Source: Planctomycetes bacterium GWF2_42_9 (lineage in GTDB: Bacteria > Planctomycetota > Phycisphaerae > Sedimentisphaerales > UBA12454). From it: a stretch of 46,021 bases of DNA. The stretch spans positions 1 to 46,021 of the forward strand of contig MHYA01000039.1 of NCBI GenBank assembly GCA_001825675.1, read 5' to 3'. Shown piece by piece: positions 1-46,021 of the stretch (its first letter is position 1; the number at the start of each line of letters is the position of its first letter). The notes below the pieces were generated by a model. That model was not told the DNA's origin. It searched no databases and saw nothing but the letters and a program-made list of their open reading frames with translations. Position numbers and translations under genes: made by a program.

Positions 1-32
1 CCCATTGGACCTGTTCTATCACCACCTGGCAT
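1..32 (-). CDS. DUF5320-type small protein, N-terminus only (cut by window edge)
   Basis: A minus-strand ATG at 32-30 opens MPGGDRTGPMG and continues off the window. An AGGA-type ribosome binding site lies about 7 bases upstream. This opening is typical of short Gly/Met/Cys-rich DUF5320 proteins, which usually sit beside NifX/NifB-domain proteins and MRP/NBP35-type ATPases in anaerobes. It follows the CGGC gene on the same strand and is probably the last visible gene of that operon. Only about ten residues are visible, so the call rests on the N-terminal signature and the neighbours. Confidence 0.5.
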   Translation of the reverse strand, partial: MPGGDRTGPM

Positions 33-59
33 AATATGTTCCTTTCAAAATAAATATTC

Positions 60-392
60 TTAATGAGTATATTCAATTACTTCTGCTGTCGAACCTATTG
101 CTCTGATTATCGCTTCTTTCATATCTTTGTAATGCGGACAGGGAAAACCATACGGCGTACCCTTAGCAATACAAGACGTAAGAGCAATCGCATCGGCACC
201 GCGTTCAATCATTTGTTTGGCCCTTGACACAGCTCTCTTGCCCGGACAACCTCCACAGCTAACGAATCCGATCACCTCCATCGGCCCTGTTTTTTCAAAA
301 GCTAATTTCCCTTGAGATGCAACTTTAAAATCGGTTGTACCGCTGCATACATCTTCAGTTTGCTGACACCGTATTATTCCAACTTTTTTCAT
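60..392 (-). CDS. CGGC-domain putative metal-binding protein
   Basis: A 110-residue soluble protein with a central Cys-Gly-Gly-Cys motif (about residues 46-49) and further cysteines at about 9, 16, 74 and 85. This pattern defines the CGGC domain family, presumed to bind metal or an Fe-S cluster; no reaction is established. The length fits the family. It lies downstream of the DUF89 and NifX-type genes on the same strand, with short gaps, and is probably transcribed with them from the sigma-54 promoter at about 2140. The family assignment is firm; the role in cofactor handling is inferred from neighbours. Confidence 0.8.
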   Translation of the reverse strand: MKKVGIIRCQQTEDVCSGTTDFKVASQGKLAFEKTGPMEVIGFVSCGGCPGKRAVSRAKQMIERGADAIALTSCIAKGTPYGFPCPHYKDMKEAIIRAIGSTAEVIEYTH

Positions 393-456
393 TACTATAT
401 TACCTCACTAATTTATTGTTAATATCATTCTGCTTCTTACAAATTACTTTATTCAC

Positions 457-1314
457 TTAAGCTTTTGATTTCTGCAAGATCATATGTCCGATTTCGCAGC
501 CGATATCTCTGGCGATAACCGGGCATTTAGCTTTAAGTATGAAATAGATATTTTGCCTTACACGGCTTAACGTTTCATAGTTGCCCTGTCCCTTGGAGAT
601 AATTAAATCTGCTTTTTTAAAACGTTCCTGAAAATATTTCGAGCAGCTTTCCAAAATTGTCCCCGGTGCGTCATCACCGTTGTCGATTACTTTTACAATG
701 TCAGTCAATCCGGCTGCACGCGAATCGTCAATGGTTGCATCATTAATAACAGCCGAACCTTTTACTACAAAAGTTATCTTGTCCGCTCCGATTTGTTCGA
801 TAAGAAATCTGTCAAAGACAATCTCACCAGCGTTATCGGCAAGATATAAAATATCTTTTGCGTTCTCTGCTTCTGTTTTAAAACGTCCTATTTCAGTCGC
901 ATCAAAAGAATCAATCAAAGCATTATTTATTACACATTCTGCTTCCGGCAGCCCCAGAGAAGATATAACCCCAAGGTCTATTATGTTACCTGCAATCGCC
1001 AAACGAATCGCCGCTTCAAAAGGTTTTTCTGAATTGGCGATCAGATCCTTAAACTTTGGAAAAAGGCTCAATGCAAATTCATTGAAATGCTGCTTTTTCT
1101 GTTTATATGGGTCATCGTTTTTGACAAGTGTTCTGATTTTCCTATGAATTATTTGAGCCATTGCCGGCGGACTACTGCAAAAATCCATCTTACCTGCCAA
1201 ATCAAGAGCATGATGTATAATTTGTTCCTGCACCTTTTGGTTGTCAGTTGCAAGCTTAACAGCATCCAGTGATTGACGAATAAAACAAGGAATACAATCT
1301 AAATACGTCTGCAT
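457..1314 (-). CDS. DUF89 / ARMT1-like protein (putative damage-control phosphatase)
   Basis: A 285-residue protein of the DUF89 family. The N-terminus has the family CxxC (DCIPCFIRQ, C7 and C10). Mid-protein it has DNAGEIVFD, which supplies the metal-binding Asp/Asn of the active site. Near the C-terminus it has KGQGNYE and DIGCEIGHM. Characterised members are metal-dependent phosphatases acting on damaged phospho-metabolites; the prokaryotic CxxC subgroup is often found with redox or cofactor genes. It is 17 bases downstream of the 120-aa NifX-type gene and upstream of the CGGC gene, so it probably belongs to the same operon. The substrate is unknown. Confidence 0.85.
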   Translation of the reverse strand: MQTYLDCIPCFIRQSLDAVKLATDNQKVQEQIIHHALDLAGKMDFCSSPPAMAQIIHRKIRTLVKNDDPYKQKKQHFNEFALSLFPKFKDLIANSEKPFEAAIRLAIAGNIIDLGVISSLGLPEAECVINNALIDSFDATEIGRFKTEAENAKDILYLADNAGEIVFDRFLIEQIGADKITFVVKGSAVINDATIDDSRAAGLTDIVKVIDNGDDAPGTILESCSKYFQERFKKADLIISKGQGNYETLSRVRQNIYFILKAKCPVIARDIGCEIGHMILQKSKA

Positions 1315-1331
1315 TTCACAATCCTATATTT

Positions 1332-1694
1332 TTAAACCCAATGTCCTTCGACATTGGCATTATCTGCTTCTTTTAGTTTGCCGCCTTTAAAGGACTCAAT
1401 CGCTTCCAAAACAGTTTGGTTTTCTGAAAGAAATATTTTCACACCAGCGGCACTAAGCGTTTTATATGCATTTGGCCCTACGTTGCCGGTTATGACAGCT
1501 TCAACGGCGAGATTAGCAACGTTACGCCCGGTTTGGATCCCTGCTCCTTGTGCAGCGTTTAGATTTAAGGTGTTATCATTGATAGTGAAATTTCCTGTTT
1601 CAGTATCAACTACAATTATATATTTTGCCCTTCCAAATCGCGGGTCAACCTGACTTGTCAAATCTTTTTCAACTGCTGTTACTGCAACTTTCAT
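1332..1694 (-). CDS. NifX/NifB-domain protein (dinitrogenase Fe-Mo cofactor biosynthesis family)
   Basis: A 120-residue single-domain protein. The N-terminus (MKVAVTAVEKDLTSQVDPRFGRA) and the GIQTGRNVANLAVEAVITGNVGPNA core are typical of the NifX/NifB C-terminal fold, and the tail ends in the common EGHWV. Small stand-alone members in anaerobes include the orange protein (Orp) family, which binds Mo-Cu-S clusters, and other metallocluster carriers. No nif structural genes are visible, so nitrogen fixation is not implied. It follows the second NifX-type gene by 17 bases and is the second gene of the sigma-54 operon. Confidence 0.88.
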   Translation of the reverse strand: MKVAVTAVEKDLTSQVDPRFGRAKYIIVVDTETGNFTINDNTLNLNAAQGAGIQTGRNVANLAVEAVITGNVGPNAYKTLSAAGVKIFLSENQTVLEAIESFKGGKLKEADNANVEGHWV

Positions 1695-1711
1695 TTTCTA
1701 TTTCCTTTTAA

Positions 1712-2119
1712 TCAATTGCGAATATCATTATTCATTCTTCTGCCGCATCTGCCCCTCCGTTTTCCAAAGCAATTGCGAGCACCTTTCCAGCATCCCGGCA
1801 TGGCATACTTCGGCAAACTTAATTTTCCAGCTCTATATGCTGCAAGTATCTGCTCGGTCGAACCAGTTACAAATGGCAAGACATCGATCCCTGAACCGCT
1901 TATCGTATAAGTCAACGACTTGGAAATTGCTCCGCATATAATTACACTTACTCCGAGTCTTCTCAATATCGCAGCTCTTTCAGGTACACTTTGTTCGCCA
2001 AGAAATACTTCATTGCGGCTTTTTTCCGCACCGTTTTCCAACTCAACAAGAAGTAACTTTTCGGCAAAGTCGAATACGGTTGAAACATTATCCTGACAAA
2101 TTGGTATAGCTACTTTCAT
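1712..2119 (-). CDS. NifX/NifB-domain protein with basic, Cys-containing tail
   Basis: A 135-residue member of the same fold. It begins MKVAIPICQDNVSTVFDFAEKLLLVELENG, carries VIICGAISKSL and GIDVLPFVTGSTEQILAAY, and ends in an Arg/Lys-rich tail with three cysteines (GCWKGARNC...GRCGRR) that could bind metal or nucleic acid. It is the first gene after the sigma-54 promoter. Its ATG lies only about 3-4 bases past the predicted transcription start and has no Shine-Dalgarno, so translation may be near-leaderless. The start agrees with the usual family N-terminus. Probably a metallocluster carrier or scaffold; the ligand is unknown. Confidence 0.85.
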   Translation of the reverse strand: MKVAIPICQDNVSTVFDFAEKLLLVELENGAEKSRNEVFLGEQSVPERAAILRRLGVSVIICGAISKSLTYTISGSGIDVLPFVTGSTEQILAAYRAGKLSLPKYAMPGCWKGARNCFGKRRGRCGRRMNNDIRN

Positions 2120-2132
2120 AAATAACTAAATT

Positions 2133-2149
2133 AGCAAGGCGTATGCCGA
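2133..2149 (-). promoter_or_regulatory. sigma-54 (-24/-12) promoter for the NifX operon
   Basis: Read on the minus strand, the sequence is T-CGGCAT-acgcc-TTGCT. The GG (2147-2146) and GC (2135-2134) have the 12-base register of the sigma-54 consensus TGGCAC-N5-TTGC. A sigma-54 activator gene lies directly upstream, and paired palindromes are placed like enhancer sites. Predicted +1 is near 2123-2122. Confidence 0.72.
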
Positions 2150-2247
2150 AATCCTCACAAAAAAAAGCACTTAGGCTATAACCACTGCAAATGCAATATG
2201 TTAAGAAATTTAAAAATTGTTCTAAACAAAGAATCAAGTTTGGAAAG

Positions 2248-2262
2248 ATTGCATAATGCAAT
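2248..2262. promoter_or_regulatory. Upstream activating palindrome 1 (ATTGCATAATGCAAT)
   Basis: A 15-bp inverted repeat with 6-bp arms ATTGCA/TGCAAT around a 3-bp centre. It lies about 120 bp upstream of the -12 element and shares both arms with a second copy. It is probably a binding site for the adjacent sigma-54 activator. Confidence 0.65.
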
Positions 2263-2280
2263 AACACCCATATTTACAGC

Positions 2281-2295
2281 ATTGCAAAATGCAAT
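2281..2295. promoter_or_regulatory. Upstream activating palindrome 2 (ATTGCAAAATGCAAT)
   Basis: A second 15-bp site with the same ATTGCA/TGCAAT arms. Its centre is 33 bp from the first, about three helical turns, so both sites face the same side of the DNA, as expected for cooperative activator binding. A weaker partial copy with a 2-bp centre is at about 2186-2197. Confidence 0.65.
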
Positions 2296-2339
2296 TATAG
2301 ATTCTAATATGAAAGACTCCCCCCAGAGAGGTTTTTATA

Positions 2340-3671
2340 TCAGAAATTGATCTTCAGCGATTTCATTTTACGAAACAGTGTGCTTTTATCTATTCCAAGT
2401 TCTTTTGCAGCCATACTGCGATTGCCATTGTTTCTGCGTAGAGCCTGTTCGATCATTATTGATTCCATTTGTTTGATGGTTCTGAATTTTCCCACATCGA
2501 TGGATCGCCCAGAAGAGGCTTTTAAAACAGATGTCGGCAGATATTTCGCTTCTATAATACTTCCATTGCAAAGAACAAAACAATGTTCAAGAATGTTCTC
2601 AAGTTCTCGAATATTACCTGGAAAATCATAGCTCAATAAAGCTGCCATTGCATCATCGCTTAGGCAGCATATATTTTTATTATAAATTTTGTTAAATCGG
2701 TTTATGAAATGGTCAATCAAAATTGGAATATCTTCACTTCGTTCATTTAATAACGGCAAAGATATTTTCACGACATTTATGCGATAATATAAATCGCTTC
2801 GGAATTTATTCTGTTCAGATAGTTCTGCTAAATTTTTATTCGTTGCGGTAATAATACGCACATCTGCTTTTAGAGAAGATACAGCGCCAACCGGTTCATA
2901 AGTTTTTTCCTGAAGCACGCGCAGAAGTTTAACCTGGACAGATGACGATATATCTCCAATTTCATCCAAAAAAAGTGTGCCACCCTCCGCGAGAGCAAAA
3001 CGTCCCGGCTTATCTTTTTTCGCATCTGTAAACGCTCCGGCTTTGTAGCCGAACAATTCCGATTCCAATAAAGTATCAGGCAGAGCACTGCAATTAACGG
3101 CTATGAAAGGTTTTTTTCTGCGAGGACTTAAATTGTGAATAGCCCTTGCGAACAACTCTTTACCGGTTCCTGTTTTCCCTTCAATGAGGACAGAACAATC
3201 GCTTTCAGCTATTTGAGGGAGAATATCGAAAAGCTCCTGAATTTTATGATTCCTGCTGATAATGTCTTCACAGCTATACTGTTTCTGAACTTTTTTCCGC
3301 AATTCTTCAACAACAGTCATATCACGAAATGTTTCGACTCCGCCGATTGTTTTGCCATTTTCATCTTTAAGCAAAGCCGTTGAGATCGTGATTGCTTTTC
3401 GTTCACCTTTTGCATCTACAATATGAACCGGTTTGTTTATAACTGGCTTGCCAGTTGTCATCGTATGACGTAAAGCACAGTCCGTTTCACAAACATCTGC
3501 ACGCAATATATCTTTACAGGTTTGACCTACCGCATTTTCGCGTAGTATTCCAGTAATCTGTTCAGCTGCCTTATTGAATGAGGTAATTCGCCAATTCTCA
3601 TCTATGGTGAATACACCATCAGCGATGCTGCCCAGGATAATATCTGTTTTTTCGTATGAATTAAGACTCAT
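2340..3671 (-). CDS. PAS-AAA+-Fis sigma-54-dependent transcriptional activator
   Basis: A 443-residue enhancer-binding protein. Residues 1 to about 115 form a PAS domain containing C52, C61 and C65 (C-x8-C-x3-C), which could sense redox or metal. The AAA+ domain has Walker A GKTGTGKE (165-172), the sigma-54 contact loop GAFTDA (212-217) and Walker B GGTLFLDEIGD (230-240). The C-terminus has a Fis-type helix-turn-helix (NRSMAAKELGIDKSTLFRKM). It lies immediately upstream of the NifX operon, whose promoter is sigma-54 type with paired palindromes, so it is the likely cognate activator. The nearest described parallel is the Orp cluster regulator of Desulfovibrio. The signal sensed is unknown. 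Confidence 0.9.
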   Translation of the reverse strand: MSLNSYEKTDIILGSIADGVFTIDENWRITSFNKAAEQITGILRENAVGQTCKDILRADVCETDCALRHTMTTGKPVINKPVHIVDAKGERKAITISTALLKDENGKTIGGVETFRDMTVVEELRKKVQKQYSCEDIISRNHKIQELFDILPQIAESDCSVLIEGKTGTGKELFARAIHNLSPRRKKPFIAVNCSALPDTLLESELFGYKAGAFTDAKKDKPGRFALAEGGTLFLDEIGDISSSVQVKLLRVLQEKTYEPVGAVSSLKADVRIITATNKNLAELSEQNKFRSDLYYRINVVKISLPLLNERSEDIPILIDHFINRFNKIYNKNICCLSDDAMAALLSYDFPGNIRELENILEHCFVLCNGSIIEAKYLPTSVLKASSGRSIDVGKFRTIKQMESIMIEQALRRNNGNRSMAAKELGIDKSTLFRKMKSLKINF

Positions 3672-3677
3672 ATCATA

Positions 3678-3706
3678 AGTATAATTAACATTGATATTGT
3701 TTACAA
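3678..3706 (-). promoter_or_regulatory. Sigma-70-type promoter of the sigma-54 activator gene
   Basis: Read on the minus strand: TTGTAA, a 17-bp spacer, then TATACT. The predicted transcription start falls on the ATG at 3671, which implies a leaderless mRNA or a start codon further downstream. Confidence 0.45.
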
Positions 3707-4002
3707 TTCATAATATTGTTGGCAAATAATTTATACCACCCGCACTTTCGGATACTGACGCTTTTTTGTAAGTATACTGATTCATCTTCAGACTTCATTA
3801 AACAAGAGCCATCTAAAAAGCGTTTCTGTACCGCCTAAACTTATTATCTATCTTATGTTGGACGGCTCTTAAATAGCGTGGAAGCCTATTAAAATGGCAG
3901 GAGCCCTTTCCTGCCTTTTGCACCAAAATACATCTTGTTTGTTACGAAATAATTTTACAATACACAAAGTTATACAATTTTCAGCAATCCGGCAATTTCC
4001 AC
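3707..4002. other. Intergenic stretch with a possible small structured RNA
   Basis: The 416-bp gap between the activator and the dockerin gene holds no convincing ORF. It contains complementary arms AAGAGCC (3804-3810) and GGCTCTT (3864-3870), followed by the terminator-like hairpin at 3896-3919. This could be a small RNA of roughly 130 nt read left to right, or the eroded 3' end of a lost gene. I see a TATACT at 3773-3778 but no good -35 for it. Confidence 0.25.
3896..3919 (+). terminator. Terminator-like hairpin without an obvious upstream gene
   Basis: Stem GGCAGGA (3896-3902), 6-base loop, stem TCCTGCC (3909-3915), then four T. A 7-bp GC-rich stem with a short U tract suggests a plus-strand intrinsic terminator. 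It ends no visible CDS. Confidence 0.45.
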
Positions 4003-4053
4003 TTGCATTACACGCGTTGAAGCGTTATCATTGTATTGATGAAGCGTTTCAAC
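4003..4053 (+). promoter_or_regulatory. Promoter with two LacI-type operators (dockerin gene)
   Basis: TTGCAT (4003-4008), 17-bp spacer, TATCAT (4026-4031). One copy of the operator motif (GTTGAAGCGTTATCA, 4016-4030) lies between and over the core elements. A second (GATGAAGCGTTTCAAC, 4038-4053) covers the transcription start. This is the only promoter in the set with two sites; centre spacing is about 22 bp. Confidence 0.65.
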
Positions 4054-4087
4054 ACTAAATGTTGTTCCCAATCTTTAGGAGGGTATT

Positions 4088-5836
4088 ATGAATTTTAAAG
4101 GAAGAACACTATTGCCAGTACTGGCCATCCTGACAACAGCAACTTTATGTTTTGCTGAAACAGTATTTGAACAGTTCAAGCCAGATTCAACATTAACAAA
4201 AGTCGTCGAACCCAACAGCAGCGCATCATTTACTTACAGCCCTGAAGGTTATGTGGCTTGCACAGTGAGACGAAGCAATTTAGGGGGTACAGCGGCAAAA
4301 TACTACAAACCACTTAGTCAAAAATATTATATGCCGGACATAAACAATATTGCTACCACTACCGATTTATGGTTTGGATTCGATTTCAAATATGACCCAG
4401 GTTCAGCGGGAGTCGCTGCTGGATATATCGGCATCTTTAACAGTGCCGCAAGCAACACAACCGTAAGTCCTGCACAGCTAAATTGTATCGGTCTAATGCC
4501 GTATGATCTGGACAAATTTACCTTAAGAGCAGAAAAGAACGCGGCTAACGGCACTAGTTCTTTAACAGAAACAGGTTTAGGTTCTGTAATCAATGCTGCC
4601 GATTCATTCAGATGCAAAGTTCACGTTTATATGAGCGGCAACGATTCTTTGGCAGATGTCACAATTTATTCGGTTAACTCATCAAATCAGACGACACTTG
4701 TTTCATCCTTAACCGGTGCTAATATAGCAGTCGGCACAAACTTCTGGTCAGGCGTAAACGCTATCGGCGTTCGCAATATCGCTGGTTCCGACAGCACAAG
4801 CAAGTCTGTTTTCTATGTAGATAATATGTATTTTTCAACAACGGGCGAAATGGCAAATGCGAGCATTCCAACCCCTAACTGGCTTATCCCGGATGATCCA
4901 ACAACACTCACAGTTGATGATTTGTATTTCAGCCAATCGTTCCGTCCCGATCCTGTGGTCGACAATGATTGGTCGATGATTTACCAGGATTTAAGCGGTT
5001 CAGGTTTTGGCTACGATCCGAATGGATTTTATTTATGTGCAACCCGAAGAAAAAGCGATGATAATTCCGTAGCAGCACTTTATAAGCCGCTTGGTTTAAA
5101 ACTTTACGAACCATTTAATTCTAACGGCTTTAAATTCTGGTCAGCGGATGAAATTTGGTATGGATTCGATTATCAATATGTCAGCGGCACAACTGCTGCG
5201 ACATTCACCATTGGCTTATTCAACTCCGAATCTACGAACAAAGTCGGCCAAAACTGCCTTGGTTTGGAATTTCATAGCTATACAACCGTTGCAATGCGCA
5301 TCATCGGCAATACAACATGGGCAAATATTTATATGATAGAACCGACCGCTGGAAGTTACTCACAAACCTACGGCTCTTACCGATTCTACGTAAAAATCTA
5401 TGCTGACAAACTCGCGGACAAAACATTCGCCGATGTTGAATGCTACAGGTTTGATGAATTCGGAACCCTTTCCGCAACTCCTGAATTTATCACAACTGGA
5501 ATTCTCGTAGCTGACGGCACTCTTGGAAGTCCTCAAAAATTCCTTAACGGTTTTGATTGGTTTGGCGTAAGAAACAACAGCGGTGCAAACAGCACTGCTA
5601 CCAGATTTAACGTTGATAATATGTATATTTCAACCGAAGGTACAAAAGAGTTTCCGCCGCCAAGCTGGTTAATTTCCGATGCCGATTTGAACCATGATAA
5701 AGTAGTAAACATTTTGGATTTGAGCGTAATGGCAGCGAATTGGCTGTCGGATATAAATCTCAACGGAGACATTAACAACAGCGGCAGAGTAGAATTCGTT
5801 GATTTCGGAATGTTTGCGGATATATGGGCACAATAA
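4088..5836 (+). CDS. Secreted protein: two copies of a shared ~230-aa domain plus dockerin tail
   Basis: A 582-residue exported protein. Residues 1-23 are a signal peptide ending CFA. Two homologous domains follow (about 25-260 and 284-525). Each runs from an Arg-rich strand through KPLxxK(Y/L)Y and (L/I)W(F/Y)GFD(F/Y) to DNMY(F/I)ST and ends in a PxWLI segment. Residues about 531-582 form a type I dockerin: two calcium-loop repeats, DLNHDKVVNILDLSVMAANWL and DINNSGRVEFVDFGMFADIW. No catalytic motif is recognised; the domains look like beta-sandwiches and may bind glycan. An AGGAGGG ribosome site (4077-4083) fixes the start. The promoter carries two LacI-type operators, so it is probably induced with the rest of the locus. 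Confidence 0.75.
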   Translation: MNFKGRTLLPVLAILTTATLCFAETVFEQFKPDSTLTKVVEPNSSASFTYSPEGYVACTVRRSNLGGTAAKYYKPLSQKYYMPDINNIATTTDLWFGFDFKYDPGSAGVAAGYIGIFNSAASNTTVSPAQLNCIGLMPYDLDKFTLRAEKNAANGTSSLTETGLGSVINAADSFRCKVHVYMSGNDSLADVTIYSVNSSNQTTLVSSLTGANIAVGTNFWSGVNAIGVRNIAGSDSTSKSVFYVDNMYFSTTGEMANASIPTPNWLIPDDPTTLTVDDLYFSQSFRPDPVVDNDWSMIYQDLSGSGFGYDPNGFYLCATRRKSDDNSVAALYKPLGLKLYEPFNSNGFKFWSADEIWYGFDYQYVSGTTAATFTIGLFNSESTNKVGQNCLGLEFHSYTTVAMRIIGNTTWANIYMIEPTAGSYSQTYGSYRFYVKIYADKLADKTFADVECYRFDEFGTLSATPEFITTGILVADGTLGSPQKFLNGFDWFGVRNNSGANSTATRFNVDNMYISTEGTKEFPPPSWLISDADLNHDKVVNILDLSVMAANWLSDINLNGDINNSGRVEFVDFGMFADIWAQ

Positions 5837-5852
5837 AAAGTATCCTTTTTTG

Positions 5853-5881
5853 CAGGACGGCTGAAATTATCGGCCGTCCTG
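5853..5881 (+). terminator. Stem-loop after the dockerin gene
   Basis: A 9-bp perfect stem CAGGACGGC/GCCGTCCTG with an 11-base loop, 17 bases after the stop codon. No clear T tract follows, so it may act as a 3' stabiliser or a weak terminator. Confidence 0.5.
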
Positions 5882-5941
5882 TATTTGAAAAATAAATATC
5901 ATCATCTTTGAGTAATTAATAAATTTTTAGCACTAATTCTA

Positions 5942-5992
5942 TTGACCGGCTTTCGGTATTATGCTATAAATAAGAAGCTGAATCGCTTCAAC
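5942..5992 (+). promoter_or_regulatory. Promoter and LacI-type operator (PEP-CTERM gene)
   Basis: TTGACC (5942-5947), 17-bp spacer, TATAAA (5965-5970), then the operator copy GCTGAATCGCTTCAAC (5977-5992) over the predicted transcription start. The layout matches the other sites of this regulon. Confidence 0.7.
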
Positions 5993-6037
5993 ACCTATTT
6001 TTAACTGGAAGAAGTATTTTTTTGGAGGTATGAGAAA

Positions 6038-6922
6038 ATGAAGAACAAATTATCCACCCTAACACTTGTATTGCTTGTAGTTGCCACAGCCGCACAGGCG
6101 TACACCGTTCAACAAAATTTCAATTCAGACCCTTGGAGCAATGGCTGGAGTAAAACAGAGACCGCTTCGACAATGTTTATGTACAACACGACAAACAACG
6201 TCAGCGGCACAGCAGGCTACATTGACTGCACGGTTTCCCGCAGCACATCTGCTATGGGCATTGCTTACATTCCACTTGGCCAAACTTATTATATGCCAAA
6301 CGGCCAAAACGGATCAGCTACCACAAACGATCTTTGGGTCGGCTTTGATTTACAGTTCGGCGGCGGCACTTATTCAACACAGCAAGTCAGCATAGGTCTT
6401 GTCAACAGCGCACAGACTTTCAGCGACAGCGCAACACAGAACTCTCTGGGCCTTGATCTTTGCAAAACTGCCAGCGGAATGCGTATTCGCTCTGAAACAA
6501 TAAACGGTACTGGCGGATATGTCGGGACATCAACAAACACAACTTATGCAACAATCGCAGACACCGCAACACGTCGTTACCAGGTACATTATTACCTCTC
6601 AGGCGGGAAAGTTTATGCCGATATAAAAGTCGGGACTTTTGACGCCGCAACAGGCCTATTCACAGCCAATGTTTTTACACAGAATGGCATTCAGCTTTAT
6701 GACAGCGCTGTAAGCTGGGACACTGTTGGTATGAACGCACTCGGCATTAAAAATCTTTATATGAGCACAGGCACATCAAAAGCTGTAAAATTCGTTATCG
6801 ATAATATGTATTTTTCAAGCGATAGCGAACAGTTTATGGATGTACCAGCCTGGGTAGTTCCAGAACCTGCGACAATCGCTATTCTTGCTTTGGGCGGTTT
6901 ACTGTTTAGACGTAAAAACTAA
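6038..6922 (+). CDS. PEP-CTERM surface protein carrying the shared ~230-aa domain
   Basis: A 294-residue exported protein. The signal peptide ends at AQA (about residue 21). Residues about 22-270 are one copy of the domain found twice in the preceding dockerin protein: IPLGQTYYMP, LWVGFDLQF, NALGIKN, DNMYFSS, then a PxWVV segment. The C-terminus is a PEP-CTERM signal: VPEPATIAILALGGLLFRRKN, that is VPEP, one hydrophobic helix and a basic end. Proteins with this tail are processed by an exosortase and exported to the surface or matrix. GGAGG at 6024-6028 fixes the start. It is followed by a strong terminator and so is a monocistron under its own operator. No catalytic residues are recognised. 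Confidence 0.82.
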   Translation: MKNKLSTLTLVLLVVATAAQAYTVQQNFNSDPWSNGWSKTETASTMFMYNTTNNVSGTAGYIDCTVSRSTSAMGIAYIPLGQTYYMPNGQNGSATTNDLWVGFDLQFGGGTYSTQQVSIGLVNSAQTFSDSATQNSLGLDLCKTASGMRIRSETINGTGGYVGTSTNTTYATIADTATRRYQVHYYLSGGKVYADIKVGTFDAATGLFTANVFTQNGIQLYDSAVSWDTVGMNALGIKNLYMSTGTSKAVKFVIDNMYFSSDSEQFMDVPAWVVPEPATIAILALGGLLFRRKN

Positions 6923-6943
6923 ATTGCAAAAAAAAATAAGATT

Positions 6944-6972
6944 GAGGCGGAAAATATTCCGCCTCTTTTTTT
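6944..6972 (+). terminator. Intrinsic terminator after the PEP-CTERM gene
   Basis: A 9-bp stem GAGGCGGAA/TTCCGCCTC, loop AATA, followed by seven T. A textbook Rho-independent terminator 22 bases after the stop. Confidence 0.9.
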
Positions 6973-7075
6973 AGACTATTGTTGATAAAAGCAATTCATT
7001 ATATATAATTAAGCGTTGTTTCAAAAGTACCTAATAAACAAATGTTACTATTTGAAGATTTTTAGTGAAATATCC

Positions 7076-7126
7076 TTGCAATAAAACATTAAACAATATA
7101 AAATAACGGTGTTGAAACGAATCAAC
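7076..7126 (+). promoter_or_regulatory. Promoter and LacI-type operator of the LacI gene (autoregulation)
   Basis: TTGCAA (7076-7081), 17-bp spacer, TAAAAT (7099-7104), then GTTGAAACGAATCAAC (7111-7126) over the start of transcription, 19 bp before the regulator ATG. The regulator carries the same motif as the structural genes, which points to it as the binding protein and to autoregulation. Confidence 0.65.
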
Positions 7127-7145
7127 TACTCATTAAGGGTTTGTT

Positions 7146-8183
7146 ATGGCAGTTACATTAAAAGAGATTGCAAAACAGGCGGGAGTTTCGCCGAGCACTG
7201 CTTCACATGCTATAAGAGGAATTCATCCGGGCAAAAGGGCTTTGTCAGGAAAAACAATCCAAAAAGTACGGGAGGTTGCTGAAAGACTAGGCTATAGGCC
7301 CAATCTTCTTGCCGCCGGACTTGCAAGAAACAAGACTTTTTCTGTTGGTGTGCTGGTCGCAACTTTGAGAGGTAATTTTTACGAAAGAATTCTCGAAGGC
7401 ATCACCGAAGTTATGCATCCGAATTTTACTCCCCTGCTGGCCATTCATAATTATCAGCCCGACCGCGAAAGAAAAGAAATTGAGGTTTTCATTGGCAAAC
7501 ACGTCGATGGAATAATCGCAGCGTATTCAGGCGATCCTGAAACAATGGCTATATATCGAGAAATTAGAGACGTACATAAAATGCCGCTGGTTCTCGTAGA
7601 TCGCGGTATCCCGCAATTCAAAAGCTATGTTGTCAGAAGCGATCATTATATGTCAACTTATATTGCCACGCGCGAATTAGGCAGACTAGGGCATAAGAAT
7701 ATAATTTTTGCGCTTGCTGGAAGAGAAACTGAAAGTACTAAAACTTTGATGGATGGATTCAACGGTGCGATCTCCGAATTAGGATTGAACAATACCGCTG
7801 ATATATTCTACAAAAAAACTCAATCATGGACTATTCATGAAATGAAAAGTTTTGCAGAAAATATTATTGATTATATCGGCAATCGCAAGCCTCAAACTAC
7901 AGCATTGCTTCTTCAGGCAGACTGGCTAGCGTATGAAGTTTTGTCGGTATGCCAGGACCGGAATATTCGAGTCCCTGAAGACCTTTCAGTTATGGGTATT
8001 GAAGACTGCGATCCGAGTTCGCTGTCCTTTATCAGTCTAAGCACTGTAAAAGTAGAATTAAATGAAGTTGGAAGACGTGCGGCCGATCTACTCATTAAAT
8101 TAATTAATGGAGAGAAGCCGGACGATCAGCCGTTGGTTATCAAACCTTCTGTGATTCTTCGCAAAACCACACGGCAATTATAA
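7146..8183 (+). CDS. LacI-family transcriptional regulator (local glycan-locus regulator)
   Basis: A 345-residue LacI/GalR protein. The N-terminal helix-turn-helix reads TLKEIAKQAGVSPSTASHAIRG, followed by the hinge region (GYRPNLLAAGLARN). From about residue 60 there is a periplasmic-binding-protein-like sugar sensor with family phrases such as VDGIIA, LGHKNIIFALAG and MGIEDCDPSSL. The gene has its own copy of the GTTGAANCGNTTCAAC site, also found upstream of five other units here, so it is the natural candidate for the repressor. It lies 87 bp upstream of the first GH84-like gene and may be co-transcribed with the hydrolase-symporter block. The inducer is unknown, probably a sugar released from the target glycan. 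Confidence 0.9.
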   Translation: MAVTLKEIAKQAGVSPSTASHAIRGIHPGKRALSGKTIQKVREVAERLGYRPNLLAAGLARNKTFSVGVLVATLRGNFYERILEGITEVMHPNFTPLLAIHNYQPDRERKEIEVFIGKHVDGIIAAYSGDPETMAIYREIRDVHKMPLVLVDRGIPQFKSYVVRSDHYMSTYIATRELGRLGHKNIIFALAGRETESTKTLMDGFNGAISELGLNNTADIFYKKTQSWTIHEMKSFAENIIDYIGNRKPQTTALLLQADWLAYEVLSVCQDRNIRVPEDLSVMGIEDCDPSSLSFISLSTVKVELNEVGRRAADLLIKLINGEKPDDQPLVIKPSVILRKTTRQL

Positions 8184-8269
8184 TTTAGTCATCCTGTCTG
8201 GGCGGGAACAGAATAAATACTTTAGTATATGCGCACTTTCTGCGCGCACATGATATGGAGTTTTCTGTT

Positions 8270-10780
8270 ATGAATAAAAAAAGGATTTGGACTGTTTGTT
8301 TAATCACTCTAACTGCTTTTGCTGCGCAATATTGCGAAGGCAAAAACATCTCAATAGTACCGGAGCCAAGAGAATACAAAACACTTGACTTGCCTGATTT
8401 TGCAATCGATGCAGATACCACAGTTTTTTACGATGGCAACTGCCCTGTCGAAACTTACGCGGCAAAACATTTAAAGAAAAGCATCAAAAAACATTACAAT
8501 TTAAATTTGAGTCTCGCCAATGACCTCAACGGTGCAAACAAAAATACCGACGGCACAAAAATAATTCTGGGTGTTACAGAAAATCCTCTTATTAAAGAGT
8601 TCTGTAAAAACAATAAAATAGAAATCAATATGGAATTGCCGGGATACGATGGTTTCATTATTAAAAACGCACAATATAAATCATCCAATATTATCATTGT
8701 ACTTGGCGCAAATCAGAGAGGCGTTACGTACGGAACAAGTGTTCTTTTCGATTTAATGAAAATCAAGAACGAAAAACTTCGCTGCCCCGCTGTTTATATT
8801 CGAGACTGGGCGACCATAAAATGGCGAGGCAGGCCGACAGAATACGTTTCACTCCAAACCGAAGACTCACTTGATACCTGCGTTCATTCGCGTATAAATT
8901 TCATCGATATACGTGATACCAACGCGCCGGGCGGTTGGGCTTTTTGCGGCAGTCCCGCAGGAGTTCCGATTGACAAGCCAAAGATAAAGAAAGTTATCGA
9001 CAACGCACACGCAAGAGGAATTTTTGTGTTCGGCACTGTTTCATGCAGCGTACCCGAGGAAAAATCCGAAGACGTTTTGAAAACTTTCCAGGAATTTATA
9101 GATGTCAAAGCCGACGGTCTTTGGGCATCGTTCGACGATATGGGCCCCGGCAAAGATTCGCCTAAACTGATTGAGCAAATAATAAAATTTGCACAGGACA
9201 ATAATATTACGCCGGACAAAATCGCAATTACACCGCCAAGCGGCTCATATCAGGAGATTGATACTGTCTGGAACAAGCAGGTTGTTGCTGTTCCGCAGGC
9301 CGAAAAGATGAAATGGTTTTTCACAAGAATCCCAAACAAATTCGATGACGATATGATGAAGAAATTCGGATTCGAATCACAACTTTGCTGGTGGCATAAC
9401 TGGCCGAGACCGAAAGGCGGTATACTGAACGATTTCGCCGGTGGAAGACCGTTATACGACAGCAAATGGGCGTATTACGAATTACTGCCTCTTTCCGCAG
9501 GCTGGAATAATCCTTCAGATCAGGAATTACTTGCCGCGGCTAATTATACCGATACCGTTATGCTTTGGCAGTCAAGACCTGCTGATTACGATTGCCATGT
9601 ACTTGGTTTGTGGGCGTGGAATCCGCAATCACATGATTTTAACGCGGTATCTCAAACAGCTTATTGTTATGTGTTCGGAAAAACGGCAGCACCAGCGGTA
9701 ACGCTATTCGACAAAAAACTTTCGAAAGTAAAAACATATTTCACCACGCCATTATATAAAAACGTCAATCCTTCGCTTTGGCCGCCGAGACTTCTCGATG
9801 TCAACGACAGACCAACCGTGATGGAAATCTTTAATGAAATGGATCTGCTTATGCAGGTTATAGAACAAAGCGCACCAAAACAGAGTATGCTTTCAAATGG
9901 AAATCTTAAAATCGATTATCTCCAGCCGATGCGCGATATCGTTAGATATGGCAAAAAAATGACAATGCTGGATTATCCTGAATATACTTTTAAAGATTTT
10001 CCTGACAGAATGCTTGCTCTGGCAGACCAGAACAATATGGAATGTATAAAATCTGAAATTAAAAAGATCAAAGCCGATGTTGAAAAACAGTGTCGAAAGA
10101 TTTCAAACGACCTTACAGGACTGAAATATATTGATGTATATGTAAAACAGTGGACTGATTATGTCTCTGATAGTGATTACTGGATTGCAGAATATAAAAA
10201 ACTCCAGGCACAAAAGACTGAAGCAGAACAAAAACGGCAGGAAGCAAAAGAAAAATTTGAAAAAGCAGTCAAAGGCGATTTCTCTGATTTATTCAAATCG
10301 CAAAATAAACCTGCTGATGGTAAAGTCCTTTTAGAAATCTCTTCGCAAACAATTCATAAAGGAAGGTATCACGCACGCGGAATATGGGCAATGGGAATGT
10401 TTGAAGACAAAGCTGTCGCCATAGCTTCCCTGCCGCAGGAAAACTATAAAGAAAGCGATATGGCAATGCTTTCAACAGAAGTAACGATTCCTAATTTTAC
10501 AAAAAGACTTTATCTTGAAGTTTATATTGCTCATATAGCTAAAGATTCGCAAACGCCGCCGCGAGAAGATATTCGCGTATCTGCGCTGCGGATCGATAAC
10601 AAAACAATCTGGAATCAGGACTTGAATGTACCACTCAAAGGCTGGCAAATAAACGATATTACTGATGTTGCCAAATCTGGCGATAAGGTAACTATTCGCT
10701 TCCTTGTTTCCAATAGAGTTATTCCTGAAGGGTATGACACGATTGTGTTCTTCGGGCCGGCAAGATTAGTTGAAAGATAA
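8270..10780 (+). CDS. Secreted GH84-like glycoside hydrolase (paralogue 1)
   Basis: About 836 residues from the ATG at 8270; another ATG 15 bases upstream is possible, but GGAG lies 9 bases before 8270 and the signal peptide starts there. The signal peptide is followed by a hexosaminidase N-terminal alpha/beta domain (IVPEPREYK, RGVTYG; about 27-180). A TIM-barrel-like catalytic region holds an adjacent Asp pair in SFDDMG (D289/D290), as in GH84 O-GlcNAcase/beta-N-acetylglucosaminidase enzymes. A helical segment and a C-terminal beta-domain of about 150 residues follow. Its neighbour is a 33-bp-distant paralogue. Likely an exo-acting hexosaminidase; because of distance from characterised enzymes it could be a new subfamily or another N-acetyl-sugar enzyme. 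Confidence 0.6.
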   Translation: MNKKRIWTVCLITLTAFAAQYCEGKNISIVPEPREYKTLDLPDFAIDADTTVFYDGNCPVETYAAKHLKKSIKKHYNLNLSLANDLNGANKNTDGTKIILGVTENPLIKEFCKNNKIEINMELPGYDGFIIKNAQYKSSNIIIVLGANQRGVTYGTSVLFDLMKIKNEKLRCPAVYIRDWATIKWRGRPTEYVSLQTEDSLDTCVHSRINFIDIRDTNAPGGWAFCGSPAGVPIDKPKIKKVIDNAHARGIFVFGTVSCSVPEEKSEDVLKTFQEFIDVKADGLWASFDDMGPGKDSPKLIEQIIKFAQDNNITPDKIAITPPSGSYQEIDTVWNKQVVAVPQAEKMKWFFTRIPNKFDDDMMKKFGFESQLCWWHNWPRPKGGILNDFAGGRPLYDSKWAYYELLPLSAGWNNPSDQELLAAANYTDTVMLWQSRPADYDCHVLGLWAWNPQSHDFNAVSQTAYCYVFGKTAAPAVTLFDKKLSKVKTYFTTPLYKNVNPSLWPPRLLDVNDRPTVMEIFNEMDLLMQVIEQSAPKQSMLSNGNLKIDYLQPMRDIVRYGKKMTMLDYPEYTFKDFPDRMLALADQNNMECIKSEIKKIKADVEKQCRKISNDLTGLKYIDVYVKQWTDYVSDSDYWIAEYKKLQAQKTEAEQKRQEAKEKFEKAVKGDFSDLFKSQNKPADGKVLLEISSQTIHKGRYHARGIWAMGMFEDKAVAIASLPQENYKESDMAMLSTEVTIPNFTKRLYLEVYIAHIAKDSQTPPREDIRVSALRIDNKTIWNQDLNVPLKGWQINDITDVAKSGDKVTIRFLVSNRVIPEGYDTIVFFGPARLVER

Positions 10781-10813
10781 AATAATTAATACAATTATAG
10801 GAAGGATAATTTT

Positions 10814-13315
10814 ATGTTCAGCAGATTCAAAATTACAGCATTGATTATTTCGGCATTGTTTATTAATGCGGTTTCTATTGCCGCTGATTGTCCGATCGTT
10901 CCAACACCGAAAGAATACAAATCTCTCGGCGACGAATTCCAATTAACCGGAGAAACAGTTATCGTAATTGGCGATAACGCAACTGAAGTGGATGAATATG
11001 CCGCCCAAAAGCTTCAATCTTATATTAACAAAAAATTCGGCGTTAAACCGGAGATTGTAAAAGCAGCGGATTCGCAAAACACAAAATCAATGATTCTGCT
11101 CGGAACACGTCAAAGCTGCAATGAAATTGACCAGCTTTGCAAAGATAAAAATTTTGCTCTCGATGCAAATACACCCGGATTTGACGGATATATCATCGAG
11201 ACAATCGAAAATGATAACGGCTATATCGTTGTTATAGGCGGTTCAAATGCACGCGGCGTTACTTACGGTATGACTTCATTTTTTGACTTGCTGAAAAAAG
11301 AAAATGACAAAATTATGTTCCCGGCTGTTTCAATAAAAGACTGGCCTTCAATAAAATGGAGAGGCAGAAATTGCGCCAAAGTCGTTAGTGAAGAAGCGTA
11401 TGATAGTTATGTTCGCGCGAGAATAAATTACGTTGATACTCTCTATCCAATGGTCGGCCTGCCGAAAACCGGCTTTACTATCGATGAAGAAAGAATTACG
11501 AACGTTCTAAACCAGGCACATCGCAGAGGTCTTTTTGTTTTCGGCGTTGTTAATTGCGCAGTCAAGCCAGAATTTTTCGACAATGTATATGATTCTTATG
11601 TAAAGCTGCTCGATATGGGCGTTGACGGTATATGGCTCTCATTTGATGACGCAGGCGAAGGCCTTAACGCCGATATACTCATCAAACGTGTGCTTGATCT
11701 TGCAAAGAAACGCAATTTGCCGGATCACGCAATAGTAATGACTCCACCTGCAGGTTCATATCACAATATCGAAACATCCTGGAATAAGTATATGGCTTCC
11801 CAGCAGGGATTTGACAATATTACATGGTTCTTCACACGTCCGCCTTGTGATTGCGACCTTGAAACAGCACGCAAAATCGGTCTCAACACCAAACTTCCCG
11901 GCTGGTGGCATAACTGGGCACGACCGGCAAGCGGCCTTTTAAATTCCGCTTACGGCGTAAGTATGTATGATAAATCACCTTATTTTGAACCTATGCCTTT
12001 GGAAATCGGCTGGCATACGCCCACTTACGATGAACTTGCCGATGCTCCTAAATATTCCGATACCATCGTTGCCTGCACCGATGGACGCGAGGAATATGTA
12101 ATGCCTGTTCTGGGTTATTGGGCGTGGGATCCTGCCAAACACAACTGGGACTCTGTCAGAACTTCCATTTATACTTTCGTTTATGGTGCCGCACAGGTAA
12201 ACGATGCCAAAACATTCGATGATAGTTTTATAAAATTGAAAAATCTCTTTAAGCGTATGCATTACAAATCTCAATCACCTGATCTATGGCCGCCAAGACT
12301 TATCGACCCCGCAAAAAAACCGCAGGCAATCGAGTATGTGAGCGCTATGGATAAAGCTCTGAAAAATTTAAAGGCAAACGCACCAGCGGCAACAATGCTT
12401 GATGCAAAGAGACTGGAGTCCGTTTATTTTGACGCAATGCAGGATACTGTCGATTACGGCATAAAACTGACAAGTTACGATTATCCTGAATATTGGCTTA
12501 AAGATTTTGACGAATCGATGATTGCACTTACCAAAAAAGATTCACAAGCCGCAGCCAAACGTCTTGCTGAAATTAAACCAAAAGTTGAGGCGCAGCTTGC
12601 GGAAATATCTGCAGGTTTGAAGAATATTAAAGGCATAAACGAATATGTCAGCTACTGGAATGAAAAACTTTCAGGAATTGAATACTGGCAAAAACAGATA
12701 AAGTCGCGAAAAGCCAAAAAAGTAAAAGAACAACAAGACCGTCAGGAAATTGCTCAAATATGGCAATCGTCCCCAAAGGCAGATTATAGCAAACTGCTTG
12801 CCGCTATGGACAACAGACCGAAAGGCAAAGTTCTACTCGAAATTAAACCTGCTCAATTTGAAAAAGAAAGTTCATATTCCTGGACAGGCAGCGGATGGGC
12901 AATGGGACTTACCAAAGCAGGTAAGAATGAAGCATTCGCGATTCAATTCGATGGAACGTGCAACGCTCAAGATACGGCAAGTCTTAACGGCAAACTGGTT
13001 GTTCCGCAGCATAAAGGCAAATTGCAAGTCGCTGTTTTTGCAACACATATTTATGACGACAAAAACAATCCCCCTGCCAAAGGCAACAGAGTGAGCGTTG
13101 TTCAATTCGACAGAAAATGGGTATGGGTGCAGGATTCTACCAACGATATGACAGGACACGAATGGGTTGTATTCGATTTGGCGTGGAGCGATGCAGGCCC
13201 TGTTTTGGCCGGCGATGTTTTGCCGATTAACTTAATTGTGTACAGTCACGAAACAACTTCTAATCTGAAGAGTACGGTTTTGTTCGGGCCTATTCTTGTT
13301 TTAGAAACTGAATAA
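10814..13315 (+). CDS. Secreted GH84-like glycoside hydrolase (paralogue 2)
   Basis: An 833-residue paralogue with the same layout: signal peptide ending in SIAA, hexosaminidase-type N-terminal domain (CPIVPTPKEYKSL, ARGVTYGMTSFFDLL), catalytic region with the Asp pair SFDDAG (D278/D279) and the shared GxWWHNWARPxxGLLN stretch, helical linker rich in Lys/Glu, and C-terminal beta-domain. AGGAAGG before the ATG fixes the start. The two copies are clearly diverged in sequence, so they probably split substrate specificity rather than being a recent duplication. It is followed at once by a 46-aa membrane peptide and an SSS symporter, suggesting that released sugar is imported. Confidence 0.6.
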   Translation: MFSRFKITALIISALFINAVSIAADCPIVPTPKEYKSLGDEFQLTGETVIVIGDNATEVDEYAAQKLQSYINKKFGVKPEIVKAADSQNTKSMILLGTRQSCNEIDQLCKDKNFALDANTPGFDGYIIETIENDNGYIVVIGGSNARGVTYGMTSFFDLLKKENDKIMFPAVSIKDWPSIKWRGRNCAKVVSEEAYDSYVRARINYVDTLYPMVGLPKTGFTIDEERITNVLNQAHRRGLFVFGVVNCAVKPEFFDNVYDSYVKLLDMGVDGIWLSFDDAGEGLNADILIKRVLDLAKKRNLPDHAIVMTPPAGSYHNIETSWNKYMASQQGFDNITWFFTRPPCDCDLETARKIGLNTKLPGWWHNWARPASGLLNSAYGVSMYDKSPYFEPMPLEIGWHTPTYDELADAPKYSDTIVACTDGREEYVMPVLGYWAWDPAKHNWDSVRTSIYTFVYGAAQVNDAKTFDDSFIKLKNLFKRMHYKSQSPDLWPPRLIDPAKKPQAIEYVSAMDKALKNLKANAPAATMLDAKRLESVYFDAMQDTVDYGIKLTSYDYPEYWLKDFDESMIALTKKDSQAAAKRLAEIKPKVEAQLAEISAGLKNIKGINEYVSYWNEKLSGIEYWQKQIKSRKAKKVKEQQDRQEIAQIWQSSPKADYSKLLAAMDNRPKGKVLLEIKPAQFEKESSYSWTGSGWAMGLTKAGKNEAFAIQFDGTCNAQDTASLNGKLVVPQHKGKLQVAVFATHIYDDKNNPPAKGNRVSVVQFDRKWVWVQDSTNDMTGHEWVVFDLAWSDAGPVLAGDVLPINLIVYSHETTSNLKSTVLFGPILVLETE

Positions 13316-13326
13316 AGGAAAATGAA

Positions 13327-13467
13327 ATGAATGATAAGAATCTTCCGGTAACACGGCCGTCAATGATGATGTTTCAGCCCTATAAACAAAATGTGAAATG
13401 CTTTCTTGTCGTTATCGCATTGGTAGTAGGACTGATTGTCGCTGTTCAATTATTTTTATGGTTTTAA
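13327..13467 (+). CDS. 46-aa single-pass membrane peptide preceding the symporter
   Basis: A short ORF, MNDKNLPVTRPSMMMFQPYK followed by a single transmembrane helix (about residues 24-46, ending FLWF). An AAAGGA ribosome site is correctly spaced before the ATG. It sits 11 bases after the second GH gene and ends 12 bases before the symporter ATG, in an otherwise gap-free operon, which argues for real translation. I do not recognise a family. The position suggests a small subunit or assembly partner of the transporter. Short length leaves it open to dispute. Confidence 0.55.
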   Translation: MNDKNLPVTRPSMMMFQPYKQNVKCFLVVIALVVGLIVAVQLFLWF

Positions 13468-13479
13468 TGGGTGTTTATT

Positions 13480-15009
13480 ATGCGTGGTTTAGCTGTCATA
13501 GATATCGTTGTGATTATTAGTTATTTCGTCGTTTTGATTGTTCTCGGGATTTTGTCGCATAAGAAAGTTTCAAATCAGGGAGATTTTTATGTAGGCGGCA
13601 GAAAATTCGGCAAATTTATGGTAATGATGCAGCAGTTCGGCTCCGGCACTAGCAATACGCATCCAATTCTTGTCGCAGGCGCCGTGTATACCTTCGGAAT
13701 GGCGGGAATCTGGTATAGCTGGCTTTATATGCTGTTTATGCCCGTGCTGTTTTTATTATTGCCCATAATCAGACGCTTAAGAATTTACACAACTGCCGAC
13801 TTCTTCGATTTAAGATACGGCAAAGGCTTGATGCCTTTCTTTGCAATAAGCTGTCTGGCAAGCGTATCAGTTGCGACAGGCACAATTCTTATCGGTATGG
13901 GACAGGTTGTTGAAGGCATCACCGGCGGAAAAATCCCGGCGAACTTCACTGTTTTGGTAACTGGCATCATAGGCCTGATTTACGCTTCATTCGGAGGAAT
14001 GATCGCCGCTGCATTGGCCGACTGTATACAGGGATTTTTGATCGTAGCGCTTTCATTTATGCTCTTGCCTCCGATGTGGTTAAGGGTCGGAGGAATGGAA
14101 GGGCTTCACGCAGCTCTGCCTCCTGAAATGTTTTCACTGGCAATGCCAAGTACCGCAACTACAGACCCCGCAAAAACTATCGGTTTATTTGCAATATTTA
14201 TGCTGTTTATAAATGGTATGCTTGGTAATCTTGCCGAAGGCAGCGTACAAACTCTTCAGGCAGCCAAAGACGAAAGCACCCTTCAATGGGGTAATCTTTT
14301 CGGCGCGATGCTCAAACGCATCTGTACCGTCGGCTGGGCACTGGTTGGTTTATTTGCGATAGTGATTTGGCCGAAACTCGAAAACCCCGAACTATGCTTC
14401 GGAATGGCCGCAAGAGAATTTCTGCCCGCAGGTCTTACAGGCCTTATGGTGGCGGCAATGTTCGCCGCAGGAATGAGCACAGTATCTGCAATGCAGGTTA
14501 TCGCGTCTGCGATTTTCACAAGGAATCTGTATTCAAAATATTTAGTAAAAAATAAAAATGACGGACATTATCTGCGTATAGCGCGATTAGCAGGACTTGC
14601 CCTGGTGATCGCAGGAACTTTTACCGCTTATCAGTTCACAAGCGTAACTAAATCCGTTGAATTCTGGTGGAAATTGACCGCAATGGTCGGCCCGGCAATG
14701 ATGATCGGCCTGTTCTTCTATAGAGGCAACAGTTGGGGTGCTTGGGCTTCAATCATCATTTCTTTCGGAATATGGTTCTATTTAGATCGCTATTTAGGCC
14801 AAACAGACCCCAAATGGAAGACTATATGGTATCAATCGGCTGTGTATGTTCCAGCTTCGGTATTAGCATATTTTGTCGTAAGCCTTCTAACAAAGCCGGA
14901 AGATGAAAGAAAACTAGCCAGATTCTATGCACGCTTAAATACACCGGTTGGCAAAGAAAATATTCTTGTAGAAGCAGGTCTGGAATCAAGTGAAGATAAA
15001 AGCATATAA
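13480..15009 (+). CDS. Sodium:solute symporter (SSS family)
   Basis: About 509 residues with roughly 13 hydrophobic segments typical of SSS carriers. TM1 starts at once (VIDIVVIISYFVVLIVLGILSH), followed by the family DFYVGGRKFGKFMVMMQQFGSGTSNTHP segment. The ATG at 13480 is preferred over a GTG nine bases earlier because the family begins close to TM1. Downstream of two secreted hydrolases and a small membrane peptide, it probably imports their sugar product with sodium. No terminator is seen after the stop; the next promoter begins 51 bp later. Confidence 0.88.
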   Translation: MRGLAVIDIVVIISYFVVLIVLGILSHKKVSNQGDFYVGGRKFGKFMVMMQQFGSGTSNTHPILVAGAVYTFGMAGIWYSWLYMLFMPVLFLLLPIIRRLRIYTTADFFDLRYGKGLMPFFAISCLASVSVATGTILIGMGQVVEGITGGKIPANFTVLVTGIIGLIYASFGGMIAAALADCIQGFLIVALSFMLLPPMWLRVGGMEGLHAALPPEMFSLAMPSTATTDPAKTIGLFAIFMLFINGMLGNLAEGSVQTLQAAKDESTLQWGNLFGAMLKRICTVGWALVGLFAIVIWPKLENPELCFGMAAREFLPAGLTGLMVAAMFAAGMSTVSAMQVIASAIFTRNLYSKYLVKNKNDGHYLRIARLAGLALVIAGTFTAYQFTSVTKSVEFWWKLTAMVGPAMMIGLFFYRGNSWGAWASIIISFGIWFYLDRYLGQTDPKWKTIWYQSAVYVPASVLAYFVVSLLTKPEDERKLARFYARLNTPVGKENILVEAGLESSEDKSI

Positions 15010-15060
15010 TTGCGGCTGTTAAATAATATCAAAAAATAATTAAAATTACACCGTATACTA

Positions 15061-15111
15061 TTGACACCTTTTGAAAAAAGTGCTATATTTAAATTGTTGA
15101 AACGATTCAAC
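15061..15111 (+). promoter_or_regulatory. Strong promoter and near-perfect LacI-type operator (pseudopilin gene)
   Basis: TTGACA (15061-15066), 17-bp spacer, TATATT (15084-15089), then GTTGAAACGATTCAAC (15096-15111) at the predicted transcription start. The -35 is consensus, and the operator has 7-bp complementary arms around an imperfect centre, the best-matching site in the window. Confidence 0.75.
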
Positions 15112-15178
15112 GTTTTGTTGCACCGCTTTAATAAAGTTTAGCTGATTAGGAAATCGAATGATTTTCGGAGAGATGGTT

Positions 15179-16042
15179 ATGAAAAAAAACAAAGGTTTCA
15201 CTCTCGTTGAACTTCTGGTTGTTATTTCAATCATTGCAACTTTGCTTGCTGTGTTAATGCCTTCTTTGAACAAAGCAAGATTGATCGCGCAAAGAGTGGT
15301 CTGTATGAACAGCGCTCGCCAGCAATTTCTATCACAACTAACTTACACACAATCCAATAATGGAAAGTTCGCGACTTTCTGGTCACTTTCCCCATGGACT
15401 GTCCGTGATGAAAAGCAAATTATTTCTAATGGTCAGCAAATGTGTCTTGCGTATGATTTATATAAACCTTACATGAAAGATTCAGGCATTTTTATTTGTG
15501 CATCAATCAGGCATCTCGCGAAAGAAGCTCCAAAAGATTGGGGAATGTGCGCAGAAACCAAATGGTATGATGTTGGTTATAGTCAAGGTCTTGACAAAGG
15601 CGGCTGGGATGGCGTACGACCAAATACAAATCCAAAACAACTGCCGAATTATATTTGCATTCCCTACAACTGGTACGCTGGTTTCGTGCCTGTTGCATCA
15701 AGCACAACAAATGCAACACCATATTCAGATTTGAAATTTGTATCATCAACGCCGGCGTGGCCGAAACAGGCTGCTGATTGCACATCAGCAAAAGCCGTTA
15801 TATCTCACGTCTTTATGACTGAAAAAGGCTATTCTAAATTCCGTGATATGGGGCATGGCGGTTCTTCACAATGGCTTAACATAACAGCAAGAGAAAACGA
15901 ATCTTTATTCGCGAAGAATACTAAAATTAAATCTCTCGATAATCCGGTTGTTTATGGTGACGGCCATACCAAATACATCATGAAAAATGATATGCGGCTT
16001 CGTGCAACAGCAAACGGCGGAAATTTACAGATCGCCTGGTAA
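15179..16042 (+). CDS. Prepilin-type N-terminal methylation protein (planctomycete pseudopilin)
   Basis: About 287 residues. The N-terminus is MKKNKGFTLVELLVVISIIATLLAVLMPSLNKAR: a prepilin peptidase site (G/FTLVE) and a hydrophobic helix, in the form common in planctomycete and lentisphaeral pseudopilins. The body is a globular Trp/Tyr-rich domain, and near the C-terminus VVYGDGHTKY resembles the H-X9-DG signature of these proteins. GGAGAG six bases before the ATG at 15179 decides the start over in-frame codons further upstream. It is a monocistron with a consensus promoter, a near-perfect LacI-type operator and a strong terminator, so it is co-induced with glycan degradation. Probably surface-exposed; role unknown. 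Confidence 0.85.
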   Translation: MKKNKGFTLVELLVVISIIATLLAVLMPSLNKARLIAQRVVCMNSARQQFLSQLTYTQSNNGKFATFWSLSPWTVRDEKQIISNGQQMCLAYDLYKPYMKDSGIFICASIRHLAKEAPKDWGMCAETKWYDVGYSQGLDKGGWDGVRPNTNPKQLPNYICIPYNWYAGFVPVASSTTNATPYSDLKFVSSTPAWPKQAADCTSAKAVISHVFMTEKGYSKFRDMGHGGSSQWLNITARENESLFAKNTKIKSLDNPVVYGDGHTKYIMKNDMRLRATANGGNLQIAW

Positions 16043-16061
16043 AAAATATTAAATGTGAAAT

Positions 16062-16095
16062 AAAAAAAACCTAAGCCCCCCGCTTAGGTTTTTTT
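16062..16095. terminator. Bidirectional intrinsic terminator
   Basis: Stem CCTAAGC/GCTTAGG with a C5 loop, flanked by an A run before and a T run after. It lies between convergent genes and can terminate both the pseudopilin and the beta-propeller transcripts. Confidence 0.9.
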
Positions 16096-16124
16096 ATGTA
16101 AATAATTCGGCAAACGATTAATTA

Positions 16125-17624
16125 TTATTCAATCCTTTCGCTTGCAGGAATATGTATGTAAGTTATCGCGCAGTTCCCGAAGAATCCGTGAAAATCCTTT
16201 TTCTGCGAATCGGACTCGTCGAAGAAACCGCCGTTCCAGAGAGCAAACAAATTTTCGCCTTTTTCATCAAGTTTGATTGAAAAACTTCCGGCAGTAATAT
16301 AACCGTATTTCTCGCGATAGAAGGGATGCAAAAACGCAATCACTTTTTTGATTCCAGTTTTGGTATCATACTGAACAACAGGTGTGCCGTCCTGAAATGC
16401 AACGCCGTGAGCGCCTGGGCAATAATAAATGTATCTGCCCTTCGGACTGCGTTCCATTGCGCAAGTATAACGAATCAAACCGGGCCAGTTGATCCCTTTT
16501 GCGGTGAGTTTTTCTGAATCAGGATCGAAAGTAAACATTTCACCCTGCTTTGTAACGCCCCAAATCAACCCATCAGTACCGCGATTTAACGTATTTGCGC
16601 GAATCATATCAACTTCCAGCGGCTTTTCTTTCTCAACAATTTGATGTTTGCCGGAAAAGTGAGGCATTCGTGTTTCCATTTTTGTAAAGCGATTTGTTTT
16701 CGGGTCATATTTGACCATATGCACATTTGGATCAGGATCATATATATAACTTGAATAGACATTTCCCGTTACTTCATCGATCATTATCGCGCGCCACCAC
16801 CATATAATATCTTTCGGAGGATAACCGCACCAGATAACGCTGCGAGTTTTGATGTCCCACGCGAGAAACTCGCCAAAGAAGCCCACGCCATAAAGAATCC
16901 CTCGCTTTGTATCAATTCGATGATATGGCCAGGAGATTCTTTTCGCGGGAATGCCGTAATCTGTCATATCACCGGTCAGCACATTAAAACTTAATATATG
17001 GCCGCCATCATACCCCGTAGCATATTCTACTTCCGAAGGTTCAGGATAAATCGTCCAATAAGTACAGAGCCACATATTAGGGCCGTCATAAAAATCAAGA
17101 TAGCCGTGTATTTTCGCATCTTTCATTTGTCCATCTGGAGTACCAAGCATTTTGTGAATTTCCGGCAGGCAGCGAAGTTTTTTTGTCGCCGGGTCATACT
17201 CCACAGCATAAAGATGACCATCATAAGGATCGGTATCGCCGAGCGTGGAATAAAATTTACCTGTCGGCTGATAATAAGCGGCCTGCGACCAGTTTGACCA
17301 TTCTCGTGAATAAGATGCGTTTGGATCGGCAGGCAATTTCGACGAAGGCCCAAAAAATCTCGGCGTTGCAGGAACTATCCCGAACTCGATTGTCGGCGGC
17401 TCTTTGGCAACGATTGTCTCACTATCCCAATATTGTTTTAGAGATTCGGGAATCTCGAGCATTTTTTTGTCTTTATCAACAACAACCTTGGCAGTGTATA
17501 AAAGTTTATGCGCATCCAGCTTTTCTGCTTTTTCTTTCCGCCATTGTTCGTAAGAAGTGAGCAAATTTGACTCTGGCACTTCAAGACCAGCCCTGTCTGC
17601 TTTATATACTTTGGGATTACTCAT
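16125..17624 (-). CDS. Beta-propeller-like protein of unknown function
   Basis: About 499 residues from the ATG at 17624 (a GTG 27 bases upstream is possible). Repeated blade-like segments such as GHLYAVEYDPATKK, GHILSFNVLTGDMTDYG, GEFLAWDIKTRS, HMVKYDPKTNRFTKM and GEMFTFDPDSEKL indicate a six- or seven-bladed propeller rich in Trp and Tyr. No catalytic signature is recognised; binding, or lyase activity of the oligosaccharide-lyase propeller type, are possibilities. The protein itself has no signal peptide, but a 27-residue signal-like ORF overlaps its start in another frame (see 17621-17704), so it may be exported through frameshifting. It is divergent from the DeoR operon and lacks the LacI-type site. 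Confidence 0.6.
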   Translation of the reverse strand: MSNPKVYKADRAGLEVPESNLLTSYEQWRKEKAEKLDAHKLLYTAKVVVDKDKKMLEIPESLKQYWDSETIVAKEPPTIEFGIVPATPRFFGPSSKLPADPNASYSREWSNWSQAAYYQPTGKFYSTLGDTDPYDGHLYAVEYDPATKKLRCLPEIHKMLGTPDGQMKDAKIHGYLDFYDGPNMWLCTYWTIYPEPSEVEYATGYDGGHILSFNVLTGDMTDYGIPAKRISWPYHRIDTKRGILYGVGFFGEFLAWDIKTRSVIWCGYPPKDIIWWWRAIMIDEVTGNVYSSYIYDPDPNVHMVKYDPKTNRFTKMETRMPHFSGKHQIVEKEKPLEVDMIRANTLNRGTDGLIWGVTKQGEMFTFDPDSEKLTAKGINWPGLIRYTCAMERSPKGRYIYYCPGAHGVAFQDGTPVVQYDTKTGIKKVIAFLHPFYREKYGYITAGSFSIKLDEKGENLFALWNGGFFDESDSQKKDFHGFFGNCAITYIHIPASERIE

Positions 17625-17704
17625 TTTATGTCCGCTCCGATTAGGCAACACATTAACAATACAATAGTTATAACGCCTATTAAAAGGTATTTTAATGTCT
17701 TCAT
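17621..17704 (-). CDS. 27-aa signal-peptide-like leader ORF overlapping the propeller start
   Basis: The minus-strand ORF MKTLKYLLIGVITIVLLMCC plus LIGADIK ends in a TGA that overlaps the propeller ATG (ATGA). It has an AGGA ribosome site 4 bases before its ATG and a TATAAT box about 25 bases further upstream, so translation most likely begins here. The peptide looks like a signal peptide. One extra A in the AAAA run just before the ATGA would fuse it in frame to the propeller, giving an ordinary secreted protein. It is therefore either a coupled leader or small membrane peptide, or the detached signal sequence of the next gene. Confidence 0.55.
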   Translation of the reverse strand: MKTLKYLLIGVITIVLLMCCLIGADIK

Positions 17705-17726
17705 ACTATCCTGAAACAACTAAATT

Positions 17727-17754
17727 ATTATAATTTAAATGCCCGAAAAAACAA
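17727..17754 (-). promoter_or_regulatory. Promoter for the leader ORF and propeller gene
   Basis: Minus strand TTGTTT, 16-bp spacer, TATAAT. The predicted start near 17720 leaves a leader of about 16 bases before the ATG at 17704. Confidence 0.5.
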
Positions 17755-17783
17755 TTAAATTTAGTATCATTTATTAATTATTG

Positions 17784-17811
17784 TTGATATTTAGTACTTT
17801 TTGGTTATAAT
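17784..17811 (+). promoter_or_regulatory. Promoter of the DeoR operon
   Basis: TTGATA (17784-17789), 16-bp spacer, TATAAT (17806-17811). The predicted transcription start coincides with the ATG at 17818, so the transcript may be leaderless. No LacI-type operator is present. Confidence 0.55.
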
Positions 17812-17817
17812 TGAGAT

Positions 17818-18588
17818 ATGCTTTTACATGATGAAAAACTAGAAAAAATACTTGAACTCCTGAAACTTCAGCCTTACTGGAAAACAAAAGATTTGGCTGC
17901 AAAACTCGGCACAAGCAAATCGACTGCCCAAAAGTGCCTTCAGGAATTGCACGAGGTCGGATTGGTCGAGCGTGTGCACGGCGGCGCACGTCAGAAAAAT
18001 ATCACCGCAAACACACCGGTCAGCGTTGACAAAAGAATGAGCGAGGATTTCCCCGCCAAACAAAGAATGTGCGCTGAATCATTCAAGTTTATCCCAAAAA
18101 GCGGATATATTTATCTCGACGCGGGAACTACTATTTTGCCTCTGGCGCAAAGAATCGCTGAAAATTCAAATGGAAAAAATATCGTAATAGTAACAAATGA
18201 CGTTTCGATCGCGGTAGCACTTGCGAAATCACAAATACATCATATTCTGCTCGGCGGCCATATTCATCCGGTAACTCAAAGCATCAGCGGAACAGAAGCA
18301 ATGAATCAGCTTTCTAAATATTCTTTTGACGTATGTTTTATATCGGCTGACTCAATAAGTCCGCAAGGAAACGTCAAAGCGGTTATCGTAGAAGAAGCCA
18401 ATCTCAAGAATATGGCGATGAAATTGTCAGCGGTCAAAATTTTAATGGCGGCTTCAAGCAAATTTTTCAGCAGTTCAGGCGTTCAACTCTCCCACCTTGC
18501 CGATTTCAGCGGATGGGTAACTGACAAAACCACGCCTGCGATGACAAAACTTTGCTCATCTGCGGGAATTGATTTAATAAAGGCATAA
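17818..18588 (+). CDS. DeoR-family transcriptional regulator
   Basis: A 256-residue DeoR/GlpR protein. The N-terminal winged helix reads KTKDLAAKLGTSKSTAQKCLQELHEVGLVERVHGGA. The C-terminal phosphosugar sensor has the family phrases LDAGTT, IVTNDVSIA, LLGGHI and VCFISADSIS. Two bases separate it from the next gene, so it heads a three-gene operon with a deoxyhypusine-synthase-like protein and a PfkB-HAD fusion. DeoR sensors usually bind phosphorylated sugars, which fits a downstream sugar kinase. Its -10 box is seven bases before the ATG with no ribosome site, suggesting leaderless translation. Confidence 0.88.
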   Translation: MLLHDEKLEKILELLKLQPYWKTKDLAAKLGTSKSTAQKCLQELHEVGLVERVHGGARQKNITANTPVSVDKRMSEDFPAKQRMCAESFKFIPKSGYIYLDAGTTILPLAQRIAENSNGKNIVIVTNDVSIAVALAKSQIHHILLGGHIHPVTQSISGTEAMNQLSKYSFDVCFISADSISPQGNVKAVIVEEANLKNMAMKLSAVKILMAASSKFFSSSGVQLSHLADFSGWVTDKTTPAMTKLCSSAGIDLIKA

Positions 18589-18589
18589 T

Positions 18590-19624
18590 ATGGAATATCG
18601 CGGAATTTATAACTTCTTTGATTCTTCAAAAATAGAACCTTATCCTATTTCTAAAAGAACCAACAAGGTGAAAATTGAAAATCTCGTTTTACCTGATAAC
18701 GCAATTAAAAGCGATTATAACGTATCCAACGAGAACAAAGAGCAAATTGAAGAAATCGCGGAAAAGGTCGTCCAATTACGAAAAGAATCCAAACCTGTTA
18801 TATTATTCACAGGCGCACATTCAATTAAAAATGGACTTGGGCCGCTCATAGCCGATCTTGTCCGGCGAGATATATTAACTCTTGTCGCGGGGAATGGAGC
18901 GACAACGATTCACGATTTCGAGCTGGCTTTGATCGGAGAAACAAGTGAATATGTGCCGATGGCTCTCGAAAAAGGACAGTTCGGTATGGCGTATGAATTT
19001 GCATATATCAACGCTGCACTGTCAACCGGGAACAAGCATAAACTGGGGTATGGTGAAACGCTTGGACGAATGATTTGCGACAAACTCTATCGCGACGAAA
19101 TCTTGAAAAACGCCGCGAATGCCGAATCGCCAAGGGAATTTAAATATCCGCATTTCAGCGTTCTTGCAGCTTGTTACGACAAGAAGATTCCGTTTACCGT
19201 TCACGTGGGAATCGGCACCGATGTAATCGATCAGCACCATTCTTTCGACGGACAGGCCAAAGGCGGATGCAGCGGACGAGATTTTTTGATTTACACAAAT
19301 CAGGCGACAAGATTCACCAAAGGCGGAATGGTATTCAATATCGGCTCTGCTGTTACCGGCCCCGAAGTTCTGCTAAAGGCTGTTTCCATGGCCGCAAATA
19401 CGGGGTTTAAACCTGACAACCTTATGACCGCTGATTTTGATGTCCGTCAATATGAACCGTCAAAATCAAATGATGAAGCCAGCGCAGGATATTATTTCCG
19501 CGACCAGAAAAGCGTAGTAACCCGCATACCGCAGGCCTTTAATGGAAAAGGCTATTATGTGCAGGGTAATCAAAAACAAACATTTCCATTGTTATACAAG
19601 AAAATAATAGAAAAACTTATATGA
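18590..19624 (+). CDS. Uncharacterised protein with deoxyhypusine-synthase-like Rossmann fold
   Basis: A 344-residue soluble protein. I do not recognise a named family with certainty. Motif order resembles deoxyhypusine synthase: VILFTGAHSIKNGLGPLIADL, then LVAGNGATTIHDFE, a central CYDKKIPFTVHVGIGTDVID, then KGGMVFNIGSAVTGPEVLLKA, and a final FPLLYKKI. The Lys that forms the enzyme intermediate in the true synthase is not evident at the expected place. Absence of eIF5A in bacteria and linkage to a sugar kinase argue for a different substrate. It overlaps the next gene by four bases (ATGA), so the two are translationally coupled and probably act in one pathway. Confidence 0.5.
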   Translation: MEYRGIYNFFDSSKIEPYPISKRTNKVKIENLVLPDNAIKSDYNVSNENKEQIEEIAEKVVQLRKESKPVILFTGAHSIKNGLGPLIADLVRRDILTLVAGNGATTIHDFELALIGETSEYVPMALEKGQFGMAYEFAYINAALSTGNKHKLGYGETLGRMICDKLYRDEILKNAANAESPREFKYPHFSVLAACYDKKIPFTVHVGIGTDVIDQHHSFDGQAKGGCSGRDFLIYTNQATRFTKGGMVFNIGSAVTGPEVLLKAVSMAANTGFKPDNLMTADFDVRQYEPSKSNDEASAGYYFRDQKSVVTRIPQAFNGKGYYVQGNQKQTFPLLYKKIIEKLI

Positions 19625-21525
19625 AAATTGAACACGTAAATAAAATCATTTCGTCAATATCTAAAGTATCAGTTGCTGTTTATGGCGATTTCAGTCTCGA
19701 TGCCTATTGGATGATGGACAGCCGAGGCGGCGAAACAAGCGTTGAGACTGGATTAAGGGCCAACGCTATTGCCAAACATTATTATTCATTGGGCGGAGCC
19801 TCAAACATCGTGGCAAATTTAGCGACTCTCAAACCCAGAGTATGCAAAGTTTTCGGCGTTGTCGGCAACGATATTTTCGGCAGAGAAATTATAAGACAAT
19901 TCGCAGAGCTGAAAGTCGATACTTCTGGACTTGTCATTCAGAAAGAAGATTTTGATACGATCGTTTTCGGCAAACCTTACATCAGCGGACAGGAAAAACC
20001 AAGGATCGATTTTGGATTTTTCAACAGACGAACGGAAGAAACAGATAATCTGATCATTTCCAATCTTCGCAAGGCATTAAAAGATGTCGATGTTCTTATT
20101 TTCAATCAGCAAGTACCAGGCTCAATTAACAACGAAAACTTCATAGCCGCGGCAAACGAGCTTTTCAACGAATTCAGCCATAAACTCATAATACTTGACA
20201 GCAGGCATTACAGTTGCAGTTTTGCTAATGTATATCGAAAGACAAACGCGGTCGAAGCGGCCAAGATGTGCGGTGCAGAAGCAAAATACTGCGATGTTAT
20301 CCCGATAGATAAAATAAAACAATACGCAGGTGAACTCTACAACAAAACAAAAAAAGCGGTATTCGTAACACGAGGCAGCCGCGGGCTTGTGGTCGCCGAA
20401 TCATCCGGCATTTATGAAATTCCGGGTATTCAGCTTCTCAAGAAAACCGATACCGTCGGATGCGGAGACACAACTCTGGCAACAATCGCTCTTTGCATGG
20501 CTACCGGCGTAAGCGCAATTGAGGCTGCGACTGTCAGCAATTTTGCGGCATCGGTTACCGCGACTAAATTATTCCAAACCGGCACTGCAAACGCCGATGA
20601 GATTCTGGAAATCGCCAAAGACGTGGATTACATTTATCAGCCGGAACTTGCAGACGACAGAAGAATCGCGAAATTTATAAATGGAACAGATATAGAAATC
20701 TGCTGCGCTGTCGAAAAACTGCAATTAGGAAAGATAAAACACGCCGTTTTCGATCACGACGGCACGATCTCCACACTTCGTCAGGGATGGGAAGCAATTA
20801 TGGAGCCGGTAATGATTAAAGCAATTCTCGGCGACAGATATAAGACTGCCGATGAAACGACTTATCACCGCGTCCGCGACCGCGTTCGTGAATATATCGA
20901 CAAATCAACAGGGATCGAGACCATAAAGCAAATGCAGGCACTTGTCGAAATAGTAAAAGAGTTCGGACTGGTATCACCTCAGGATGTGCTTGATAAATGG
21001 GGATACAAGAAGATTTACAATGATGCGCTTATGCTGACGGTCAACGACAGAATTTCAAGATTTCAGCGAAACGAGCTTAACATCAGCGACTTCACCGTTA
21101 AAGGATCGCTTGAATTTTTAAAAATGCTGAAAGCCCGAGGAGTCAAACTTTATCTGGCAAGCGGAACTGATTTTGACGATGTGGCTAATGAAGCAAAAGT
21201 ACTCGGCTACTCTGATCTTTTCAATGGCGGTATTTACGGTTCCGTAGGCGATTCGGCTGCGTTTTCAAAAAAAATGATAATTGCTAAAATTATGACTGAA
21301 AATAATCTGCACGGTTCGGAATTATTGGTTGTAGGCGATGGGCCTGTCGAAATGCGTGAAAGCAGAAAACGCGATGGCTTGGCTCTTGGCATAGCGAGCA
21401 ATGAAGTCCAGCGATTCGGCATTAATCTCGAAAAACGAACCAGACTAATAAAGGCAGGCGCCAATTTTATTATCCCGGATTTCTCACAATTGAAGCATAT
21501 CGAAAAACTTCTGTTTGTGAAATAA
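19621..21525 (+). CDS. PfkB-family sugar kinase fused to a HAD phosphatase
   Basis: A 634-residue fusion. Residues 1 to about 340 are an RfaE/HldE-like PfkB kinase: YGDFSLDAYW at the N-terminus, GGASNIVANLATL, and the catalytic loop VGCGDTT with base D283. The usual GAGD is changed to GCGD (C281). Residues about 372-634 are a HAD hydrolase with nucleophile motif FDHDGT (D378, D380), a helical cap, motif II ASGTD and motif III VGDGPVEM. Kinase plus phosphatase in one chain recalls heptose-phosphate handling in ADP-heptose synthesis, but a nucleotidyltransferase domain is absent. The preceding deoxyhypusine-synthase-like gene is coupled, and the DeoR regulator leads the operon. The substrate is unknown. 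Confidence 0.8.
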   Translation: MKIEHVNKIISSISKVSVAVYGDFSLDAYWMMDSRGGETSVETGLRANAIAKHYYSLGGASNIVANLATLKPRVCKVFGVVGNDIFGREIIRQFAELKVDTSGLVIQKEDFDTIVFGKPYISGQEKPRIDFGFFNRRTEETDNLIISNLRKALKDVDVLIFNQQVPGSINNENFIAAANELFNEFSHKLIILDSRHYSCSFANVYRKTNAVEAAKMCGAEAKYCDVIPIDKIKQYAGELYNKTKKAVFVTRGSRGLVVAESSGIYEIPGIQLLKKTDTVGCGDTTLATIALCMATGVSAIEAATVSNFAASVTATKLFQTGTANADEILEIAKDVDYIYQPELADDRRIAKFINGTDIEICCAVEKLQLGKIKHAVFDHDGTISTLRQGWEAIMEPVMIKAILGDRYKTADETTYHRVRDRVREYIDKSTGIETIKQMQALVEIVKEFGLVSPQDVLDKWGYKKIYNDALMLTVNDRISRFQRNELNISDFTVKGSLEFLKMLKARGVKLYLASGTDFDDVANEAKVLGYSDLFNGGIYGSVGDSAAFSKKMIIAKIMTENNLHGSELLVVGDGPVEMRESRKRDGLALGIASNEVQRFGINLEKRTRLIKAGANFIIPDFSQLKHIEKLLFVK

Positions 21526-21527
21526 TA

Positions 21528-22424
21528 TTACGGAACGGACTGCATCCAGTTATCCGCAAAGATCACGAAATCTTCAAAGTTGATAAGTGAATCTCTGTTA
21601 ATATCAGCCCCATTGCACCAGTCAGGAGAAGCACATTGATCGAGCCAACTGCCGCTTAGCAACCTAAGATCGGCGAAATCAACATTTTTATCATTGTTGA
21701 AATCGGGATTAAAGACAAGATTTTTAATCTGCCGGGCGGATAATATATTATTGTAGATTCTTACTTCGTCGATTTTGCCGAATGTGTACGACCACGTGTT
21801 GCTCACAACATCATAAGCGGCGCCAATGCGGGGTCGCTGCGGAGGCAGAAAGTTTCCAAAAGTACCATCCATCGGGAATTCGCCAATGGTCTCGCCATCG
21901 AAATAAACCTTATAGCCCGCCGATAAATCAATCGCGTCAACAGTTATTGCCAGATTATGCCATTCGGATAGAATCGTATTTGCAGGCAAATTGGTTACAA
22001 CAGGATCACCTTCGCTTAAGAATAATTTCAGACTTAGAGTATTTGCACTCGCCGGATAAAACGACGGATAGCACCACGCGCCTATATTCGCAAAGCCTGA
22101 ATATGAAGGATTGCCAGAATCAAGTTTTATCCACATCGCGAACGTAGCACAGCCATCGCTGAAATCGCCCTCATATTTACCGCTCAAACAGGAATACAAA
22201 TCGAGATACCCGCCCGCCACCTCGACAGAGCCGCTGCCTGATATTGCATCTGTTGAGAAATTACAATTGCCGACCAAAGAAGCGTCATTGGCATATTCTG
22301 ATGCATCCAAGCCAATATTGTTTATGTTGTCGAATCGCCACCAGCCTGTGAGTTCAGCACTGGCAGACAACGCGAAAATGCACAAAACCATAAACAATAA
22401 TATTAATTTATTGGAAGTTCGCAT
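21528..22424 (-). CDS. Secreted LamG-domain protein with dockerin tail
   Basis: About 298 residues from the ATG at 22424, which starts a clear signal peptide (MRTSNKLILLFMVLCIFALS). Residues about 25-225 form a LamG/concanavalin-like jelly roll (TGWWRFDN at the start, GKIDEVRIYNNILSARQI at the end). The C-terminus (about 230-298) is a type I dockerin with two calcium-loop repeats (DFNNDKNVDFADLRLLSGSWL and DINRDSLINFEDFVIFADNW). The start overlaps the 3' end of the large lyase gene by 17 bases, with AGGA upstream, so it is translationally coupled and under the same operator. It is probably a glycan-binding partner of the lyase, held by a cohesin not seen here. Confidence 0.82.
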   Translation of the reverse strand: MRTSNKLILLFMVLCIFALSASAELTGWWRFDNINNIGLDASEYANDASLVGNCNFSTDAISGSGSVEVAGGYLDLYSCLSGKYEGDFSDGCATFAMWIKLDSGNPSYSGFANIGAWCYPSFYPASANTLSLKLFLSEGDPVVTNLPANTILSEWHNLAITVDAIDLSAGYKVYFDGETIGEFPMDGTFGNFLPPQRPRIGAAYDVVSNTWSYTFGKIDEVRIYNNILSARQIKNLVFNPDFNNDKNVDFADLRLLSGSWLDQCASPDWCNGADINRDSLINFEDFVIFADNWMQSVP

Positions 22425-25400
22425 ATATGTATCCTGTCGGACTGGTATCATAAGAAATATTCACTACCCTGCCGTCTGCTAAATTAACCGTCCAATTTGT
22501 TGAACTGTTTGCGGTTACGGTTTGTACAAGGGATGATCTGCTGGAACTTAGCGGAACTAGCAAAGTTAAGAATTGTACCGTTCCTGAACCTGATCGTTTG
22601 TACTGTACAGTTGTAGCGGTTGTATTTGTTGCACCGATTTTCCAGCCGAGAATTTCAGGCGTTGTTTGGCCTGAAGTTTTATAAAAAGACAAACCCGAAG
22701 TTATAAGCGGAACAATTTCAAGATTGGCCATACCGGAGTTTGTAGTTGTAACCCAGTTTGTATTGCGAACCGATGTGCTTGTAGTATTCAAGTGCCAGCG
22801 TACATCATAAGTATGACTAGAAGAATCTCTGGCAACCATCGTATCACACACAATGAAAATATCAGGTTTAAGAAAATATATTCTTCTATAATGGCGTGCG
22901 GGATAGACCCAGCCCTGTCCCCAGTCGCTATCGTCCCAGTATGGATACGCATCGGAATTTCCCTGGCCTGCTTTGCCATAAGCATTTTCGTATACGCCTG
23001 AAGCGAAATCGTGCGCCGAATCCGTTATCCATCTGCAATCTGAAACAGGCGTATAAGGCATTTGCACAGGCTGCGGAGTTCCCCAGCTTCTTCTCTGCGG
23101 ACGATTATCAACCATTACAGTATTATGAGAAAAAGCATCCATCGCATATTCAGACATTGGGTTATCGGTATAATCTACACGTTCCGAATCAAAAAGAATT
23201 TTCCGGCCGTAAGCCCAAAGCACAACATTCAGCTTATCCTGATGCGCATGTGCCTTGCCGATTGGGCCGACATCAAAGCCCAGATAATTCGCATTTGACG
23301 ACCACCCGCTTCGCATCGCGATATAGCCGGCATAAGGCAGTATCGCGGAACTGTATGCAGGAGCGGAACCCTGCGAGCCGCTTGTCGCAATATATTTGAA
23401 ATCAGAACGCGATGGATAATACTGGTAATATGAATTCAGAAAACTTCTGACATCTAATTCATAATTATCACTATATGAAGGGTCTTTGCCGTCAGGCGCC
23501 ATAATTTTTACAAACGAATCAAGAGGCGTTTCACACAATGGAATGATTTGATTTACATTCAATTCATTTTCGCGCTCAACAGCTTTCGCAAGGTCGGAAA
23601 TAGTAAAATAATTATAAAAAGCCTGTGCATAAGCCGGCGTTAATTCAATACCCATACCGTCAGGCAAATAGCTTTCCGTCATATCACCGAGTACGGTTTG
23701 ACAAACGTAATTCCGCCATTCCGTCGATTCCGAAAATTCCGGGTAGAATACTCCGGTGCTGTAAAGCCCTGCCATTGCGAAAGTAAGCCAATTACCGGAG
23801 GTCGCATGGTTTAAACGCAGATGCTTAGCCTGTTCGTACGCAGATTTGACTGCAATGATCATCGTATCATCATCGAATAACGGAGAATCCAGACAGTACG
23901 CAAAAGCATTCAACCAGCCCGTACGCATTCGAATACCTGTCGCGATCGTCGTCCAATAATGATTGTCAACATCTGCCGCCTTGGTTACCTGCCCAATCCA
24001 GCTCCGCATTACATTAAGATAATCAGTAACAGCCGGATATTCAGTTCCAGAATACCAATACGCCCTGCCGAGCGTTTCAAGAAAATACATCCTGTACCAA
24101 TTCCCCGAAAGCTCTGGAGTATTAAGCCAATCGTAATCGCCGTTAGGAAGCCAATAATTATTATTGTAAAGGCCGGTGTGATTGGCGAAATCGTACGCAT
24201 AAGTTAAATCAGAAGCTGTCCCCTGTGAAGGAACTTTAATATGCGGATCCCACCACCAGACTTTTTCTGTCCGCTGTCTTAGATATTTGGCAAACTCTTT
24301 TCGCGCATTAGTATAGTTGCCTTGCTGAACGGCAGTTTTGACTGCGTTAAGACCGGGGTAATTTACATTAAGAACGGTATTAAAAAATTGACTATCCGTC
24401 AAAACTGTATCTGTTGCGGTTGGCTTATAAATAAATTTATCACTTGTTGCAAGTTGCCAGCCGCTGCCCTGCTTTGCAAGAAGAGCCGCATTGTTTTCGT
24501 CAGTTCCGCACGGATTATAAATATTATAAATTTCCTGCTGTGCTGAAGTAGTCAGAATCCGTTTCGTTGAATAACTTACAAATAAACGATTGCGTTTATC
24601 TATCGAAAGCACCTGATTATAAAAAGTTTCAGGCGACGCCTGCGAAGCATTATCATTCCACGGCGTAACTAAATTCGTCGGCGTTGCCCACGACTGGCCG
24701 CTTTGTTTATAAGCATATTTCAACGCTCTGTCGTTACCCAAAATATCCGCCGCGACAATATGAAGAATACCGCTTGTATCGCACACCATACTTGCACGAA
24801 CAAGCCCCGTAATAGTTTCGGGTGAATTCCAAGCCGTAACAGAATTTGGCTGCGTTGATTTGAAGTATGTACAATATTTGCCGGCTCCGCCAGTGTACGG
24901 ATTTAAAATTACGTGAAGATAGCCGTTATTATCTATTGATATGCAGGGCCAATTAAATTCGTTTGGTTCGCCATTGTCAGAATTGCCAATTAGCACCACA
25001 TTTTTAGAACTTGTGCCGCGGTCATAAGTAATCCCGTAAATTGGCGTACCTGCTGTACCGTTAGCTGTTCCGCACGGGAAAACAATATGAGTTTTATTAT
25101 TCTTAGTTACAAGAACATTCGATTGATTATTAAATCCCTGTCCGGCAACCTGAATAGTCGTAAGTGCCACAGGGGTCGAGAAAGAAGGATTCCCGTTGGT
25201 ATCCTTTGAAACCATAATAAGGCCCAGAGTATTTACGCCGTTCTGCATATAGCGAATCAGAAGCGACGGCGGCCCGAAATCATTGTTGCCGTCTTTGCAT
25301 TCCATAGTAACATCAAGAGGCGAACCCAGAATAACATACGCACTCCAAGATTTACCTCTGTCTTTAGAGTGCATCAGGCAAAAACCGATTGAGGATGGAT

Positions 25401-26529
25401 TTGCGATTGCGTAAATCGAATTATAATTATCTACATAAATTCTCTTTTCGCTGCATACTTGATAAGTGCCATCCCATTGCGTATGTTCGCTGAAGATCGC
25501 ATCTGAATAATCCGACCTGTATTTTACGCCGTTATAATCTGTTACGTCAACCCAGTAATCGCCTTTAAAATATTCGAAATCATCTGGCCCGAAAGCAGCA
25601 GGTGCGGGCGTATAGCGTGGATTATATCCGAAAAGCTCACGTTCATGTCTGAAATATGTTTGATGCTGAATCGGGGCATTTACGCTATTTATCCCAGGCC
25701 TGATTTCAGGAGCATTGCCTATATATGTTATCTCTGCACCAACACCAGGTCCCGCGACCCATTTCGGAAAAACAGTATCAGGCATCGGCGAAATAGTTGA
25801 AAAATAAAAATTATCCATATTATAGGATGGAGCAGTGCTTGTATAAGAAGTTGAATTGTACGCGTTTCTCACCCCGATAGCATCAAGACCCGAAGCAAAT
25901 TTATTCGTACCGCTTAAAATAACGCCCGAAACATTCCCTGCCGCAAACCATTGCTGCGAATCGGTACCCCATTGATAAAGCTGCACATCGGCCATCGTAC
26001 TGCCGGCTTGATTATAAACGTGCATTTTTACTCTATAAGTAGCTGTCGAGACAGTACCTGCTATCGGAGAAAGCTGAACAGTGTAAGCTGAACCCGTTGA
26101 TGTGTTCTGCTGCGCCTGCGCAATAATAGAAGCACCGCCCAAAATAATCGCGATCCAATTTCGATTAGTGCTTGCGGTGAGATTATCACTTTGAGAATAG
26201 AAAAGCCCAACAACCGAATGATAACCTGTCGTGCCGGAAAGATACTGAAAATCAAAACCAAGCCAGAATTCGCTTACCGTCCCTGCAACAGTATTCGCAG
26301 GTATTGAATCCTGACCTAAAAGGGTATAAAGCTGCGCTACAGTATTAGCACCATTTTTTCTTTTAAGCTGCGCATTTATGTAGCCGGAATAAATGTTAAA
26401 AACCGAATCGCTGCCTGATTCAACTCTTTGAAGCCAATTATTGGCATTCCAATTTTGCAGTATTGTCCCGCAACGGACATTCGCCGAGATAATCAGTAAT
26501 AATATAAGTGAAATCAGTTTGCTTTTCAT
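22408..26529 (-). CDS. Secreted three-module protein: shared domain, BNR propeller, heparinase II/III-type lyase
   Basis: About 1,373 residues from the ATG at 26529 (another ATG is 6 bases upstream); the signal peptide ends near residue 22. Residues about 24-262 are a fourth copy of the shared domain (LWLGFDFQY-type core, DNFYFST end, PKWV). Residues about 270-700 are BNR-type propeller repeats (HSKDRGKSWSAYVIL; SIDNNGYLHVILNPY). Residues about 730-1370 resemble polysaccharide lyases of the heparinase II/III-alginate lyase type: an alpha toroid with a GNWLTFAMAG stretch, then GKAHAHQDKLNVVLWAYG near residue 1095 and SHNTVMVDNRPQ near 1137, followed by a beta-sandwich. Probably cleaves a uronic-acid polysaccharide outside the cell. 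The promoter carries a LacI-type operator. Confidence 0.75.
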   Translation of the reverse strand: MKSKLISLILLLIISANVRCGTILQNWNANNWLQRVESGSDSVFNIYSGYINAQLKRKNGANTVAQLYTLLGQDSIPANTVAGTVSEFWLGFDFQYLSGTTGYHSVVGLFYSQSDNLTASTNRNWIAIILGGASIIAQAQQNTSTGSAYTVQLSPIAGTVSTATYRVKMHVYNQAGSTMADVQLYQWGTDSQQWFAAGNVSGVILSGTNKFASGLDAIGVRNAYNSTSYTSTAPSYNMDNFYFSTISPMPDTVFPKWVAGPGVGAEITYIGNAPEIRPGINSVNAPIQHQTYFRHERELFGYNPRYTPAPAAFGPDDFEYFKGDYWVDVTDYNGVKYRSDYSDAIFSEHTQWDGTYQVCSEKRIYVDNYNSIYAIANPSSIGFCLMHSKDRGKSWSAYVILGSPLDVTMECKDGNNDFGPPSLLIRYMQNGVNTLGLIMVSKDTNGNPSFSTPVALTTIQVAGQGFNNQSNVLVTKNNKTHIVFPCGTANGTAGTPIYGITYDRGTSSKNVVLIGNSDNGEPNEFNWPCISIDNNGYLHVILNPYTGGAGKYCTYFKSTQPNSVTAWNSPETITGLVRASMVCDTSGILHIVAADILGNDRALKYAYKQSGQSWATPTNLVTPWNDNASQASPETFYNQVLSIDKRNRLFVSYSTKRILTTSAQQEIYNIYNPCGTDENNAALLAKQGSGWQLATSDKFIYKPTATDTVLTDSQFFNTVLNVNYPGLNAVKTAVQQGNYTNARKEFAKYLRQRTEKVWWWDPHIKVPSQGTASDLTYAYDFANHTGLYNNNYWLPNGDYDWLNTPELSGNWYRMYFLETLGRAYWYSGTEYPAVTDYLNVMRSWIGQVTKAADVDNHYWTTIATGIRMRTGWLNAFAYCLDSPLFDDDTMIIAVKSAYEQAKHLRLNHATSGNWLTFAMAGLYSTGVFYPEFSESTEWRNYVCQTVLGDMTESYLPDGMGIELTPAYAQAFYNYFTISDLAKAVERENELNVNQIIPLCETPLDSFVKIMAPDGKDPSYSDNYELDVRSFLNSYYQYYPSRSDFKYIATSGSQGSAPAYSSAILPYAGYIAMRSGWSSNANYLGFDVGPIGKAHAHQDKLNVVLWAYGRKILFDSERVDYTDNPMSEYAMDAFSHNTVMVDNRPQRRSWGTPQPVQMPYTPVSDCRWITDSAHDFASGVYENAYGKAGQGNSDAYPYWDDSDWGQGWVYPARHYRRIYFLKPDIFIVCDTMVARDSSSHTYDVRWHLNTTSTSVRNTNWVTTTNSGMANLEIVPLITSGLSFYKTSGQTTPEILGWKIGATNTTATTVQYKRSGSGTVQFLTLLVPLSSSRSSLVQTVTANSSTNWTVNLADGRVVNISYDTSPTGYIYANFQ

Positions 26530-26554
26530 CTTCATTCCATAAACAACAAGTACT

Positions 26555-26599
26555 GTTGAAGCCCTTCAACATTATATTAAATTACGACACCCGATACAA
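26555..26599 (-). promoter_or_regulatory. Promoter and LacI-type operator (lyase-dockerin operon)
   Basis: Minus strand: TTGTAT (26599-26594), 17-bp spacer, TATAAT (26576-26571), then the operator GTTGAAGGGCTTCAAC (26570-26555) directly after the -10, 20-25 bp before the gene. The central CG of the other sites is GG here, but the arms are perfect. Confidence 0.72.
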
Positions 26600-26625
26600 G
26601 CAAAAAGGAATTAAAATGGCAAATT

Positions 26626-27648
26626 TTAGCTGTTTTCCTGCATTGATTTCAGCATAGCGATGACATTTTCAGGTTTTGCGCCCGGCGGAATCGTATGCGA
26701 TGGGCAAACAATTACGCCCCCATCACGGCCAAGATCGAGCAAATGTTTTGTTTCCTGATATACCTGCTCTTGAGTACCGAAGGCCAGCGCATCCTGCGTA
26801 CTTACGCCGCCCCAGAAACAAAGCCGTTTTTTATAAGTTTTTACCGTCCAATCGACATCGATAACCTCCGGCTGGAAGGGATTGAAACTATCTACTCCTA
26901 TTTCGATCAAGTCGTCAAAAAGCTCCTGTACTTTGCCGCAGGAATGGATCGAAACAAATTTTCCCGCATCCCGAACAATTCCATACATTTTTTTTATATA
27001 AGGTTTAATGTACGTCCGCCACATCTTCGGCGAAATCATAAGACCCAACTGCGTCCCCCAGTCATCGCCGAAATGAACACCTTCAAATTCAAGATTGGCT
27101 ATCGCGCGTTTTAGTACCGCACAATTATAATCGCATATCCTCCCGAAATATTCTGTAACAAAAGTCGGGTCGGCGGCAAAATCCATCATCAGATTTTCCA
27201 TCCCTCGCATCGCCCACGCCCTTTCCCACAATGAAAGATTTAACCTTGCCTGTCGGTACTTGCCATCAGCTTTTGCTTTATTGAAAGTTTCACGAGCCTT
27301 GGAAAAAAATAAATCCGGCAGCGCTTCGGGAAATTCATAATCTTTAAAATTTTCTGGCGTGATCCAGGCATTTTCAGGCACACCAATGTTTTTATCCTGT
27401 GTACGATTCCAGATAACACCGAAAACATCCTTATAAAAGCCCCGCCTGACAATTTCGCCCGCGGGTTCGAGATCAACCCTCGCCACCGGCAGTTCAATAT
27501 ATTTGCTGATATAATTTTTATCTCCCGTGTATGCGGCCATCTCCGCTTCCATATCGACAGTACAACGCACTTCACACGGTACGTGATCGGCAGGTTTATG
27601 CGTTAATGCGGCTATCATCCGTTCAACCGGCGGCATTTTCATTTCCAT
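26626..27648 (-). CDS. Uroporphyrinogen-decarboxylase-fold protein, possible corrinoid methyltransferase
   Basis: A 340-residue UroD-superfamily protein, last of three in tandem. It has HSCG at about 244 and a later Cys in VCPSHTIPPGAKPENV, giving the H-x-C-Xn-C pattern that binds zinc in MtaA/MtbA-type methyltransferases. HemE itself lacks that pattern, so haem synthesis is unlikely. It follows the 370-aa paralogue by 8 bases with AAAGGA before its ATG. No corrinoid protein gene is visible, so the methyl acceptor would be encoded elsewhere. UroD-like genes of unknown role are frequent near glycan loci of Planctomycetes and Lentisphaerae; demethylation of methylated sugars is a possible role. 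Confidence 0.75.
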   Translation of the reverse strand: MEMKMPPVERMIAALTHKPADHVPCEVRCTVDMEAEMAAYTGDKNYISKYIELPVARVDLEPAGEIVRRGFYKDVFGVIWNRTQDKNIGVPENAWITPENFKDYEFPEALPDLFFSKARETFNKAKADGKYRQARLNLSLWERAWAMRGMENLMMDFAADPTFVTEYFGRICDYNCAVLKRAIANLEFEGVHFGDDWGTQLGLMISPKMWRTYIKPYIKKMYGIVRDAGKFVSIHSCGKVQELFDDLIEIGVDSFNPFQPEVIDVDWTVKTYKKRLCFWGGVSTQDALAFGTQEQVYQETKHLLDLGRDGGVIVCPSHTIPPGAKPENVIAMLKSMQENS

Positions 27649-27656
27649 AAAATCCT

Positions 27657-28769
27657 TTACTTGAATTTCGCATTGTATTCATCAACAATTTGACCAACGA
27701 TACGAATACGTTCCAGATTTCCGGTAGATGAAATTTCGTCTGAAATACCAAGCACCAGTTTAGGAGCGAAAAGCTCTATACATTTTTTTGTATATTCGAT
27801 AAGCGTTTCTTCGGGAAACATATCATCGAAAAGAATCGCAGGAATTCCATCCATCATTACCATATCCTTCGGCAACGCTTCGCGAATTTCCCCCAGCGTA
27901 ACATCGCCCTGTGGTTTTGGCGTTATCGCTTCGATCCCATCGAGACCGGTTTGTGAAAGATATTTAAGCAGCGGTTTGGTTTCGCCATCCCAATGCGATG
28001 AAACAAATTTGCCCGCCTTATGCAGCTTTTCACATCTTCTGCGACAGGCCGGCAAATGATATTTTAAAAACAATTCTTCGCCAATAGTCCCCGCGTGAAT
28101 ATTTTCACCAAAATTAAGTATATCGATCGGTGATTTATTTATGAGCTCGATTAATTTGTTATGACAGAATTCAAGTGATTCAAAATAAGCATCTACAGTC
28201 TTTGGCCAGTCTAAAATAGCGTAAATACCTTTCTCCACCCCCATTTTCGAAAGGTACAAATCTTGTATGTTCATTCGCGGGATATACATCGTGGGAGCGC
28301 CAAGCCCTTTCCATTTTTCGGCAATTTTGTCATACTCTTGCTTGTCAAAACGCCAATCAGCGTGTAATTCCCGCCACGTCGCAACTTTCAATTCATCTTC
28401 CGTTTCAACTTCACGTTTGATATGAATCGGCACATCGCTGTTGGGAGTATTTCGCAAAATAACCTTCTGGCAGCCAACGGGTGTGCTTATAATTTTCTCA
28501 AAATCCGTATCATTGAGCATTCGGATTGTTTCTTTTACTTCACAATGTTCGATTCGCTTGAAACTGAAGCGGTAATCATAGATTCTCGCCGAACAGCCCA
28601 AAGAACGATAAATATCAGGCAAATCCATACCGGCATATTTTTGCGGAAAAGGGGTTTTGAAAAATTTTCTGTCATAAAACCACGCCCCTATTCTCGGCTG
28701 CCAGATAATTTTCCCGCCCGCTCTGCCAAACACAACATCAGTATGAAGTTTGTTGAAATCCGTCGTCAT
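27657..28769 (-). CDS. Uroporphyrinogen-decarboxylase-fold protein (paralogue without Cys motif)
   Basis: A 370-residue member of the same superfamily, the middle of three. The TIM-barrel phrases are present (ILNFGENIHAGTIGEELFLKYHLPACRRRCEKLHKAGKFV; GLDGIEAITPKPQGDVTLGEIREAL). The zinc-type HxC is replaced by HWDG (SSHWDGETKPLL), and no later partner Cys is seen, so it should not bind zinc in the methyltransferase way. It may have a different reaction, or work as a partner of the Cys-bearing paralogue. It lies 18 bases after the first gene of the trio. Confidence 0.72.
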   Translation of the reverse strand: MTTDFNKLHTDVVFGRAGGKIIWQPRIGAWFYDRKFFKTPFPQKYAGMDLPDIYRSLGCSARIYDYRFSFKRIEHCEVKETIRMLNDTDFEKIISTPVGCQKVILRNTPNSDVPIHIKREVETEDELKVATWRELHADWRFDKQEYDKIAEKWKGLGAPTMYIPRMNIQDLYLSKMGVEKGIYAILDWPKTVDAYFESLEFCHNKLIELINKSPIDILNFGENIHAGTIGEELFLKYHLPACRRRCEKLHKAGKFVSSHWDGETKPLLKYLSQTGLDGIEAITPKPQGDVTLGEIREALPKDMVMMDGIPAILFDDMFPEETLIEYTKKCIELFAPKLVLGISDEISSTGNLERIRIVGQIVDEYNAKFK

Positions 28770-28787
28770 TCGTCCCCCAAATTGAAA

Positions 28788-29759
28788 TTATTCAGAATAA
28801 TTTCCGAATTTTCGCCAGACATCAAGCATTAATTCGTATCTCTCAAGTTGCATACCTGTATAAATGCAGTTGCTTGTCGAGAAAATATAACCGCCGCCTG
28901 GCATACCGTGCTTGAGCGCATATTGTGCGGATTCTACTACTTCCTGCTCTGTTCCAGTATCCATCAAACCGCAGTTTACATTTCCAATAAGACAAACTTT
29001 TTTACCGATCATTTTTTTTATCTCGGCAATATCGATACCGCCCTGCGGATCAAGGCTGTGGATCGCGTGCGGTCTGGCATCGACAAGATAATCAAGTACA
29101 GGCATAATATTGCCGTCAGTGTGTTTAATTGTGTAATAGCCCATCTGGCGATAAGCAGAAATAAGCTGCTTAAGATACGGCGCGACAAACTCACCAAACA
29201 TCTGCGGCGAAAGAAACGGCCCCGTATTAAGACAATAATCACAGCACATTCCAAAACAATCGAGCACACCACGCTTCTTTATATAGGCAGCTCTTTCAAT
29301 CGCATCATCTATTTTTTTCTGCGCTTCGTCTTTGAGTTTTTGAGGATTGTCGGCAATGGAACTAATGAACTCCAGCATTCTGTCGCCTGCGGGCACATCA
29401 TACGTTGCGTCGCCGTGCATCATAAGCAAAAATTCATCACCGCTTTTCTCACGAATTTTTTCCAAAACTGCCAGCGTATTTCCAAGCCTGTCGTTACCCC
29501 ATAATTCCGGCCCATTGACAAATATAGCACTTTGTTCAAATCGCCGGGCAATACTAATAAACAGACCTGCCATATCATCTATATGCAGTGCCTGTTCAGA
29601 TGAGTGCATTTGATCCCATTGATGATAAGACCTGTGGCGAGGATGAACTTTTCCAAAAGCCTGCATCGTCAAAAAGAAAACCAGTTCAAAATGAGGCACT
29701 CTGCCGGGCGGCTGCTTACCTTCCAACGCCATTATAAACTTCTGTTTGGGGGTCATCAT
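28788..29759 (-). CDS. Uroporphyrinogen-decarboxylase-fold protein (first of three)
   Basis: About 323 residues from the ATG at 29759; an ATG 15 bases upstream is also possible. It has the superfamily core (PGRVPHFELVFFLTMQAFGK; CDYCLNTGPFLSPQMFGEFVAPYLKQLI; HAIHSLDPQGGIDIAEIKK). At the metal site it reads IKHTDGNIMPVL, that is HxD like the middle paralogue, not HxC. It heads the three-gene operon and is divergent from the GH38-like gene, sharing a 193-bp intergenic region that holds a LacI-type operator. The operator is placed for the plus-strand promoter, but it could also affect this operon. Confidence 0.72.
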   Translation of the reverse strand: MMTPKQKFIMALEGKQPPGRVPHFELVFFLTMQAFGKVHPRHRSYHQWDQMHSSEQALHIDDMAGLFISIARRFEQSAIFVNGPELWGNDRLGNTLAVLEKIREKSGDEFLLMMHGDATYDVPAGDRMLEFISSIADNPQKLKDEAQKKIDDAIERAAYIKKRGVLDCFGMCCDYCLNTGPFLSPQMFGEFVAPYLKQLISAYRQMGYYTIKHTDGNIMPVLDYLVDARPHAIHSLDPQGGIDIAEIKKMIGKKVCLIGNVNCGLMDTGTEQEVVESAQYALKHGMPGGGYIFSTSNCIYTGMQLERYELMLDVWRKFGNYSE

Positions 29760-29874
29760 TTTTTCTCGCAACATAACACGGTTTTTTTATATCTTTTTTA
29801 GTCTCTTATAAATTCTACCATTTAAAGAACCAAACCCAGTTGAATTGATACGACTACAAAATAACATAATTTCC

Positions 29875-29923
29875 TTGAAAATCAAATAAAATCGTATTAT
29901 TATAGACGTTGAAGCGTTTCAGA
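29875..29923 (+). promoter_or_regulatory. Promoter and LacI-type operator (GH38-like gene)
   Basis: TTGAAA (29875-29880), 17-bp spacer, TATTAT (29898-29903), then GTTGAAGCGTTTCAGA (29908-29923) over the predicted start. One arm has two mismatches at its end. It sits in the divergent region shared with the UroD-like operon. Confidence 0.65.
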
Positions 29924-29967
29924 TTCTACTTACATCGTCCGAGAGGCTCATAATAAATGCCTTTTTT

Positions 29968-32862
29968 GTGATTAAATACGCTTTTTTAAAAGTTTTTGGT
30001 ATCTTTATTTTTGTATTTGGAGCCTTGATGACTGCTAAAATAGGTAATTGTGAAATACACATCATCCCAGGCACGCATTGGGATAGAGAATGGCGATATG
30101 ACTTTGAAGAAACCAGACAGCGTTTGGTCAGATTAATGGAAAATACGCTGACTCTATTGGAAAACAATCCCAAAATACCAGCTTTCGTGCTTGACGGCCA
30201 ATTTCTCCCCATAAAAGATTACCTCGATGTCAGACCGCAGAATCGCGATAGAATTAAACAAATGGTTACAGCAGGCAGATTGCTCATCGGCCCATGGTAC
30301 AGTTTGCCCGATTTCGCTGTTACACTTGGCGAAAGCACTATCAGGAATTTGTTATTCGGAATCACCAACAGCCGAAAATTCGGCAATGTTATGATGGATG
30401 GTATGACCAATTCGTCATGGGGACAGATTTCACAAATGCCGCAAATACTCTCCGGCTTTGGTATCGACACATACGCATCTTATCACGGCGTACCCGGACA
30501 CGCTTACCCGATTGAATTCAAATGGCAGTCTCCCGACGGCACAGAGATTCTTTTTATCCGTTCGCCAAGCACAACAAGAGCAAGTTTCTTCCTGGCCACA
30601 CGCAGAGCTTTGCCGCCCGAACCTTATGAAGCTGAATATGTAAAAGCCGGCAGCAGACTTTTAAAAGATGCTTACAGAATGACTGACGAAGCAACTGTTG
30701 ATCAGACCCCCTTATATGGCAACGATATAAATCTAAGCGTCAACTATGATGTCCTGTACAGTGAGGTTGCAAAATATGTTGAAATTATCCGTAAAGAGAT
30801 AACAACACCTCATATTCTCGTCGGCGATTTATGTGATGCGCAGCAAATGTGTCCCGATATTCTACAAATGGTTGAAGAGCTTAAGAAAAGACACAAAGGC
30901 GATGATATACACTTAAGCTCGATACCGGAATATTTCGCCAAAGTGAAACAATCGGTAAATTCCGTACCCGTCTTTAAGGGCGAAATGCGTTTTCCACACA
31001 AGGAAAGTTTCGCTTTCAGATTGTGTAATATTCTTTCAACGCGAATGTATCTGAAGCTCGCCAATCGGTCGGCCGAATACATCTTAACAAAATGGTGTGA
31101 ACCTTTCGCAGCGTTAGAATGGCTCGCTAAGGGTGATTACCCGCAGGCCGAAATTGATCAGGCTTGGGAATATATGCTCATTAATCAGTCGCACGATGCC
31201 ATCGGTGGTTGTTCGGTTGACCAGGTGCACGACGATATGCTTTGGCGATATAAACAAGTTGTCAATCGAAGCCGTGCGATTATGCACAGAAGTCTGGGCT
31301 TCCTCGCAAAACAATTTGGAACTGGAAAAACTGAACCAAATCGCTGTAGGCTTGCTGTTTTCAATCCCCTTCCCTTTGAACGCAGCGAAATAATCCACGC
31401 TTACGTCGATGTACCGCTTGACGCTTACAAAGAAAACATTTCCATCACCGACTCAAAAGGCAATCCTGTTCCGTGTCAAATAATGGAAACGTCAATTTCC
31501 AAATCTGTCAGTCTCGAATTGCAGCTTATCGGCTGCCCTGCCGTTTTTATTCGCAGACTTAAGATCGAATTTCAAGCAGATAACATTCCTCAAATGGGAA
31601 TGCGTCAATTCAATTTGAACTTTGACGGCAAATTACAGAATGCCCCATCCCTGGCCGCTGGCAGCAACTGGATGGAAAATGAATTCCTGAAAGTTACCGT
31701 TGCACAAAACGGCACTTTAGAATTGTTCGACAAAACAACATCACAGACTTTTACAGACTTGCATTATTTCGAAGATGATGGAATGGATCGCGCCGCACGC
31801 AATAGCTGGTATTTGATTCCGCCGGCAACTAACAAAATCTTCTCCAGCAAAAACGGCACTGCCGATTGCAGGCTCGACTATGTATCGCCTTTGCAGGCAA
31901 AGCTGGTTGTAAATTATAAAATGCAGATTCCAAAATCGCTCGACCTTGAAAATGTAAAGGTCGGAAGAATGGAACACTTCATTACATATTCTTATCTGAA
32001 CCGCAGCAATGAAATGATTGACCTCGAGATTGAATCGTCTTTTATTCTTAGAAAAGGGGCAAAAAGAGTCGATGTTGAAACACGTTTTGTAAACAACGCC
32101 TGCGATCATCGCTTGAGAGTTATGCTGCCTACCAATATCGAAACAAATCATTCATTTGCGGATTCACCATTCGATGTCGTGCAAAGGCCTATCGAAAAAC
32201 TGAACAAAGAAGAATGGAGCGAACTTCGCGATCTTGGCGATGTTCAAACGCAGCCGATGATCAGCTTTGTCGATCTTGCAAGCGACACTCGCAGTTTTGC
32301 TTTTCTTTCCGATGGTCTGCCTGAATACGATGTCCTTGACGACAAACAAAGAACACTTGCAGTAACGCTTGTCAAAAGTATCCTACACGGCAGAATCGAT
32401 CCTGAAACCAAAATTCCTCCGATTAACGGCAGTCAATGTCTCGGACTGCATCAATTCAGATATTCGCTGTATCCTCATAAAGGCGATTGGCAGCAGGCAA
32501 ATGTCTGGAAACAGGCACAGCTTCATAATCTGCCAATAAAAACCGTACAGTGTATGGATGCTGCCGACAGTTCAAAATCTGACAGTATTTCACTGATAAA
32601 CTTTGAAAATGAAGGCTTGGAAATCAGCGCAATCAAACGTTCGCAGGACGGCAACGCTTTAATAGTAAGGCTATATAATCATACAGACAGGCAAATTAAA
32701 ACTGCTATGACAATATCAGCAGGCAAGTTTAAATCCGCCTCTCTTTCAGATATGCTTGAAGAACCTTTATTAAATGGAAAGCTGGCCTTGAAATTCAGCA
32801 ACACCGTAAAGCTCGATGTCGCGGCAAAAAAAATAATTACCATCAGACTCGAAAAGGCATAA
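29968..32862 (+). CDS. GH38-family alpha-mannosidase-like protein with altered active site
   Basis: A 964-residue protein starting at a GTG; the next in-frame ATG (30028) would remove the hydrophobic signal sequence (FGIFIFVFGALMTA). The GH38 frame is clear: HIIPGTHWDREW (H37, D39), FVLDGQ, GRLLIGPWY, GESTIRNLLFG, SHDAIGGCSVDQVHDDMLW, then the long C-terminal beta region. Where family members have G-Y-x-P-D-x-F-G, this protein has GMTNSSWGQ (145-153): the Asp that is both nucleophile and zinc ligand is Ser149. Its own promoter has a LacI-type operator. It may be a non-catalytic glycan binder, use another residue, or have a shifted specificity. Confidence 0.78.
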   Translation: MIKYAFLKVFGIFIFVFGALMTAKIGNCEIHIIPGTHWDREWRYDFEETRQRLVRLMENTLTLLENNPKIPAFVLDGQFLPIKDYLDVRPQNRDRIKQMVTAGRLLIGPWYSLPDFAVTLGESTIRNLLFGITNSRKFGNVMMDGMTNSSWGQISQMPQILSGFGIDTYASYHGVPGHAYPIEFKWQSPDGTEILFIRSPSTTRASFFLATRRALPPEPYEAEYVKAGSRLLKDAYRMTDEATVDQTPLYGNDINLSVNYDVLYSEVAKYVEIIRKEITTPHILVGDLCDAQQMCPDILQMVEELKKRHKGDDIHLSSIPEYFAKVKQSVNSVPVFKGEMRFPHKESFAFRLCNILSTRMYLKLANRSAEYILTKWCEPFAALEWLAKGDYPQAEIDQAWEYMLINQSHDAIGGCSVDQVHDDMLWRYKQVVNRSRAIMHRSLGFLAKQFGTGKTEPNRCRLAVFNPLPFERSEIIHAYVDVPLDAYKENISITDSKGNPVPCQIMETSISKSVSLELQLIGCPAVFIRRLKIEFQADNIPQMGMRQFNLNFDGKLQNAPSLAAGSNWMENEFLKVTVAQNGTLELFDKTTSQTFTDLHYFEDDGMDRAARNSWYLIPPATNKIFSSKNGTADCRLDYVSPLQAKLVVNYKMQIPKSLDLENVKVGRMEHFITYSYLNRSNEMIDLEIESSFILRKGAKRVDVETRFVNNACDHRLRVMLPTNIETNHSFADSPFDVVQRPIEKLNKEEWSELRDLGDVQTQPMISFVDLASDTRSFAFLSDGLPEYDVLDDKQRTLAVTLVKSILHGRIDPETKIPPINGSQCLGLHQFRYSLYPHKGDWQQANVWKQAQLHNLPIKTVQCMDAADSSKSDSISLINFENEGLEISAIKRSQDGNALIVRLYNHTDRQIKTAMTISAGKFKSASLSDMLEEPLLNGKLALKFSNTVKLDVAAKKIITIRLEKA

Positions 32863-32868
32863 CCAGCT

Positions 32869-34347
32869 TTAAAGTTTGCTTATTATTTCATTTGCTTTTT
32901 TCTCATAAATCTCCTGCCATTCAGGAGCAAGCAGGCATTCCGTGACCTCATAGCCTTCCTTGCCATAATATGATGCAGGTGCGCCATAGTGCATATAACC
33001 ATTAGAATAAGCAGCTACAAAAGTATGTTCGTAAGGTGAAGCTTTCTTAATGTTCAACCCAACTTCTGCAAGTACTTCTGCAGATGAAGTTATTATAACG
33101 CAATCACCAATTTTTATGCCCTGAACTTCAGCAGAAATAGTTTTTTCGCCTGATTCATCATTTATTTGCTGATGTTTCTGCAAGGTTTCAATATCATCCT
33201 GAATTCTTGTAAGCTTTTCCATTGCATAGATATTCTTAAGATATTTATCAATGTTGCTCTTATTAATTGAATCCATGGAAGCAAAATCATCAACTCCGGT
33301 TTTCTCATTTTGCATGTATCGATATGAATAATCAGCAGGATATTCAGTGTTCAAAGCATATTTAAGATATAAAGGCAAAAAACTTTTAAAGTTTAAACTC
33401 ATAAACCTTAATGATTTTAACAATTCATCTTGTTCTATTTGAAGCGATTTAATTGCTGCCGGAATATCTGTTCTTCGCGGAAGTTGTATCGTTTCTGAAA
33501 TAACATTTAATCTTACATCCGCTCGTGTTTGTATCTTTTTCAACCCTTCAAGAGTACTCAATCCAAGCATAGTACCAAGGGGTTCAATATCTCTTGGCCT
33601 ATTAAAGTCTTTAAAGGTTATATCTATAACATCTCCAGCAGCACCCTGTAAAAACAAGGCCATTGCATCATTACCGAGACTTTCTTCAATAACTTTAGAA
33701 GCAATTCCCGTGAAATTAGCTGTGATTGAACCTTTGGTATCACCAAAAAGAAGATGGCAGGCAAAATTATAGACAACAGCTAATGGCTTGCCATCGATTC
33801 TATCTATTTTGATTATCCCAATTTCAGGATCTACTGGCCCTAAGCCGGCAGCTTCTTCATCAGGTGGGCAAGGATTGCTATGCCGAATGGTCCAATGTTT
33901 GCCGTTTTTTAATCTCAATGTGCGATTCATTGTTATTCTGTCTTCATGACCAACGCCCACACCGATCCGTACTTCTGTCATATTCTGCATTGCACGTTTG
34001 ACGGCATCGAATGTTCTATCTACCTGCTCTTCATCATTGCATAATAACCGCCCTATAGGATGAGTATGAGATGCATTGACCAGTAAATTACAGCCAGGAA
34101 TATTTAATTCATTTTGAATTCGATTTCGCAAGTTAGGCAAAAAATCTTCGCCAACATCATCCAGCATTCGTTGGCTGATTTTTCTTCCTCCAATTGCGGT
34201 AACGTCCATTGTAACTATAACTATTTTTGTGTCGCCATCATCCAAGACCAATGCCTTGGCATACAATGGATCGCGAATAATAGCATCTTTAGAATCATTG
34301 GTAATGTCGCTTTTTGCTATTCCAGCTCGTAAAACACTTTTGCTCAT
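32869..34347 (-). CDS. Neutral/alkaline ceramidase-like protein
   Basis: A 492-residue protein with the fold of the neutral ceramidase N-terminal family: AGIAKSDITNDS at the start, VTMDVTAIGG, LLVNASHTHPIGRLL (metal-binding His pair), FACHLLFGD and LFLQGAAGDVIDI. No signal peptide is seen, so it acts in the cytoplasm. True ceramidases are longer and secreted; short forms are common in Planctomycetes beside sugar catabolic genes and their substrate is unknown, so an amidase acting on an N-acyl sugar is as likely as lipid hydrolysis. It ends the six-gene minus-strand operon, 12 bases after the enolase-superfamily gene. Confidence 0.75.
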   Translation of the reverse strand: MSKSVLRAGIAKSDITNDSKDAIIRDPLYAKALVLDDGDTKIVIVTMDVTAIGGRKISQRMLDDVGEDFLPNLRNRIQNELNIPGCNLLVNASHTHPIGRLLCNDEEQVDRTFDAVKRAMQNMTEVRIGVGVGHEDRITMNRTLRLKNGKHWTIRHSNPCPPDEEAAGLGPVDPEIGIIKIDRIDGKPLAVVYNFACHLLFGDTKGSITANFTGIASKVIEESLGNDAMALFLQGAAGDVIDITFKDFNRPRDIEPLGTMLGLSTLEGLKKIQTRADVRLNVISETIQLPRRTDIPAAIKSLQIEQDELLKSLRFMSLNFKSFLPLYLKYALNTEYPADYSYRYMQNEKTGVDDFASMDSINKSNIDKYLKNIYAMEKLTRIQDDIETLQKHQQINDESGEKTISAEVQGIKIGDCVIITSSAEVLAEVGLNIKKASPYEHTFVAAYSNGYMHYGAPASYYGKEGYEVTECLLAPEWQEIYEKKANEIISKL

Positions 34348-34359
34348 ATCTTTATCCTA

Positions 34360-35616
34360 TTATTTGAAAATTCCACCATTACTATTGTAAAAACTGTGAT
34401 CCAAAGTAAAAATCCCATCTTTTGGCTCAATCCAACTTGCTCCATACATTGGATGCTGCTTTTTCATCTGCTCCCAATTCTTATAATTCTGATGGCCATT
34501 GGATTCCAATACGCCAATTTTCATACCGGGTAACGCGGGTAGGCGAGCAGCAACATTTTTGTTCCAATCCACCAATATTGGATTTACTGTCAAATCTGCA
34601 CAAAAACATGGAACATTTTTCTCACACGCAAGTTTTGCAATTTTTAAGCTCATACTCATTGTCTTAGCTATCGGTTTTAAGGCTATCGCAGTAAAGCCTT
34701 GCTGTATTTTTAATAAAGCATCTTTGTCTGAATGAGCGCTTTCATCGGCTGCAAGCCTTACCGGAATATCAGATACATCTTCATCAAACTCTTCGGAAAA
34801 TGGCTCTTCCATCAAGATTATTCTCTCAAGTGCTCCGATCTTTTTGGCATAATTAAGAAATTGCATTAACCTGTCTTTGCTGTCATATCTGCCGTTGGCA
34901 TCAAAATAGTAATGAATATGGCCATTTTCAGTGTATGGAGTTTCAGCATTTTTAACGGCTTCGTGAATCTCTTTTAATCTATTCTTATCCCATTCGAGCA
35001 TTTTATCAAGATTGCCATCTTTATCAGGGTCGCAACCAATTTTGATCTTTAAAAAGAAATAGCCATTCTTTACAGCCTCAACAATTTTTCCTAATGGCAC
35101 ATTGTAGCTCATTAGTGGAATATTCGCTAATTTATCTTGTCTGCAATTTAGAGCAGGTTTGATATCATTCGGCAACATATCTTCAAAATTGTTAATGCTG
35201 TTGTCTTTGCAATATAGAATCCACGCAGCGTTATCGACAGCTACAAGGCTGTTTAGCGCAAATGTAAGACGAAGCTTAGGATTGCTAGTTATCTTTTTGC
35301 CATATTCATATACATCGGGCAGTATTGTATTTAGCAAATCTAAAGGTGTTTGCCATTCGATTTGTTTTGCTTTTTCAAGAGCGTATGATGTCATTTGAAA
35401 CATCATATTGTTGCCGACAAATTCATTGTTCGATGCAAAAACATTCGCATCAGACCATAATGTACTTTGTGTACCAAGGCCGATAGCTTCATTGCATGAT
35501 TCTGATTGCATATACGCGGTTGTTTGCCAAAGTTCAGACAAGTACCCACCCTTGAAGCCAAAAGGTGCTATCAGAGGCTCTCTTTCAAAATTACAATTAG
35601 TTTTAATGATTTTCAT
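34360..35616 (-). CDS. Enolase-superfamily enzyme (mandelate racemase/muconate lactonising type)
   Basis: A 418-residue member of the enolase superfamily. The barrel carries the KxK motif (LKIKIG, K190/K192) and the metal ligands D239 (FDANGRY), E270 (MEEPF) and E292 (AADES), plus K314 in ALKPIAK. This set permits abstraction of a proton alpha to a carboxylate, as in sugar-acid dehydratases and epimerases. The N-terminal capping domain is unlike common subgroups, so the substrate is open. Its ATG overlaps the stop of the upstream Gfo/Idh/MocA gene (ATGA), consistent with action on the product of that dehydrogenase. Confidence 0.82.
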   Translation of the reverse strand: MKIIKTNCNFEREPLIAPFGFKGGYLSELWQTTAYMQSESCNEAIGLGTQSTLWSDANVFASNNEFVGNNMMFQMTSYALEKAKQIEWQTPLDLLNTILPDVYEYGKKITSNPKLRLTFALNSLVAVDNAAWILYCKDNSINNFEDMLPNDIKPALNCRQDKLANIPLMSYNVPLGKIVEAVKNGYFFLKIKIGCDPDKDGNLDKMLEWDKNRLKEIHEAVKNAETPYTENGHIHYYFDANGRYDSKDRLMQFLNYAKKIGALERIILMEEPFSEEFDEDVSDIPVRLAADESAHSDKDALLKIQQGFTAIALKPIAKTMSMSLKIAKLACEKNVPCFCADLTVNPILVDWNKNVAARLPALPGMKIGVLESNGHQNYKNWEQMKKQHPMYGASWIEPKDGIFTLDHSFYNSNGGIFK

Positions 35617-36734
35617 TCTTTGAAAAACCTTTTTGCTTCATTCCAATCAAGTGGAAGGTTCACTTCCTTATTTAATGCCGCACTCATTTGTGCAGCCCAG
35701 CCGATTTCAGCTATGGTTTGTGAATTGACAAAGCTAAGCGGAGATTTTTCATTATTTTTAATACAATCAATAAAATGACTAACACAAGAACCTGTTTGAT
35801 GTTCAACGACATTACCGCTGTCTGGGGTGGTTGTATCTTGGGGCCAGGCTAAATCGCCGGAGTTTTCTTTATCCAAAGGTCTTATCCATTTGCCGCCTGT
35901 TGTTTTATTTGACCAATATCTTACTTTATAAGGCCTGTCTATCTGCGATTCAAAAATAAATCCGCCTTCGGTGCCAAACAAATTATGATATGCATCATAA
36001 CCATTGCCGTTATCAATATTGCCAAAGCAAAAACCCGTTGCGCCATTATCAAATTTAATCATTATATTATAAATCGGCTCGGCTTCAAATTCTCTTACCT
36101 GTGATTTGAGTTTTGTAGCATATACTGCAACTGGCTTTGCCTGGTTTTGCATCGCATAGATTATTACCGAGATGGCGTGGTTAATCCCCATACCGATTGC
36201 ATCACCCATCGTCTCTTTGCTTAATTTCCAGACTTTATCGCCTGCGATATTTACCGGATGACGATAATTTACCTGGATTTGCGTGATCTTCCCAAATACA
36301 CCATCGGCTACCATTTTTCGCAAACGTTCTTCGAGGCTATCGAAATATAAAATATAATCTACAAATGTTTTGAGATTTGGATTTGCTTTTTCAAGTTCTA
36401 TCTGCTTGCAGAAATCATCAAATTTAGTCGCACATGGCTTTTCGGAGAATACATGCTTTCCTGCCTGCATAGCAGCTATAGACTGCGGACCGTGAAAACT
36501 GTTTGGACTTACAAGCCAAACTGCATCAATATCTTTGTTATTTATAATATCATTATAATCTGATATCAGCAGGGTTTCTGATAAACCTAAATTTCTTAAG
36601 ACCTCTTTTCCGCGTTCAATATTTTTTTCAAATAATGCAAGTATTTCAGCGTCATTGCGTTTGCAAATCCGCTGCATTTGAACGCTGCCCATCCAACCTG
36701 CACCTACGAATCCTATTTTGAGCTTTTCCATCAT
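35613..36734 (-). CDS. Gfo/Idh/MocA-family oxidoreductase (second of the operon)
   Basis: A 373-residue NAD(P)-dependent dehydrogenase. Rossmann motif GFVGAGWMGSVQM at residues about 8-20, VSPNSFHGPQ, and the family EKPCA (HVFSEKPCATKFDDF) with the conserved Lys. The C-terminal alpha/beta domain ends in the phrase SQTIAEIGWAAQMSAALNKEVNLPL. It is placed 4 bases after the DegT aminotransferase stop and is coupled to the enolase-superfamily gene. Probably oxidises a cyclic polyol, aldose or amino sugar; cofactor and substrate are unproven. Confidence 0.9.
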   Translation of the reverse strand: MMEKLKIGFVGAGWMGSVQMQRICKRNDAEILALFEKNIERGKEVLRNLGLSETLLISDYNDIINNKDIDAVWLVSPNSFHGPQSIAAMQAGKHVFSEKPCATKFDDFCKQIELEKANPNLKTFVDYILYFDSLEERLRKMVADGVFGKITQIQVNYRHPVNIAGDKVWKLSKETMGDAIGMGINHAISVIIYAMQNQAKPVAVYATKLKSQVREFEAEPIYNIMIKFDNGATGFCFGNIDNGNGYDAYHNLFGTEGGFIFESQIDRPYKVRYWSNKTTGGKWIRPLDKENSGDLAWPQDTTTPDSGNVVEHQTGSCVSHFIDCIKNNEKSPLSFVNSQTIAEIGWAAQMSAALNKEVNLPLDWNEAKRFFKE

Positions 36735-36738
36735 AATC

Positions 36739-37992
36739 TTACTTCAAAAATGCTCGTTCTACTTTATTGATTGCTGCAATAATATCTTCAATTTCCTGTT
36801 GTCCGCAGCCTTCATTAATAAGCAAATTAAAATGTTCTTCTACAGCCTTCAAAGCATTGTCAATTTTAAATACAGGATTCTTATTTCCCTTATACTCGGA
36901 GCAACTCCACGGGAAGCCGCTTTTACCGAATACAGATCTATCTTTGAACCATTTGCCTTCACAAGGGATATGCCGGTAGGATGGCATAATACCTTCAATA
37001 CCTTCCGCCATTAAAGCTTTGCAGAACTCATCTTTACTAACCGATAACTTATTTTGTACAATTTTGAAACGTAAAAACCAATAAGCACATTTGCTATCAG
37101 GAACCTGCCAACCTATTGATACCGCATCGCTATTTGGAAGTCCTTTTTTAATCTGTTCACCAATTATCCTTCTTTTCTCTAATATCTTAGGAAGTTTTCT
37201 TAATTGTACTGTGCCTATAGTTGCAGAAAGGTCGTTAAGATTACAATTAAGACCAGCGGTTACATTGCTATCGACGCCATCAAGTCCAAAAGGTTTTCCT
37301 CTATCCGCAAATCTTCTGCCCTGCCAATGCAACTTTTCATTTTGAGTAAAAACAACTCCGCCCTGGCCGCCGGTACAATGGTGTTTGCCAAACATCGTGG
37401 AAAAAGCGGCAATATCTCCGAATGATCCAACTTTTCTGCCTTTGTATTCTGCACCGTGAGCTTGCGCACAATCTTCAACGACATAAAGGTTATGCTTTCT
37501 TGCGAGTTTTATTATTGGTTCAATATCAGCCGGCTCACCTGCTATGTGCGCAACAACAATAGCTCTAGTTCGCTCTGTAATAACAGCCTCTATCGTTTCT
37601 GCACAAAGGTTATAGCTTCGTCGATCACTATCGGCCACAATTGGTATACAACCAAGCATAACAACAGGCATTATTCCGCCCGGATCAGTAATTGGAGGAA
37701 CAATGATTTCGGAAAACGGTTCAAGCTGTAATGCCCCCAACGCACAAAAAACCGAATTAGTACCAGAATTTACGCCATCCGCAAATCCTGCACCCATAAA
37801 ATCTACAAAAGCCTTCTCATATTCTTTTTCTGCATTTCCATTGTAAACAATAGAACTACCCGCGGCTATCACTTCATCGAATAAACGATCAACAGCCTGT
37901 TTTTCTTCCAGTCCAATAAGTGCTCTTGGAGGAAATTTATTAACACGAATTGCTTTGCCACCATTAATCGCTAAATCTGATAAGTTTTTCAT
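36739..37992 (-). CDS. DegT/DnrJ/EryC1/StrS-type PLP aminotransferase
   Basis: A 417-residue sugar aminotransferase. Family landmarks are GTNSVFCALGAL, VPPITDPGG, VVEDCAQAHGAEY (Asp pairing with PLP nitrogen) and the PLP-binding Lys in FGKHHCTGGQGGVVFT. These enzymes normally transfer an amino group to a keto-sugar in biosynthesis. Here, in an operon with dehydrogenases, a dehydratase-like enzyme and a symporter nearby, it may run in the catabolic direction, removing an amino group after oxidation. AAGGA before the ATG supports the start. Confidence 0.88.
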   Translation of the reverse strand: MKNLSDLAINGGKAIRVNKFPPRALIGLEEKQAVDRLFDEVIAAGSSIVYNGNAEKEYEKAFVDFMGAGFADGVNSGTNSVFCALGALQLEPFSEIIVPPITDPGGIMPVVMLGCIPIVADSDRRSYNLCAETIEAVITERTRAIVVAHIAGEPADIEPIIKLARKHNLYVVEDCAQAHGAEYKGRKVGSFGDIAAFSTMFGKHHCTGGQGGVVFTQNEKLHWQGRRFADRGKPFGLDGVDSNVTAGLNCNLNDLSATIGTVQLRKLPKILEKRRIIGEQIKKGLPNSDAVSIGWQVPDSKCAYWFLRFKIVQNKLSVSKDEFCKALMAEGIEGIMPSYRHIPCEGKWFKDRSVFGKSGFPWSCSEYKGNKNPVFKIDNALKAVEEHFNLLINEGCGQQEIEDIIAAINKVERAFLK

Positions 37993-38007
37993 TTACAAAT
38001 CCTTAAT

Positions 38008-38908
38008 TTATTCTAATCCAAGTTCAAGTAATTTATTTGCGTTTTTCCACATTATTTTTTCATAAATTTTGTTGCTTATGTCCCCTTGTTTAAGAGCCGA
38101 TTTAAACCATTCAAGATGTTTTTGGGGAACTCCGTTTGCAACACAAGTATCCAAACCAAACATAAGCCTATCCTGAAATTCATCAAGAAATTCATATGCA
38201 TGTTTTACATCACGATTTAAAGCATTTAATCCACTATCGGCAGAAAGATCGCCGTAAAGATTTGGGTATTGCCTCATTAAATTTTGAATCCTGCCCGTAG
38301 ATTTAATTGGACTGGCAGGACATCCATTTTTTTCTTCCAAATCTTTTATACCGCCACTAATTTCACTCCAAAAAGCCATACTGTGTCCAAAGAACTTAAT
38401 ATCAGAGAATTCTTTTAACGCTTCTTCCAAAAGTGGAAGGCCTATTTTATCTATCACACCATAACCATCAAAATCTTCCGTTACTGTATGAAACGTAAGG
38501 GGTAATTTAAACTTGTTGCAAGCTTTAAGCAATTCTCTCATCGAACTATTATTCCATGGTACCCTGGCGGTCATTTCGCCAATCCCTTTGCAACCAAGGG
38601 TAAGATACTGCTCAAGTAAAAATTCAAAATCTTTTTCTGTTACTGTTTTTGGATTTTTTGGCAGTCTTGGATCGATATTACAAAAAGGTAGAAATCTACC
38701 AGGATGCCGCTGGCATATATAAAAGAGTTCTCCGATATTTTGCACTTCAAGGCGTTTCAGCATTTGATAATGGAAGCAAAACAGCCTTATCTACCCCTTC
38801 TTTATCCATCAATGCAACTAATTGATCGTCATTCATTAATAGCTTATTATTAAACCGCGATTTAATTAGCGGAAAAGCCAAAACATGTGCATGAATATCA
38901 ATTATCAT
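38008..38908 (-). pseudogene. Amidohydrolase (TIM-barrel, amidohydrolase_2 type), frameshifted
   Basis: The reading frame opens at the ATG at 38908 with MIIDIHAHVLAFPLIKSR, which holds the metal-binding DIHAH (H6, H8), and stops after 53 residues at TGA 38749-38747. The rest (from 38763, 251 residues) continues in another frame with FHTVTED, FFGHSMAFW and GLDTCV. Removing one T in CCTTGAAG (about 38750) joins the halves as SNAETPEVQNIGELF in one protein of about 300 residues, the usual family length. The ATG overlaps the Gfo/Idh stop (ATGA), as for an intact gene. So this is one gene broken by a single-base insertion, or an assembly/read error. The product was probably a metal-dependent hydrolase or decarboxylase. 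Confidence 0.78.
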
Positions 38909-39771
38909 TTTATTCTTTGCACCTTTTCCGACTTGCCGCTTTTAATTGATTTTTCCATTGCCTCTAAAACCTGTACCGGCTTTAAGATCTGTTGATAAGA
39001 CAATGGTTCTACTTTACTTTTAAACATTGCTGTAAACTTTTTAATACCAGGAAGAAACATTTCCTTATCGAAAGAAATAACTTCATGAATATTACCTTTG
39101 TCCCCTGCCGCTGTAATAGAAAAGCCGGAACAGCCAGATTCAATAAGGTTTAATACTATTGTTTTACCATTTTTATAAAACAATTGGCCTATTGCGTTTT
39201 TATCATTCTTCACAACAAGCACCTTCTCAACATCATAACCAAAAGCGTGCAGAGCCATTTCAACCTGATGAATACCATAAAAGAAAACACCACCATACGG
39301 GCTTTTTATATCGCATGGCCCATATACAGCACCGGAATAAATATTGCCGATTTTTTCCAATTTCCGCATGAAATTAATAAAACTTCGCTGAAGCGGAACC
39401 ACCCCAAAAGATGTTACTGGCGCTTTAAAGTTATGTGCTATTTTAAGAAACTCAGCACCATCCTTAGCCCTACAGCATAAAGGCTTATCAATAAAAACAG
39501 GCGATCCTTGTTTAACAAAAGGCAATGCCGCTTTCAAATGATATTGACCATGGCGATGATCAACTACAATGGCATCGACTTTACCAAGCATTTTAGAAGG
39601 ATCAGAAACTACATTCGGAATTTTTCCAAGCTCGGCTGCCTTTTGAGCGAACTCCGCCGTTTCGCCCCATATATAACCAACCGTAAAACCTTTAACTTTA
39701 CCCTCAACATTGATTGCCTTCGCAATAGCCGTCGCATGGCTGTTTTCTGCGCCAATTATGCCTATAATCAT
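38905..39771 (-). CDS. Gfo/Idh/MocA-family oxidoreductase (first of the operon)
   Basis: A 288-residue, rather short member. Rossmann start MIIGIIGAENSHATAIAKAI, VDHRHGQYHLKAALPFV, and FIDKPLCCRAKDGAEFL with the conserved DKP Lys. The C-terminal domain (SFGVVPLQRSFINFMRKL; YGIHQVEMALHAFGYDVEKV) is compact. AAAGGA before the ATG supports the start. It heads the operon and is divergent from the second LacI gene, with the GGTTACCGGTAACC palindrome between them. Confidence 0.85.
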   Translation of the reverse strand: MIIGIIGAENSHATAIAKAINVEGKVKGFTVGYIWGETAEFAQKAAELGKIPNVVSDPSKMLGKVDAIVVDHRHGQYHLKAALPFVKQGSPVFIDKPLCCRAKDGAEFLKIAHNFKAPVTSFGVVPLQRSFINFMRKLEKIGNIYSGAVYGPCDIKSPYGGVFFYGIHQVEMALHAFGYDVEKVLVVKNDKNAIGQLFYKNGKTIVLNLIESGCSGFSITAAGDKGNIHEVISFDKEMFLPGIKKFTAMFKSKVEPLSYQQILKPVQVLEAMEKSIKSGKSEKVQRIK

Positions 39772-39811
39772 AAAAAATCCTTTGATTAATTTTGTCTTTT
39801 ACAATATATTA

Positions 39812-39825
39812 GGTTACCGGTAACC
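39812..39825. promoter_or_regulatory. Perfect LacI-type operator palindrome GGTTACCGGTAACC
   Basis: A 14-bp perfect palindrome with central CG, in the 124-bp divergent region between the operon's first gene and the second LacI gene. On the minus strand it lies between TTATTC and TATATT, that is within the promoter spacer, where a bound repressor would block transcription. It differs fully from the operator of the first LacI regulon. Confidence 0.72.
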
Positions 39826-39895
39826 CGAATAATATAAAATTTCCTGGTAAATGTAAAGGAAAATAATTTATAATGTGAAACTTTTCAGGAATCCT

Positions 39896-40879
39896 ATGAA
39901 AAATATCAAATTACAAGATATAGCCAATAAAGCAGGCTGCTCTAAGAATACCGCAAGCCTTATTCTTAGGGGTGCGACTAAATTTTCAAAAGAATTAGCT
40001 GAACAGGTCAAAGAAATTGCCAAAAACTCTGGATATATCCCCAACTATGCAGCAAGAAATCTGGCATCTCAAAAAAGCGACATCATAGGCATCTATACAC
40101 CAACTATTAATGACCCTGTTAGGGCTGGAATAATCAATGACCTCATACAAAACATACACAAGGCTAATTACAAACCCTTTTTAGGTATAGGCACTCCCAC
40201 AAACGGAATCAACCAATCCATTTCATGGATGAACACTTTCAAACATCTTAATGTGGCATTACTAGTTTTAGTTGCACAATATGAGATGGAACCAAAGGAA
40301 TTAACAAATGACGTGCCATTGCTAGTTCTTGGCTGCCAGCCACCAGAAAACAAAATACCACATGACTATATTGCATGGGACAGATCCGAAGTAGCTCGAA
40401 TCGCTATGGACCATTTAATTGATCGAGGCTATGAATATATCATCAATGGCTGTTCCGCAAACACCATAACTGGACAAAAATTTCTGACTGAATTAAAAAA
40501 ATCCAATCTTTCTCATACTCATTTTGAACTTAGCATTACAAACCAAACTAATGATCTATTAAAAATTATCGATAAAATTCAAAAAATAAAAACGAAAAGA
40601 AGAAAAGCAATTTTTTTTGGCGACACCTTATTAGCTGTAAAATTCATGGACATGGCCTTAAACGCAAAAATCAAAATCCCTAAAGATTTGGCAGTTATTA
40701 GCTATGATTATTTTCCCTGGGCAGATTCGTTAAAAGTACCACTTACAACTATATGCCAGCCAATTGAACAAATGTCTGAAAAGGCTATAGATATTATTAA
40801 GTACCGACTTGCAAACAAAAATTCTCCATTTATAAATAAAGTTATTCCGCATAAACTTATAGTTCGAAAGTCAACATAA
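39896..40879 (+). CDS. LacI-family transcriptional regulator (second locus)
   Basis: About 327 residues from the ATG at 39896, preceded by CAGGAA; a GTG 21 bases upstream is also in frame. Helix-turn-helix KLQDIANKAGCSKNTASLILRG, hinge GYIPNYAARNLASQ, then a sugar-binding sensor (IIGIYTP, MDHLIDRGYEYIINGC, LAVISYDYFPWADSLKVPLTTI). It is divergent from the oxidoreductase operon and upstream of the symporter-hydrolase genes, with the GGTTACCGGTAACC site next to it. Its effector domain is shorter and quite diverged from the first LacI protein, in keeping with a different sugar. Confidence 0.88.
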   Translation: MKNIKLQDIANKAGCSKNTASLILRGATKFSKELAEQVKEIAKNSGYIPNYAARNLASQKSDIIGIYTPTINDPVRAGIINDLIQNIHKANYKPFLGIGTPTNGINQSISWMNTFKHLNVALLVLVAQYEMEPKELTNDVPLLVLGCQPPENKIPHDYIAWDRSEVARIAMDHLIDRGYEYIINGCSANTITGQKFLTELKKSNLSHTHFELSITNQTNDLLKIIDKIQKIKTKRRKAIFFGDTLLAVKFMDMALNAKIKIPKDLAVISYDYFPWADSLKVPLTTICQPIEQMSEKAIDIIKYRLANKNSPFINKVIPHKLIVRKST

Positions 40880-40895
40880 ACTCAATGAAAACCTA

Positions 40896-40955
40896 TAAAC
40901 TTCGAAGTTTATTCTTGACATATACCATTATCATGATAACATATACGTATATGTT
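40896..40955 (+). promoter_or_regulatory. Promoter region with three perfect palindromes (symporter operon)
   Basis: Just after the regulator stop are TAAACTTCGAAGTTTA (40896-40911), TTATCATGATAA (40928-40939) and AACATATACGTATATGTT (40938-40955), all perfect inverted repeats without loops. A consensus TTGACA (40915-40920) lies between the first two, with a possible TAACAT -10 sixteen bases on. They look like binding sites for one or more dimeric regulators controlling the symporter operon. None matches the GGTTACC or GTTGAA motifs. Confidence 0.6.
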
Positions 40956-41132
40956 GTAGCATTACTCGCTGCAACCCATTATAAGTATTTGTCTAATAAA
41001 AATTAATACCAAATGGATGAAATTAGAATACTCATTTTGTCTCGTAATTCTGAGAACGTTGGATCAATTATAAGAGATTAATTTAAAATATTTTTGTTTG
41101 CAATCATGGATGCGAATGGGGCAGAATTTATT

Positions 41133-43202
41133 ATGAATTTACATTTGATCGATTGGGTTATAATTACAGGCATGTTTGTTTTTTTTGTTGCTGCTGCAAT
41201 TGCAACAAAACAATATAATAAAACTGTTTCAGATTTTTTGGCAGCAAATCGTTGCGCTGGACGTTATATGCTAACTAACGCCGAAGGTGCTGCAGGTCTG
41301 GGAGTAGTTACGATAGTAGCATTATGGGAGGTTTATTACAAAACCGGTTTTAGTGGCCTATGGTGGGATGCAATGCTAATACCGATTAGTCTAATTCTTG
41401 CTCTTTCAGGATGGATCACCTACCGCTATCGCCAAACCAATGCCATGACAATGGCGCAATTTTTCCAGATGCGGTATAGTCGCAAGTTTCGTATCTTCAG
41501 CGGTATCCTTGCCTGGGTGTCAGGCGTCATCAACTTTGGAATTGCCCCTGCTGTTACTGCAAGATGTCTTATTTATTTTTGCGGTATTCCTGTCTATACA
41601 ACTAACATTGGCTGGTGCGAAATAGACTTAACCTTGGCAGTGGTTATGTTTGTTATGCTGGCTATAACACTAACAGTCATTTTTACAGGCGGACAAATAG
41701 CCCTGCTTATAACAGACTTTATTCAAAGCCAGATATTCTATATCGCAGCTTTAATAGTTTTAGCCGTATTGTTGGCAGAAATTGGATGGGGAGATGTTAT
41801 CGAAACGCTAAAAAAAGCGCCACAGGAACAATCCATGCTTAATCCTTTCAAACAGCAAAATCTGGAAGATTTTAACGTCTGGTATTTTTTAATGGTTGGC
41901 TTCATCAATGTTTATGCTTATCGAGCATGGCAAGGTACCCAAGGATTTAACTGTTCCGCCAAAAGTCCTCATGAAGCAAGGATGGCGGGTATTCTCGGCG
42001 GCTTACGATGGCAGACTATTTACTTATTGTTCTGGCTGTGTATTCCGATTTGTGTATATGTAGTTTTTAATAATTCTAAATTTGCTGGACTCTCACATAG
42101 TATTCAAAATACGCTGGACGGTATACCTGATCATAATCTACAAGAACAGATGCGAGTTTCTGTTGGACTAGTAAAATTATTGCCTGTCGGCTTACTCGGG
42201 CTTGTTACGATAGCGTTTGTAGGCGCAGCGATTTCTTCATGCAGTTCCTATTTACATTCTTGGGGCTCTATATTTATTCAGGACGTAGTAATGCCATTCC
42301 GCAAGAGGCCATTGGGCCTTAAACAACACATAAAATGGTTGCGTCTCTCAATTTTCGGTGTAACAGTTTTTGTCTGGATATTCAGCATGCTATTCCCAAT
42401 CAAGGAATACGTTATGATGTTCTTCATGATTACCGCCACAATTTATCTTGGCGGAGCTGGTGCGGTAATTATCGGCGGTCTATATTGGAAACGCGGTACA
42501 ACAGCAGGAGCATGGACAGGCATGATTGTAGGCTGCATTTTATCAGTAACAGGAATAGTATTAGTCAATCTCTTTTGGCCAAATATTTTGCCTTCAATCA
42601 AAGAATCTTACCCGGATATCAGGTGGCTGCAAAATCTTCCAGGGAAACTCCCTTTCAACAGTATGCACATATCGTTTTTTTCAGCAATTGTAGCTAGTTG
42701 TTCGTATGTAATTGTTTCATTATTTAGCAAGCCAGATCCAGATTTCGATATGGACCGAATGTTGCACCGCGGTAAGTATGCTTTAAAAACTAATGAACAT
42801 CATGAAGTGTCAGGTAAACCAAATTTAGTCCTTAAAATGTTAGGTATTGGCCAGGAGTTTACCAAAGGCGACAAATTTATTTATTTCTTTGTAACCGCTT
42901 TTCAATTATTTTGGTTTATTACGTTTGTTATTGGTACGATTTTTTACTCAATATATGGTGCTTCCGATGATACTTGGGCGAATTGGTGGTTGTTCAGGAT
43001 GTCCCTATCGGTAATCGTGGCCATAATCACATTTATATGGTTTTTCTGGGGCGGAACAAAGGATTCTGTAGATTTATTTCGCACCCTCAAAACTGCCCAA
43101 AGGAATATACTTGATGATGGTTCCGTTGTGGGGCATGACAATGCTGCCGATAACAATACCCTCTCCATGGAACAAGAAAAAGAAAAACAACGAGTAAACT
43201 AA
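41133..43202 (+). CDS. Sodium:solute symporter (SSS family), long form
   Basis: About 689 residues from the ATG at 41133, chosen because TM1 (WVIITGMFVFFVAAAIATK) follows directly; in-frame codons upstream (41094, 41106) would add a polar extension. It has about 13 SSS-core helices with DFLAANRCAGRYMLTNAEGAAG near the N-terminus, then a polar segment and two further C-terminal helices (about 600-665). Sodium-coupled uptake of the sugar handled by this locus is the likely role. The leader from 40956 to 41132 shows no further clear motif. Downstream are the GHL6-type glycosidase (26-bp gap) and the PMI-like gene. Confidence 0.86.
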   Translation: MNLHLIDWVIITGMFVFFVAAAIATKQYNKTVSDFLAANRCAGRYMLTNAEGAAGLGVVTIVALWEVYYKTGFSGLWWDAMLIPISLILALSGWITYRYRQTNAMTMAQFFQMRYSRKFRIFSGILAWVSGVINFGIAPAVTARCLIYFCGIPVYTTNIGWCEIDLTLAVVMFVMLAITLTVIFTGGQIALLITDFIQSQIFYIAALIVLAVLLAEIGWGDVIETLKKAPQEQSMLNPFKQQNLEDFNVWYFLMVGFINVYAYRAWQGTQGFNCSAKSPHEARMAGILGGLRWQTIYLLFWLCIPICVYVVFNNSKFAGLSHSIQNTLDGIPDHNLQEQMRVSVGLVKLLPVGLLGLVTIAFVGAAISSCSSYLHSWGSIFIQDVVMPFRKRPLGLKQHIKWLRLSIFGVTVFVWIFSMLFPIKEYVMMFFMITATIYLGGAGAVIIGGLYWKRGTTAGAWTGMIVGCILSVTGIVLVNLFWPNILPSIKESYPDIRWLQNLPGKLPFNSMHISFFSAIVASCSYVIVSLFSKPDPDFDMDRMLHRGKYALKTNEHHEVSGKPNLVLKMLGIGQEFTKGDKFIYFFVTAFQLFWFITFVIGTIFYSIYGASDDTWANWWLFRMSLSVIVAIITFIWFFWGGTKDSVDLFRTLKTAQRNILDDGSVVGHDNAADNNTLSMEQEKEKQRVN

Positions 43203-43228
43203 CCTCATCTAACTAAAAAGAGCTTAAA

Positions 43229-45295
43229 ATGACTCAATGGTTTGAAAATTCATATTTCCGTCTATTAATAGACAACCATATTTCGGAAGCAACGACATCC
43301 TTAATGTCACAGTTTGATCCTGCCAATTATGTATCAATGGTTAAAAAAGCAGGTGCTGATTCTGCTATGGTTTATTCTTGTGATCATAATGGAAACTGCT
43401 ACTATCCAACTAAAGCAGGTCATATGCACAAAAATCTTGGTGGGAGAGATATATTTGGGCAAACAATCACTTTATTGCGAAAAGAAAACATAATTCCTAT
43501 TGCTTATTATACTTGGGTATTTCACAATCATTCAGCTAAATCACATCCCCAATGGCGGATGCTTGGTCCGACAGGCAAACAGCATGATGGCCGTTATTGG
43601 TACAGTTGTCCAAATAATTATGAATATATGGATTTCACTAAAAAACAAATTGGTGAAGTTATTGAATACAACATAGATGGGATATATGTGGATATGACTT
43701 TCTGGCCTCTTGTCTGCGTCTGCCCATCATGTAGAACCCGCTACTTAAAAGAAACAAATAAAGAAATTCCAACCAATATTAATTGGACGAATCCAGAATG
43801 GATTTGTTTTCAGCGTAAACGAGAGGATTGGCTAACCAGTTTCGCCAAAGAAATAACTTCATTCATAAAAACAAAAAAAACAAGTCTAACTGTTTCGCAC
43901 CAGTTTTCCCCTGTGATGGGAGGATGGCGTTTTGGCCTGAACACTTCTTTTCCCCAGGCATCTGACTATACTTCCGCAGATTTCTATGGCGGCAGAGATC
44001 AACAACGGCTGGGCACCAAGATTATGGCAGAGTTCTCTCAAAAAAAGCCTTATGAATTTATGACATCGCGATGTATTAACCTTCATGATCACACATCTTC
44101 AAAATCAAAGGAAGAACTAATGTGCGAATCTGCCACGACATTAGCCAATGGCGGAGCTTGTTTTTTTATAGATGCTATTAACCCGGATGGCACATTATCA
44201 GAAACATTTTACAACTTACTTGAAGAAGTGAATTTTAATATCAAACCTTTTAAAAACAAAATTGCTGAACTCAAACCCATTTTATTGGCTGACACCGGCT
44301 TATACTTTTCGATGCAATCATTTGTTGATGAGAATTTAAATGGATGCGATTTAAGCAGAGTAAACAGTGGAATTAACAATAATATGAATCCATTGACAGA
44401 AATTCGCAACATTCAAGAACTCACAGGAACTTCCATAATACTTAATCAAACCCAAAACCCATATAAGATAATAACTGAACAGTCAGATTTAAACGAATTT
44501 AAAAGTATTATCATTAACAATGCTTTATTTATGTCTAAAAATGAAGCAAACAAGATACGTAGTTTTGTTAAAAATGGCGGCACTCTAATCGCAACAGGAA
44601 TGACTTCTTTTTATGATATTGATGGGCAAACATCAGGAAATTTTGAATTAAAGGATGTTTTTGGAATTTCATATAGCGGCCAAAAAACTAAAAATGTAAA
44701 TTATCTGGTAAGTTGTGATTCTGGAAACATTTTTTTGTGCGACAAAGCCGCTCCTTTTGTTAACGCAACATCTGCTAATATTATTGGATATGTTGCGGAA
44801 CCAGACTTTGAGCCTTATAATGAAAGTCAATTTACTTCTATTCATAGCAACCCTCCTGCTCAACCAACAAAATATGCCGGGCTAACTGTTAATAACTTTG
44901 GTAAAGGAAGATGTATTTACCTATATTCATCACTATTGGCTTTACAACAAGATGCCCAGCAATCATTTGGAAGAGAACTTTTTAAGAAATTTATAGGGTC
45001 AAATATTATAGTCTCCAATAACACACCAATGTGTGTAGAAACAACCATTTTAAAAAGCACAATCGATAAAACACAATTGCTTTGTTATGTAAATTACCAA
45101 AGAGAATTGCCAAATCTTCCTGTCCAAAATATAAAAACTACTATCAGAATGCCGGAGAACACAGCACCAAGGTCCTGCAAAACTGTTTCTAATAATAAAC
45201 CAATTGACTTTCTCTTTGAAAACGGAAATCTCCGCGTTGAGTTGCCATCATTAAACACTATTGAAATCATAGAAATTAAATTATCGGAGGAATAG
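43229..45295 (+). CDS. Cytoplasmic GHL6-type glycosidase with GATase-like domain
   Basis: A 688-residue protein without signal peptide. The N-terminal TIM barrel resembles hypothetical glycosyl hydrolase 6 and GH29/GH42-like enzymes: SMVKKAGADSAMVYSCDHNG, PIAYYTWVFHNHS, and IDGIYVDMTFW with a likely catalytic D155. A Cys cluster CVCPSC (163-168) just after may bind metal. The middle part (about 345-580; IIINNALFMSKNEANKIRSFVKNGGTLIATG) resembles the beta-galactosidase trimerisation (GATase-like) domain, and a small beta-domain ends the chain. It lies between a symporter and a PMI-like gene, so it probably splits an imported oligosaccharide or glycoside inside the cell. Confidence 0.72.
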   Translation: MTQWFENSYFRLLIDNHISEATTSLMSQFDPANYVSMVKKAGADSAMVYSCDHNGNCYYPTKAGHMHKNLGGRDIFGQTITLLRKENIIPIAYYTWVFHNHSAKSHPQWRMLGPTGKQHDGRYWYSCPNNYEYMDFTKKQIGEVIEYNIDGIYVDMTFWPLVCVCPSCRTRYLKETNKEIPTNINWTNPEWICFQRKREDWLTSFAKEITSFIKTKKTSLTVSHQFSPVMGGWRFGLNTSFPQASDYTSADFYGGRDQQRLGTKIMAEFSQKKPYEFMTSRCINLHDHTSSKSKEELMCESATTLANGGACFFIDAINPDGTLSETFYNLLEEVNFNIKPFKNKIAELKPILLADTGLYFSMQSFVDENLNGCDLSRVNSGINNNMNPLTEIRNIQELTGTSIILNQTQNPYKIITEQSDLNEFKSIIINNALFMSKNEANKIRSFVKNGGTLIATGMTSFYDIDGQTSGNFELKDVFGISYSGQKTKNVNYLVSCDSGNIFLCDKAAPFVNATSANIIGYVAEPDFEPYNESQFTSIHSNPPAQPTKYAGLTVNNFGKGRCIYLYSSLLALQQDAQQSFGRELFKKFIGSNIIVSNNTPMCVETTILKSTIDKTQLLCYVNYQRELPNLPVQNIKTTIRMPENTAPRSCKTVSNNKPIDFLFENGNLRVELPSLNTIEIIEIKLSEE

Positions 45296-46021
45296 ATGAG
45301 TGTAAAGAAGATTTGCCAAAAAGCGTTGGATCAAGGACAAGGCATACTGCGTTTGGCTCCAACATGGGTACCACGTTCGTTTTGCATTCCCGGTCGCAGA
45401 ATTAAGCTGCACCCGGATGACTATTATGCTCTTGGCAGCATCCGCGGCGGAATAGACGAGCGGTGGTTCTCATCAACTACACCAGCAGATAACGGCCCCT
45501 TGACAAGTCCCAATGAAGGTTTAAGTTTTGTAGTTTTTGAGGATGGTACAAAAACTGAACAAATTCTTCTACGCGATGTCATTTCCGAATTAAAAGATCA
45601 ATTAATTGGAAAGCGCATTTGGGACGAACATCAAAGATGGCCAATGTACTCTAAATTCTTTGACAACAAAGGTCCATTGCCCCATCACATTCACCATAAT
45701 GATGTTTTTGCACAATTAACAGGACAGCTTGGGAAACCAGAAGCATATTATTTCCCACCACAACTCAATAATTATGGGGGAGATTTCCCCTTTACATTTT
45801 TTGGATTGGAACCCGGTACAACGCAATCTCAAGTACGTCAATGTTTAATTGATTTTGTAAAAGGTGATAATAAAATTACAAATATTTCAAAGGCGTACCA
45901 GTTATCTGTAAGCACAGGTTGGGATGTTCCGCCCGGCCTATTGCATGCCCCCGGGAGTTTGTGCACATATGAACCTCAAAAGGCATCTGATGTATTTGCC
46001 ATGTATCAATCTATTTCAGGC
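45296..46021 (+). CDS. Mannose-6-phosphate-isomerase-like cupin protein, 3' end cut by the window
   Basis: An open frame of 242 codons begins at ATG 45296, one base after the previous stop, with GGAGGA inside the preceding gene end. It starts MSVKKICQKALDQGQGILRL and runs off the window without a stop. PLPHHIHHNDVFAQ (near residue 130) followed by GKPEAYYF resembles the metal-binding His and Glu of type I phosphomannose isomerases and related cupins, and WDVPPGLLHAPGSLCTYEPQ gives the later His. It probably isomerises or binds a sugar or sugar phosphate made by the neighbouring glycosidase. Confidence 0.7.
   Translation, partial: MSVKKICQKALDQGQGILRLAPTWVPRSFCIPGRRIKLHPDDYYALGSIRGGIDERWFSSTTPADNGPLTSPNEGLSFVVFEDGTKTEQILLRDVISELKDQLIGKRIWDEHQRWPMYSKFFDNKGPLPHHIHHNDVFAQLTGQLGKPEAYYFPPQLNNYGGDFPFTFFGLEPGTTQSQVRQCLIDFVKGDNKITNISKAYQLSVSTGWDVPPGLLHAPGSLCTYEPQKASDVFAMYQSISG

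Follow-up and report, generated by a model that had tools for sequence, protein, structure and literature searches.

A cluster of genes for glycan-degrading and lectin-like surface proteins in an uncultured planctomycete is very probably switched by a LacI-family repressor. We predict a local, autoregulated LacI-type regulon in which one operator is repeated at six promoters, and give this reading a probability of about 85%. The cluster lies in a 46,021 nt stretch of DNA (hereafter the window) belonging to a fragmented metagenome-assembled genome (214 contigs, 92% complete, 7% contamination), of which 4.86 Mb were scanned. A LacI-family regulon at these units on both strands had been proposed in a preliminary description of the DNA and is supported here.

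Binding, repression, the effector and the identity of the acting paralogue we infer from the sequence as follows. A dimer of the LacI protein encoded at 7146–8183, or of one of the paralogues that share its reading helix, would bind GTTGAANCGNTTCAAC at the six promoters, the bound site lying just 3′ of the −10 box with its centre at about +2 to +8. RNA polymerase would then be blocked and the genes for glycan degradation, lectin-like surface proteins and the prepilin-like protein would be silent, as would LacI's own operon, consisting of LacI, two GH20b/GH67N-domain proteins and probably an SSF symporter. Release is presumed to occur via a sugar or sugar phosphate derived from the glycan. Because Cra can also activate, the sequence does not dictate repression.

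The sites were searched with the pattern GTTGAANCGNTTCAAC, against which mismatches were counted. With up to 3 mismatches the window yielded 11 matches, compared to 3.06 expected, and none of 100 shuffles reached 11. The candidate sites are listed by position in the window, with scores from the matrix described below.

4016–4031, + strand: half-site, candidate accessory cooperative site, 22 bp upstream of 4038 and in the promoter spacer
4038–4053, + strand: predicted operator of the gene for the 582-aa dockerin-like lectin-domain protein; matrix 19.3; 6 bp after the −10 box
5977–5992, + strand: predicted operator of the PEP-CTERM protein gene; matrix 20.4; promoter 10/12, 6 bp before the site
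7111–7126, + strand: predicted autoregulatory operator; LacI start codon 19 bp downstream; matrix 22.4
15096–15111, + strand: predicted operator of the prepilin-like gene; exact consensus; promoter 11/12
15117–15132, + strand: weak candidate for an accessory site, 21 bp past 15096; 3 mismatches; matrix 12.0
26555–26570, − strand: predicted operator of the lyase-dockerin operon; matrix 19.2; directly after TATAAT on the minus strand
29839–29854, − strand: weak operator candidate for the operon of three URO-D genes; 3 mismatches; matrix 12.2; promoter 8/12
29908–29923, + strand: predicted operator of the GH38 gene; matrix 14.9

Site 15096 matches without mismatch, 4038, 5977, 7111 and 26555 have one mismatch each, and 29908 has two. 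A scoring matrix was made from five sites, all outside the window, that had themselves come from the preliminary pattern or from their position before LacI orthologues; its top six in the window were exactly the six full operators (scores 14.9 to 24.1), at a chance level of 0.41 per window in Markov sequences for scores of at least 14. All six are intergenic, while only 6.3% of window positions are intergenic according to our own gene list. The central CG of an even palindrome, a feature of LacI regulons, is present in five of the six, with CC at 26555.

Seven operators had been claimed initially, six of which are the full sites ranked first by the outside matrix. The remaining one, 4016 (GTTGAAGCGTTATCAT), is a half-site: it is absent from the list of matches with up to 3 mismatches, has 4 by count with the left half alone fitting, and its matrix score of 8.2 falls in a range where 11.8 matches of at least 8 are expected by chance. 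For 29839, the corresponding expectation is 1.55 at scores of at least 12. When 96 offsets around 14 sites were compared for accessory sites, −22 ranked first on both scores and +21 fourth on the full and third on the half score; these are ranks without a null and are owed mainly to two promoters.

The position of the operators relative to the promoters is uniform. All six full sites begin 0–6 bp past the best −10 box, and the best −35/−10 pair ends 0, 4, 6, 6, 6 and 6 bp upstream of them. The 17-bp spacer, at first ascribed to every site, was found at five of the six; at 4038 a spacer of 18 and one of 17 bp (counted by hand) each reach only 8 of 12. Including sites elsewhere, the best promoter ends 0–6 bp before the site in 13 of 15 site–gene pairs (of 18 rows, three were set aside: 4016 as a half-site, and two as alternative pairings in the relative GWF2_50_10). 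The promoter preceding the LacI site of G004 is poor (7/12, gap 18), and that at C173:47103 fits poorly (8/12, gap 29).

The genes of the cluster are the following.

4088–5836, + strand: 582-aa secreted protein; lectin-like domain in two copies, dockerin-like repeat at the C-terminus (dockerin recognized by eye; no Pfam hit)
6038–6922, + strand: 294-aa protein with one lectin-like domain and a PEP-CTERM tail (19.9 bits, just under the cut-off of 20.7)
7146–8183, + strand: LacI-family regulator, recognition helix S-P-S-T-A-S-H-A
8255–10780, + strand: 841-aa GH20b/GH67N-domain protein downstream of LacI, probably in the same operon
10814–13315, + strand: 833-aa GH20b/GH67N-domain protein, assigned to the same operon as LacI
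13471–15009, + strand: SSF sodium:solute symporter, perhaps in the LacI operon (155-bp gap)
15158–16042, + strand: prepilin-like protein (N_methyl)
21528–22451, − strand: LamG-fold protein downstream of the lyase; dockerin match weak, at 20.4 bits against a cut-off of 22.9
22408–26535, − strand: 1375-aa lyase with an N-terminal lectin-like domain and heparinase II/III-like domains
26626–29774, − strand: three URO-D superfamily genes (26626–27648, 27657–28769 and 28788–29774)
29968–32862, + strand: GH38 alpha-mannosidase-like enzyme

The protein encoded at 7146–8183 belongs to the LacI family, with the LacI HTH domain (PF00356, 43.2 bits) and the periplasmic-binding-type sensor domain (PF13377, 101.2 bits) both above their cut-offs. 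Its reading helix carries His at the Arg22 position, as in only 3 of the 29 LacI proteins of the genome. The three genes, in the window and on contigs C44 and C115, all adjoin the operator, and the helix S-x-S-T-[AV]-S-H-A is common to them. Among the six His-type genes found, the operator lies 18–25 bp before LacI in five (window, C44, G001, G004 and G013); the sixth, on C115, is just downstream of an operator-controlled prepilin-like gene. That the LacI gene has its own site, as the preliminary description had it, was confirmed at 7111 and by the conserved sites before the orthologues in G001, G004 and G013. This site heads LacI, and the unit described as the LacI gene is to be extended by the two GH20b/GH67N-domain proteins and probably the symporter.

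In GWF2_50_10, a member of another family, all four genome-wide sites with at most one mismatch (control: 0) are at promoters and fall into two divergent promoter regions. One serves the orthologues of a URO-D protein (58% identity), where the site is good, and of the dockerin-like 582-aa protein (36%); the other serves the GH38 orthologue (58%), with a 1-mismatch site, and LacI. The order LacI followed by the GH20b/GH67N-domain protein is also kept, within a gene order otherwise unlike that of the window. The assignment of the window sites to the LacI regulator, which the preliminary description had marked as inference, is now backed by these sites and by the co-occurrence with His-type LacI, and as a prediction is well supported. 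Three next relatives whose LacI lacks the His (G014, G024 and G054) have no site of comparable strength near LacI; in G024 a degenerate palindrome of 11.6 bits lies about 215 bp upstream of the LacI gene. The two genomes of the same genus, G001 and G004, count against the proposed regulon: the sole convincing site in each precedes the solitary LacI itself, and no operator-linked glycan target was found in either. Of five other places with at most one mismatch in these two, four overlap ORFs of at least 100 aa and one, C2:79244 of G001, is intergenic at about 320 bp from the next start.

A rival reading is that the sites arose as palindromes by chance, or belong to a promoter or terminator element of general use, and were picked by eye. 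With at most one mismatch the genome has eight places (backwards control pattern: 4), seven of which have promoter geometry, in line with the expectation that hits favor promoters over random positions; the exception is C173:47103, upstream of a DUF5060 gene, which was left out of the regulon for want of a fitting promoter and is probably a chance match. At up to two mismatches the count was close to chance, with 26 places against 20 for the control, and the outside places of this class were likewise left out as near control level. These near-equal counts and the incomplete seventh site speak for chance; the concentration of five of the eight strong places in the window locus speaks against it, and the clustering of the GWF2_50_10 sites at orthologous genes largely refutes it, leaving this explanation highly improbable. 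Across 59 genomes, the four with a His-type LacI had 18 places against 7 for the control and the other 55 had 36 against 27; such counts are a weak test of regulator presence, in which location, not count, is informative. A Cra-like activator or repressor of central metabolism in place of a local glycan switch is also improbable, if somewhat less so. The operator core is the Cra consensus and the headpiece matches FruR best, but the curated FruR/Cra model gives 94.7 where 385 is the cut-off, three of the eight strong sites are outside the window, two of them beside LacI paralogues, and the operators overlie the presumed transcription start, a repressor position.

Because two paralogous LacI genes elsewhere carry the same operator, the window regulon may not be insulated. 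The C115 locus is a paralogous cluster with the same SSF–operator–prepilin order, an exact operator and the right promoter geometry, and C44 encodes a solitary LacI with the operator; the earlier description of the regulon as compact holds only with this reservation. Conceivably the operators are real and the main regulator is the C44 or the C115 paralogue, or all three share the sites. The shared helix, the operator beside each gene and the conserved recG neighborhood of the solitary, operator-bearing C44 gene and its G001 orthologue (10 of 10 compared genes, LacI included) argue for this, while the window LacI sits inside the cluster with an operator on its own operon, and in GWF2_50_10 the sole His-type LacI found (E up to 1e-60) is the copy inside the glycan cluster. 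We consider regulation chiefly by a paralogue, or by all three, possible but not probable. Tentatively, the three paralogues may have retained one operator after duplication, giving a shared network of the window glycan cluster, the C115 cluster and the solitary C44 LacI beside recG that compete for the same sites; a single set of lectin-like surface proteins would in that case answer to several effectors.

The lectin-like domain occurs in four copies in the genome (profile search, E 1e-4), in dockerin-like, PEP-CTERM and lyase-fused forms, every copy in an operator-controlled gene; the orthologue of the 582-aa protein in GWF2_50_10 likewise has the operator. An earlier single-sequence search had added two weak places that the profile search did not report and that were not counted, C95 (40 residues, mostly PEP-CTERM tail) and C141 (26% over 131 residues, E 3.4e-5). 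A first structure model was discarded as too poor (pLDDT 50). For its replacement, built from seven rows (pLDDT 70, pTM 0.78), legume lectins and similar folds made up most of the best matches (TM no higher than 0.51, rmsd 6–11 Å), which hints at a lectin-like sandwich; sugar binding is not proven by the fold. Pseudopilin genes as a general LacI-controlled class were rejected: a CG-centered palindrome was present upstream of 3 of 88 prepilin-like genes against 0.86 expected from shuffles, two of the three being this operator and the third unrelated. The palindromes counted have 6 of 7 arm pairs and lie no more than 160 bp upstream of the gene start. Starts were set to the closest in-frame ATG, a choice that can misplace them.

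The locus offers a testable regulon in planctomycetes; judged by title among the matches listed, a literature search found no described LacI-family regulon in Planctomycetes. One switch would control a lectin-like domain of unknown role together with a heparinase-like lyase and a GH38 enzyme. One common substrate for these proteins, as suggested earlier, is not supported. Literature searches on the operator string and on dockerin or PEP-CTERM proteins of planctomycetes turned up nothing pertinent among the matches listed.

Bacteroidetes-type polysaccharide utilization loci include a SusC/SusD transporter pair. Pfam scans of 29 window proteins gave no TonB or SusD family, and SSF symporters instead. 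A cellulosome needs a cohesin partner in the genome, and cohesin PF00963 had no match at E 0.001 in this 92% complete assembly. The available part of PMC11131199 does not contain the word LacI.

According to the available text of Ravcheev et al. 2014 (PMC4052901), local LacI-family sugar regulons have even palindromes with a central CG and few neighboring targets, 72% of the regulators studied are autoregulated, and paired sites about 22 bp apart are a known pattern. The predicted regulon is alike in its CG-centered even palindrome, autoregulation, few neighboring targets and candidate ~22-bp site pairing, and differs in having a prepilin-like gene and genes for lectin-like surface proteins among its targets; 'Planctomycet' has no occurrence in the main text of PMC4052901. 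CcpA proteins, also of the LacI family, are the best full-length PDB sequence matches of the window LacI, but the curated CcpA model scores 133.2 bits against 442.35, and the regulation predicted here is local, not global.

The DNA code is already known and not new, since the operator core TGAANCGNTTCA equals the core of Cra/FruR of Gammaproteobacteria, whose consensus is given as TGAAAC-GTTTCA in the available part of PMC8088597. Among PDB entries, the FruR headpiece matches the DNA-binding domain of the window LacI best; the two share a longer loop and the helix residues T-A-S. Apart from the low score against the curated model, the window LacI differs from FruR at the specificity positions (His instead of Tyr, P-S instead of R-T), in the operator flanks GT/AC and in having local glycan genes as predicted targets. 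In the LacI recognition code, as far as the available part of Camas et al. 2010 (PMC2978694) sets it out, the operator is read by AA-15, AA-16 and AA-20, and Arg at AA-20 pairs with G at NT-6 in the TVSR group. Reading via the same positions is expected here, with His at AA-20 and T at NT-6, outside the scope of the rules in that part; a His/T pair would be added to the code beyond the TVSR group.

The preliminary description had counted seven LacI operators here. Six of these stand as full sites (4038, 5977, 7111, 15096, 26555 and 29908), with no mismatch to the operator pattern in one, one mismatch in four and two in 29908, while 4016 is, from its sequence, a half-site only, located 22 bp from 4038. 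A weak second site (15117) lies 21 bp from 15096. The presence of a local LacI regulon with six full sites in the window is well supported. The genes considered are:

4088-5836, dockerin-like protein
6038-6922, PEP-CTERM protein
7146-8183, LacI regulator
8255-10780 and 10814-13315, GH20b/GH67N-domain proteins
15158-16042, prepilin-like protein
21528-22451, LamG-fold protein
22408-26535, heparinase-like lyase
26626-29774, URO-D operon
29968-32862, GH38 protein

The scoring matrix was built from five sites outside the window, on contigs C115 and C44 of the same genome and before the LacI orthologues of G001 and G004 (same genus) and G013 (GWF2_50_10; same order, different family, 84% complete); these were found via the previously described pattern or their position before LacI, hence the matrix is independent in sequence but not in hypothesis. 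Its top six matches in the window were the six full sites, the seventh (13.3) lay within an ORF, and Markov sequences of window length yielded 0.41 matches at 14 bits or above. All six full sites are intergenic; intergenic sequence makes up 6.3% of window positions. The best promoter-like pair upstream ends 0–6 bp before the site in every case, and its score is at least 9/12 at five of the six, a level reached by 4.5% of intergenic positions with the same geometry.

The recognition helices of all 29 LacI HTH matches in the genome (a MAG of 4.86 Mb in 214 contigs, 92% complete, 7% contamination; the window lies on contig C39) were read. The helix S-[PLA]-S-T-[AV]-S-H-A occurs in three, the window LacI and its paralogues on C44 (61% identity) and C115 (52%). 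Its His takes the position of LacI Arg22, where RbsR and PurR carry His too. Camas et al. number this position AA-20. The operator lies upstream of LacI at a distance of 19 bp in the window and 18 bp on C44; on C115 it stands ahead of a prepilin-like gene, and LacI follows closely downstream. The exact operator at this paralogous cluster is an outlying site. The cluster (C115:22000-32457) repeats much of the window, with URO-D genes, DeoR, an ArgZ-like/GSU2086-type protein, a PfkB-HAD kinase, SSF, the prepilin-like gene and LacI, plus an extra SIS-domain gene; its SIS/PfkB/HAD set resembles heptose-phosphate enzymes.

With an E cut-off of 1e-70, seven of the 161 genomes searched in the order contain relatives of the window LacI, its own genome included. 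An operator was present at LacI in all four genomes with the His helix (the window's own, G001, G004 and G013), compared to no site of comparable strength there in the three without His (G014, G024 and G054); in G024 a degenerate palindrome scoring 11.6 bits stands ~215 bp ahead of LacI. The CGAATCAA variant of the window autoregulatory site recurs in those of G004 and G013 and is absent from those of G001 and C44. The nearest named relatives of the window LacI protein, in a search from which own-genome records were possibly excluded, were from Planctomycetes bacterium GWF2_41_51 (81% identity) and GWF2_50_10 (66%), both members of the class Phycisphaerae.

Regarding the targets, G013 has four places with at most one mismatch, versus none for a control pattern, spread over two divergent intergenic regions. 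One is flanked by an orthologue of 26626-27648, a URO-D gene (58% identity), and by one of the dockerin-like gene (36%), the latter followed by a PEP-CTERM protein homologue; the other lies between the GH38 orthologue (58%) and LacI, downstream of which are homologues of both GH20b/GH67N-domain proteins. At all four promoters the site starts 4–6 bp past the best -10 box. Operators at orthologous genes support 29908, the weakest window site, and suggest the URO-D operon as an additional target; it is likely a further unit of the regulon, with only a degenerate candidate (29839) in the window. Contrary to target conservation, LacI is solitary in G001 (beside recG) and G004 (beside DnaA-like and SRP54-type genes). 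In the stretches examined around it, none of the window glycan genes was recognised except for one weak URO-D match in G001. G001 and G004 together have five other places with at most one mismatch; ORFs overlap four of them, and the fifth is intergenic with no start nearby.

A common domain occurs twice in the dockerin-like protein and once each in the PEP-CTERM protein and at the N-terminus of the lyase. A profile search of the genome at E 1e-4 returned four copies, all within these three operator-controlled genes; a single-sequence search added two weak places. The predicted structure (mean pLDDT 70, pTM 0.78) shows similarity to legume lectins and other concanavalin-like sandwiches, at TM scores of at most 0.51. 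The domain also occurs at five places each in G004 and G014, with no operator of at least 12 bits in the 1.5-kb flanks examined, so its link to the operator holds for the window's genome and G013 and is not universal.

The dockerin label of 4088-5836 was assigned by eye, Pfam giving no match, and the dockerin match of 21528-22451 is below the cut-off; no cohesin was found in the 92% complete MAG. The PEP-CTERM match falls just under its cut-off, and the two exosortases in the genome are compatible with PEP-CTERM sorting. For the lyase the match is to heparinase III, and for the GH38 protein to bacterial alpha-mannosidases; the sole NCBIfam match of the latter, mannosylglycerate hydrolase, is below cut-off. 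Our guess at the substrate is a uronate- and mannose-containing glycan; a single glycan for all targets is a hypothesis only.

Further sites were noticed at other LacI genes. Tandem palindromes at C86:8760-8797, an exact GGTCAAACGGTTGACC and a two-mismatch copy 22 bp away, stand upstream of a LacI gene whose product has Lys at AA-20; this may be another autoregulated LacI, its sites spaced for cooperativity. In the window, the palindrome AGGTTACCGGTAACCC (39811-39826) lies 85 bp before the assumed start codon of a second LacI (39875-40879), its core occurring once when up to three mismatches are allowed. A solitary operator-bearing LacI (L076:6738-7778, L198:53-1090) is conserved beside recG in two genomes from the genus, and no sugar genes linked to it were seen. 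The prepilin N_methyl motif has 88 matches in the 4.9-Mb MAG, several on contigs that also have LacI genes; a CG-centred palindrome precedes very few of them.

The regulator class and operator core are already known; the interest is in the targets and in one operator common to three paralogues. The core TGAANCGNTTCA is identical to that of Cra/FruR as given in PMC8088597, and among solved DNA-binding domains the FruR headpiece is nearest in sequence, but judged by the curated FruR model the window LacI is not a FruR. In Camas et al., Arg at AA-20 pairs with G at NT-6. Both positions are altered here, to His and T, a pairing that fits this logic though outside the group analysed there. The CG-centred even palindromes, autoregulation (72%) and paired sites ~22 bp apart described for LacI regulons in Ravcheev et al. 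are all matched here.
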